DNA of 39,365 nt, from the IMG/VR virus record IMGVR_UViG_3300020383_000012, positions 1 to 39,365 of that record. One strand, written 5' to 3'. Positions 1-39,365 of the stretch are shown here, one piece after another. Source of the DNA: a virus. The translations under genes were made by a program, and so were the position numbers. The notes under the pieces are model-generated. The model was not told where the DNA came from and searched no databases. It was given only the letters and a program-made list of their open reading frames with translations. Within the stretch, counting starts at the first letter, position 1, and every line of letters begins with the position of its first letter.

Positions 1-70
1 GGCTCAGGCTCGGTGGCTGGCTCAGGCTGGCTCAGGCTGGCTCAGGCTCGGGCTCGGGCTCGGGCTCGGG
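1..70. repeat. Left-end GGCTCA/GGCTCGG tandem repeat block
   Basis: Imperfect tandem units of GGCTCA, GGCTGGCTCA and GGCTCGG fill the first 70 bases. Positions 7-58 are repeated exactly at 39314-39365, the last 52 bases of the window; the match extends to 1-58 with one mismatch at position 6. On the minus strand the units read as Pro-Glu repeats, but no credible gene ends there. The block is either a real terminal redundancy or the tandem repeat at which a circular assembly was opened. Its low complexity makes the true copy number uncertain. Confidence 0.85.
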
Positions 71-71
71 C

Positions 72-89
72 AGGGGGGTAGTCCCCCCT
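72..89 (-). other. G6/C6 hairpin downstream of the 159-578 gene
   Basis: A perfect 7-bp stem (A plus six G, loop TAGT, six C plus T) lies about 70 bases past the stop of the minus-strand gene at 159-578. No U-run follows on the minus strand, so it is not a textbook intrinsic terminator. It could still slow transcription or protect an RNA 3' end. Confidence 0.35.
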
Positions 90-158
90 TCGGGCGTCGG
101 GAAAATAATATTAATACCCCACACTCGTACTTTCCAAAAACCTTTCCAACACACCGCG

Positions 159-578
159 TCATTCCTCGGTTCGCTCCCTGGCCTTAACCTTCCTCTCATC
201 CAGGAACACCTTAAACGCCTCCCTCCGTTTAGCCTCCCCCTTCCACGGTGGCCCCCCTTCGGGTTCCAGTTCCCTAACGAGTTTCTGCATGTGAAGTGCC
301 TCGATGACCCCGTGATAATAGGCCACTGCCCCCTCATTTTGGAGACACTCGACGTACCCACCTATCTCAATGTCTCCGGGAATACCCCGGTCATTATGCC
401 ACAGGAACACCCCGGGGGGGTCTCCTTCATTATGGCACTTCAGCGAAACGTGCGGGACTTGGGTATGCAATTCTTCAAAGAGCAGTCCGTGAACCATCCC
501 GTCTATTAGTTCGATAAGCGCCGCTACGGTCTTCCGGGTGGCTGCATCTTTTTCCTCTGTGGTCTGTACGTTTGCCAT
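159..578 (-). CDS. Hypothetical phage protein, 139 aa
   Basis: No family recognised. The start ATG at 578 has a clear ribosome site (AAGGAG, seven bases upstream), and directly before that lies one copy of the ACCGGGGGGG genome motif (593-602). The protein is soluble and acidic to neutral, with an N-terminal helix rich in Ala/Ile/Leu, a His/Trp-containing middle (around LWHNDRGIPGD) and a charged, Lys/Arg/Glu-rich C-terminus. A second motif copy (411-420) lies inside the gene and encodes Pro-Pro-Gly. It is last in a leftward run of small genes (1524 to 159), probably early or accessory in function. Confidence 0.7.
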   Translation of the reverse strand: MANVQTTEEKDAATRKTVAALIELIDGMVHGLLFEELHTQVPHVSLKCHNEGDPPGVFLWHNDRGIPGDIEIGGYVECLQNEGAVAYYHGVIEALHMQKLVRELEPEGGPPWKGEAKRREAFKVFLDERKVKARERTEE

Positions 579-613
579 ATCTCACTCCTTGTCCCCCCCG
601 GTTAATTGGTCCT

Positions 614-1105
614 CTAGCTAACTATTTTATTCCCCCCCACATTATCCCCGCTCCCACTATGGCTCTGCATCCACTCCGCCGCCTGCGCTGGAATCTCCAC
701 TTCTTCGTCGATTTCCATCCCATCGAGCAGGAGTTCGTCCACTATTTCCTCGACCACTTGGAGGACCACTTCTTCCTCAACGATGACCCCGTATGCCCTG
801 AGCAGCACAATGGAGGCACAGGAGGCGAAGGCTTGCATATCCTGCTGGGCCTGGATGATGTTCTGGAGTGAGGAGTCCCTGCTACCTCTGCACAGGTCTG
901 CTCTTTCGTAGTAGAACTTCAGTTTTTCCTCGTCTGTGTAAACTTTCTTGAGTTCGACCTTGGTGGTTATCCCCACGATGGGGTCTGTGCGTGTGGCCAG
1001 ATTGACTTTCGCGAGGTGTACGTCTGGTTCATCGGTGCTCTTGATATTCCTGACTTCGAGTCTGAACATGGCTTTGATGATGTCTGTTGATTGTGCTGAT
1101 TGCAT
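614..1105 (-). CDS. Hypothetical phage protein, 163 aa
   Basis: Unrecognised. The start at 1105 is set by a strong AAGGAGG ribosome site preceded by a copy of the ACCGGGGGGG motif (1120-1129), the same leader layout as the next gene at 578. The N-terminal half looks like a beta-rich domain (Phe-Arg-Leu-Glu-Val and Thr-Lys-Val-Glu-Leu stretches). A middle helix with Gln-rich and Ala-Ser-Cys-Ala segments follows, then a very acidic Val/Glu-rich helix (about residues 108-140). It probably forms one transcription unit with the 159-578 gene, since only 35 bases separate them. Confidence 0.7.
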   Translation of the reverse strand: MQSAQSTDIIKAMFRLEVRNIKSTDEPDVHLAKVNLATRTDPIVGITTKVELKKVYTDEEKLKFYYERADLCRGSRDSSLQNIIQAQQDMQAFASCASIVLLRAYGVIVEEEVVLQVVEEIVDELLLDGMEIDEEVEIPAQAAEWMQSHSGSGDNVGGNKIVS

Positions 1106-1166
1106 ACTTGCCTCCTTGTCCCCCCCGGTTGTTTATTGTAGATGCCCTGTGGCATTATTAAAAATG

Positions 1167-1231
1167 ACGGGGCACCTGACCTAATCCTTGGTTTGTTAAT
1201 TAATTAACGTTCGTTAACTTGGGTGCCCCGT
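1167..1231. promoter_or_regulatory. 10-bp inverted repeat enclosing a 14-bp palindrome
   Basis: ACGGGGCACC (1167-1176) pairs with GGTGCCCCGT (1222-1231). The loop contains the perfect 14-bp palindrome GTTAATTAATTAAC (1195-1208) and a further GTTAAC (1213-1218). It sits between two leftward genes (stop at 1258, start at 1105). Palindromes of this type are typical repressor operators; the outer arms could also form an RNA hairpin. No binding protein can be assigned, though the XRE protein at 31134-31388 is one candidate. Confidence 0.45.
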
Positions 1232-1257
1232 TATACTCGTCCCCCACCGGGGGGGTC

Positions 1258-1524
1258 TTACTTAGTGAGGAGTTCCCGTGGGTCCCCATATTTGGGGTAG
1301 CCATCCCGGGGGGGTCTTCTCTCGACGAAGACGGGTGTTTGCTCTCCGACCCACGCCCCGAGGGTGTTATATTCAAAAAATTCCACTGCCTCCTCATGGG
1401 TCATCCCGTCCTGGGTTAGTATCTCCAGGCACTTGTCATAATCGTATGCCGCGACGGGCTCATTGAACCCGTACCTGAGAGCTTCTCCAATAAATGCTTC
1501 TTCAAACCCCACCGCTAAGAGCAT
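1258..1524 (-). CDS. Conserved small phage protein of the GAWVGE type, 88 aa
   Basis: The sequence has the look of a small protein I recall from many phages and metagenomes: an N-terminal FEEAFIG segment, a DYDKCLEIL helix, GMTHEEAVEFFEYN and then GAWVGEQTPVFV. Its function is unknown. The start at 1524 has only a weak, distant ribosome site (AGGA about 12 bases upstream). The ACCGGGGGGG-type motif at 1305-1314 encodes Pro-Pro-Arg near the C-terminus, beyond the conserved part. Recognition is from memory of the motif pattern, not from a search. Confidence 0.75.
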   Translation of the reverse strand: MLLAVGFEEAFIGEALRYGFNEPVAAYDYDKCLEILTQDGMTHEEAVEFFEYNTLGAWVGEQTPVFVERRPPRDGYPKYGDPRELLTK

Positions 1525-1533
1525 GGCGGGGGT

Positions 1534-1788
1534 CTATCCTATTCCCCCTGGGATAACAACCTCTCTGCATAATCCGCACTTCTTTTGACACGCCGCGCCA
1601 AATGTCTTACTAAATATCAGGCTCAAGCACCCCTGGTCTTTCCTCGACGGAATAACCACTCCCCCGGTGCTTGAGCCGCCAATGACCTCTGCGTTTATTA
1701 GGGGAGGGAGGGTTAGTTTTCCTCTGCCCTCCTTCCCCGCCGCAGAAAATACCCCTGAATTACTTGCATCTAGTTGGCAACCACGCAT
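1534..1788 (-). CDS. Doubtful ORF, 84 aa, upstream of the GAWVGE gene
   Basis: This frame is open for 84 codons and is the only candidate gene in an otherwise gene-free stretch. Support is weak: no ribosome site precedes the ATG at 1788, the composition is Gly/Ser/Lys-rich with no recognisable fold, and a 12-bp perfect inverted repeat (1620-1631 and 1666-1677) runs through it. The Cys-Gln-Lys-Lys-Cys-Gly-Leu-Cys stretch near the C-terminus could hint at metal binding. It may equally be untranslated leader of the leftward transcript. Confidence 0.25.
   Translation of the reverse strand: MRGCQLDASNSGVFSAAGKEGRGKLTLPPLINAEVIGGSSTGGVVIPSRKDQGCLSLIFSKTFGAACQKKCGLCREVVIPGGIG
1620..1677. repeat. 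12-bp perfect inverted repeat
   Basis: GGCTCAAGCACC (1620-1631) is perfectly inverted as GGTGCTTGAGCC (1666-1677), with a 34-base loop. No U-run follows on either strand, so it is unlikely to be an intrinsic terminator. It may be a structured RNA leader or a protein binding site at the divergent control region. Confidence 0.6.
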
Positions 1789-1939
1789 AAACCCCGTAAT
1801 AGGTGAATTGTGTACTGGTAGTGCGTGAGTGCCCAGTGGATAAAAGTGTGTCGGCCCCGGGGGTAGATAGTGATGTCTCCACCCCCGGGAGTCCGATTTG
1901 GAGTGGGGCAGGGTGGGTAAAAAACCAACGCGACGTGTA
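1789..1939. promoter_or_regulatory. Divergent intergenic region before the structural operon
   Basis: This gap separates leftward small genes from the long rightward structural operon, so it should hold the late promoter. I see no convincing sigma70 -35/-10 pair and no T7-type promoter. A GC-rich hairpin is clear: CCCGGGGGT (1856-1864) pairs with ACCCCCGGG (1881-1889) around a 16-base loop. An in-frame TTG at 1898 would extend the first gene by 14 codons. Confidence 0.4.
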
Positions 1940-2341
1940 ATGGATGCTTCGCATCTATCTGTGGACTACAAATCTCTGTCCCGAACGGACTCCCGCGCTG
2001 TGGAGGCGCAGCGGGGTGAGGATTTGGCGGCGGAGGCTAAGAAGATTGCGATCAACTCCCGAATCGCTGAACACGCTATCTCCACGCTGCCTTCTGTCCA
2101 TACGATGCTGCACAATTCCTACTCGATAATCGACAGTGAGCTACGCCGATTGGGGCGGCAGTCCCACCGGGGGGGTCTTGACCGGGCCGACACTGCCCAG
2201 TTCGAGAAGTACGCTGCATCGTTGGTGCGTTTGGTGAAGATGGAGCATGAGGTACGGGACAACTCCAGCCTGGACGCGATGAGCGATAAGGAACTCACCG
2301 AAGAGGTGGTTAAGAAACTCCAGGAGAGCACTGATGGATGA
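1940..2341 (+). CDS. Candidate terminase small subunit, 133 aa
   Basis: First gene of the structural operon, three genes before the large terminase. It is almost wholly helical: an N-terminal Arg/Ala/Glu-rich part, then a long Leu/Val helix with SLVRLVKMEHEVRD and a C-terminal LDAMSDKEL segment. Phage small terminases often have this long oligomerisation helix followed by an LSDEEL-like motif, and this gene position is typical for TerS. No helix-turn-helix is obvious, so the call is inference. ATG 1940 was chosen; a TTG at 1898 would add 14 residues, and neither has a strong ribosome site. The gene overlaps the next by 8 bases. A motif copy (2166-2175) encodes Arg-Gly-Gly. Confidence 0.45.
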   Translation: MDASHLSVDYKSLSRTDSRAVEAQRGEDLAAEAKKIAINSRIAEHAISTLPSVHTMLHNSYSIIDSELRRLGRQSHRGGLDRADTAQFEKYAASLVRLVKMEHEVRDNSSLDAMSDKELTEEVVKKLQESTDG

Positions 2342-2936
2342 CATGAGAGAGCACATGCGGGAGGCGACGGGTCACACGAACCTGGGGTTTCAGACTGACG
2401 GGGTGCGAAGGGGGGACACTGTGTTCTCTGAGGTGCAGGATTTGAACCGAATCCCGGTGCGCATCCGCCCAGCGGAACCTAACGACGCGCACATGATAAT
2501 CGACTCCTGGTTGAAGTCGTATGCCGCGCAGAACAAGGACCAGCCCTCATGGGCGCTGTACCCGATGCAGAAGACGGTGATTCGCCGCTTGCTGAAGGAC
2601 GGGGTTACCCTGGTGGCGGCTGGTAATACTCACGAAAGCCAGGACGACATCTACGCCTGGATGTGCGCCCAGCGTTCCCCGAGTGGCATATTTATTATGC
2701 ACTACTCCTTTACGAAGATGATATTCCGCAAGCGGGGGCTCTTTACAGCGTTGCTCGGTGGGTACGACCACAAGAGGGGCGAGAACATCTTCTGTTCGCA
2801 TCGCGGTTGGTTAATGAAAGAGATTAAGGACCGCTATTCCATGCGTTATGTACCTCAATTGCAGTTTGATTGGGGAATGGACCAATTTGAACGGGCCTAT
2901 CACGAGGTCCGCAACCGCAAGAAGGGTAAGAAATAA
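2334..2936 (+). CDS. GNAT-like acetyltransferase fold protein, 200 aa
   Basis: The central part has the layout of a GNAT-type protein: IRPAEPNDAHMIIDSWLKSY (about residues 43-62) as the first strand and helix, then strands around VTLVAAGNT and IYAWMCAQ, then a helix with FRKRGLFTALL that fits the acetyl-CoA-binding region, although the usual Q/RxxGxG/A loop is poorly conserved. Proteins of this kind occur near the terminase genes of some aquatic podoviruses. The role is unknown; modification of a virion or host protein is possible. It overlaps its upstream neighbour by 8 bases and touches the next gene through a TAATG overlap. Confidence 0.5.
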   Translation: MDDMREHMREATGHTNLGFQTDGVRRGDTVFSEVQDLNRIPVRIRPAEPNDAHMIIDSWLKSYAAQNKDQPSWALYPMQKTVIRRLLKDGVTLVAAGNTHESQDDIYAWMCAQRSPSGIFIMHYSFTKMIFRKRGLFTALLGGYDHKRGENIFCSHRGWLMKEIKDRYSMRYVPQLQFDWGMDQFERAYHEVRNRKKGKK

Positions 2937-3205
2937 TGGAAGACCGAATACCGCTGAAGAGCGTTACGTTAAACACCAGTATGCGTCCTTTGTTTGGCAA
3001 CACACACTTTGCCAATAAGAACTTCGAGAAATGGGACCTCTACCTTGAGGGTGACTTTGTTCATATCGTGGATGAGTCCCCCCGGGGGGTTGGTCATGGG
3101 ATAGTCCACATGGCAGCGTGTGCCGTGGAGGTGCTCCCAGGGTTCGAGATGCCAAAGAAGCGTAAGCGTGGGCGACCCCCGAAGTCCATTAAGGCTGTTG
3201 GCTAA
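2936..3205 (+). CDS. Small AT-hook-type DNA-binding protein, 89 aa
   Basis: The C-terminus carries KKRKRGRPPKS (about residues 75-85), which matches the AT-hook core (R-G-R-P flanked by basic residues) that inserts in the minor groove of AT-rich DNA. The N-terminal 70 residues look like a compact mixed fold with no family recognised. It starts in a TAATG overlap and ends directly against the GTG of the large terminase. By position it could assist packaging, for example by binding the packaging site, but this is inference. The palindromic C6G6 run at 3078-3089 lies inside it and encodes Ser-Pro-Arg-Gly-Val. Confidence 0.6.
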   Translation: MEDRIPLKSVTLNTSMRPLFGNTHFANKNFEKWDLYLEGDFVHIVDESPRGVGHGIVHMAACAVEVLPGFEMPKKRKRGRPPKSIKAVG

Positions 3206-4642
3206 GTGTCAGCTTCTACCCGGGACCTCCTTCGGGAGTATTACAAACGCTTCGGAGAGATACCGCCAGCGGTACACGAAGAGCACCGGGACCGTACTTA
3301 TCGGTGGCGGGAGGATTTGTTTGATAAGCAACTGGCGCTTATCGACGACCCATCCACCTTTAAGGCGGCGTTGTGCTCTCGACGTGCCGGGAAGACCTAC
3401 ACGGTGTCCCGGTATCTCATTGAGGCGGCAGTAAAAAACCCGGACGGGATTGTGGTCTATATCGGCCTGACCCGGGCTGCGGCGAAGCGGCTGATGTGGA
3501 ATGAGTTAAAGCGAGCGAACCGACTTTATCACCTGGGGGTTAATTTCAACAATGCGGAGTTAATCGCGACGTTCCCAAACCACTCCCAGGTGATAATTAC
3601 GGGGGCGAATGACCAAGCGGACGTGGACAAGCTGCGTGGACCTGCCTACCGACTGGTAGCGATTGATGAGTGCCAATCCTATGGGCCTTTCCTCAACGAG
3701 CTTATCGAGGAGGTTATCGAGCCTGCGCTGATTGACCATAAGGGGACCTTGCTGCTGACGGGGACTCCGAACGCTGCCTGTACGGGATATTTCTACGCAG
3801 CGACCACGGATATGAACTTCGGGTACGCCACCCACAAATGGACGATTCGAGAGAACCCGCACATTCCTCATGCGGAGGAGTACCTTGAGCGGAAGCTGAA
3901 GCAGAAGAGTTGGGACGTAACCAACCCCATTTACCAGCGGGAGTGGTGCGGTAAGTGGATTCGGTCGATGGACTCCTTGGTCTATAAGTTTGACGGGGAT
4001 AACCTCTTCGGCGAACTCCCGGACGGGGAATGGTACTATGTGCTCGGGATTGACCTTGGGTATATCGACGCCACCTCGTTCTCGATTGGGGCGTACTGTG
4101 ACACGGACCCCCACCTCTATGTGGTGGAAACCCCTATCTACCATAAGCTGATTCCCTCCGAGATTGCGGAGAAGGTGGTGGAGCTAAACCGCCACTACGA
4201 CTTTAGGCAGATGGTAGCGGACACAGGGGGCCTGGGGCTGTCCATTACGGAGGAGATGCGGCAAAGGTACGGATTGCCCATAAAAGCCGCTGAGAAGCGA
4301 AATAAAGCCTCCTACATCGAGCTTTTGAATGACGATCTCCGCACGGGTAAAATCAAGGTCTCGAAGGACGCTCCGGTGCTCGATGAGTGGGCCCTGCTCC
4401 AGTGGAACGAGGACCGGACCAAAGAGGACCCCCGGTTTGAGAACCACGCTTCGGATGCAACGCTCTACATGTGGCGGGAGGCTCGGCACTTCCTGTGGGA
4501 GGAGATTATCAGCGACCCTCTCCCTGGGGAGCCGGGGTACATGGAGTGGGTTGAACAGCAGCACATTCAGGCAGTGGAAGAGCGTGTGTTTGGCGGGGAT
4601 GATGATGAGCCCTGGTGGAGCCGGGGGATTAGGTTAAATTAA
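3206..4642 (+). CDS. terL: Terminase large subunit (TerL)
   Basis: ATP-driven DNA packaging motor and nuclease. The N-terminal ATPase has Walker A CSRRAGKT (57-64), Walker B VAIDE (151-155) with the catalytic Glu, and a coupling motif LLLTGTPN (182-189). The C-terminal RNase H-like nuclease has acidic residues at D283 (GIDLGYIDAT), D339 (VADTGG) and D417 (ENHASDAT). At 478 aa it is complete and compact for the family. The start is GTG, immediately after the previous stop, so translation is probably coupled. The stop overlaps the next ATG by one base. Confidence 0.96.
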   Translation: MSASTRDLLREYYKRFGEIPPAVHEEHRDRTYRWREDLFDKQLALIDDPSTFKAALCSRRAGKTYTVSRYLIEAAVKNPDGIVVYIGLTRAAAKRLMWNELKRANRLYHLGVNFNNAELIATFPNHSQVIITGANDQADVDKLRGPAYRLVAIDECQSYGPFLNELIEEVIEPALIDHKGTLLLTGTPNAACTGYFYAATTDMNFGYATHKWTIRENPHIPHAEEYLERKLKQKSWDVTNPIYQREWCGKWIRSMDSLVYKFDGDNLFGELPDGEWYYVLGIDLGYIDATSFSIGAYCDTDPHLYVVETPIYHKLIPSEIAEKVVELNRHYDFRQMVADTGGLGLSITEEMRQRYGLPIKAAEKRNKASYIELLNDDLRTGKIKVSKDAPVLDEWALLQWNEDRTKEDPRFENHASDATLYMWREARHFLWEEIISDPLPGEPGYMEWVEQQHIQAVEERVFGGDDDEPWWSRGIRLN

Positions 4643-4824
4643 TGGAATTATCAGATATAAAAGAATTTACGGTCTGGATGCGGGAAAATGGTGCTAAATC
4701 GTTTACCATCCCGGGGGAAATAGCAGTAACATTCCGAGATAACGAGACAGACCGGACCTCCGGTTTCATCCCTGACCACCTGGTCATCACAGACGAAGAG
4801 GATATGTTCAATGTACAACGCTAA
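4642..4824 (+). CDS. Small hypothetical protein between terminase and portal, 60 aa
   Basis: Starts in a TAATG overlap with the terminase and ends inside the portal gene (14-base overlap), a strong sign of a real coupled gene. The protein is acidic, with a short helix (DIKEFTVWMRENG), a beta-like part (KSFTIPGEIAVTF) and an acidic C-terminus. Small proteins of this size often lie between terL and portal in podoviruses; no function is known to me. Confidence 0.7.
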   Translation: MELSDIKEFTVWMRENGAKSFTIPGEIAVTFRDNETDRTSGFIPDHLVITDEEDMFNVQR

Positions 4825-6748
4825 AAACGAATTATGGTGGCAGGCCCCCGACGGAGAACCCCACGAAGCACTCTTTGAGTATGTCGGGAGGCTGGTTGAA
4901 GACCAGAATTACCAGCATGACCTGAACACGGACCACTTCCAGCGGTATAATGATGCCGAATTAACCGACCTGACGCTTAGTGGGTACAGTAAACCGGCGT
5001 CTGCGGGGCGGCACAAGGTCACGTTGAATGTGGTTAAGTCCATGTGCGACACTGTGACCTCCGAGATTACCCAGAATAAACCCACGGCAACCTTCCTGAC
5101 CTCCGGGGGGGACTGGGCCCAACGCCGGAAAGCAGAATTACTGGACCGCTTTTGCCAGGGTCAGTTCTACGAGAGCAAGATTTACGAGGTGGCCCCGAAG
5201 GTCTTTAAGGATGCAGCGGTCTTTGGGACGGGGGTTATGAAGATTTACGAGTCCGAGGGGGACGTGAAGGTTGAGCGAATCTTCCCTGACGAGTTGATTG
5301 TGGACGATGAGGAGTGCCGGTACTCCTCCCCCCGGCAGGCGTTCCAGTTGAAGGTGGTCAACAAAGAGGTCCTTAAGGCGATGTACCCGGAGAAGGCGTC
5401 TGCGTTGGATTCAACGACAGGGGTGGAGACCAGCGAGGCACTGGAGAACCGCTTACTCGGGGAGAGTGACGAGCAGGTTCTCTGTCTGGAGGCGTGGCAT
5501 CTCCCGTCCTCTAAGGAGTCCGACGACGGGCGGCACAGCATCGCGGTGGCGGGGGGAACCCTGCTTGATGAGACCTATCACCGGGATTACTTCCCCTTTG
5601 TGACCCTGCACTGGTCCGACAGGTTGCTTGGATTCTGGGGCCAGGGTCTCGCTGAGATGCTAACGGGCATCCAAATCGAGATTAATACACTGCTTAAGAC
5701 CATCTCCGAGTCCATGCGGTTGGCCAAACCGAAGGTTTTCGTGGAGACCGGGTCGAAGATTACCAAGGCAAGCCTGAACAACGAGTTGTGGGGGGTTATC
5801 GAGTACACATCCCCGGGGAAACCACCCCAGTTCTACGTCCCGAAAATCATGGCGGGGGAGGTCTACTCCCACCTGGACAGGCTCTTTGAACGGGCGTATC
5901 AGATAGCCGGTATCTCGGAAATGTCGGCTCAGTCGAAGAAGCCGGTGGGGATTGAGTCTGCGGTGGCTCTGCGGGAGTTCTCGGACATCCAGACCAAGCG
6001 GTTCTATGACATCGCCGCCCGGTACGAGAACCTCTTTATCCATGCCGCCGTCCAGATGATAGACATCGCCCGGGAAGCAGCGGAGCGGGACGAGGCTTAC
6101 GAGGTGGTCTCCCACGGGGACAAGTATATTGAGAAGATTAAGTGGAAGGACATCAACCTCGACAAAGACGCCTATGTGATGAAGGTGACCCCGACCAACA
6201 TGCTGCCGAACACCCCTGCCGGGAAGCTGGAGTTTGTCCGGGAGCTGCTTGAGTCCGGGCTGATTCAGGACCCGATGATTGCGCTTTCCCTGCTCCAGTA
6301 CCCCGATATTGAGGCAGCGACTCGTCCGATGACCGCTTCTAGCGACATTGTGGATATGTTCATTTCGGAGATGCTCGACAAGGGGAGTTACCAGTCCCCC
6401 GAGCCCTATATGGACCTCTCCCTGGCTGTCCAGAAGACTCAGTCGGCATACATGGTGGCGCGAATCAACAAAGCCCCGGAAGACCGACTGCGGCTCCTCG
6501 TTAGGTTCATGCAGGAAGTGATGGAGTTATTGGCGTCGATGGAGATGGCGTCCAATCAGGAGCAGATGATGGGCGTACAACCGGGGGGGCCTCTTGCTGG
6601 TGGTGAAGGGACACCGCCGCCAGCCGGGATGGAAGGGGCTCCCCCACCCCCACCAGGAATTGAGCAGATTTTGGGTGAATCAATGGACGCACCACCAGCC
6701 GGTGGTCCGCCCGTAACAGGAGGGGCTCCGATGGGCCCGATGCAATAG
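4811..6748 (+). CDS. Portal protein (head-tail connector)
   Basis: 645 aa, the ring protein through which DNA enters and leaves the capsid. Position after the large terminase, length and the sequence pattern (an N-terminal segment with aromatic residues, long helices around residues 250-400 with ALREFSDIQTKRF, and a helical wing/barrel region before the tail) fit podovirus-type portals. The last roughly 60 residues are Pro/Gly-rich and probably disordered. Two motif copies lie inside (5102-5111 giving Ser-Gly-Gly, 6580-6589 giving Pro-Gly-Gly), the second within the disordered tail. The start ATG at 4811 lies within the previous gene. Confidence 0.93.
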   Translation: MYNAKNELWWQAPDGEPHEALFEYVGRLVEDQNYQHDLNTDHFQRYNDAELTDLTLSGYSKPASAGRHKVTLNVVKSMCDTVTSEITQNKPTATFLTSGGDWAQRRKAELLDRFCQGQFYESKIYEVAPKVFKDAAVFGTGVMKIYESEGDVKVERIFPDELIVDDEECRYSSPRQAFQLKVVNKEVLKAMYPEKASALDSTTGVETSEALENRLLGESDEQVLCLEAWHLPSSKESDDGRHSIAVAGGTLLDETYHRDYFPFVTLHWSDRLLGFWGQGLAEMLTGIQIEINTLLKTISESMRLAKPKVFVETGSKITKASLNNELWGVIEYTSPGKPPQFYVPKIMAGEVYSHLDRLFERAYQIAGISEMSAQSKKPVGIESAVALREFSDIQTKRFYDIAARYENLFIHAAVQMIDIAREAAERDEAYEVVSHGDKYIEKIKWKDINLDKDAYVMKVTPTNMLPNTPAGKLEFVRELLESGLIQDPMIALSLLQYPDIEAATRPMTASSDIVDMFISEMLDKGSYQSPEPYMDLSLAVQKTQSAYMVARINKAPEDRLRLLVRFMQEVMELLASMEMASNQEQMMGVQPGGPLAGGEGTPPPAGMEGAPPPPPGIEQILGESMDAPPAGGPPVTGGAPMGPMQ

Positions 6749-6757
6749 GAGAGACAC

Positions 6758-7717
6758 ATGGCATCAGCAGCAGACGTGCAGGAGACCGCTTCGGCACTGG
6801 CTGAATTGGCAGCAGTTAAAATGGAGAATGGGGAGGTGGCTGTGGCAGCAGAGGCCCCCCCGGTTACTCCTGAATTGGCAGAAGCAGAATCCCCCCCGGT
6901 GGAGGAGTCGGGGCCCGAGCCTATGGCGTTCCGTCCGGCTATCCCGACAGCGGAGTCCAAGGAGTTCCAGGAATTAGCTCGGCGGGAACGTGCTGTCCGG
7001 GAGCAGACCGACCAGAACAAGCAAATGCAGCAGGAGTTGGCAGAGCTTCGGGGTGAGATTCGTGCTGGGAAGGGAATAAATGAGGGCGATTTACGGGAGC
7101 AGGCCCGAAAAGACCCACTGGAGTTCATTAAAAAGTACGGATTATCCTACGATGACTTGACCAATACGGTGCTTAACGGAGAGAAAGCGCCGCCGGATTT
7201 GGAATTGCGTCATGAAATCGGGCAACTTCGGGAGGAGTTGAGTTCGATTAAAGAAGCGAAAAATGCGGAAATTGTGGCGCAGAAAGAGACTTCTGAGGCG
7301 CAGGCGTACGACAAATTCATTGACGAAGTCCACCAGTTCGTAGAAACTAATGCTGATGAATACGAATTAGTAAGGCTCCAGGGAGCGCAGCAACTTGTAG
7401 GTGACGTAATTAGGGAAACCTTTAGCGCCACTCAACGAGTCCTGCCATACCAGGAGGCTTGCCAAATCGTCGAGGACCACCTCGAACAGCAAGTCCGTAA
7501 TTCTATGCGGTCAAGAAAGCTCCGAACAGCAGCGCCACCTATTGAGTCGGTCACTCCAGCAGCGGAACCCAAAGTTTCCACTAGACCAAAAACCCTGACG
7601 AATGAAAACACCGCTAGTCCAGCCTCTGTGCCGGATTCTGGCAGTTCGCTCGCGTCACGGGATGAATCACTCGAAAATTTGGCGTCTTCTATGAATTTCT
7701 GGGGTACTTCCGCATAG
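6758..7717 (+). CDS. Capsid scaffolding protein
   Basis: 319 aa lying between portal and major capsid genes, where scaffolds belong. It is acidic and mainly helical: an Ala/Pro/Glu-rich disordered N-terminus (1-70), a coiled-coil region with ERAVREQTDQNKQMQQELAE and ELRHEIGQLREELSSIKEAK, and a C-terminal Ser/Thr/Pro-rich tail. A good AGGAGA site precedes ATG 6758. Two copies of the genome motif in C-rich orientation, 26 bases apart (6855-6864 and 6891-6900), encode Ala-Pro-Pro-Val and Ser-Pro-Pro-Val in the disordered N-terminus. No protease gene is adjacent, so the scaffold probably leaves the head intact. Confidence 0.8.
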   Translation: MASAADVQETASALAELAAVKMENGEVAVAAEAPPVTPELAEAESPPVEESGPEPMAFRPAIPTAESKEFQELARRERAVREQTDQNKQMQQELAELRGEIRAGKGINEGDLREQARKDPLEFIKKYGLSYDDLTNTVLNGEKAPPDLELRHEIGQLREELSSIKEAKNAEIVAQKETSEAQAYDKFIDEVHQFVETNADEYELVRLQGAQQLVGDVIRETFSATQRVLPYQEACQIVEDHLEQQVRNSMRSRKLRTAAPPIESVTPAAEPKVSTRPKTLTNENTASPASVPDSGSSLASRDESLENLASSMNFWGTSA

Positions 7718-7745
7718 CGAATAGGCCCCGGCAAAGGGGTTTATT

Positions 7746-9011
7746 ATGGCTGGACCGAGCGTATCTGCTACTCCACTCGATTTCAACACCGTTAACCAAG
7801 CGGTAAAAATCCACTACAAACCACTCCGTGTGGCCAATATGGTCTACCGGAACAACCCATTTCTGGGGGTTATCCCGAAGTACACGAAATTCGGGGGGCT
7901 CAGTATGCCCATCCCGGTTCGTTACCATGACCCACAGCGACGGTCCGCGACCTTTGCAACGGGCCAAGGAAATGAGTCGGCATCCGGGGTGGAGCAGTTC
8001 TCAATCACCCGGGTAAAGGACTACTCGTTCGCGTACATCGACGGGCAGACGATTCAGGCCACTCGGGGAGACAACAACGCCTTCCTCAGTTATCTCACAA
8101 TGGAAATTGATGGGGCGATGAACTCCCTGACCCGGTCCCTTGCAGTCTCCCTTTACGGGGACGGTAGCGGGAAAATCGGGACCGCATCCACGGTGACTGC
8201 GGGAAACGGGACTCCTGCCGCTGAGAACCCGGACATTGTCGTCCTCACCAATGCCGAAGATATTACCAACTACGAGGTCGGTATGAGCCTTGTTGCTGCG
8301 GCAAACAGTTCAGCAGCGGGACCGGGGGCGGCTATCGTTGTTACTGCCGTTAACCGGGACGCTGGCTCATTCAGCATCGCGCAGGGTTCAGCTTCAGGGA
8401 AAATTGCGCCAAACGACCTCATCTTCCAGGAAGGCGACTATGTCGATGCTGGGGACCGCATCAAGGTGACGGGCCTTGACGGGTGGCTGCCTGCCACGGC
8501 ACCCGCAGCAGGGGACCTTTTTGCGGGTGTGAACCGCTCAAAGGACGCAACCCGGCTCGGCGGGGTTCGCTTCGACGGGTCCTCGATGCCTGTAGAAGAG
8601 GCGTTGATTGAGGCTGCATCCAAAGTCGCTCGCGACGGTGGACGACCTGACACCGCTTTCTGTGATTTCAAGACCTACGCATCCCTGGAGAAATCCCTTG
8701 GTGCGCGGGTTCGGTATGCCACGCTGAACGCACCTGATGTCCAAATCGGATTCAACGGTATCAGCATTGTGGGCCCTGCCGGGGAAATCAAGATTATCCC
8801 GGACCTCAACTGCAATCCCGATGTCATGTATCTTCTCCAGTTGGATACTTGGTCGCTGAACTCTCTTGGAGCTGCACCGCAGTTCCTTGACCTCGACGAC
8901 AACAAGATTCTGCGCGATGCTGGAGCAGATGCGTATGAAGTACGTTTAGGCTACTACGCAGCGATGGGATGCTCGGCTCCTGGGTACAATGCTCGCGTAG
9001 CATTGGCGTAG
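7746..9011 (+). CDS. Major capsid protein
   Basis: 421 aa, HK97-fold-type coat protein by length, position after the scaffold, and sequence pattern: an N-terminal arm (KIHYKPLRVANMVYRNNPFLG), a glycine- and aromatic-rich E-loop-like stretch, a long central helix (YLTMEIDGAMNSLTRSLAVS), then an inserted Ala/Gly/Ser/Thr-rich beta region (about residues 135-245), and a C-terminal core with FDGSSMPVEEALIEAAS. Similar coat proteins occur in uncultured marine podoviruses. The ribosome site is AAAGGGG before ATG 7746. The gene lacks the CCGGGGGGG motif internally; one copy (9026-9036) lies just after the stop. Confidence 0.93.
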   Translation: MAGPSVSATPLDFNTVNQAVKIHYKPLRVANMVYRNNPFLGVIPKYTKFGGLSMPIPVRYHDPQRRSATFATGQGNESASGVEQFSITRVKDYSFAYIDGQTIQATRGDNNAFLSYLTMEIDGAMNSLTRSLAVSLYGDGSGKIGTASTVTAGNGTPAAENPDIVVLTNAEDITNYEVGMSLVAAANSSAAGPGAAIVVTAVNRDAGSFSIAQGSASGKIAPNDLIFQEGDYVDAGDRIKVTGLDGWLPATAPAAGDLFAGVNRSKDATRLGGVRFDGSSMPVEEALIEAASKVARDGGRPDTAFCDFKTYASLEKSLGARVRYATLNAPDVQIGFNGISIVGPAGEIKIIPDLNCNPDVMYLLQLDTWSLNSLGAAPQFLDLDDNKILRDAGADAYEVRLGYYAAMGCSAPGYNARVALA

Positions 9012-9069
9012 TTGACGGGTCTCTTACCGGGGGGGGATTCAGGTCCCTCCCCATAAAGCGAGGTGAATA

Positions 9070-9462
9070 ATGGCGAATCGTATGTTTAAACCGCTCGGCG
9101 GGTCACTCACTCAGGAGGTTGTTTGCCTCACGGGGAAGTGGACTTTCCATGCGAGCGATGGAACGGTTGCGAGTTCGGACCTTACGGGGTTTTCGGTAGC
9201 AACTGTGGGCACAGATGGGGTCCAAGTAATTACTCTTGAGGATGCTTATAACAGTATTCTTGGGGTGCACATTACTTATGAGGACGCCTCACATGAAGCT
9301 GATGAGACAACGGGATTTGAACTTGCTTCGGAAACTGTTGCGACCACGAAACTCATTACCCTTCAGCACTATGCGGAGGATGACGGGGACGAGCAGGTCA
9401 GAGGTAAGATTGGTGGGAAAACCCTCCACTGCATGATTTGGCTCAAGAACAGCAGCGTTTAA
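9070..9462 (+). CDS. Head-associated virion protein, 130 aa
   Basis: A small beta-rich protein directly downstream of the major capsid gene, where head decoration or structural proteins are common. The pattern MANRMFKPLGGSL, then KWTFHASDGTV and a GFSVATVGTDGVQVITLEDAY strand series, resembles small structural proteins seen after the coat gene in aquatic phages. That recognition is from memory only. A GAGGTGA ribosome site precedes ATG 9070. Its transcript end carries a candidate attenuating hairpin (9472-9537). Confidence 0.6.
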   Translation: MANRMFKPLGGSLTQEVVCLTGKWTFHASDGTVASSDLTGFSVATVGTDGVQVITLEDAYNSILGVHITYEDASHEADETTGFELASETVATTKLITLQHYAEDDGDEQVRGKIGGKTLHCMIWLKNSSV

Positions 9463-9471
9463 CACATAACC

Positions 9472-9537
9472 GAGCCCGTGCCGTCCTCCTCCCCCTCCGC
9501 TAACCACGGTAACCCAGGATGGCACGGGTTCTTATAT
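9472..9537 (+). terminator. Candidate terminator or attenuator after the head genes
   Basis: GAGCCCGTGCC (9472-9482) can pair with GGCACGGGTTC (9521-9531); the core CCCGTGCC/GGCACGGG is perfect, the loop is about 38 bases, and the U-rich TTCTTATATT follows. The long loop makes termination weaker than usual, which would reduce expression of fibre and tail genes relative to coat protein. Confidence 0.5.
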
Positions 9538-9550
9538 TAGGGTGGAATTA

Positions 9551-9594
9551 CTGACCCAAACCCGACTGCGGTAATGCAGGATAGATTGGGTCAG
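9551..9594 (+). promoter_or_regulatory. Leader hairpin before the 9614 gene
   Basis: CTGACCCAA (9551-9559) pairs with TTGGGTCAG (9586-9594), and the loop has its own small stem (CTGC/GCAG around GGTAAT, 9566-9579). It ends 19 bases before ATG 9614 and no U-run follows. It may be an RNA stabiliser or processing site at the border between head and tail genes. Confidence 0.45.
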
Positions 9595-9613
9595 CTTACC
9601 GAAAGGCTCAATT

Positions 9614-9964
9614 ATGCGTACACTTTCCTCTGTTACTACATACCCAGCCACGGGTGTACTCGCCAATATGCCGGTGACGGCACTTGAAGTTAAAGTACAC
9701 AACAATGTGGGGATGGCCCTCTTTTATCACACCACGGATGTCGGGACGACCAATCAGGTTACAGTGAAGACGTACTACGTCTTTGCGGACGGCACCGAGG
9801 TCGAGTACGACACCGACACCTGGGACGCGACAGTCGCGACTGCGCTACAGCTCAGGGTCCAAAAATACGAGCATAAAGTGGACCATCTGAGGGTCAAGAT
9901 TACCAGCACGGGCACCGGAGGTGGAACTATCCGCATCCAAGCCAATGTATCGGAGGGGTCTTAA
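9614..9964 (+). CDS. Probable virion protein, beta-rich, 116 aa
   Basis: No family recognised. The protein is Thr/Val-rich with alternating strands (TALEVKVHNNVGMALFYH, VTVKTYYVFADGTEVEY, LRVKITSTGTGGGTIRI), as in small beta-sandwich structural proteins. GAAAGG lies upstream of ATG 9614. It sits one base from the next gene and within the head-to-fibre stretch, so a head-fibre, decoration or connector role is likely but unproven. Confidence 0.6.
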   Translation: MRTLSSVTTYPATGVLANMPVTALEVKVHNNVGMALFYHTTDVGTTNQVTVKTYYVFADGTEVEYDTDTWDATVATALQLRVQKYEHKVDHLRVKITSTGTGGGTIRIQANVSEGS

Positions 9965-9965
9965 C

Positions 9966-10811
9966 ATGGCGCAGACGAAAGGCGGAGGTGCTTCGACCAC
10001 GACCTTTAGTCGGTCAGTTGACCCAATCAAGAAGATTGCAGAGGTCAACTTCGACGCTGTGACTGACGGTAGCACTCCCTTGACGACCGAGGATTGGTTG
10101 GAGAAGGTTTTCTACCCGTTTATTCCTGCGGAGTTGACGTTCGATAGCATCCCCTACCAGGAGAAGGGGAAGAACACGAACACCGTGACTCTCGGGGGCA
10201 ACGTGATTCCCCGCGACGAGAATGACCTTAGTGCTTGGCAGTTGAAGGAGGGGAACAACCTCATCAACACATACACCTCCCCGACAAACCCAACGCCGCC
10301 ATCCACGGTGAAGCAGTACTGGTCAGAGCCCAACTATGCAGTGACGCAGGACCAGACGCTTAAAATCTTCCTCACGGTTGGGAACAACGGGACTCAGCAG
10401 ACGCTGGAGAAAGAGCGGGATATTAGCTTCTATTACCCAACGTATTATGCGGTGGGGCCTGCCGGGATTACGGAGGCCAATCAAGCCCAGCTTAAACCGG
10501 GGGGGGCCTCTAGCGACGGGCAAGCTATAAAGGCGTCCCAGGTTAGTTCGCACTCGTTCACTACCAACAATGACTACATCTACATCGCCTATCCTAGCGG
10601 GACGGGCTACTCTCCGTTGACCAATGCTATCGAGCCCATATCCGCACAAAACTACAGGTCTGCTCTTGAGTTTGTAAAACCGGACGGAACTCTCTCCAGC
10701 ACGGCAGTGACGCAAGAGTTCCAGTTCGCAGACAGCTCGACTCACGACTACTATGTGTACCGCTGGAAAACGACAAACTCACCTATGACTTTCACACTCG
10801 AACTCTCGTAA
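9966..10811 (+). CDS. Tail-fibre-like structural protein, 281 aa
   Basis: The ATG at 9966 was chosen because GGAGGGG lies nine bases before it; an earlier ATG at 9921 is buried in the previous gene. The C-terminal half has the pattern of a beta-rich domain frequent in phage fibre and neck-appendage proteins: an SHSFTTNNDYIYIAYPSGTG segment (a strand entering an aromatic turn), then LEFVKPDGTLS and a final HDYYVYRWKTTNSP strand. The middle part (VTVGNNG-like, ERDISFYYPTYYAVGPAGIT) looks Ig-like. It probably builds the fibre complex with the LamG protein encoded just downstream. A motif copy (10496-10506) encodes Pro-Gly-Gly. Confidence 0.6.
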   Translation: MAQTKGGGASTTTFSRSVDPIKKIAEVNFDAVTDGSTPLTTEDWLEKVFYPFIPAELTFDSIPYQEKGKNTNTVTLGGNVIPRDENDLSAWQLKEGNNLINTYTSPTNPTPPSTVKQYWSEPNYAVTQDQTLKIFLTVGNNGTQQTLEKERDISFYYPTYYAVGPAGITEANQAQLKPGGASSDGQAIKASQVSSHSFTTNNDYIYIAYPSGTGYSPLTNAIEPISAQNYRSALEFVKPDGTLSSTAVTQEFQFADSSTHDYYVYRWKTTNSPMTFTLELS

Positions 10812-10823
10812 AGGCGGCACAAG

Positions 10824-13800
10824 ATGGCATGGGAAGAAGGCTTTGTAAAAATACCAGGGAACTTCCACAACGGAACCCCGACCCCCCTGGATGGGAAAAC
10901 TGTCGTAGAGGTCCCGGCAGACCTCGCGAGCATCACTGCGCCCTTTAAGGGCCTGGTTGTCCATGTCGCAGACAATGACGCGAAGACGTACGTTTGCATC
11001 GATGAAGCCAATCTCGGGAACAGTATCGCCAACGGAGATGTGAACCCCCTCGTCTGGAAAGAGCTTGGCGCAGGTGGTGGCTCGTCTACCACAGTGACCC
11101 TCGAAGACGAGTCCTCTGCCCCTACAGGCGCGGCGGATAAGGTCATCCTCTACAGCGCAGACGAGACATCTGCTGAGAGTATGCCGGACCACCTTTACCT
11201 GTTCAACGAAATCCCTAGCGAGGACGATGCCATCGACTCTGGGCGGGATGGGGCGGGGAACACAGGCCTCAAGGAAAGCACCAGTGACGTGGACTACACG
11301 GGTGGGGAGTACATTGGAGGCTATGGTAACTCAGCCATCTTTGCGTCTGGTAACACCCCAAGTATCCGGGTAGGAGGCACTGCCGCACCCTACTGGATGT
11401 CGGGCAACTCTACCGATGTGTTCCTTCAGGGGCAGGGTGCAACAGCGCGGGGTGACTTTGAGATTCAGTTTCTGTTCTCCATCCTTAACGGCAGTCTTGA
11501 CCGGACACATACGCTTCTCAGTGTTGACCCCTCCAATCACCAAACAGACGTAGAGGGTTTCTATAGCGTCCTGCTCGTTGCGTCGTCTTCGTCGGGTGGC
11601 TCTAGCATAGCGTTCGAGTACTTCGACGATACCACGGACAAACTGGAGACGGTCGAGTGGACGATACCGGGGTCACTGGTTACGGAATCCACCGGGCGCT
11701 ACCACCTCGCAATCTCATTCTTCGAGAATGACCGGGGAGTAGACACAACCGACATCAACCCATCGGTCGGGAAATTCCGATGCTACCTTGACGGGGTGGT
11801 GCTGGAGGATAAGAACTCTGCGGGTGCCTTGTCTGTGGCCGGTCAGTTTGAAAAGCTGGGTAAGGCTTCAAGCTCTCCGTATACGCTGCACCCTCTTTAT
11901 CTTGGGCAGTACTTGAATGGGGATGCGGCAGCGGGTGGGCCTGCTGCACTTTATCGATTCAACGATAATTTCAACAACGAGGTTAGTGGCGGACCTTCAA
12001 TCACGGCAACAGGGACGCAATTCCTTACCCACAACGGGAGCCAGCCAGCATCGTGGGGCAAGCAGGTTGCGATACTCAACACGAGCAGAGTGAACACGCA
12101 GCACTGGCTAGAGGTGCCAAACTCATTCGCTGGCACAGGCGCATTTACCTTTGAGTGCTTTATTGACATCGGGGGGATGGCATCGGGCGGGTCTTGGTAC
12201 AGTCAGACAATATTCAGTGCCAACCCCACAGGCGGCGGTAATGCTGGACGAATCGAGGTGTCCGTATCTGATGCCACTCTTTTTGTTAGGATTTATACAT
12301 CATCCGGGTCGATAGATATGTCTTGGAACTGCGATGCGGTCTCCCCTGTCCAATTTCCCTTCCCAAGCTGTAATGGGACAATGAGACACTTTGCATTACA
12401 GCGGAGCGAGTCGGTCGGTGGGGGTAATGTCGATTGGACTCTCTATTTTGATGGGCAGTACCGGGCAGGGAATAACCACCTCAATCGACCCTATGAGAAC
12501 ATCGGCGGGACAACGATGCGTGTTGGGAGGGACTATGGGTCGTATGGTTTCGGCCTTCAGTCTGCATTTATTGATGACCTTCGATTCACCAATAGCGCAG
12601 TCTACTCTGGAACGGGGAGCTATCCCGTCCCAACTCAGCCGACCGAAATCCCGCTCGACCCCTCCACAAGATTCTTCGAAGGCAAAATGCACGAGTTCGC
12701 AGTCTGGAACCATCGCTGCTTGCACAACACCTCGGACAAGTTTGCGCGGCCCACTACACCAACCCGAAGCACCCCGCTCTCAGTCGCGAGTGTCGTTGAC
12801 TCAGAGAACACAAGCTCCCCGATTCTGACTACCAGCAATCTCGGGATGCTGCTGCCGAAAGCGGTTGAGGGACTGGCGGATGGGACTGCGTGGAACGACA
12901 AAGGAGTTGTGAAGATTGCGCCGTTGACCGGGGATTTGGATGCCCCCGAAACGGCAGACATCAACAGCGGAGTACTGTCTCTGTCGGCAGGAACGACACC
13001 ATCAGCTACGGCTGGGGTTGCGAAGATTTACGCGAAGAATTTTGTTGTTGGAGGCTTAGGTGATGCGCTGTTCCATTTTGACGGCAATCTGGATGAGGAG
13101 AACGGCGGCCCCGACGCTGTGTTTGAGATAAGCAATCATCCTGCTGCGACGACAACAGGAACGGCTACATACACAAGCAGTCCGACAAGCGGGTTTGGCT
13201 CAGAGATCAACATCGTAAATGCCTATGAATACGTTTATTACGGAGTTACAAACAACGTAGATTCCCAATATATCAAGCTAGGTAAGCCCGGTATCGGAAC
13301 TGAAGCGTTTACTGTTGAGTTTTTTGTGACAATGAGTTCAACAACACGCTTTCAAGCACTCATTAGCAATGCCGCCGATTTAGACCAGACTGTATACAGC
13401 TCATATACTACATCTTTCGGGAATTTCTGTCTGTCTCTTGATAGGGCTGATGCAGGGGGTGATACTCTTGAGTTGTGGGTTCAGCCGGCAAGCGGGTCGA
13501 GGGAGGGGGTTGAATTTAGCCCAACATCGAGCGCCCGCGCTAGCACAAACGCCCCTGTCCATGTGGCCCTTGCTCGAACAATCAGCGGAGCAGACTCACT
13601 TTGGCACTGTTGGGTTGATGGAACGTACATGGATGCTCCGGGGGGGAGGACGACTACGGGGGTTGGCGACCTGAACTTTAAAGACTGGTACCTCGGCAAG
13701 GGGTTCAAGGATAGCCAAGGCACTTGGTCACACATTCAGATGAAGACGGGCAAGTTTGATGAGGTCCGAGTAACTAAAGGTGACCCTAGTTACACAGTGG

Positions 13801-13910
13801 GCTCAAACCTGACAGTCCCAACAGCACCATTCACAGCATCGAGTCCGGTCACCGTCGCCCGACTCTTCTGTATGGATTCACTTGGAAACGAGACTCAGCT
13901 AACGCCATGA
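10824..13910 (+). CDS. Tail fibre / receptor-binding protein with three LamG-like domains
   Basis: 1028 aa. An N-terminal region (1-115) contains a small carbohydrate-binding-like part (VVHVADNDAKTYVCID). Three concanavalin A/LamG-type units follow. Unit 1 opens at about residue 122 (HLYLFNE) and runs to PLYLGQYLNG (about 355-364). Unit 2 starts at about 375 (ALYRFNDNFNN) and finishes near 605 (FIDDLRFTNSAVY). Only then appears FFEGKMHEFAVWN (about 613-625), the usual last strand of unit 1, so unit 2 seems to be inserted in unit 1. Unit 3 starts at about 748 (ALFHFDGNLDE) and ends with KFDEVRVTKG. Such domains bind sugars, so host-surface recognition is likely. AAGGCGG precedes ATG 10824. Confidence 0.8.
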   Translation: MAWEEGFVKIPGNFHNGTPTPLDGKTVVEVPADLASITAPFKGLVVHVADNDAKTYVCIDEANLGNSIANGDVNPLVWKELGAGGGSSTTVTLEDESSAPTGAADKVILYSADETSAESMPDHLYLFNEIPSEDDAIDSGRDGAGNTGLKESTSDVDYTGGEYIGGYGNSAIFASGNTPSIRVGGTAAPYWMSGNSTDVFLQGQGATARGDFEIQFLFSILNGSLDRTHTLLSVDPSNHQTDVEGFYSVLLVASSSSGGSSIAFEYFDDTTDKLETVEWTIPGSLVTESTGRYHLAISFFENDRGVDTTDINPSVGKFRCYLDGVVLEDKNSAGALSVAGQFEKLGKASSSPYTLHPLYLGQYLNGDAAAGGPAALYRFNDNFNNEVSGGPSITATGTQFLTHNGSQPASWGKQVAILNTSRVNTQHWLEVPNSFAGTGAFTFECFIDIGGMASGGSWYSQTIFSANPTGGGNAGRIEVSVSDATLFVRIYTSSGSIDMSWNCDAVSPVQFPFPSCNGTMRHFALQRSESVGGGNVDWTLYFDGQYRAGNNHLNRPYENIGGTTMRVGRDYGSYGFGLQSAFIDDLRFTNSAVYSGTGSYPVPTQPTEIPLDPSTRFFEGKMHEFAVWNHRCLHNTSDKFARPTTPTRSTPLSVASVVDSENTSSPILTTSNLGMLLPKAVEGLADGTAWNDKGVVKIAPLTGDLDAPETADINSGVLSLSAGTTPSATAGVAKIYAKNFVVGGLGDALFHFDGNLDEENGGPDAVFEISNHPAATTTGTATYTSSPTSGFGSEINIVNAYEYVYYGVTNNVDSQYIKLGKPGIGTEAFTVEFFVTMSSTTRFQALISNAADLDQTVYSSYTTSFGNFCLSLDRADAGGDTLELWVQPASGSREGVEFSPTSSARASTNAPVHVALARTISGADSLWHCWVDGTYMDAPGGRTTTGVGDLNFKDWYLGKGFKDSQGTWSHIQMKTGKFDEVRVTKGDPSYTVGSNLTVPTAPFTASSPVTVARLFCMDSLGNETQLTP

Positions 13911-14065
13911 GACACCTCCTACTAATTATCGCAGTTGCCCTGGCAGCAGGGTGTTCGCTGTTCAGGCCCAAGCCGATGTGTCAGCCAGTGGCAGTACAGA
14001 TGTGCGAGCCTGACGAAATAGAGTACTGGGACCCGGAACTAATGATTGCGGAGCATGACGAATGA
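13907..14065 (+). CDS. Small lipoprotein, 52 aa
   Basis: This gene is linked on both sides by 4-base ATGA overlaps (13907-13910 with the fibre stop, 14062-14065 with the adaptor start), strong evidence for translation. The protein starts Met-Arg-His followed by a hydrophobic core (LLLIIAVALAAG) and a lipobox LAAG-C with the acylated Cys at residue 16. The mature part is 37 residues, Pro/Cys-containing and ending in an acidic stretch (PDEIEYWDPELM). It should be a signal-peptidase II substrate anchored in a membrane. Options are an Rz1-like outer spanin (though far from the lysis genes), a superinfection-exclusion lipoprotein or a receptor-masking lipoprotein. Confidence 0.8.
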   Translation: MRHLLLIIAVALAAGCSLFRPKPMCQPVAVQMCEPDEIEYWDPELMIAEHDE

Positions 14066-14952
14066 ACACGACGACCCTATCTCAGTTAATCACCCGGATT
14101 CGTGAACGTGCGGACATGGTAGGGTCCAGCTTCGTGTCTGACCGTGAGGTTACGCACATGATTAACCAGTCGGTGGCGGACCTGCATAGCCTGTTGGTCA
14201 CTCTCTATGAGAGTTACTATGTGAAGGAAGCCCCCGATATTGCCCTGCCAGCGGGGAATCCAAGTGAGGTGCCCGAGGATTTCTATAAACTCCTGGGCGC
14301 AGACTTCACCACCGGGGGGGCTACTTATACCCTAAAGCCATTCATGTTCAGCGAGCGACGGGCTTACTCGACACCATTCTATGCCAATACCTCCCTCCCG
14401 AACATTTTCTACCAACTCCAAGGTGACCAGATTAGGTTTATCCCGGATACCACGGTCTCCGGGACGGTAAAGCTCTGGTATGTCCCCGAGCCGAGCGTGT
14501 TCCTGGACTTCTCCGAGGGGACTGCTTATCAGTCAGGCGACGACATCGAGGGGCTTGGGACCAACTGGACGAGTGACTTTGTGGGGGCAACCATTACCTG
14601 GGCTACAGGTGAGACCGGGGTGGTGTTAAGCGTTGCCGGTAGCGGGGAGGCTGTCGTAGACACTAACCAGACCGTCGCATGGGGCCCGTTCACCGTGTCC
14701 AACGTGAGCACTCCAATTAACGCAGTGGACCGAGAGATTGCCCGAGGCTACGAGGAATACATCATCCTCGACGGGACGATTAAGTGTCTCATGAAGGAAG
14801 AGTCCGACGTGAAGATGCACGTTGCGCTCCGGGAGAAAGTCGAAGAGACCATCCGGGCCAACGCTGCAACAAGGAGCCCCGGTGACCCGTACCGGATTAC
14901 CGACACCAGCACAGGGACACTACAGGCCAATTATGTAAACTGGGCGAGATAA
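14062..14952 (+). CDS. Head-tail adaptor protein
   Basis: 296 aa. The N-terminus (TLSQLITRIRERADMVGSSF, then VSDREVTHMINQSVADLHSL) is the typical four-helix start of podovirus adaptor/gatekeeper proteins that bind under the portal. A beta-rich domain follows, with an inserted module at about residues 153-220 (GLGTNWTSDFVGATITWATG), a small barrel seen in tail proteins. The C-terminal helix (EEYIILDGTIKCLMKEESDV) returns to the core fold. It is coupled to the lipoprotein gene by an ATGA overlap and to the next gene by TAATG. A motif copy (14311-14320) encodes Thr-Thr-Gly-Gly. Confidence 0.78.
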   Translation: MNTTTLSQLITRIRERADMVGSSFVSDREVTHMINQSVADLHSLLVTLYESYYVKEAPDIALPAGNPSEVPEDFYKLLGADFTTGGATYTLKPFMFSERRAYSTPFYANTSLPNIFYQLQGDQIRFIPDTTVSGTVKLWYVPEPSVFLDFSEGTAYQSGDDIEGLGTNWTSDFVGATITWATGETGVVLSVAGSGEAVVDTNQTVAWGPFTVSNVSTPINAVDREIARGYEEYIILDGTIKCLMKEESDVKMHVALREKVEETIRANAATRSPGDPYRITDTSTGTLQANYVNWAR

Positions 14953-15275
14953 TGAGCATCACCTACAGACGCATCCACCATGAGACCCCCGGGGTGGGGG
15001 AGGTCGCACAGGCGACGGAGGATGTCGTTACTCAGTTGAACTCTATCCCTATGCTCGACGGGGTTCTTCTTCAGGACGTTGCACTCACCCGGGTCTTTAG
15101 TATTCTTGACCCCGCAATCAATCAGGTCAAGCACGGGCTGGGACGCAAGGCCAAAGGAGCCATCGTGGTTAAGCAGTCGGGTGCCGCAGATGTCCAGGTG
15201 CTCTCTTCAAATAGGGCTGATGAGGTGGCTATCTCAACGACGGCAAAGATAACCGTCAGTTTGTGGGTGTTCTAA
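14952..15275 (+). CDS. Small tail-assembly virion protein, 107 aa
   Basis: Lies between the adaptor and the nozzle-like gene, overlapping each by one base (TAATG). It has an N-terminal helical part and then a beta-rich end (GRKAKGAIVVKQSGAADVQV, then ISTTAKITVSLWVF). Small proteins with such a terminal strand pattern are found at this place in many podoviruses and are taken as virion components. The specific role is unknown. Confidence 0.65.
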   Translation: MSITYRRIHHETPGVGEVAQATEDVVTQLNSIPMLDGVLLQDVALTRVFSILDPAINQVKHGLGRKAKGAIVVKQSGAADVQVLSSNRADEVAISTTAKITVSLWVF

Positions 15276-18200
15276 TGCCGTTAAAGAAGACACTTGTAGG
15301 GTTCCCATTCGCTAAAGGGATTAACCAAAAGCCTTCCGAGAAGTCCCAGGCAGCGGGGGAACTCACGGACTGTGTGAATTTCCGCATGGATAAGACGGGG
15401 AGGCTGGACCGGCGGCTCGGGTTCGAGAGGCTTTCCAATACAGCCACCACTGCGGGGGAGACTTCCGGCGGGAGCGTCTCTTCTGCCAAGGCGATGGCTC
15501 ATCTCGGGGACGAGGTCCTTCTTTTCGACGGTGAGCGGGTATTATCTAAGGCCACCGATGACTACTGGGTAAAGCAGGGGGATGTGCTCAATGTCCGCAG
15601 TGAGGCGAAGTTCGTCAACCGAGATTCTCAGTCTACGAGTGGGACGCTCTCCTACGCCATTAGCGGTGATTTTGAGTACCTAGCCTGGGCAGAACAGCCT
15701 TACGACTCCGGGGGGGATGGGTCCGACCTGGGCGACACCATTCCGGGAAACATGGTTCGGTACAAGTACATGGTGAGGGACCGTCACACGGGGTCAACGA
15801 TTCTCCCTGCGCGATACCTCCCTGCCCCTACAGTAATGGACACCCGCATTGTCACCAGCGCAAATGTTACCGGGGTTGCTGGGCCCAACAATGGAGACAC
15901 CCTGATTGGGACGGGGTTTGACGGGCAAATTGCCGTGGGTAATTATATCCACTTCGCCTCCGACGCCGGGAGCGAGCCAACGAAGCACCTCGTCGATTCA
16001 GCGGCCAACACAATCTCCCTCCTGACTACCGAGTTTAGCATCAACCACGGGGCCACCCCGGTAAACCCTGTGCTGACCGTCTACAAGGATACCGGGAAGG
16101 ATAGCCTCTTCTGGGCCCCTCGAATCAGGCTCCTCGCTATCCCCGGAACTTCTCGGGTTTACCTGCTCGTTCAGTATAAGAATGAGGTCCATTATTTCCA
16201 CGCCAGCACTTGGTCAGGCACGTCGCCGGGACTTGAGTTCGTAGCTGGTGGGACTCTCGATACTATCACCGGAGTTGGTGGGACCACGGGGTCGTTTCCC
16301 GCATGGGATGCTGACTGGTTAATCACTTCTGATACTTCCTTCTCCGGGTATGGTGCGCTGAACAACACCGATGGTGCGGCGATTGTTCTGTTCTCCACCG
16401 GGAAGCTCTACGCAGAACTGAACTTGTTTATGGCTAACTCGGCAGGACTCCTCGTTTCTGCGCGTGATACCTCTCCTCAGACCGAGTCCCCCTCCCGGCA
16501 CTCGAACCCCATGTATTTCCAGCGAGGGCTGTCTGCGGGGGCGAACCCGACACGGGTTAACCACATAGCCCAACCCTTTGTTAAGGTGCTCCATTCAACG
16601 GATAACGATGGGGTCCCTACCAAGACTCGGGACAGTCGCATACTCATAGGGTACAACTCAGCGGAGTACGACACCACGAAGCAAACCTACGACCTCAATA
16701 TGCACCCGCAGGTCTACTGTTACGATGACACCGTCAACAATCCCTCATGGGGGTCAAAGTTATACACGCAGGCGGGTACGGGGGTTAACGAGGCATACTC
16801 ACTCGCTCGCGCAGGTGTCGGGTATGATGGCACGTCCGCCTATATCATGGCAGAGATACACCATGACGATGCCCCCAGGTTGCATCAACCGCAACCGACC
16901 AACATTATTTACACGAAGTTCACGGTAAGCGACGGAACACGGGTGGAGGAGAGGGGTCTCTGGGCGAACGTCAGCCTCCAGAGTGACGGTTTTATCCCCC
17001 CCGGTAGCGCCACCTCCAAATGCTACTGGTGGTTAAGCGCGGCCCAGCCAACTTCGACCGTAGCGAGTAAAAACACCTATGCCGCCCCCACGGACCTTTC
17101 GCTCAACTCCATTACATTCATGGGGGACCAATCGGGAACGATTCATGGTCATGGGGTCAAGGGTAACTCTGGGCTGAACACCCTCCTGGAATATCGGTCA
17201 ATGGAGCAGGGGGCGGAAGAGGGCCCCTCTCGTAATATGCAGGGGCTCGCCTCCCGTGTGACCGAGGGGCGATGGGAGACCAGCGGCAGCACGGAGTTCT
17301 GGTGCGGTGGGTCGATGGCAGACATTGGGGCAATCTACGGGGTGCATACGCACTTCCAGCCTGCCCTGCTCAAGTGGGACACGGACCCGTATCGTCCATT
17401 CCGCAGTGAGTCTGCACACGGAGTGCTCTACACCACCGGGGGGTTGCTCTGGTCTTACGACGGAAACCGCTTTGTGGAGAACGACTTCCTGCTTTCGCCG
17501 GTTGTTGCCCAAGCAGTTAATGTCGCGACAGGAACAGCGGACGCGCATCTTAATGCGGGGGTGTATGGTTATTATGTCACCTATGAGTTCCAGGATGACG
17601 AGGGGGTTAGGCATGTATCTGCCCCCGCAGGGCCATACGAGATAACCTCCGCGAGTGACCCGACACCAGAAGGTACTAACCCCGTTGTTCACGATAGGGC
17701 CCAGCTAGACATCGCATTTAGCCACCTGACGAATCACCGCTTCTCAGGAAAGACAGGAAATCCGGCCACCTACTCGGTGAATATCTACCGCACCAATGTC
17801 GGGGGCTCGGTCCACTACCTCCACGAAACGCTCGGGATTGATGAATGGGGGGACTCGTTTAACCCAGAAGACCAAATCATCTCCTATTTCGATGTGGACA
17901 ACACGCAGCACAGCGACCTATCGGAGACACTGGTTTGGGATGACGTTCCGGCTCAACTCGCAGGGAACCCAGTGTCTTCCCCGGTAGACATCACACGGCA
18001 CAAAGACTCGCTGATGGTCTCGAATACGGAGAACATCCTCTACTCCTCCCTGGGGTTGGTCTCGGGGCAGGCGGCTATCTTCCCGGGGGTTGTGGCGGAG
18101 AACGCAGGAGCCTATGCCCTGTACGGGGACTCCTTTGAATCCCCCATTACTCACATCGCATCGAACGGACCCAGCTTCCTTTTCTTCTCGAAAGATGCCG

Positions 18201-19141
18201 TTTACGGTCTCGATGGGGAGGGCCCGACCTCTACGGGAGGTGGAACGTGGTCCCGCCCGGTGAAGGTCTCTGAGGGGCAGGGAGTCAGGCCCAACGGGTT
18301 TGTTGCGGAGACTCCGCTCGGTGTCCTCTACTCCTCCCAGAGTGGTATCTACTTGGTGGGGCGCGACCTCCAGATAGGCAACGTGGGAGCTGCGGTTGAC
18401 GACTATGCCCGGTACAGCGCCGCGAACGACCCCCTGGTCCTCGATTCGACCAATGAGGTGATAATCCCTCTATGGGGGGGAGACCCCACGGACATCAGCG
18501 GTGCGGTGAATCGGACTGCGTTGGTGTTTAATTACTTTCATAAGCAGTGGTATCGGATGGTACTGCCTAGCAGTGTGGAGACCGGGCGCAACGTCGAGTG
18601 GCGAAGCTGGGTGGATGTGGGTGGCAATGTCGTTCTCTACCTCTGTGACTCGGCGGGTTACCTCTTTAAATACAAAGACGCATCCTCCGCGCAGGCTTAT
18701 GAGGACGGTTTGCGTATAGGTAATGCTTGGACCGAGGATGTCCCTGTGAGTTGCAGCGCAGAGACCTCCTGGCTCCAGTTCCCCGGCTACGGTGGGAAGA
18801 TGCGAGTGTACAAAATCCTCATGATGGGGACCTTCGACCCGGCGAGTGATGGCACCACCACCCTTGCGCTCAGTTCCTCCACCAACTTCAATGGAGCCGC
18901 AGCGGATGAGACATTCACCAGCACCATTACCGCAGCAGGCATTGGGTCAGAAACCCAGCAAGGCTCCTCCCAAGTGGTGGTGAAGCCATCCCAGCAGAAA
19001 TCCGAAAGCCTCCGAGTCTCCTTTACGATGACATCCGGGCCTGCCGGGAAGGGATGGAGCCCCGAGGGACTTCTATTCGAGGTGGGCGAGCGCCCATCAG
19101 AAACCAGATTTAAAGTCGGTAGCGACAAGCAAGCGAGTTAA
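15275..19141 (+). CDS. Tail nozzle / tail tubular protein B-like
   Basis: 1288 aa, the largest virion protein here. The N-terminus (LVGFPFAKGINQKPSE, ELTDCVNFRMDKTGRLDRRLGFERL) matches the opening of podovirus nozzle or DNA-stabilisation proteins (T7 gp12 / P22 gp10 type), which form a beta-propeller plate below the adaptor. Most of the chain is beta-rich with Gly/Asp/Thr turns. ATG 15275 was chosen because it forms the one-base TAATG overlap used repeatedly in this genome; a GTG at 15263 would add four residues. Motif copies at 15707-15716 (Ser-Gly-Gly) and 16996-17005 (Pro-Pro-Gly). Confidence 0.7.
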   Translation: MPLKKTLVGFPFAKGINQKPSEKSQAAGELTDCVNFRMDKTGRLDRRLGFERLSNTATTAGETSGGSVSSAKAMAHLGDEVLLFDGERVLSKATDDYWVKQGDVLNVRSEAKFVNRDSQSTSGTLSYAISGDFEYLAWAEQPYDSGGDGSDLGDTIPGNMVRYKYMVRDRHTGSTILPARYLPAPTVMDTRIVTSANVTGVAGPNNGDTLIGTGFDGQIAVGNYIHFASDAGSEPTKHLVDSAANTISLLTTEFSINHGATPVNPVLTVYKDTGKDSLFWAPRIRLLAIPGTSRVYLLVQYKNEVHYFHASTWSGTSPGLEFVAGGTLDTITGVGGTTGSFPAWDADWLITSDTSFSGYGALNNTDGAAIVLFSTGKLYAELNLFMANSAGLLVSARDTSPQTESPSRHSNPMYFQRGLSAGANPTRVNHIAQPFVKVLHSTDNDGVPTKTRDSRILIGYNSAEYDTTKQTYDLNMHPQVYCYDDTVNNPSWGSKLYTQAGTGVNEAYSLARAGVGYDGTSAYIMAEIHHDDAPRLHQPQPTNIIYTKFTVSDGTRVEERGLWANVSLQSDGFIPPGSATSKCYWWLSAAQPTSTVASKNTYAAPTDLSLNSITFMGDQSGTIHGHGVKGNSGLNTLLEYRSMEQGAEEGPSRNMQGLASRVTEGRWETSGSTEFWCGGSMADIGAIYGVHTHFQPALLKWDTDPYRPFRSESAHGVLYTTGGLLWSYDGNRFVENDFLLSPVVAQAVNVATGTADAHLNAGVYGYYVTYEFQDDEGVRHVSAPAGPYEITSASDPTPEGTNPVVHDRAQLDIAFSHLTNHRFSGKTGNPATYSVNIYRTNVGGSVHYLHETLGIDEWGDSFNPEDQIISYFDVDNTQHSDLSETLVWDDVPAQLAGNPVSSPVDITRHKDSLMVSNTENILYSSLGLVSGQAAIFPGVVAENAGAYALYGDSFESPITHIASNGPSFLFFSKDAVYGLDGEGPTSTGGGTWSRPVKVSEGQGVRPNGFVAETPLGVLYSSQSGIYLVGRDLQIGNVGAAVDDYARYSAANDPLVLDSTNEVIIPLWGGDPTDISGAVNRTALVFNYFHKQWYRMVLPSSVETGRNVEWRSWVDVGGNVVLYLCDSAGYLFKYKDASSAQAYEDGLRIGNAWTEDVPVSCSAETSWLQFPGYGGKMRVYKILMMGTFDPASDGTTTLALSSSTNFNGAAADETFTSTITAAGIGSETQQGSSQVVVKPSQQKSESLRVSFTMTSGPAGKGWSPEGLLFEVGERPSETRFKVGSDKQAS

Positions 19142-19144
19142 AGC

Positions 19145-20161
19145 ATGGCAGCACCAAGGTCAGCCCTACCTGGGCAAACTCAAGGCATCTTCGGGGAGAT
19201 TATGCGGCGTTCCGCTATGGAATCCGGGGGGGACCCCATGAAGCGTATCCAGCTGATGCAGGATTATATGGGGCAAGCCACACCCCAGGTGATTGAAGCT
19301 ACCGGGCGGGAGACCACCCGCAGGCAGGGTAAAGAGGTCGCCAGGGCAGGGGCTCAGGCGAAGACCGAGGCAGACATTGCTATAGGGGAAGCCCGACTTG
19401 AGATGAACCGGAAGATTTCCGAAGAGGCCGAGAGCGTGGCGAAGCAGACTGCGCTCATAAGTGCCGGGGCAACACTGCTCGGGCAGATAGCTACTGTAGG
19501 TATCCCGGAGTGGAAGAAGAAAAGAGCCCTTGAGAAGTCGCTAGAAGGAACCAAACTGACGGGGGAGGGGTTGGAAAGCTCCGGGGCAAAGCCTGGGCAT
19601 ATACCGTTTACGGGGGGGAGCCCGGAGAGCAGGAAGGGGCCACAGGGTTCTGCGAGTAAGGGAGACCTAGCTTGGGCAAGGGAGGCACCCCCCTGGATGG
19701 AAGGCGTTACCCGAGCACAACTTCAGCAGATGGGGAGGATTGCAACGGGGGAGATTAAAGCAAGGCCCCCTGTGCTCGCTTGGCCGAAGGGGATGGACCC
19801 AAAGAGTCCCGATGCGGCAGAGTACGTTCTGGAGCAGTTTTGGGGAAGTTTCCCCCCGGACGAGAGAATGGCCAAGTACGATGAGTGGCTTAATGGGCTA
19901 GACTCCAATATTCCGAGGGACTGGAAAGGCGCGTTTGATATGTTGGTCACAGACCAGGAGTCTCGCATGGGTCAAGCGGCAGACCGAGCGGCAGACCTAA
20001 AGTTCGAGCAGGAGGAGAAGGCTTGGCTCAAGGGATTGAGCCCCCAGACCGCCCCGCTGGAAGCAGCAAGACGTGCTCCTCTCTCTCCACGGAGGGGGAT
20101 TCCTGGAGTGGATAGCCCACTGGACCCGTTAGACAACTTTGGATGGGGGAGGATGGTATAA
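19145..20161 (+). CDS. Probable internal virion protein, 338 aa
   Basis: Between nozzle and ejection-type genes. The first 130 residues are Ala/Glu/Arg-rich and helical (GRETTRRQGKEVARAGAQAK and on to a SAGATLLGQIATVG segment that is weakly hydrophobic). A Gly/Pro/Ser-rich linker follows, then a mixed C-terminal half with EYVLEQFWGSFPPDERMAKY. It has no recognised domain. Podovirus internal proteins are helical and leave the head with the DNA; that role is inferred from position and composition. A motif copy at 19223-19232 encodes Ser-Gly-Gly. Confidence 0.6.
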   Translation: MAAPRSALPGQTQGIFGEIMRRSAMESGGDPMKRIQLMQDYMGQATPQVIEATGRETTRRQGKEVARAGAQAKTEADIAIGEARLEMNRKISEEAESVAKQTALISAGATLLGQIATVGIPEWKKKRALEKSLEGTKLTGEGLESSGAKPGHIPFTGGSPESRKGPQGSASKGDLAWAREAPPWMEGVTRAQLQQMGRIATGEIKARPPVLAWPKGMDPKSPDAAEYVLEQFWGSFPPDERMAKYDEWLNGLDSNIPRDWKGAFDMLVTDQESRMGQAADRAADLKFEQEEKAWLKGLSPQTAPLEAARRAPLSPRRGIPGVDSPLDPLDNFGWGRMV

Positions 20162-21126
20162 TGGAACCGACTACAGATACACCGGCAGAGGGGGATGCCG
20201 AAAGAGAACGCTTCTTTCTTATCCACGGTTATGACGAGACCGCAGACATACAAGAGCCCAACACGCCATACGGCAATCAGACAGGCGATGAAGGTGGTTA
20301 TGGCCACCAGATGGGTTGGTGGGGGGAGGGCAGCGAAAGCGGGGCAATGACTCGGGGAGAGGCAGGACTCTCCGATGACCGGGCATACAACCGAGCAATT
20401 GAACTAAGCAAGATTGCCGAGGGCACAGCCGGGGTCCAGCAGTGGGAGACCGACTTACGGAAGGAACTTAACGTAGCGGGGCGTAAGCTCTACGGGGGGG
20501 TTGGCCGAGCGGGACCAAACAAAGCCGCGCTCGCAAGAGCCCTCAGAGCAGGGATGGGGCAGAAGGGCGAGGAGATAGAACGTCTCATTAAAACTGCCCG
20601 AGAGGAGGAGATGACCCGGGCGGGGGAGTCCCTTGAAGACCTCCTCATCACCACCCGCAAAGAGGGTGCCGGGGTCGCTATGGCTAAGGCGGGGATGCAC
20701 CAGCAATGGCTCATGGGTCAGGAAGCGGCGCGAACCCAGATTGTGAGCAGCATTATCGGGGGCCTCGCGACGTTGGCAGGGTCCGTGATTATGTCCGTCT
20801 CCGATGCTCGGCTAAAGGAAGAGGTCGCCCCCCTGGAGGGGTCACTCGATAAGGTCCTCGCAATTCACGGGGTAGGGTGGGAATGGAAGAACCCCCCCGG
20901 TGGAGTCTTCGAGACAACCCCCATCGGGTTCATAGCTCAGGAGGTCGAGAGTCATATCCCCGAGGTGGTCCACTACGACGACTACGGGATACGCCGGATT
21001 GACTACAGCAAGCTGACCGCAGTTCTCTTCGAGGCAGTGAAGGAGTTGAACTCCAAGGTCGGGGAGTTGAGCGGGGAACTCGCACAGATGAAAGGAGCGC
21101 AAGATGTCAGCACTGGTGGGAACTGA
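20161..21126 (+). CDS. Virion protein with C-terminal S74 autoprocessing chaperone domain
   Basis: 321 aa. ATG 20161 (TAATG overlap) was chosen over an earlier ATG at 20143. Residues about 213-310 are a Peptidase_S74 intramolecular chaperone: VSDARLKEEV with the Ser214/Lys219 dyad, GVGWEWK, IGFIAQEVESHIPEVV, DYSKLTAVLFEAVKELN. In this family the Ser/Lys dyad cuts the chain just before the Ser. The part released is a helical, Ala/Arg/Glu-rich protein whose new C-terminus would be the hydrophobic stretch IVSSIIGGLATLAGSVIM. S74 domains are usually found on trimeric fibres; here it follows a non-fibre protein in the internal-protein cluster. A motif copy (20892-20901) lies in the chaperone part. 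Confidence 0.82.
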   Translation: MEPTTDTPAEGDAERERFFLIHGYDETADIQEPNTPYGNQTGDEGGYGHQMGWWGEGSESGAMTRGEAGLSDDRAYNRAIELSKIAEGTAGVQQWETDLRKELNVAGRKLYGGVGRAGPNKAALARALRAGMGQKGEEIERLIKTAREEEMTRAGESLEDLLITTRKEGAGVAMAKAGMHQQWLMGQEAARTQIVSSIIGGLATLAGSVIMSVSDARLKEEVAPLEGSLDKVLAIHGVGWEWKNPPGGVFETTPIGFIAQEVESHIPEVVHYDDYGIRRIDYSKLTAVLFEAVKELNSKVGELSGELAQMKGAQDVSTGGN

Positions 21127-22687
21127 GTCTCCGGGTTATGCACACCCCGAATTTGGTTCGTGGGCAGAGGGTCAGGGGTGGGTTAGGGACGCAGGGGTTC
21201 CAGCCGGGTGGCGTCCGCCGAACGCAGTAGAGAAGGCCAACGTAGAGGCCCCCGTCACTCAGCCACCCCCTGCGGAGAGGCTGGTCCCAGACGCGCAAAA
21301 TCCCGAGGGTCCCTGGGTTTCTGCTCCTCCGGAGAAACTGGCGTCATTCCCGGAAGACCAGGGGGGTCAGGGGCAAGGTGGCTCAACGATGACCCCTAAC
21401 GAGTCAGCGACACAGTCCGCCGATGGAGTCCGTATGGACGACCTGCGGAACATGGCAGACTCCTCGCGTCATGCACTCGCCACGTTGATGAATGACCCCG
21501 AGTTTGAAAGCGGGATGCAGGGGAAGCTCAAGGACACCCAGGACATCGTCAATCAGCAACTCGGCATCCTCAACTCAGGGGTTGCCGAGCAGCGCCGACT
21601 GACCCAGGAGGCCATCAATGACACCGCCAACTTCGAGTCTAAGCGTAAGACCCTGGTTGATGCACAGCGCCACGCGGCGGAGGGTGTCCAGCGGCAGATA
21701 GACGGTATCACCTCCGAGATTATGAACTACGAGATTGACGCGAACCGGGCGTTTAAATCGACTTGGCAGGTGGTGGGTGCGGCTATCGCAGCGGCAGCGG
21801 GGGCGTATGCGCAGGGGCTATCGCAGGGGCGGGTGCCGAACACAGCCCTCGCGATCATCAACAAAGCTATCGACCGGGACATCCAGGCTCAGAAGATGGA
21901 GCTAGGACGACTCCAGACCGCAGCAGGGATTAAGAACAACGTGTATGGTCGCATGCTCCAGATGCATGGGGATGAATTGCAGGCACTCGCAGAGACCCGT
22001 GCCGCCGCGATGAGCGTGGTCCAACTGAGGCTTGGGAGCCTTAAGGCAACGACAGCGTCCAAGGTACAGGCAGCGTCAATCAACCTCCTCCAGAAGAGGG
22101 CGGAAATCCAGCATGCCAACCAGACGAGGCAGGCAAAGATACAGGCGCAGACAAGCCGGGTGAACTCCGTAGTGAATGAGATGCGGACACTCACATCCGG
22201 GACAGCGGGGAAGAAGAGCATTACAGAGAAACTGACGGCAATTATGCCTCTCATCGACAAGGCAATTGCCCTCTATGGCAAGGTGGGCATTGTCGGGGGC
22301 CTCGCTGACCTTACCGGATTTGCAAAGGTCACGGGTATCTTTGCGGACGAAGGGGTTGAGGCTCAAGCGTATAAGCAAGCAGTTACCTTAGCTATTAAGC
22401 AAGTGGTCTCCATCTTTGAGGGTAGCAAGCCTTCCGACATGGACTGGAAAGTGATGATTCAGTTACTGCCCAGTGCGTGGATGAATAAAAAATATGGGAA
22501 GGGCGCACTCACATCGTTCAAGCAACTTATCCAAGCGCAGGCGCAATCGGGCAAAGGGTTCAAAGAGGGGGACCTGCACAGATGGGCGCTCGGGACTGGG
22601 GACCAGGAACTCACGGGCGAACTCGCTGGAGTTAACCCCTACGCAGTCGAGGACTTCAAAAAGCAACTAGGGATAGAAGAGGAATAG
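21104..22687 (+). CDS. Internal virion / ejection protein, 527 aa
   Basis: Good ribosome site (AAAGGAG) before ATG 21104, which lies 23 bases inside the previous gene. A Pro/Gly-rich disordered N-terminus (1-100) is followed by long coiled-coil-like helices (residues about 110-200 and 260-350, many Ala/Gln/Glu). A short hydrophobic Ala-rich stretch (VVGAAIAAAAGAYAQGL, about 226-242) could cross a membrane. Together with its neighbours this fits the group of helical podovirus proteins that form the DNA-ejection channel. No enzymatic motif, and no lytic transglycosylase, was found. Confidence 0.65.
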   Translation: MSALVGTESPGYAHPEFGSWAEGQGWVRDAGVPAGWRPPNAVEKANVEAPVTQPPPAERLVPDAQNPEGPWVSAPPEKLASFPEDQGGQGQGGSTMTPNESATQSADGVRMDDLRNMADSSRHALATLMNDPEFESGMQGKLKDTQDIVNQQLGILNSGVAEQRRLTQEAINDTANFESKRKTLVDAQRHAAEGVQRQIDGITSEIMNYEIDANRAFKSTWQVVGAAIAAAAGAYAQGLSQGRVPNTALAIINKAIDRDIQAQKMELGRLQTAAGIKNNVYGRMLQMHGDELQALAETRAAAMSVVQLRLGSLKATTASKVQAASINLLQKRAEIQHANQTRQAKIQAQTSRVNSVVNEMRTLTSGTAGKKSITEKLTAIMPLIDKAIALYGKVGIVGGLADLTGFAKVTGIFADEGVEAQAYKQAVTLAIKQVVSIFEGSKPSDMDWKVMIQLLPSAWMNKKYGKGALTSFKQLIQAQAQSGKGFKEGDLHRWALGTGDQELTGELAGVNPYAVEDFKKQLGIEEE

Positions 22688-22696
22688 GGCAGCCCA

Positions 22697-25600
22697 ATGG
22701 CAAAAATGTGGGACGTTCGGGGCCAGAAGTTTATTACAGTCCCAGAAGACCGGGTGGAGGAGTTCTTTCGCTCTGGGTATTACTCATTTCCCCGGGGGGC
22801 CGAAGTCCATGTGGAACTCCCCAATGGAGAGTTCCACCCTATCAAGGAAGACAAACTACCCCTGCTTTTCGCGGGTGGTGGTAGTTACGACACCGCGCAG
22901 GCCCGCCAGCATCGAGCAGAAGTAGAGGAGTACGGGGACGCTGTTGGCACAGGTGTCGCCACAGGGATTGGGGTGACCCGGGGGCTCCTCACCGAGCCCG
23001 CCGCAGACTGGCTCCTGGCAAATGCCACCCCACTCACCGAAGAGGACATCGCCAAGTACAGCCGAGCCAACCCCTATGCGACCGGAGTTGTCGGGCAGAC
23101 TCTCGGTGTTGGTTTGGGGGTTGGTGCAGCCTTCCTCACCGGGGGGGGAACTGCTGTGGGGCAGGCGGGGCTCCGAGGTACTGTTGGGGCAGGGGCCTCG
23201 CTCACCGCGAAGCAACTAGCCAAAAAAGCCACCAACCTTATCCCAGCGGTCGGAGCGGCCCGTCTTGGCATGGGTGCAGAGAGGGCGATCGGGGGGCTCA
23301 TTGGCATCGAGAGGGCGGGCACGGTCGTCACGAAAGCCTTGGGTGTTGGCGCTGCCGGTGCCGTTGGGGGGCTGGTTGAGGGCGGCTCCTATGCTGCCGC
23401 TGATGTCATTGCCGAGGAGGTTCTGGGCGACCCGAGCCGAACTGCCACGGAGATGATGGGGGAGGTCGGGACCTTCGGGGTTATTGGTGGGGTCTTTGGG
23501 GGTGCTCTTGGGACCGTGATTGGCGGGGGGGCCGCTCTACTTCGGGGCATCCGGGGGACAGAGGAGATTCTCGGGGCTCCCATTAGCTCCCAAGCCGGGA
23601 AGGTCATGGACCGCATCTCCTCTGCAATCGGCAAGGGGGACTACACCGAACTCCGCAGACTGACTGAGGACCCAGACTATGCCTGGAAGGTTCTCAACGG
23701 GGACGATGTCCTCGAAGGTGCCGCTAAGGACTCCGCCCAGGTCTTCGATGACATGGCGGGGACATTCGACGAAATCTCCTCCCTTACTAAAGGGTCCAAA
23801 AAAGGGGAGCGGATGCTCCAGGAGGTCGTTACCGGGAATGAGTGGCGGGCACTCCATGAGGGCTACGAGTCCCTCCAGCAATTCAGGGCGGCACTAAAGG
23901 AGCAGATAAAGAACCCAGCCGGTTTTGATGTGGGGGCCCTGAAGCAGCTCAGGGAGAGTGCTGACTTCGTGCTCGACAATACACGCAAGCACCTTGAAGA
24001 CCTCTGGGGGGTGAAGCTCGCGGTTGACCCAGCTAATCCTTCCGCTGGATGGCAGGTGGTCACCAAGAAGAAGGCGCTGGTCACGTCCGGGGAGCAACCC
24101 CTCGCGGGAGAGGTGCTGACCCCGTCCACGTTTAAGGACGTGCACGTCTACACCCCAATGGAACTCTCCCCTCATGTGGGACCCAACCCGGAATGGGGAA
24201 ACTTTTCGGGGCGTATGTTTAACAAACTGGATGAGTTCAAGAAGATCTCAGATGGGCAGACCTTCCAAACAGGGGGGACCAAACAGGGGTTCAACACCTA
24301 CGGGTTGCTCTCTCGCGAGACAGGCGGTCTTCGGACACTGCTGGAGAACGGCGACGTTTGGGGCGTTAAGGCTGCGACTATGCAGCGAGAGGTGAACAAG
24401 GCATACAGCGACCTCTTGCGCCATTGGCCCGAGTTCCAGGCTCAATTCGGAAGGAAGGTGGGAGGGAAGCACCGAGCGGATATGGACAAAATCCTGACCA
24501 TGCTCCGAAAGCTGAAGGGGGAAGACGCCCCCCCGGTGAGGCCAGGGGACCCCGCTGGTGGGTCCACGATGGTGGATGTGGACGCAAACCAACTCCGCAT
24601 CGACGAGTTGAACGGGCAGATGGGCGGGGAGGGTCCTGTTATCAACGCGCCTAACGAGGTGGTTAGTCAGGCTTGGGACGGATTCATGGAGACCCCCTCC
24701 CTCTCAGGGGAACTGGTCGATGACTTAACCGTGCTGCGGCAGACTAATCGACCTCCATCGGACTTCGTGGAATACTCGGACACCTTTGTCTGGAGCCTTA
24801 ATGCCGAGGGTCGAAAGCAGGCGGACCTGCTTCTAATGGGTGACGAGTTAACGAACCTGACCAACGCGAACGCACAGGCGAGAGCGGCCATTGACCCCAG
24901 TGCTGCTACTGCCGGAGAATCGGGCCAGAAGATGGTGGAAGACCGTATCCGCCAGATGAAGCTCGCGGACACCTTCAGGGCATACGAAGCGTATATTCTC
25001 GCAACCCAGCGGCACTACGGAGTGAATAAGGGGACACAGACACTCGCGAACATGGCGACACTGAAGAGCAGTTATGGGGACCTTGCCCAGACTGTGAACG
25101 GGATGAACGCCTTAAAGAAGATGGGGGACAGCAGCGGGCTCGGCCTTACCGCAGCGTTTCTTGGAACCGCTGTTGGTGGCCCAGCGGGGATCGCAACCGG
25201 GGCAGTGGTCGCCGCGATTATGAACCCAGCCAAGGCACTCAGGACCCGGGCTGCGCTATTGGGGCTCAAGAGCAAGGTGGTTGCCAGGAGAGACCTTGCG
25301 ATTAACCGGGCAGTGAGTCGGATAGTGAAGCCTAGCAAGCGAGCAATACCGGGGGGGATTCAGTACGACAACCTGGGGCGGGTGCGGGAGCCCTGGCTTC
25401 GGAAATTACACCACCTGCGTCGTATCGAGGAGGAGGAGCGAGTAAAGAAGCGGGAGGAACTCCGACCCGTGGCAGCGCAGGCAAGGGACACCCTTGAGGT
25501 TATCTCCAGCCTCTCGGAGAACCCGGAGCGGCTCAATAACATTCTGGCCAAGGGGCTCACCTCCATTGACGGGGCCCCCCAGTTGCAGGCGGCTATGGTC

Positions 25601-26110
25601 CAGAAAACGATTGCCAACCTCCAGTACTGCAACGAGACCCTCCCGGTGGGGATGAACCGGACGACCGATGTGCTGACCGGGGAGGACAAATATCTGGTCA
25701 CCGATGCTGCCGCCCACGAATACATGGAGAAGGTCTGCACGGTGAACGACTGGCTCGGGGTTCTCGGGCCCAACATCGAGGCACTGACCGCGACCCCCAC
25801 GATGGTCAAGACCGCTGAGATTGTGGACCCGGAGGGATTTGGCAAATACAAACTAGGCATCCGGGACGGGGTGCTCGCCCACTACCAGAAGACAGGGGAG
25901 AGACCGAGCCTTGCAGCGAGCGGACAACTCTCCATCCTGCTAGGCATCCCGGTGTCGAGTGGGTACGCTGGTCCGGTCCTCAAGCTGTACCAGAACCTCT
26001 ATTCAAAGCAGGATAAGGCTCAGACCCAGAAGACCCGGATGAACGCACTCAAGCAGCGCCCGAAGGATACCATGACGAAACTCCAGGGTATCAGGAGCAG
26101 GACAGTCTAA
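22697..26110 (+). CDS. Large internal virion / ejection protein, 1137 aa
   Basis: Last large gene of the virion block. The N-terminal 60 residues are a small beta-like domain (MWDVRGQKFITVPEDRVEEF). Then come several Gly/Ala/Val-rich hydrophobic stretches at about residues 135-160, 205-230 and 250-285 (for example TFGVIGGVFGGALGTVIGGG), and another near 820-845 (LTAAFLGTAVGGPAGIATGA). The rest is mostly charged helix. Size and hydrophobic-helical make-up match the largest ejection proteins of podoviruses (T7 gp16-like role). No transglycosylase or protease motif was seen. Motif copies at 23138-23148, 24528-24537 and 25348-25357. Confidence 0.68.
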   Translation: MAKMWDVRGQKFITVPEDRVEEFFRSGYYSFPRGAEVHVELPNGEFHPIKEDKLPLLFAGGGSYDTAQARQHRAEVEEYGDAVGTGVATGIGVTRGLLTEPAADWLLANATPLTEEDIAKYSRANPYATGVVGQTLGVGLGVGAAFLTGGGTAVGQAGLRGTVGAGASLTAKQLAKKATNLIPAVGAARLGMGAERAIGGLIGIERAGTVVTKALGVGAAGAVGGLVEGGSYAAADVIAEEVLGDPSRTATEMMGEVGTFGVIGGVFGGALGTVIGGGAALLRGIRGTEEILGAPISSQAGKVMDRISSAIGKGDYTELRRLTEDPDYAWKVLNGDDVLEGAAKDSAQVFDDMAGTFDEISSLTKGSKKGERMLQEVVTGNEWRALHEGYESLQQFRAALKEQIKNPAGFDVGALKQLRESADFVLDNTRKHLEDLWGVKLAVDPANPSAGWQVVTKKKALVTSGEQPLAGEVLTPSTFKDVHVYTPMELSPHVGPNPEWGNFSGRMFNKLDEFKKISDGQTFQTGGTKQGFNTYGLLSRETGGLRTLLENGDVWGVKAATMQREVNKAYSDLLRHWPEFQAQFGRKVGGKHRADMDKILTMLRKLKGEDAPPVRPGDPAGGSTMVDVDANQLRIDELNGQMGGEGPVINAPNEVVSQAWDGFMETPSLSGELVDDLTVLRQTNRPPSDFVEYSDTFVWSLNAEGRKQADLLLMGDELTNLTNANAQARAAIDPSAATAGESGQKMVEDRIRQMKLADTFRAYEAYILATQRHYGVNKGTQTLANMATLKSSYGDLAQTVNGMNALKKMGDSSGLGLTAAFLGTAVGGPAGIATGAVVAAIMNPAKALRTRAALLGLKSKVVARRDLAINRAVSRIVKPSKRAIPGGIQYDNLGRVREPWLRKLHHLRRIEEEERVKKREELRPVAAQARDTLEVISSLSENPERLNNILAKGLTSIDGAPQLQAAMVQKTIANLQYCNETLPVGMNRTTDVLTGEDKYLVTDAAAHEYMEKVCTVNDWLGVLGPNIEALTATPTMVKTAEIVDPEGFGKYKLGIRDGVLAHYQKTGERPSLAASGQLSILLGIPVSSGYAGPVLKLYQNLYSKQDKAQTQKTRMNALKQRPKDTMTKLQGIRSRTV

Positions 26111-26397
26111 TGGACCCAGTCGAGATTGTCGGTGGCGCAGGCACAGCGGGGCTCCTGGCGGCTGGCGGCTATCGACTGCTCGTTATGCTTGAGCAGAGCA
26201 TGAAGCGTAACAAAGGCACCACAGACAACGACCAGCTCCGGTGCATCAACACCCACCTCCAGAAGCTCGTGGCAGTCACCGAGCAAAGCGCACGGGATTT
26301 GAAAGAGCTTAAGGGTCTGGTGTATGATGTGAAAGCTAAACAGGAGCAGCGGGAGGCCATTGAGGACGACCGGCTCCGCAGGGTAGGAGGGGTTTGA
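26110..26397 (+). CDS. Small membrane-associated protein, 95 aa
   Basis: Starts in a TAATG overlap with the ejection gene and stops in a TGATG overlap with the next gene. One weak N-terminal hydrophobic segment (IVGGAGTAGLLAAGGYRLLVML, residues about 5-26) is followed by a charged coiled-coil-like helix with HLQKLVAVTEQSARDLKELK. This layout (one membrane helix, long cytoplasmic or periplasmic coil) is seen in small lysis-region proteins such as Rz-like spanins and some holins. Function not assignable. Confidence 0.6.
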   Translation: MDPVEIVGGAGTAGLLAAGGYRLLVMLEQSMKRNKGTTDNDQLRCINTHLQKLVAVTEQSARDLKELKGLVYDVKAKQEQREAIEDDRLRRVGGV

Positions 26398-26675
26398 TGG
26401 AACTGACAAAGGGTGCGGGGACAAGCGAAGGCAGACGGTCAGCGTTCGTGGTGGCGGCGTCAATTATTATGCCCCTGTTGGGTATCTTATGCGACCTGCT
26501 TCTGGACCACAAAATCGTTGATGGGACTATGGCAATGGCCACCGGGTTGGTCGCCAGCGCAATCGCAAGCTCGGGATATTCGTATTCGAGAGCAGCGGTG
26601 AAACGAGCGCACGTTCAGGCCGAGGCCATAAAAAAAAAACCGGTGGTACTTTGGCAAGACAACAAGCCGAGTTGA
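26397..26675 (+). CDS. Holin-like two-span membrane protein, 92 aa
   Basis: ATG 26397 overlaps the previous stop by one base. Two hydrophobic helices are visible: FVVAASIIMPLLGILCDLLL (about 18-37) and GTMAMATGLVASAIASSGY (about 44-62), followed by a basic C-terminus. Location five coding frames before the endolysin, size below 100 aa and two spans fit a class II holin. The gene ends after a run of ten A (26630-26639), from which a -1 shift would continue into the 26651-26893 frame. Confidence 0.55.
   Translation: MELTKGAGTSEGRRSAFVVAASIIMPLLGILCDLLLDHKIVDGTMAMATGLVASAIASSGYSYSRAAVKRAHVQAEAIKKKPVVLWQDNKPS
26630..26639 (+). other. A10 run, candidate -1 frameshift site
   Basis: Ten adenines are read in the holin-like frame as ATA AAA AAA AAA. 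This contains the classic slippery A-AAA-AAA heptamer. The -1 frame is open from at least 26570 through the run to 26893, and it contains no ATG, GTG or TTG between 26570 and 26651. A shift would join the two membrane helices to the 80-aa downstream frame. No downstream stem was verified. Confidence 0.4.
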
Positions 26676-26893
26676 CCAGGTTGGGCAGGGACCTATTTAG
26701 AGATAAAGCCTCTTCAGTAGATCAACCGTTCCTGCTCAACCTGGGCATAAACAAAGAGGGGGCCTTTGCCTCCGCAATGACCCGCCTCACCGGGGGGGAG
26801 AATTGGGAGATTGGGCTCGAAGGGGGCATCGAGAAACCATTCGATGCAGCGATGGACTGGGAAATCAGCAGTTTTGTCAGGGGGACGTGGTAA
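26651..26893 (+). CDS. Hypothetical 80-aa protein, possible frameshift extension
   Basis: The only in-frame start is TTG 26651, with GGTGG close upstream but no good ribosome site; it overlaps the holin-like gene by 25 bases. The protein looks soluble (LTRLGRDLFRDKASSVDQPF, then GAFASAMTRLTGGENW). Poor initiation together with the A10 slippery run just upstream suggests it may be made as a -1 frameshift tail of the holin-like protein. The motif at 26789-26798 encodes Leu-Thr-Gly-Gly. Its stop forms a TAATG overlap with the next frame. Confidence 0.5.
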   Translation: MARQQAELTRLGRDLFRDKASSVDQPFLLNLGINKEGAFASAMTRLTGGENWEIGLEGGIEKPFDAAMDWEISSFVRGTW

Positions 26894-27111
26894 TGAGTTT
26901 CACACACATCAGAGAAACCGTGCAAGAGGTCCTGGATTTGGTCCGGGAGGGAGCGACAACGAGATGCCAACTGTGGGAAAAAAACAGTACCCTTACACCG
27001 CTGCGGGACGACGAGCAGCGAAAGCCGCAGCAAAAAAGCGCGGTAAACCTGTCCGAACCAAGCGGAGAAAAAAGCGGTGACGTGGACAGCGAAGTATTGG
27101 CAGTCACATGA
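26893..27111 (+). CDS. Small protein, 72 aa, overprinted by a second gene
   Basis: Starts in a TAATG overlap at 26893. The first 24 residues form an amphipathic helix (THIRETVQEVLDLVREGATT); the rest is charged and low in complexity, as expected where another frame sets the sequence. The basic peptide gene 26964-27080 lies wholly inside it in another frame. It ends in an ATGA overlap with the 27108-27380 frame. Only the N-terminal third looks selected as protein. Confidence 0.5.
   Translation: MSFTHIRETVQEVLDLVREGATTRCQLWEKNSTLTPLRDDEQRKPQQKSAVNLSEPSGEKSGDVDSEVLAVT
26964..27080 (+). CDS. Small basic phage peptide of the PTVGKK/PYTAAGR type, 38 aa
   Basis: The sequence MPTVGKKQYPYTAAGRRAAK, then a Lys/Arg-rich end, strongly resembles a small protein I recall from many phages (MPxVGKKxFPYTxxGxxAA pattern). 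Function unknown; nucleic-acid binding is likely from its charge. GGGAGGGAG lies upstream at slightly long spacing. Its stop forms a GTGA overlap with the endolysin start at 27077, supporting real translation. It is nested in a different frame within the 26893-27111 gene. Confidence 0.7.
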   Translation: MPTVGKKQYPYTAAGRRAAKAAAKKRGKPVRTKRRKKR

Positions 27112-27514
27112 GTTCGCCTGCGACAGGCCCGAAAGTCCCTGCGACTGCGGACTCACCGAAGTCCACCCGGAACTCATCAGGCGAGCAGACCAAATCCGAG
27201 AGCAGATGGGCACCGCACTCATCTGCGGGTCAGGAGTCAGATGCCGTAAAAAGAACGAGGCGATTGGCGGACGTATTCGGTCGCTCCACCTACCATCCTC
27301 CGAACTGGGGCATGCCCTGGATCTTACTATTGCTCGTCGCAGCCTACGGACTCCTCTTGGTCTGGCTCGATTGGCCCTGACGGTCGAATCGGTGTGCCGG
27401 GACCTCGATATTGGGCGGGGTCTCTACACTTGGGGAGTCCACTTCGATGTCCGGGGCCTCCTGGGGATGCCCCCCGCACGTTGGATTGACCCCGCTTTCC
27501 CGTGGTCCGACTAA
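27077..27514 (+). CDS. Endolysin, M15-family zinc D,D/L,D-carboxypeptidase-like
   Basis: 145 aa single-domain peptidase. The family signature is clear: HEFACD at the N-terminus, CGSGVRCRKKNEAIGG (50-65), SLHLPSSELGHALDL (69-83) and VHFDVRG (121-127). Predicted zinc ligands are His71, Asp82 and His122. M15_3 enzymes cut stem-peptide bonds in peptidoglycan and act as phage endolysins. The start is GTG 27077 in a GTGA overlap, with GGAG upstream. There is no signal peptide, so it needs a holin; candidate membrane proteins lie just upstream and in an overlapping frame. It is the last gene of the late operon. Confidence 0.87.
   Translation: MTWTAKYWQSHEFACDRPESPCDCGLTEVHPELIRRADQIREQMGTALICGSGVRCRKKNEAIGGRIRSLHLPSSELGHALDLTIARRSLRTPLGLARLALTVESVCRDLDIGRGLYTWGVHFDVRGLLGMPPARWIDPAFPWSD
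27108..27380 (+). CDS. Possible overprinted protein with C-terminal membrane helix, 90 aa
   Basis: Lies completely inside the endolysin gene in the +1 frame. It begins in an ATGA overlap with the 26893-27111 stop. The first 65 residues are Ser/Pro/Thr/Lys-rich and probably disordered; the last 23 form a single strong membrane segment (MPWILLLLVAAYGLLLVWLDW) ending two residues before the stop. A tail-anchored membrane protein within the lysis cassette could be a holin, antiholin or spanin part, in an arrangement recalling Rz/Rz1 nesting. Chance opening of this frame in GC-rich DNA is a real alternative. Confidence 0.35.
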   Translation: MSSPATGPKVPATADSPKSTRNSSGEQTKSESRWAPHSSAGQESDAVKRTRRLADVFGRSTYHPPNWGMPWILLLLVAAYGLLLVWLDWP

Positions 27515-27544
27515 TCAAATAATGAACTTAGTGCATAATTAGGG

Positions 27545-27601
27545 TTGCGCTTCCGTGCGGTCTCCTATACCTACCGCTCATACACTTTTATGGAGATTCA
27601 C
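27545..27601 (+). promoter_or_regulatory. Weak promoter and shared leader before the recombination operon
   Basis: TTGCGC (27545-27550) and TATACC (27566-27571) are separated by 15 bases, a poor sigma70-like pair. Just downstream lies ACACTTTTAT (27581-27590) followed by GGAGATTCAC and ATG 27602. The same ACACTTTTAT-GGAG leader precedes the starts at 37714 and, on the minus strand, 39176. Confidence 0.4.
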
Positions 27602-28558
27602 ATGGAACTGATACCTTTGGGCTCGACAGAGCAGAACGCCATTATGGGCACAAACACCTACGCCGGACCGTGGGATGTCTTCTCACGGAGGGCATATCCG
27701 CAGGACGACGAGGACAAGCCGCACCTGAGAATGGGCAGAATGATTGAGCCTTTCCTCATCAAGGCCGCGCTGTCTTTTCTTGACCCCGAGTGGCTGGTGC
27801 TTCTCGGAATGGACCCCGCATTTGTTAAGACGTGGACGTGGAAACCCGGCAAATCTGAGTTCGTGGACATCACCAAGGACGGCATCACCTGTCCCCTGCG
27901 CTCCACTTGTGACGGCAAAATCGTGGCGAGCCCCCGACACCAGCGACCGCTGATGCTCATCGAGGCGAAGTTGGTAATCTACTCGGACAGTGACCTCTGG
28001 AGTTACCCCCTCTCAGCGCAGCAGATGCACCCGGACACCCTCCGGGAGTCGGTCATCCCCCAGATGTATTACGACCAAGCGCAGTCTCACCTCATGAGAT
28101 TCCCCGATGTGCAGGTCTGCCTGCTGCCGGTGCTGTTTAACTACACCTCCAAGCCGGAGGTGTATTACGTCGCCCGGAACAACGAGCGGATTGCCGAGAT
28201 GCAGAAAGCCTGTTGGGAGTTCTGGGTTGCTCACATTGTCGGAGAGGCCCCCCCGGTGAGCGATGCGAGCAAGGGAATGACTCAATACCTCGCACTTCAG
28301 GAGGCGACGAACGAGATGTACGCTCCTGCAACTGACCGAGCTATTGACCTGATGGAAGCCTTTTACAAAACGAAGGACGAACAGGTTGCAGTTGACAGCA
28401 AACTTGATGGTATCACCAACGAGTTGAAGAAGATGGTGGTGGACACCGGGGGGTGGGGACTTGCCTTCGGGGACAGCCGCCTCAATTACAAGCCGAATAA
28501 AAATGGACAGAGACGACTCTCTACGAAAGGACTGCGACGTGACTGCTTTATCAAATAA
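27602..28558 (+). CDS. YqaJ/RecE-like exonuclease (PD-(D/E)XK)
   Basis: 318 aa. ATG 27602 was chosen for the GGAG nine bases upstream. Family features: STEQNAIMGTN near the N-terminus, HLRMGRMIEPF (about 41-51), CDGK with the metal-binding Asp near 104, IEAK (120-123) with the Glu-x-Lys of the nuclease core, and YYDQAQSHLM, the usual Gln motif. These enzymes degrade the 5' strand of DNA ends so that the partner annealing protein, encoded next, can load. Together they form the phage recombination pair. A motif copy at 28248-28257 encodes Ala-Pro-Pro-Val. Confidence 0.8.
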   Translation: MELIPLGSTEQNAIMGTNTYAGPWDVFSRRAYPQDDEDKPHLRMGRMIEPFLIKAALSFLDPEWLVLLGMDPAFVKTWTWKPGKSEFVDITKDGITCPLRSTCDGKIVASPRHQRPLMLIEAKLVIYSDSDLWSYPLSAQQMHPDTLRESVIPQMYYDQAQSHLMRFPDVQVCLLPVLFNYTSKPEVYYVARNNERIAEMQKACWEFWVAHIVGEAPPVSDASKGMTQYLALQEATNEMYAPATDRAIDLMEAFYKTKDEQVAVDSKLDGITNELKKMVVDTGGWGLAFGDSRLNYKPNKNGQRRLSTKGLRRDCFIK

Positions 28559-29351
28559 CCTCCCTGTTTTCGACATTGCCATCTTCGAGCAAATGAAACC
28601 CTTTGCGGAGTACCTCGCCGGGAGCATGACAATCCCCCAGCGGTATCAGAAGAAACCGGCTGACATTGTGACTGCCTTCCTAAAGGGGCAGGAGCTGGGG
28701 CTCGCACCCATCGCCTCCCTCGAAGCGTTCAACATGATTCAAGGGACAAGCTGCCTCACAGCAGACTTCTTCCTCGCCCTGATTCAGGCGCACCCCGCCT
28801 ACGATGGGCATGAGGAGATGACCTTCTCCAAGATTGAGGAGGCAGGCAAAGCGGTCTGCACCTTTATCCGCAAGGGCAAGCGGTACACACGGGAGTTCTC
28901 CATCAAGGATGCCCAGCGACGGGGGCACTGGGGGAAGCGGGGCCCGTGGTCCACCGACCCGTGGCGGATGCTGCAAATCCGGGCGCGGACCTTTGCCGGG
29001 AGGGATGCGTTCTCCGATGCCCTCAAAGGATTCACCACCGAGGACGAGGTCCGGGACATCCACGAACTCAAAGCTGCGGAGACCAGCCAGCCGACAGGCA
29101 CCACCCGGGTGGAACAGGTTGCAGCACTCACCACCGGGGGGGATGACCCCAAGGTAGTGGAGGGGGAATTTGAGGTTGCAGTGAAAGCCTCGAAGCCTGC
29201 TGACGACAAGCGGCACCGGGAGCCAGTGGCTAAGAAACCGCCAGCAAAGAAGGCACCTGCCAAGAAACCATCCACAAAAAAGGCACCGGCAAAACCCCGG
29301 AGCACCGAGCAGGCGAACCTCCTCCCGCCTCCGGGGAAGGGTCTGGCGTGA
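28539..29351 (+). CDS. RecT-like single-strand annealing protein with lysine-rich tail
   Basis: 270 aa from GTG 28539, chosen for the AAAGGA site eight bases before; an ATG at 28503 would add 12 residues. The N-terminal half has the RecT/Bet-type pattern: PADIVTAFLKGQELGLAPI, then LEAFNMIQGTSCLTADFFLA, as in phage annealing proteins that bind resected ends. An Arg-rich WRMLQIRARTFAGRDAF helix follows. The last roughly 50 residues are Lys/Ala/Pro repeats (AKKPPAKKAPAKKPSTKKAP) like a histone H1 tail, unusual on a RecT protein. It overlaps the exonuclease by 20 bases and the prim-pol by GTGA. A motif copy at 29133-29142 encodes Thr-Thr-Gly-Gly. Confidence 0.78.
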   Translation: MTALSNNLPVFDIAIFEQMKPFAEYLAGSMTIPQRYQKKPADIVTAFLKGQELGLAPIASLEAFNMIQGTSCLTADFFLALIQAHPAYDGHEEMTFSKIEEAGKAVCTFIRKGKRYTREFSIKDAQRRGHWGKRGPWSTDPWRMLQIRARTFAGRDAFSDALKGFTTEDEVRDIHELKAAETSQPTGTTRVEQVAALTTGGDDPKVVEGEFEVAVKASKPADDKRHREPVAKKPPAKKAPAKKPSTKKAPAKPRSTEQANLLPPPGKGLA

Positions 29352-30235
29352 AGACCCCCTATCCAGACGGGTTAATGGGGAAGTGGGCCAAGTGGTACTT
29401 TGAACAGGGGTGGCCTGTGTTCCCCATTTGGCCCACCGCTCATGAGGGGGACCAGTGGCTCGACCACTGCTCCTGCCGCAACGGGCCCCGCTGCCCCGAC
29501 CCCTGTAAGCACCCCAGGATTGGAGACTATCTGGGGAAAATTACAGGGCTGGATGTGGACCTCGCCTGGAACATGAACCCCACCAGCGTGATTGGTATCA
29601 GGTGTGACTCGCTCACCGTGATTGATCTTGACGGAGCGGCAGGCATCGAAGCCTTTCGTGAACTCAGGGAGAGTCACGGTGCGCCCCCCCCAAAGACACC
29701 AACTGTCTTCACCGGGGGGGGCGGTTTCCACCTCTACTTCAGAGGGCTCTCAGGCGTCCGCAACAAGGTCGAGTTGGTGAAGGGGGTCGATGTCCGGGCT
29801 CAGGGCGGCTACGTCATAGCGCCGCCCTCACGGACTCTCAAGGGGGGTTACCACTGGATGGAGGGCAGGGAACCGTGGACTCTCCCCCTGGCTCCCCTCC
29901 CCGAGTGGCTGGCGGGGCTTCTGGTGGAGCCGGTCGAGGACAAAAGCCCCCCCGGTGTCCGGGAACACTGCGAGCCTTGGGAACCAAATTTAGGGGCCTT
30001 CAAAGAAATCTTCGAGGGGGCCAGGAACGACGGGTTGGTTCGAGTCTGCGGGAGCCTCTTCAACGCCTATTCGGGGCGGGATGCCCTGCCCTACTACGAG
30101 GTGGCGGGGCAGGTGGAGAAGGCCATGCGAATCGTAAACGAGGAGAAGGTGCGCCCCCCAGTGGACCACCGGGAGATTGCCTCAATTGTGCAGAAAATGG
30201 TGAAACGAAATGAACGCAAACGATGCCAAGCTTGA
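29348..30235 (+). CDS. Bifunctional primase-polymerase (Prim-Pol)
   Basis: 295 aa, GTG start in a GTGA overlap. The N-terminal AEP-type domain shows WPVFPIWP, a Cys cluster with HCSCRNGPRCPDPCKHPR, VIDLDG (Asp93, Asp95 as metal ligands), TGGGGFHLYF with His128, and GVDVRAQGGYVIAPPS. The C-terminus (RNDGLVRVCGSLFNAYSG and the DHREIASIVQKM helix) fits a PriCT-like domain. It should make primers and possibly extend DNA; it is the only polymerase-like enzyme seen in the genome. Motif copies at 29711-29721 (within the active-site GGGG) and 29947-29956. Confidence 0.87.
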   Translation: MKTPYPDGLMGKWAKWYFEQGWPVFPIWPTAHEGDQWLDHCSCRNGPRCPDPCKHPRIGDYLGKITGLDVDLAWNMNPTSVIGIRCDSLTVIDLDGAAGIEAFRELRESHGAPPPKTPTVFTGGGGFHLYFRGLSGVRNKVELVKGVDVRAQGGYVIAPPSRTLKGGYHWMEGREPWTLPLAPLPEWLAGLLVEPVEDKSPPGVREHCEPWEPNLGAFKEIFEGARNDGLVRVCGSLFNAYSGRDALPYYEVAGQVEKAMRIVNEEKVRPPVDHREIASIVQKMVKRNERKRCQA

Positions 30236-30380
30236 GCAGCGGTGCGCGGACTTGGAGCGTGATATTCTGGCTCTCGAACGCATGCTGCGGCGGAACACGC
30301 AATATTGGTGGGCCTCCGCTGTGCTCTGGTTCGCTTTCTCCTCATTCAACGTAGCAATGAGACTTATGGAGAGGACATGA
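30210..30380 (+). CDS. Small coiled-coil plus membrane-helix protein, 56 aa
   Basis: Starts within the end of the prim-pol gene (26-base overlap) and stops in an ATGA overlap with the next gene. It has an N-terminal charged helix (KLEQRCADLERDILALERML) and one hydrophobic segment (YWWASAVLWFAFSSFNVAM, about 32-50). Function unknown; the arrangement suggests a small inner-membrane protein. It is short, but the overlaps on both sides favour a real gene. Confidence 0.6.
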   Translation: MNANDAKLEQRCADLERDILALERMLRRNTQYWWASAVLWFAFSSFNVAMRLMERT

Positions 30381-30502
30381 AAACAGTTAAATTTTACGAA
30401 GAAACCATCCAGATGGTGAAGAAGAGATTTTATTTAGCAATGACCGGATGGGCACTCACCGCAGCGTATCTGTGGGCCCATTGGTTTTTTGACCACAACT
30501 AA
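30377..30502 (+). CDS. Small single-span membrane protein, 41 aa
   Basis: ATG 30377 lies in an ATGA overlap with the preceding tiny gene. The first 18 residues are charged (KFYEETIQMVKKRF), the remainder a membrane helix (YLAMTGWALTAAYLWAHWFF). The pair of tiny membrane proteins at 30210 and 30377 may work together; no function can be assigned. Confidence 0.55.
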   Translation: MKTVKFYEETIQMVKKRFYLAMTGWALTAAYLWAHWFFDHN

Positions 30503-30516
30503 GAAGGAGTGTAGAA

Positions 30517-30771
30517 ATGTCAGCAATTGAACTGGAAGTAAGCCCAGCGCAGGAACACCTTGAGAGTCTAGCGACCCAGCTTGTGGAGACACAACACGCA
30601 GTACTCTCCATGTCGGGGGTTCTCGACTATTTCCGTGAGCGGTGCGAGAAGCTGGAGCGCAAACTGGAGGGCATGCATGGAGGAGGGGAAGAGCGCGGTC
30701 AAGCAGGCTCTGGAGAGGTATTACAAGACCCAGGAGCCACCGAAGCCGAGAAAGAAGAGGAAGTCCACTAA
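30517..30771 (+). CDS. Hypothetical helical protein, 84 aa
   Basis: Strong ribosome site (AAGGAG) before ATG 30517. The N-terminal 50 residues form a coiled-coil-like helix (EHLESLATQLVETQHAVLSM, then YFRERCEKLERKLEGM). The last 30 residues are Gly/Glu-rich and lie in the region that overlaps the start of the VRR-NUC gene in another frame (30677-30771), so only the helical part may be under selection as protein. Confidence 0.6.
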   Translation: MSAIELEVSPAQEHLESLATQLVETQHAVLSMSGVLDYFRERCEKLERKLEGMHGGGEERGQAGSGEVLQDPGATEAEKEEEVH

Positions 30772-31345
30772 TCCCGATGTCCCCCTGGAGCGGGTCGAGC
30801 ACTCGAAGCTCGCACGGACCTTACGAAACCTTGGCCTGTTCTGGATTCACGTCCCGAACGAGGGCAAGCGGTCAGTGATTCAGGGGGCCCGACTTAGAAA
30901 TTTAGGGATGCTAAAGGGTGTGAGCGACTTCATTATTTTCGACCCGACTCCCCGGGGGGGTTATGTAGGGGTCGCAATAGAGATGAAGCGCATCAAGCAC
31001 TCATCAACGAGTGAGGAACAGATTGAGTTCCTCCAAAAGATGGCCGCTCGGGGATACCTGGCGGTGATTACAAAAGGACACGCCGCCGCAGAAGAAGTGT
31101 TAAGGCGTGTCGGATTTTTAGAAGGAGTACCAAATGCCTGTAGTGAAGAAATCAACAATCGCATCAGACAGATTGACGAAGTATGCAAGTCGCAGAGGGA
31201 TGACCCAGGAGAAGCTAGCCTTGATTTTGGGGGTCACGCAGGAGACAATCTCCCGCTGGATGAGCGGCAGCTCGACGCCCCGACTGGAGATGGCAGTGCG
31301 AATCCAAGACCTGACGAAACGGGTGCACCCAAAGGACTGGTTTAA
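30677..31345 (+). CDS. VRR-NUC domain nuclease
   Basis: 222 aa from ATG 30677, chosen for GGAGG nine bases upstream. After a basic leader (PPKPRKKRKS) comes a VRR-NUC fold: HSKLARTLRNLGLFWIHVPN, GMLKGVSDFIIF (Asp84), AIEMKR (Glu102, Lys104) and EEQIEFLQKM (Gln115). These PD-(D/E)XK-type enzymes include stand-alone phage nucleases that act on branched DNA. The domain ends at about residue 148; the remaining 74 residues are low in order and overlap the XRE gene in another frame. The motif at 30951-30960 encodes Pro-Arg-Gly-Gly inside the domain. Confidence 0.8.
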   Translation: MEEGKSAVKQALERYYKTQEPPKPRKKRKSTNPDVPLERVEHSKLARTLRNLGLFWIHVPNEGKRSVIQGARLRNLGMLKGVSDFIIFDPTPRGGYVGVAIEMKRIKHSSTSEEQIEFLQKMAARGYLAVITKGHAAAEEVLRRVGFLEGVPNACSEEINNRIRQIDEVCKSQRDDPGEASLDFGGHAGDNLPLDERQLDAPTGDGSANPRPDETGAPKGLV

Positions 31346-31388
31346 AGATGTCGTTGCGAAGGAACCAAAAAGTGCTCGAAGACCTTGA
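31134..31388 (+). CDS. XRE-family helix-turn-helix regulator, 84 aa
   Basis: Strong AAGGAG site before ATG 31134. Residues about 12-60 form a Cro/CI-type HTH: ASRRGMTQEKLALILGVTQE (helices 1-2) and the recognition helix TISRWMSGSSTPRLEM. The short C-terminus (HPKDWFKDV) is typical of phage XRE proteins. It could control the early promoters with GTATAC elements or the palindromic sites near 1195 and 1620; binding is not shown. It shares 212 bases with the VRR-NUC frame and 41 with the next gene. No integrase is present, so a role in switching expression is more likely than lysogeny. Confidence 0.85.
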   Translation: MPVVKKSTIASDRLTKYASRRGMTQEKLALILGVTQETISRWMSGSSTPRLEMAVRIQDLTKRVHPKDWFKDVVAKEPKSARRP

Positions 31389-31545
31389 GCGCATAGCGAG
31401 GGGGGGGGATGACGATGGTGTGGAATTTCTTAAGGGCTTGGTGGCGATCATGCGACAACTATGCATGCTCCAGGCTAGCAATTTGGCGCTTGAGAAGGAG
31501 AACGAAAAGCTCAAAGAACGGTTGGTGAGTGTCTCCGAGCCCTAG
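31348..31545 (+). CDS. Small coiled-coil protein with a G9 tract, 65 aa
   Basis: ATG 31348 is two bases after the VRR-NUC stop and inside the XRE gene. The protein is helical with a leucine-rich coil at the C-terminus (ASNLALEKENEKLKERLVSV). The longest G-run in the window, nine G at 31400-31408, encodes Arg-Gly-Gly; slippage there would truncate the protein. Its TAG stop shares the CTAG sequence (31542-31545) with the stop of the convergent gene. Confidence 0.6.
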   Translation: MSLRRNQKVLEDLERIARGGDDDGVEFLKGLVAIMRQLCMLQASNLALEKENEKLKERLVSVSEP

Positions 31546-32066
31546 CTTTTAAACCGGGCCTTCTGCTCTGCGCTTAGGTGCTCCTCTGCGAAGGCTATCA
31601 TTTTATCCACCTGCCCCACCCGCATCTCTGCCCATTCGTGCAGCTCCCCGTCCTCATGATTAAGGAACTTCTCGATTCCCTCCCGGAGTTGCCACGGGGA
31701 GATGTCGGGAACCTCGGTGCACTCCTTTGTGATGTCGAAGGTCCCCACCGCCAGTTGATACTGTGCCTCCAGGAAGTCAAAATCCCGGCGAGCCTTCAGA
31801 GCCCGACAGACGCGAATAACCGGGTCGTCCTCGTCCAATGGACCGGGGGGGAGGTCGTTGCCCTTGTGGACTGCGTCTGCCTGCATTTGGAGGTTCACTC
31901 TGTCCTGGAACTCCTCGTCGTCTGCGGGGGTCTGTTTGGTCAGGCACCTGCGGCAATCCCGGAGGGTGGACTGCCCCTGGAACTGGGTATAGTGCCATTT
32001 GTGCTCAAATATCCGGCAGATGAGCAGGTTGGGGGCGTTGAAGAGCCAGAGTAGTAGGGCTTTCAT
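31542..32066 (-). CDS. Hypothetical protein with Cys/His N-terminus, 174 aa
   Basis: AAAGGAG lies seven bases before the ATG at 32066. The N-terminal 45 residues (LICRIFEHKWHYTQFQGQ, then CRRC) resemble small phage zinc-binding proteins with an HxW...CxxC pattern. The remainder is acidic and helical (DEDDPVIRVCRALKARRDFD, and ELHEWAEMRVGQVDKMIAFA). Function unknown. It is the last gene of a leftward early-type operon (33643 to 31542). A motif copy (31842-31851) encodes Pro-Pro-Gly. Confidence 0.7.
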   Translation of the reverse strand: MKALLLWLFNAPNLLICRIFEHKWHYTQFQGQSTLRDCRRCLTKQTPADDEEFQDRVNLQMQADAVHKGNDLPPGPLDEDDPVIRVCRALKARRDFDFLEAQYQLAVGTFDITKECTEVPDISPWQLREGIEKFLNHEDGELHEWAEMRVGQVDKMIAFAEEHLSAEQKARFKS

Positions 32067-32181
32067 TGGTGGTCTCCTTTGGTTTGGCGGGTTCTGGGAG
32101 TTTTCGGGCGATTTCTTCCAGGGCTTTGGTTATTCGGGGGAGGTTGTGGATAAGGGTGTCGTTTTTCTTTGTTACCGTCAT
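32005..32181 (-). CDS. Small hypothetical protein, 58 aa
   Basis: AGGAG precedes the ATG at 32181 at good spacing. The first 30 residues form a helix (IHNLPRITKALEEIARKLPE), the rest is Pro/Thr-rich. It lies 11 bases after the previous stop and overlaps the following gene by 62 bases in another frame, so its C-terminal half shares sequence with the start of that gene. Confidence 0.55.
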   Translation of the reverse strand: MTVTKKNDTLIHNLPRITKALEEIARKLPEPAKPKETTNESPTTLALQRPQPAHLPDI

Positions 32182-32192
32182 GCCTGAGTCTC

Positions 32193-32423
32193 CTAGTGGT
32201 TGTTGGTGCTCGGTTGGTAGGCGTCCGGGTGCAGGGGCTCGGGGGGGAGCCCCTTCGAGACCCGGTGAATGTCGTTCCACCGGGCCCAGCAGTTGATGCA
32301 AATAGCCTCCCGCTCACCGTCGATAACGAGGGAGGGGACGTGGTCTGCGTTGTAGGACATATAGGTGCCACAGTTGATGCAGGGGCCGAATATTATCATG
32401 CAATCGACGAAATCTGGGGTCAT
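32193..32423 (-). CDS. Small zinc-finger-like protein, 76 aa
   Basis: Two Cys-x-x-Cys pairs (PCINCGTYM and AICINCWARW, about 25 residues apart) suggest a zinc ribbon. The ATG at 32423 forms an ATGA overlap with the upstream stop, so it was preferred over a longer reading from 32519. The copy of the genome motif at 32434-32444 lies 11 bases before the start and may serve as the purine-rich ribosome site. Function unknown. Confidence 0.7.
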   Translation of the reverse strand: MTPDFVDCMIIFGPCINCGTYMSYNADHVPSLVIDGEREAICINCWARWNDIHRVSKGLPPEPLHPDAYQPSTNNH

Positions 32424-32941
32424 TGCTGGGAATCCCCCCCCGGTGGTGTTGGCACGTCCCACGGAATCTCCCCGATGATGAGGTTTAGGTAGTCCACCGG
32501 GGGGGTGCACTCGTCCCACTCGGTCCAGTCGGGGTGGCCTTCCATTGGGAGCACCCAGAAATCTTCGGCGCAGGTGTCAAAGGTGGCCTCTGTATAGGTT
32601 ATGCCCACTTCCCGGAAGAATAGCTTGAGGGCCTTTTCTGCGGTGTCTTCGGGGATTGCCCATTGGATGCGGTGGAACCCCTCATCCCGGGGGAAGATGC
32701 CCCAGACGAACCCGAACGCCTTGCCGCACTCGTCGCAGAGGGTTTCGTCTGCCAGCTCCGAGAGGCGGTAGTCCTCGCATTGCATGCAGAAGGTCTCCCC
32801 CCGGTCCTCCTGCTCCCGCTTGGCGTGGTTGTTCCCTGGGCGGCAGCTCTCACAGTCGAGGGCTCCGCATAGGCATGGACCCTGGACGCTGTACTTCCGG
32901 CCCGAGGCGTCTTCGTAGGTTTCGGTGTTTCGGTATCTCAT
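32420..32941 (-). CDS. Zinc-ribbon-rich hypothetical protein, 173 aa
   Basis: CAGGAG seven bases before the ATG at 32941 decides the start; an upstream ATG at 32974 is inside the previous gene. Several Cys pairs (CLCGALDCESC, FCMQCEDY, LCDECGKAFG) predict zinc-binding ribbons in the first 80 residues. The C-terminal half is acidic and aromatic (DTCAEDFWVLPMEGHPDW). Two motif copies overlap its 3' end (32434-32444 and 32496-32505), encoding Pro-Pro-Gly-Gly and Pro-Pro-Val. No function assignable. Confidence 0.7.
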   Translation of the reverse strand: MRYRNTETYEDASGRKYSVQGPCLCGALDCESCRPGNNHAKREQEDRGETFCMQCEDYRLSELADETLCDECGKAFGFVWGIFPRDEGFHRIQWAIPEDTAEKALKLFFREVGITYTEATFDTCAEDFWVLPMEGHPDWTEWDECTPPVDYLNLIIGEIPWDVPTPPGGDSQQ

Positions 32942-32945
32942 TGGG

Positions 32946-33263
32946 TTACTCCTGCTCGGTGAGGTACTTTTCAACGTCCTCGAACATGGTGGACTGTCCG
33001 CACCAATCCCGGTGGGGGTCGATGCCGTCCGCGATGCAGGCAGTGAGGTTCACAACGTGGTAGCTGTAGCGCAACTCGCGGCTCAAATATTCGCGGGATT
33101 CCATCACCTCAGTGGGGGTCATGGCCCGTCCATCTTCGTTGTAGGGTCCGCTGGGTGAGTCCGCGATCATCAGGGCTGTGGCCTCAAGGTTCGTGCAGGG
33201 TTTGCGAGTGAGGAACCAGAGATGCCCTTGGCACCAGACTGAGGTTATTGTTTTGTTGGGCAT
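32946..33263 (-). CDS. Hypothetical protein, 105 aa
   Basis: AAGGAG lies eight bases before the ATG at 33263, with a copy of the genome motif just before that (33281-33290, opposite orientation to the other leader copies). The protein has a compact N-terminus with SVWCQGHLWFLTRKPC, a helix around MESREYLSRELRYSYH and three Cys residues. No family recognised. Confidence 0.65.
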   Translation of the reverse strand: MPNKTITSVWCQGHLWFLTRKPCTNLEATALMIADSPSGPYNEDGRAMTPTEVMESREYLSRELRYSYHVVNLTACIADGIDPHRDWCGQSTMFEDVEKYLTEQE

Positions 33264-33322
33264 GTGATGTCTCCTTGTTAACCGGGGGGGTGCTGCTTAT
33301 TCAGCAGTGTACTGGTTAGGGG

Positions 33323-33643
33323 TTACTCGGCGGCGTAGTGCTCTTTGATGAGAGCATCCACCGCTTCACAGAACGCCTCTTGAGCAATCGTCCAGTGAGT
33401 CTCGGTGCCCTCGACGACGTGCTTGCAAAGTTCCCGTAAAGCGTCGTCTTGGCAAATATCAAGATGCCGGTCCTGCGTTGTTGCCGCACCGTTGACGACC
33501 CACTCCGCAAAGGTTCTTTCTGCCCCCTGCCAGAGCTGCCCGTTCACCGTTACATTGAACACAGCTAGCGGGTCGGGATGGTCTGCTTCCTCGATGTCTA
33601 CCAGCTTGATGCACATTCCGTGTACTGTCTTTTCCTCATTCAT
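33323..33643 (-). CDS. Hypothetical protein, 106 aa, first gene of the leftward operon
   Basis: ATG 33643 is favoured over ATG 33658 since AGGAAG lies six bases before it. The protein begins MNEEKTVHGMCIKLVDIEEA, with beta-like stretches (AVFNVTVNGQLWQGAERTF) and a C-terminal helix (TIAQEAFCEAVDALIKEHYA). Unrecognised. It is the promoter-proximal gene of the operon controlled by the sigma70-like site at 33697-33725. Confidence 0.65.
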   Translation of the reverse strand: MNEEKTVHGMCIKLVDIEEADHPDPLAVFNVTVNGQLWQGAERTFAEWVVNGAATTQDRHLDICQDDALRELCKHVVEGTETHWTIAQEAFCEAVDALIKEHYAAE

Positions 33644-33696
33644 CAGATACTTCCTCATTTAATTTTGGGGATTGCTCCCGTTTCTGCTACCGGGGT

Positions 33697-33725
33697 GGTA
33701 TACCGGCAGTGCATACGTGCGTCAA
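33697..33725 (-). promoter_or_regulatory. Sigma70-like promoter for the leftward early operon
   Basis: On the minus strand TTGACG (33725-33720) and TATACC (33702-33697) are separated by exactly 17 bases, a near-consensus pair that needs only host RNA polymerase. Transcription would start just downstream and run into the gene at 33643. The -10 lies within a GTATAC palindrome (33698-33703), an element that also occurs before the early genes at 36232, 37714 and 39176. Confidence 0.72.
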
Positions 33726-33857
33726 GGGGTATTCAGCGCAAACCCCCTGTAATTCAACCCCTAAAATACACTGATTTAACTATTGACCGGACGGTGCGGG
33801 GCCTGTAGATGGTGACCAATCCTTTCTCGGATGTTTCTATAGTGACATGTAGAAGTT

Positions 33858-33885
33858 GGGGCCCCGGTCGAAATATCGGGGCCCC
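33858..33885 (-). terminator. GC-rich hairpin after the helicase gene
   Basis: GGGGCCCCG (33858-33866) and CGGGGCCCC (33877-33885) form a perfect 9-bp stem with a 10-base loop, seven bases after the helicase stop. No U-run follows on the minus strand, so termination may be partial or factor-dependent. Confidence 0.5.
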
Positions 33886-33891
33886 TCCCCA

Positions 33892-35469
33892 TCACCGGGG
33901 TTGCCAGTTTGGGTCGTCCTCCTCGATACCGACCCCCCACTCCTCCACAGGCCGGAGGGCAATCGAGAAGAATTTACGCCTGCCGCCACCCTTGGAAGTC
34001 TCCCGAACAAGCCCCATCATCTCCAAATCCTTAAAGAATTTCTGCCCCGAGCCGACACTGCGGATCCCCAGGGCTTGGCAGTACCGGACATAGGCGCGGT
34101 ACAAGGTGTGCTGATACTCCCACCAGGCGCAATCAACCCCCCGGGGGGGCTGGCTACAGCATGCGTCAACAAAGGCAGTGGCGGAACTCGACCGAACCTC
34201 CAGCTCATCGACCGCTCGCTTGTGCTCCTCAGTCAGCGTGTAATCCCCGGCCTCCATCAGCCGTGCAGCAGCATGGAGGCACCGGACCCTAATCTCGGAG
34301 GCAACAGGCCGGAGTAAATCCAGAATCTCCTCCTTCGACTTCCGGTCAGCGTCATCGAGGAACGAATGGTTAAAGTCCTGGATGAGCAACCGGCGCTTCA
34401 ACCCCCCGGATAGGTCCCTCATCGCCGGGAGCCTATTAACCGCCAGCAGGTGGCCCGTTGTCGGGAGCATTTTGTAAGCTTGGGCGTACTTCACATCAAC
34501 GTGCACCGGGTCACCGGCAACGATAGCCTTCACCCGGTGCGAGTGAAACACTTTCTCTTCCGGCAGCTCCGTCACAATGTTCAGCAGCTTCCCGTCCAGA
34601 GTCGAGGCACCGAACCCCTCCCAGTCGGCTGGGCTACAGGTTGAGATAAGCGAGGAGTCAGCGACTACCAAGGTGGCGATTACCTCCGCCAGCATCGACT
34701 TCCCGTTCGCCCCAGACGCTCCCTGCCATATCAGCATCCGCTGGAACCTCGTCGCTGTGGAGGTCAGCACGGTGCCAATAAACCCCTCCAATATCTCCAC
34801 CTTCGCGTCAAATTCGGGGTCCTCCTTCCAGATTGTGCGGAGGTACGCCTGCCATGCCGCAGCCCGGGGGGGTTTGAGGACTTGCTCGGCGTCGATTGCT
34901 TGCGCTTTGATGTCCGCCCCAAAGAGCAGGTGCCGTTTCCGGTGCTGAGGCTCGGGGTCTGTCAGCGACACCGTCCCATCAGCGTGAGGTTCCCAGAGCA
35001 GAGGGATAGTCTCCCCCTGGTCGATGGTCGGTAGGATAATCCCCGGGGTCTCCTCCTGGAAGAACCGCTGCTTGGCAATCCTGGTGCGGCGGTGCGGTTG
35101 CCGGTCTAAGGCGGATTCGAGCTTCGCAGAGAGGCGCAGGAGCGTCTGCCGGGGGGCGGCGTTTTTGGGGAAGGTCCAGACCTTCAGTTCGGAGAGCAGA
35201 GACCAAAGGTCACCGAAGTTGGGGTAACCTTCCCGGGGGGTAGCAGGGTTGCAGCAGCGTGACCAAATACCGAAGTCAGCATCCCAAATCCACAAGGAAC
35301 CCTCAGCGAACACCGGGGGGTTGCCTGTTGCCTCCTCGATGCCTGCGCAGATGGCGTCGAACAGTCGGGGCTCTTCGTCCCGGGTTACTTGGTGTTTGTC
35401 GATGTGCGCTTGTGCTGCAATGCGGATTGCGTCGAGGACCGAGTGCTTCTCCCACCAATGACTGTGCAT
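33892..35469 (-). CDS. D5/P4-type SF3 replicative helicase
   Basis: 525 aa. The C-terminal half is an SF3 AAA+ helicase: Walker A GASGANGKS (250-258), Walker B LLNIVTELPE (about 295-304), sensor-type GHLLAVNRLP (Asn345) and a GGLKRRLLIQDF Arg-finger segment (355-366). The N-terminal part matches the D5_N-like helical domain found before such helicases. A winged-helix-like end follows (SGQKFFKDLEMMGLVRE). It should unwind DNA for prim-pol. Its gene starts beside the AT-rich iteron region, the best origin candidate. Ribosome site AAGGAAA. Motif copies at 34140-34149 and 34863-34872. Confidence 0.92.
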   Translation of the reverse strand: MHSHWWEKHSVLDAIRIAAQAHIDKHQVTRDEEPRLFDAICAGIEEATGNPPVFAEGSLWIWDADFGIWSRCCNPATPREGYPNFGDLWSLLSELKVWTFPKNAAPRQTLLRLSAKLESALDRQPHRRTRIAKQRFFQEETPGIILPTIDQGETIPLLWEPHADGTVSLTDPEPQHRKRHLLFGADIKAQAIDAEQVLKPPRAAAWQAYLRTIWKEDPEFDAKVEILEGFIGTVLTSTATRFQRMLIWQGASGANGKSMLAEVIATLVVADSSLISTCSPADWEGFGASTLDGKLLNIVTELPEEKVFHSHRVKAIVAGDPVHVDVKYAQAYKMLPTTGHLLAVNRLPAMRDLSGGLKRRLLIQDFNHSFLDDADRKSKEEILDLLRPVASEIRVRCLHAAARLMEAGDYTLTEEHKRAVDELEVRSSSATAFVDACCSQPPRGVDCAWWEYQHTLYRAYVRYCQALGIRSVGSGQKFFKDLEMMGLVRETSKGGGRRKFFSIALRPVEEWGVGIEEDDPNWQPR

Positions 35470-35589
35470 GCGTGGCTTTCCTTTTCTCGTTATTTTTTCC
35501 CCCCCGGTGGGGGCTAGTGACGATGGGGGTCTTATCGGATCCCCGGGACGAGGATCAAATATATCTCAGAGTACAGGTGTACGCTCAAC

Positions 35590-35870
35590 TGCACGATTCG
35601 GGACTTTTTAGGAAAAACTTTCTTCTATATAAAATACACTCTCTTTTTATACTTACTCTATTTTATCTATAAAGTAGTACAATCGTGCAATTAGAGAAGG
35701 AAAGGGTAGTCTTTCCAGTGGAGTAGACACTGCACGGTTGTCCGAAAACACCCCAATTACCGTACAAACCGTGCACTAATTTGAGGGAATTTGAGGGGGG
35801 CGGTAGGACCAATGAGGCCGGAAGACGCGCTTCTACAAAACCGTGCACTATGATAATGGTGAACCGTGCA
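35590..35870. repeat. AAYCGTGCA iterons, six copies
   Basis: Copies on the minus strand at 35590-35598 (TGCACGATT) and 35731-35739 (TGCACGGTT); on the plus strand at 35681-35689 (AATCGTGCA), 35767-35775, 35839-35847 and 35862-35870 (AACCGTGCA). The two T-type copies face each other across the AT-rich core. A degenerate copy (ACCGTACA) lies near 35759. Such spaced repeats commonly bind an initiator or a repressor. Confidence 0.75.
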
Positions 35871-35985
35871 CACAATCGTTCAGTTAACGTACCCCCTAGG
35901 CAATTTTTTGCGTCTGGGGAGGACCGAACGGGGTGTGACGATTACAAAGGAGGATCCTGGGGCCTGTTTTGGTCCTGGGGTCCTC

Positions 35986-36060
35986 GATGTAGTGCCGATG
36001 TAGTGCTGATGTAGTCCAAAGTAGTCTCATGTAGTGCCAATGTAGTCCGATGTAGTCCAA
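35986..36060 (+). repeat. GATGTAGTSC tandem repeat array
   Basis: Seven imperfect units of 9-12 bases: GATGTAGTGCC, GATGTAGTGCT, GATGTAGTCCAA, AGTAGTCTC, ATGTAGTGCCA, ATGTAGTCC, GATGTAGTCCAA. The shared core is GTAGT. Further single GTAGTCT copies lie at 35706-35712 and in the heptamer array at 37513-37545. The unit length near one helical turn puts the sites on one face of the DNA. Confidence 0.8.
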
Positions 36061-36148
36061 ATTTCGGGGTCGGGTGGCCTTAACCGGGGGGTTGCTTCTC
36101 CTGGCCCGGGGCGGGTGCGCTTTCCGGGTGCGCGGGAAAAGTACGCCG

Positions 36149-36214
36149 CGAAAAGAAAAGCGATTAATGGGTATACAGTCCACTCATAACAGGGTAAGCG
36201 TGGTGAACACTTTT
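36149..36214 (+). promoter_or_regulatory. Early promoter and leader for the 36232 operon
   Basis: TATACA (36172-36177, within GTATACA) is a good -10 with an A/G-rich CGAAAA 17 bases upstream as a poor -35. AACACTTTT (36206-36214) lies 35 bases after GTATAC. The region GCGAAAAGAAAAGCGATTAA before it is closely similar to the promoter at 37633-37660, so the two genes are probably co-regulated. Confidence 0.55.
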
Positions 36215-36231
36215 AACCGCAAGGATAAATC

Positions 36232-36801
36232 ATGGTAACGAAAATTACGGAAAGCAGATACAGCGAGGCGCGCAGCTCTTACGAGGGTTGGTGCGTCGAG
36301 TGTTTAGAATTTACCCGGAGTCAAACCGAGCCCGATGCTCAGGACTACGATTGCCCCCAGTGTGAAGAAAATACGGTTATTGGAGCGGAAAACCTTCTTT
36401 GGATGGATGAAATCGCGATAGTCCCGGACGATTCCCCCCCCGGTGGTGGGATTCTAATGGGTATGGTGCTGGAAACCGCTATTACCGCTGCAATGATGTC
36501 GCGGGTTCTCTCGGTTGAGACTGGGGAGCGGTTGCTTGGAATCCACGGGGCAGTCTGTCACGATATATGGTGCGGCGGTTGCGGGGGTATTTTGGACACT
36601 TGGCAATCTGTACTGGTCACACCAAAAACAGCGGACCCTCTATACTCGGGGAGCTTTGTGCGTTGCGGGGATTGTTTTGACTCGAAAGCAGAGGGCGAAA
36701 TCTCTCCCAAATCCCCGCTGCATGAATTGGGGGCGGGTTTCATTGTCACCGATTTCCGAGACTACGGGCCCGATTTTCGGCTAAAGGGGGTGGCGTCATG
36801 A
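36232..36801 (+). CDS. Zinc-ribbon early protein, 189 aa
   Basis: AAGGAT precedes ATG 36232. The N-terminal 60 residues (SYEGWCVECLEFTRSQTEPD, CPQCEENTVIGAENLL) match a small zinc-ribbon protein common in phages, of unknown function. A second segment (about 75-189) contains its own Cys pairs (CGGCGGILD and RCGDCFDS). The two parts are joined at SPPGGG, encoded exactly by the genome motif copy at 36434-36444. The gene ends in an ATGA overlap with the next. Confidence 0.72.
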   Translation: MVTKITESRYSEARSSYEGWCVECLEFTRSQTEPDAQDYDCPQCEENTVIGAENLLWMDEIAIVPDDSPPGGGILMGMVLETAITAAMMSRVLSVETGERLLGIHGAVCHDIWCGGCGGILDTWQSVLVTPKTADPLYSGSFVRCGDCFDSKAEGEISPKSPLHELGAGFIVTDFRDYGPDFRLKGVAS

Positions 36802-37037
36802 GCAGTACAAGCAATCACTTCCTTGTCTTTGTCAGGTCCGGCAACCATACGAAACCCTTATGGGCCTATGATAATCGTAAAGCGGCGGAAGAGCATCGCG
36901 ATTTTATTCTGGGGCATGGGATACTAGAACCCGACGCAGACGGTATTTTACGTCAATTTGTTCAGAACTGTTTTGTTAGAGAGTCAAGCATGGTCGTTCG
37001 TTCCAAATTTAACCCCAACGAGGAGGTGGAGTCGTGA
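36798..37037 (+). CDS. Small hypothetical early protein, 79 aa
   Basis: Coupled by an ATGA overlap at its start and GTGA at its end. A beta-helix-beta pattern is suggested (NHFLVFVRSG, RKAAEEHRDFIL, FVQNCFVRESSMVVRSKF). No family recognised. Base composition of this stretch is noticeably less GC-rich than the structural genes. Confidence 0.65.
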   Translation: MSSTSNHFLVFVRSGNHTKPLWAYDNRKAAEEHRDFILGHGILEPDADGILRQFVQNCFVRESSMVVRSKFNPNEEVES

Positions 37038-37516
37038 GTAGTGACAAAGAAAGAAAGTTCCAGCGTCAATGCGACGCTTTTATAGACAGGGAGCTAGTCT
37101 ATCGGGCAAGCACCCTCTTTTATGAGCTAGGGCGGTTGCCTAACTTCACACTTGTTGATTGCGACTGGTCTGACGAGTTTATTAATCTAACCTTCCCCGC
37201 TTTGGAAAATTGCGGTTGCGATATGGATGAAGAGGAAAAGGCCAAAGCATTAGAGGACGAGGAGCCTCTTGAATCTTGCGGGGATTGTCAGCGGGAGATT
37301 TTTGAACAGTGGATTGTTACCCGATATTTTGGGGAGTGCCTGAAAGAGCGCGGGGAAGTGGTGGAGGAGTTTATGGGCCTCCTGGTCTGGGGACGTACCA
37401 CGACCGGGCAATCTGTCTCTCTTGACGGTGTAGTGCGGGATATTGTTGAGTGGTATCACCAAAAGGATGAGATGAGTGGAGAGGAACTGGCTAGGATAAT
37501 CCACGCAGGGGAGTAG
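37034..37516 (+). CDS. Hypothetical acidic early protein, 160 aa
   Basis: GTG start at 37034 with a strong GAGGAGGTGGAG ribosome site and GTGA overlap. The protein is acidic, with Cys residues in NCGCDMDEEEK and SCGDCQREIF that may bind metal, and helices around FYELGRLPNF and VSLDGVVRDIVEWYH. Function unknown. The TAG stop lies in the first GTAGTCT heptamer, and an intrinsic terminator follows. Confidence 0.65.
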   Translation: MSSDKERKFQRQCDAFIDRELVYRASTLFYELGRLPNFTLVDCDWSDEFINLTFPALENCGCDMDEEEKAKALEDEEPLESCGDCQREIFEQWIVTRYFGECLKERGEVVEEFMGLLVWGRTTTGQSVSLDGVVRDIVEWYHQKDEMSGEELARIIHAGE

Positions 37517-37545
37517 TCTGTAGTCTGTAGTCTCTTAAGTAGTCT
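37513..37545 (+). repeat. GTAGTCT heptamer repeats
   Basis: Three perfect tandem copies (37513-37519, 37520-37526, 37527-37533) and a fourth at 37539-37545. The same heptamer occurs at 35706-35712 and 36021-36027 in the candidate origin. It covers the stop codon of the preceding gene and leads directly to the terminator. Confidence 0.8.
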
Positions 37546-37550
37546 GGAGA

Positions 37551-37589
37551 ATCCCCCCCGGTGGCATGGCGTCACCGGGGGGGATTTTT
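37551..37589 (+). terminator. Intrinsic terminator built from an inverted pair of the genome motif
   Basis: AATCCCCCCCGGTG (37551-37564) pairs perfectly with CACCGGGGGGGATT (37573-37586) over 14 bp with an 8-base loop, followed by TTTTTG on the plus strand. This ends the 36232-37516 operon. Both arms are complete copies of the dispersed 10-mer in opposite orientation, the same arrangement as uptake-sequence terminators in Neisseria and Haemophilus. Confidence 0.9.
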
Positions 37590-37632
37590 GCGTTTTGGCC
37601 CCGATTTTGACCGATTTTGACCGATTTTGCGC

Positions 37633-37705
37633 GTGAAAATAAACCCGATTAACTGTATACATTAAGCGCATACCGTGTAGAAGGAAGTAACACTTTTATA
37701 AAGGA
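37633..37705 (+). promoter_or_regulatory. Early promoter and leader for the 37714 gene
   Basis: GTGAAA (37633-37638) and TATACA (37656-37661) are 17 bases apart, a fair sigma70-like pair. GTATAC (37655-37660) is followed 34 bases later by AACACTTTTATAAAGGAG (37689-37706), which includes the ribosome site. The layout matches the promoters before 36232 and, on the minus strand, 39176. Confidence 0.6.
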
Positions 37706-37713
37706 GAATCACA

Positions 37714-38331
37714 ATGATTCAAATCCCGAGAGAAATTTTGGAACTTCACCGTTTAGCCAGCGACGATTCAACACGTCAGGCGCTTAACTCAATCTACTTT
37801 GACATCAACCGTGCCGTGGTCACTAATGGCCACCACCTAACAGCTCTCGAACATGGGATTCCAGTTTTAGATACCGTGCTATTTGAGAAGATTCCCCCAG
37901 ACAGGAGTTGGCCCGATGCTAAAACAACGTCGATGCTAATTCCAAAAGGGATAGCCGAGTCCATTCTAAAAGGGGCGACAAAGCACTGTCTGTTCTCTTT
38001 AGAAGTTTTCCCCCTACAGGGCGAGATTGAAATATCGCGATACGATACGAAATCAGACCAGCGGTTAAAGCTCCGGTTTGATATCGATTACACTGGTTAT
38101 CCGGATATTGACCAAGTTATTAAGCAGAAGTCCGATTATGATGACTTAGAATCAACCGGTCTTTGTGGGCTTTCGCTCAAATACTTATCCGATTTTTTCA
38201 AGTATCTTAAAGCGGTGAAAGCACCATGGGGGGGAATGTTTCGGCAAAAATCAGACTTAGACCCGGTTAGAATTGACGTTGATACGGGCTTTGGGGCCCT
38301 TACTTTCGTTTTGATGCCCATTCGTATCTGA
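37714..38331 (+). CDS. Sliding-clamp-like (DnaN-type) small protein, 205 aa
   Basis: The N-terminal segment (LNSIYFDINRAVVTNGHHLT) has the strand-turn pattern of beta-clamp domains in which a residue pair equivalent to TDGHRL appears, and the C-terminus GFGALTFVLMPIRI closely matches the clamp ending (VxMPMRL). Bacterial DnaN is about 370 aa in three domains; this has about half, so it could form a ring of more subunits, or a decoy or partner of the host clamp. The gene has its own promoter and a strong AAAGGAG site, and ends at a bidirectional terminator. It is less GC-rich than the structural genes. Confidence 0.6.
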   Translation: MIQIPREILELHRLASDDSTRQALNSIYFDINRAVVTNGHHLTALEHGIPVLDTVLFEKIPPDRSWPDAKTTSMLIPKGIAESILKGATKHCLFSLEVFPLQGEIEISRYDTKSDQRLKLRFDIDYTGYPDIDQVIKQKSDYDDLESTGLCGLSLKYLSDFFKYLKAVKAPWGGMFRQKSDLDPVRIDVDTGFGALTFVLMPIRI

Positions 38332-38351
38332 GAAGATACCAGACCAGACAC

Positions 38352-38395
38352 AAAAAAAGCCCCGTGGTTATTAACTAACCACGGGGCTTTTTTTT
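38352..38395. terminator. Bidirectional intrinsic terminator
   Basis: A run of seven A, then GCCCCGTGGTTA (38359-38370), loop TTAAC, TAACCACGGGGC (38376-38387) and eight T. The perfect 12-bp stem with A and T runs on both sides ends the rightward clamp-like gene and the leftward 39176-38411 operon. Confidence 0.95.
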
Positions 38396-38410
38396 ATCTA
38401 CTTAGTTAGA

Positions 38411-38731
38411 CTAGTCACAAATACCCGTCTCGGAAGTGGCATTCCCGCCTGGAACGTGCGGTTCCCAGTTGGAAGAGTCGTTAAACTTGATACGGGCCCG
38501 ACGCTCGCGCGTTCTATCATTCGCGTCTTTTATCATTCTTTCTGCTACCAGCTGGCAATCGTATAGATTCTCGGTGGTATCAATAACGTACTCAGTCCGC
38601 ATGATGTGTTTTTCAAGGGCCCATTCGGCGGCGTGATAATGAACAACTAGGTTAACCGTATACCTGAACTGGCCTTGGTTGGTATCGTCCCGAGCTTCTA
38701 CCACTTCTATATTATGAAAAATATTAAGCAT
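38411..38731 (-). CDS. Hypothetical early protein, 106 aa
   Basis: Starts with the same 14 bases (ATGCTTAATATTTT) as the gene upstream. The protein is rich in charged residues, with beta-like FRYTVNLVVHYH and a helix DCQLVAERMIKDANDRTRER. Unrecognised. It ends just before the bidirectional terminator. Confidence 0.65.
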   Translation of the reverse strand: MLNIFHNIEVVEARDDTNQGQFRYTVNLVVHYHAAEWALEKHIMRTEYVIDTTENLYDCQLVAERMIKDANDRTRERRARIKFNDSSNWEPHVPGGNATSETGICD

Positions 38732-38734
38732 CGG

Positions 38735-38992
38735 TTAGCACCCGTCTACAAGTATGTCAATTTGGCAAGAGTCCGCTTCACTCGGTGCTGTCCCGGCCTT
38801 AATTCTATGTATCAAGTTACGCTTACCTAGCGCTTCGGTGGGCGCCCAAATTGAGTAAGAATCACATCCGAAGTCTGTCTCATATTGAAATTCTATACAT
38901 TGCAAGTTCATTGACTCGCCTAGTTCGCTAGCATTTCCAAACGACATTCCGTCCCAATCAATCGTTTCCCAGCTGTTTAAAATATTAAGCAT
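38735..38992 (-). CDS. Hypothetical early protein, 85 aa
   Basis: GAGGA at good spacing before the ATG at 38992, 8-base overlap with the upstream gene. Acidic, with MNLQCIEFQYETDFGCDSYS in the middle and four Cys overall. No family recognised. The shared MLNI start with its neighbour may reflect a small duplication of the translation start. Confidence 0.65.
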   Translation of the reverse strand: MLNILNSWETIDWDGMSFGNASELGESMNLQCIEFQYETDFGCDSYSIWAPTEALGKRNLIHRIKAGTAPSEADSCQIDILVDGC

Positions 38993-39176
38993 GGTTTTTC
39001 CTCATTTGGTGCATGGCCTGAGCTAGGTCAAGATTAAGATACTTCTGTTTCAACCGGGCGGCTTCTCCCCTTCGACTAGCGCGACACTGAGAGTGTTTAA
39101 CTAACCATTTAAGGCCATATTCAATAGCGGCTAGCTCTTCATGGAAGGCCGGCTTAGGTGCGTGGTAATTAATCAT
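38985..39176 (-). CDS. Small helical early protein, 63 aa
   Basis: AAGGAG before the ATG at 39176, in the ACACTTTTATAAGGAG leader. The protein is basic and helical (FHEELAAIEYGLKWLVKHSQ, then AARLKQKYLNLDLAQAMHQM). First gene of the leftward operon that reads away from the GGCTC repeat block. Unrecognised. Confidence 0.65.
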   Translation of the reverse strand: MINYHAPKPAFHEELAAIEYGLKWLVKHSQCRASRRGEAARLKQKYLNLDLAQAMHQMRKNHA

Positions 39177-39179
39177 CTA

Positions 39180-39245
39180 GAATCTCCTTATAAAAGTGTT
39201 ACCTCTTAATAGGCAGATTATACACTATGCGTATACCATAAAACG
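39180..39245 (-). promoter_or_regulatory. Early promoter and leader for the leftward 39176 operon
   Basis: On the minus strand GTATAC (39236-39231) is followed by a perfect -10 TATAAT (39222-39217) and, 36 bases after GTATAC, by AACACTTTTATAAGGAG. The -35 region is poor. The leader matches those at 37689 and 27581. Confidence 0.55.
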
Positions 39246-39269
39246 ACGTGGGGAATGATTTAATTTATC

Positions 39270-39365
39270 GGGGCTCGGGCTCGGGCTCGGTGGCTGGCTC
39301 AGGCTCGGGCTCGGGCTCGGTGGCTGGCTCAGGCTGGCTCAGGCTGGCTCAGGCTCGGGCTCGGG
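39270..39365. repeat. Right-end GGCTCA/GGCTCGG tandem repeat block
   Basis: About 95 bases of GGCTCGG, GGCTGGCTCA and TGGCTGGCTCA units, continuing into the copy that repeats 7-58 exactly (39314-39365). Joined to the left end it would give a repeat of about 110 bases in a circular map. No gene covers it. Confidence 0.85.

Follow-up and report, generated by a model that had tools for sequence, protein, structure and literature searches.

The word repeated throughout this phage genome is a real, non-random, genome-wide mark at the level of the DNA, as our analysis confirmed. In the window (the whole virus record that was analysed, 39,365 b), the 9-mer CCGGGGGGG occurs 37 times, 24 times on the plus and 13 on the minus strand, and 28 of these copies are the 10-mer ACCGGGGGGG (15 on the plus and 13 on the minus strand). 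The copies span positions 412 to 37583, with a mean spacing of 1,032 b and a density of 0.94 per kb (Table 1), which bears out the figure of about 37 copies, roughly one per kb, given by eye in a preliminary description of this DNA. Markov simulations of order 1 to 4 predicted means of 2.0-5.6 copies of the 9-mer (maximum 12) and 0.4-1.4 copies of the 10-mer (maximum 5), and under the order-3 model the ratio of observed to expected copies (O/E) is about 8-25. The chance expectation of about one 9-mer stated previously was therefore too low, while the Markov check proposed with it predicted far fewer copies than observed, so that composition fails as a refutation of the mark.

When synonymous codons were shuffled, 3.9 +/- 1.9 copies (maximum 11) remained in the ORFs versus 29 observed; together with the Markov models, this places the excess in the phage beyond composition, as expected of Chi. 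The reversed-order pattern has 0 occurrences in the virus record, and single-base variants of the 10-mer occur 0-5 times each, about the background level. Runs of at least seven G number 46, not 43 as first reported, although CC does directly precede 37 of them, as was claimed; by length, CC precedes 12/119 runs of G5, 14/38 of G6, 31/38 of G7 and 6/7 of G8. A literature search for the word itself gave nothing relevant among the matches listed.

Table 1. Copies of the mark and phage proteins that might read or benefit from it (positions in the window; G7, a run of seven G)
Feature	Position	Strand	Remarks
CCCGGGGGGG (9-mer CCG7)	412..420	+	in ORF 159-578(-)
ACCG7	593..602	-	intergenic
ACCG7	1120..1129	-	intergenic
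ACCG7	1246..1255	+	intergenic
CCCG7	1306..1314	+	
ACCG7	2166..2175	+	intergenic; kept in L009
TCCG7	5103..5111	+	portal gene; kept in L009 and L010
ACCG7	6580..6589	+	portal gene; kept in L009 and L043
ACCG7	6855..6864	-	kept in L009 and L043
ACCG7	6891..6900	-	kept in L009, absent in L043
ACCG7	9026..9035	+	directly past capsid gene; kept in L009 and L043
ACCG7	10496..10505	+	
TCCG7	13638..13646	+	
ACCG7	14311..14320	+	kept in L009, absent in L043
TCCG7	15708..15716	+	absent in L009 and L043
ACCG7	16996..17005	-	kept in L043
TCCG7	19224..19232	+	absent in L043 via synonymous differences (both SGGDP)
ACCG7	20892..20901	-	kept in L043
ACCG7	23138..23147	+	
ACCG7	24528..24537	-	
ACCG7	25348..25357	+	
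ACCG7	26789..26798	+	intergenic
ACCG7	28248..28257	-	
ACCG7	29133..29142	+	
ACCG7	29711..29720	+	
ACCG7	29947..29956	-	
CCCG7	30952..30960	+	
ACCG7	31842..31851	+	antisense to own ORF
ACCG7	32435..32444	-	
ACCG7	32496..32505	+	
ACCG7	33281..33290	+	intergenic
CCCG7	34141..34149	+	DUF5906 helicase gene
CCCG7	34864..34872	+	DUF5906 helicase gene
ACCG7	35499..35508	-	intergenic
ACCG7	36435..36444	-	
ACCG7	37553..37562	-	intergenic
ACCG7	37574..37583	+	intergenic
RecE-like exonuclease	27545..28558	+	PHROG 434, E 3.6e-19; 40% identical to L044 homologue; possible reader or beneficiary of mark
RecT-like single-strand annealing protein	28461..29351	+	PHROG 561, E 5.2e-31
Prim-Pol (PF09250)	29348..30235	+	E 2.7e-30; 42% identical to L044; candidate site reader
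Small HTH protein (Xre-type by similarity)	31134..31388	+	homologue in L044; candidate DNA binder
DUF5906 / P4-type primase C-terminal helicase	33892..35469	-	

Placement of the mark

Twenty-seven of the 37 sites lie inside ORFs, with 14 sense and 15 antisense overlaps (two sites each fall in two overlapping ORFs), and marks occur in all reading frames on both strands. The other 10 lie between genes versus 3.3 expected, a three-fold enrichment (P about 0.001), and the marks are no closer to gene boundaries than random points. Since the marks occupy both strands and all frames, are sense as often as antisense and are enriched between genes, selection acts on DNA, in agreement with the earlier proposal that it does not act on a peptide. 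The mark does not show the position (intergenic or at gene starts) and single orientation relative to transcription of stoperators or start-associated sequences, and it lacks the palindromy of HIP1, ACCGGGGGGG not being self-complementary.

The strand ratio of the mark (24:13) equals that of G5 to C5 (219:123, P = 1.0), and therefore the mark has no extra strand polarity; what polarity it has, compared with Chi, is that of base composition only. Bacterial chromosomes show such polarity, which a phage may not require. No clustering of the marks toward one genome region was seen, and the evenness of their spacing relative to random is marginal (P = 0.053). A quadruplex was discarded, a single G7 run being incapable of forming one intramolecularly, as was a hairpin, the predicted single-strand fold of the mark being negligible.

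Conservation of the mark and a second word in a sister lineage

In relatives at 72-91% DNA identity, mark sites are retained more often than other 9-mers. L009 keeps 7/8 sites (background 0.44-0.51), and in L043 4/9 are intact and one further site is a G8-to-G7 case, against a background of about 0.1. In the aligned DNA of the window and L043, four mark sites are found only in the window and four only in L043; copies lost in relatives were changed by substitution, not insertion, and identical sites were recovered from independent metagenomes. The density of the mark is thus maintained while its positions turn over, so the free drift against which the preliminary description had asked the mark to be judged is contradicted by retention above background, yet the sites are not fixed. 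The count in related phages that it had also proposed showed that close kin share the mark, which is restricted to one clade and absent from about 100 more distant relatives. Over a dozen long genomes from related phages had no comparable mark, and two pair scans found no other IMG/VR viruses with it.

The sister records L042 and L044 do not have the window's word and carry a different mark, KGGTGTYTGM, at equal density (34 copies in 30 kb versus 3.8 expected), equally sharp and on both strands. The discovery of this second mark is new here; it was not visible from the window's sequence alone. Both lineages' words share with Chi words their asymmetry and richness in G.

Search for a host

Among 84,980 prokaryotic species we found no host with the mark at Chi-like density, bar one probable artefact, and the suggestion that the phage matches its host's own repeat gained no support. 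The sole match of the scan was Methanogenium cariaci, with 499 ACCG7. Its excess applies to any G7 run (496 G7 versus 41 G6 and 109 G5 in 160 kb), a G7 excess is absent from all genomes drawn from other Methanomicrobiales, reading-frame continuity is 0.49 across G7 versus 0.64-0.67 across G3/G4, and repeated long G-run words have been described in three JCM strains of unrelated archaea (PMC8044849). For these reasons the excess is probably an artefact, and M. cariaci was rejected as host. Planctomycetota were also rejected, their genomes having at most 69-70 copies each, a density some 50-fold lower than in the phage. TerL profile searches gave no relative in 347 genomes from the phylum of an Acidobacteriota MAG (G499) or in 398 from that of a Magnetococcales MAG (G479). 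A DNA uptake role would call for a competent host with a word-enriched genome and for raised uptake; the scan found no such genome. A peptidase M15-type protein encoded in the window suggests a host with peptidoglycan.

Discussion

The explanation we consider best, although we hold its probability to be somewhat short of even, is that (A)CCGGGGGGG is a DNA recognition mark, accumulated by the phage under selection, that would work like Chi. The mark probably signals where a DNA-processing enzyme lands or stops. A host translocating helicase-nuclease (AddAB- or RecBCD-type) would enter where the phage DNA ends or a fork has broken, read the G-rich strand, halt degradation at the mark and then pass the DNA end to recombination. 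Every added mark would bring slight extra protection or recombination, and this small benefit per copy would lead to cover of both strands without fixed positions. The different marks of the sister phages would then correspond to different hosts with different Chi words.

Chi is over-represented in lambdoid phages (O/E about 2.4-3.1, 0.2 per kb), and the Chi-rich ones include recombinase encoders without a known RecBCD inhibitor (PMC3784561). As with Chi, read by RecBCD/AddAB, the window's word is short, asymmetric, G-rich, present on both strands and in excess of composition in a recombinase-encoding phage; its RecE- and RecT-like proteins favour the Chi-like reading. It differs in that it is not a known Chi, has nine to ten exact letters, is spread across the whole genome and is far more abundant than Chi in lambdoid phages (0.94 versus 0.2 per kb; O/E 8-25 versus 2.4-3.1). 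Several observations speak against a Chi-like role: related phages are without the mark, yet Chi words presumably exist in their hosts; it is roughly five times as dense as Chi in phages of E. coli; and there is no strand polarity beyond composition, no regional concentration and, the probable artefact aside, no host genome found in the scan. Of the parallels listed in the preliminary description, whose interpretation is partly supported overall, a role like that of Chi fits best and an uptake role gained no evidence; the word is at most a candidate for inclusion among Chi, HIP1 or uptake sequences.

The main alternative, less probable and in our view doubtful, is that the reader is a phage-encoded replication or recombination protein. 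The mark would, for example, be where the Prim-Pol initiates, in priming of the lagging strand or of restart, or where the helicase, RecE or RecT loads; the sister phages' module would have another specificity. That a single phage lineage carries the mark and no counterpart of it was found in a host fits this proposal, as do the diverged RecE, RecT, Prim-Pol and VRR-NUC homologues (38-44% identical between lineages) that both marked lineages carry, and one site per kb or so is compatible with Okazaki-scale priming. However, the unmarked relatives G539, G542 and G544 carry Prim-Pol homologues, and two of them (G539 and G544) have RecT as well, on which ground we rejected either protein as sole determinant of the mark. 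Phage NrS-1, which combines a Prim-Pol with a superfamily-III-type helicase, offers a precedent in that its Prim-Pol requires a sequence-specific 8-nt template word, but that word is present in only two copies in its genome (PMC7102993), versus 37 marks in the window. The window's Prim-Pol and helicase are moreover separate genes, the Prim-Pol has no sequence-level match to solved Prim-Pols, and its recognition of the mark is only a candidate function. Slightly less likely again is the complete version of this scenario, in which an 8-10-letter word, one per kb, is encoded and read by the phage's own machinery, as a Chi-like self-mark carried by the phage, and the sisters switched word and reader together.

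It is improbable that the mark copies a non-Chi host mark, whether HIP1-like (methylation or mismatch repair), a chromosome-polarity word or a DNA uptake word. HIP1 of cyanobacteria also occurs about once per kb and is replaced by alternative words in exceptional strains (PMC4390886), resembling the sister word swap. Yet HIP1 is palindromic, methyltransferase-linked and found in cellular genomes (PMC4390886), whereas the window's word is asymmetric and carried by a phage. The window proteins that were scanned included no recognisable methyltransferase, no word-bearing genome emerged from the prokaryotic scan, and the two sister words are unrelated. We give still less credit to the idea that the marks are stoperator-like sites bound by a repressor or other regulator of the phage, or start-associated sequences. 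The HTH protein and the intergenic enrichment would suit this, and L5-like stoperators and Cluster K start-associated sequences are likewise short, phage-specific, genome-wide and host-rare repeats in mycobacteriophages (PMC3203893); these are tied to regulation or to gene starts and orientation, whereas the window's mark is mostly intragenic, in either orientation, and no nearer gene boundaries than chance. The relatives G529/G530 have a word, GGTTAGCTC, that often lies beside start codons, mostly in one orientation, and looks quite different. That the mark arose from base composition, from a mutation bias toward poly-G, from use in peptides, from insertion of a mobile repeat or from faulty assembly is very improbable, even for a G-rich word in a G-rich genome: the Markov, reversed-word and synonymous-shuffle controls led us to reject composition, mutation bias and peptide origin, the substitutions at lost sites led us to reject repeat insertion, and matching sites came from independent metagenomes.

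If the mark were read by phage-encoded machinery, it would be a genome-wide viral self-mark independent of the host, for which we found no close precedent here. If it is Chi-like, the phage genome would disclose the recombination word of a never-sequenced host and the sister phages a second one, and such marks might serve to pair uncultured phages with hosts. The two sister lineages are a natural experiment in which a whole genome shifts between dispersed recognition words.

A sharply bounded word in excess

The 9-mer CCGGGGGGG occurs 37 times in the window and the 10-mer ACCGGGGGGG (ACCG7, the mark) 28 times, far above the 2.0-5.6 and 0.4-1.4 copies simulated under Markov models of order 1 to 4, which bears out the excess that the preliminary description had counted by eye. 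The reversed word, used as a control, has no copy in the window, and a synonymous-codon shuffle of the ORFs, which preserves every protein and the codon usage, gave 3.9 copies vs 29 real ones. Single-base variants of the 10-mer are present in 0-5 copies each, so CC and the seven G behave as an all-or-none unit; at the first position A is preferred (28/37). The CC immediately 5' is specific to long G runs, preceding 12/119 runs of G5, 14/38 of G6, 31/38 of G7 and 6/7 of G8.

Selection had also been proposed to act on the nucleic acid and not on a peptide, and the placement of the sites agrees with a mark that works as DNA. ORF overlaps are balanced (14 sense, 15 antisense), all reading frames are occupied, and 10 sites are intergenic vs 3.3 expected (P about 0.001), with ORFs assigned from lists by length and homology, so that another assignment could move a few sites. 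The sites lie no closer to gene borders than random points, and their strand ratio, 24:13, equals that of GGGGG:CCCCC.

The phage genome

The window spans one virus record from end to end (39,365 bases), and no integrase was seen among the window proteins scanned. Since the same tandem array, with a 52-base stretch in common, stands at both ends, the contig can probably be joined into a circle; the array could be an iteron-type origin. The start of the small HTH ORF is overlapped by more than 200 bases, in a different frame, by the VRR-NUC ORF. Homologues of the HTH ORF exist in relatives, so either the VRR-NUC ORF has been given the wrong extent or the two ORFs truly overlap.

Features of the window
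Feature	Positions	Remark
Tandem array, GGCTCGG/GGCTGGCTCA units	1-71; 39271-39365
VRR-NUC ORF	30581-31345	weak match
Small HTH ORF	31134-31388
Second short tandem array, GATGTAGTCCAAAGTAGTCT units	35985-36061	between divergent genes
TerL; P22/SU10-like portal; SU10-like capsid protein; SU10-like adaptor
Tail-fibre-type protein		chaperone domain
Peptidase		family M15
RecE-like and RecT-like proteins		recombination
Prim-Pol
DUF5906/P4-type helicase

Density is held while positions turn over

The mark is carried by three relatives, L009 (TerL 96%), L010 (93-94%) and L043 (capsid 81%), with 9, 1 and 14 copies of the 9-mer, respectively. L009 retains 7/8 sites in aligned DNA, compared with 0.44-0.51 for other 9-mers (one-sided binomial 0.03), and in L043 4/9 sites are intact against a background of about 0.1 (one-sided binomial 0.002, counting as retained one further case of G8-to-G7). 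Copies missing from relatives were altered by substitution, and at the site at 19224 the changes are synonymous only. Four sites are found only in the window and four only in L043 within their aligned DNA. Retention above background, together with these private sites, shows that the density of the mark is maintained while its positions turn over. The 10-mer is absent from about 75 other relatives whose capsids are at most 67% identical, and from some 25 recovered by TerL.

A different word in sister phages

The sister records L042 and L044, from one metagenome, resemble the window at 61% (portal) and 74-75% (capsid), and may derive from a single virus or from close kin. Neither contains ACCG7. 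The GGTGTYTG family provides the strongest dispersed words in each record examined singly, and 34 copies in the pooled 30 kb vs 3.8 expected. The word extends to KGGTGTYTGM, with single-base variants at 0-7 copies, and lies inside genes, on both strands, at about 1.1 per kb. Thus, two close phage lineages each have a sharp mark, of equal density and different letters. An identical search of other long relatives gave no word as strong as either, and L164 (capsid 67%, 10.6 kb) has no excess of ACCG7 or KGGTGTYTGM. Separately, phage relatives G529 and G530 (loci L259-L262) carry 8-10 copies of GGTTAGCTC / GAGCTAACC, mostly in one orientation and often near ATG start codons in one region, a pattern that resembles a signal for translation start or a promoter.

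Search for a host

Genomes of 84,980 species were scanned for two ACCG7 copies at most about 30 bases apart, a scan estimated very likely to catch a sampled host with 1 copy per 5 kb, and bound to miss an unsampled one. It returned 85 stretches, nearly all single, and the 58 underlying genomes in which copies were counted have at most 96 ACCG7 copies each, except Methanogenium cariaci JCM 10550 (499). There G7 is in excess in any context (about 3-5 per kb, with G4-G6 scarce; loci L156-L163, L077, L090, L092), uniquely among 199 Methanomicrobiales genomes drawn. Similar words are reported from three distant JCM archaea (PMC8044849), and the excess probably arose as an artefact, in sequencing or assembly, that affects some JCM drafts. 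Four Planctomycetota genomes (G390, G429, G440, G505) hold 39-70 copies of ACCGGGGGGG, 5- to 20-fold above the reversed control and, per kb, some 50-fold or more below the phage. Two pair scans of IMG/VR, each estimated to detect roughly one in four complete phages that bear the mark, gave no further virus with it.

Who reads the mark?

A search of open-literature papers gave no mention of the word itself; excesses of recombination words have been described in phages before. Its nearest analogue is Chi, over-represented 2.4- to 3.1-fold in lambdoid phages at 0.2 per kb, and in excess also in phages with a recombinase and without a RecBCD inhibitor (PMC3784561). The window phage encodes RecE-like and RecT-like proteins. 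The mark is not counted as a member of Chi, because its sites show no strand polarity beyond base composition and no credible genome of comparable density came out of the species scan. The much higher density of the mark is unexplained by a Chi-like role, as is the absence of any mark in other relatives.

The main competing idea, which we consider rather unlikely, is that a phage-encoded protein would read the mark. The Prim-Pol of phage NrS-1 requires an 8-nt word (PMC7102993) and both marked lineages have a Prim-Pol, but so do relatives without the mark, which weakens this idea in its simple form. The fit is poorer for regulatory repeats, HIP1-like palindromes and uptake words. We tentatively favor, at somewhat less than even chances, recognition by a Chi-type enzyme of the host. 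Such recognition would account for the G-richness, asymmetry, position tolerance and incremental gain of the mark, and the different words of the sister phages would then stem from different hosts.
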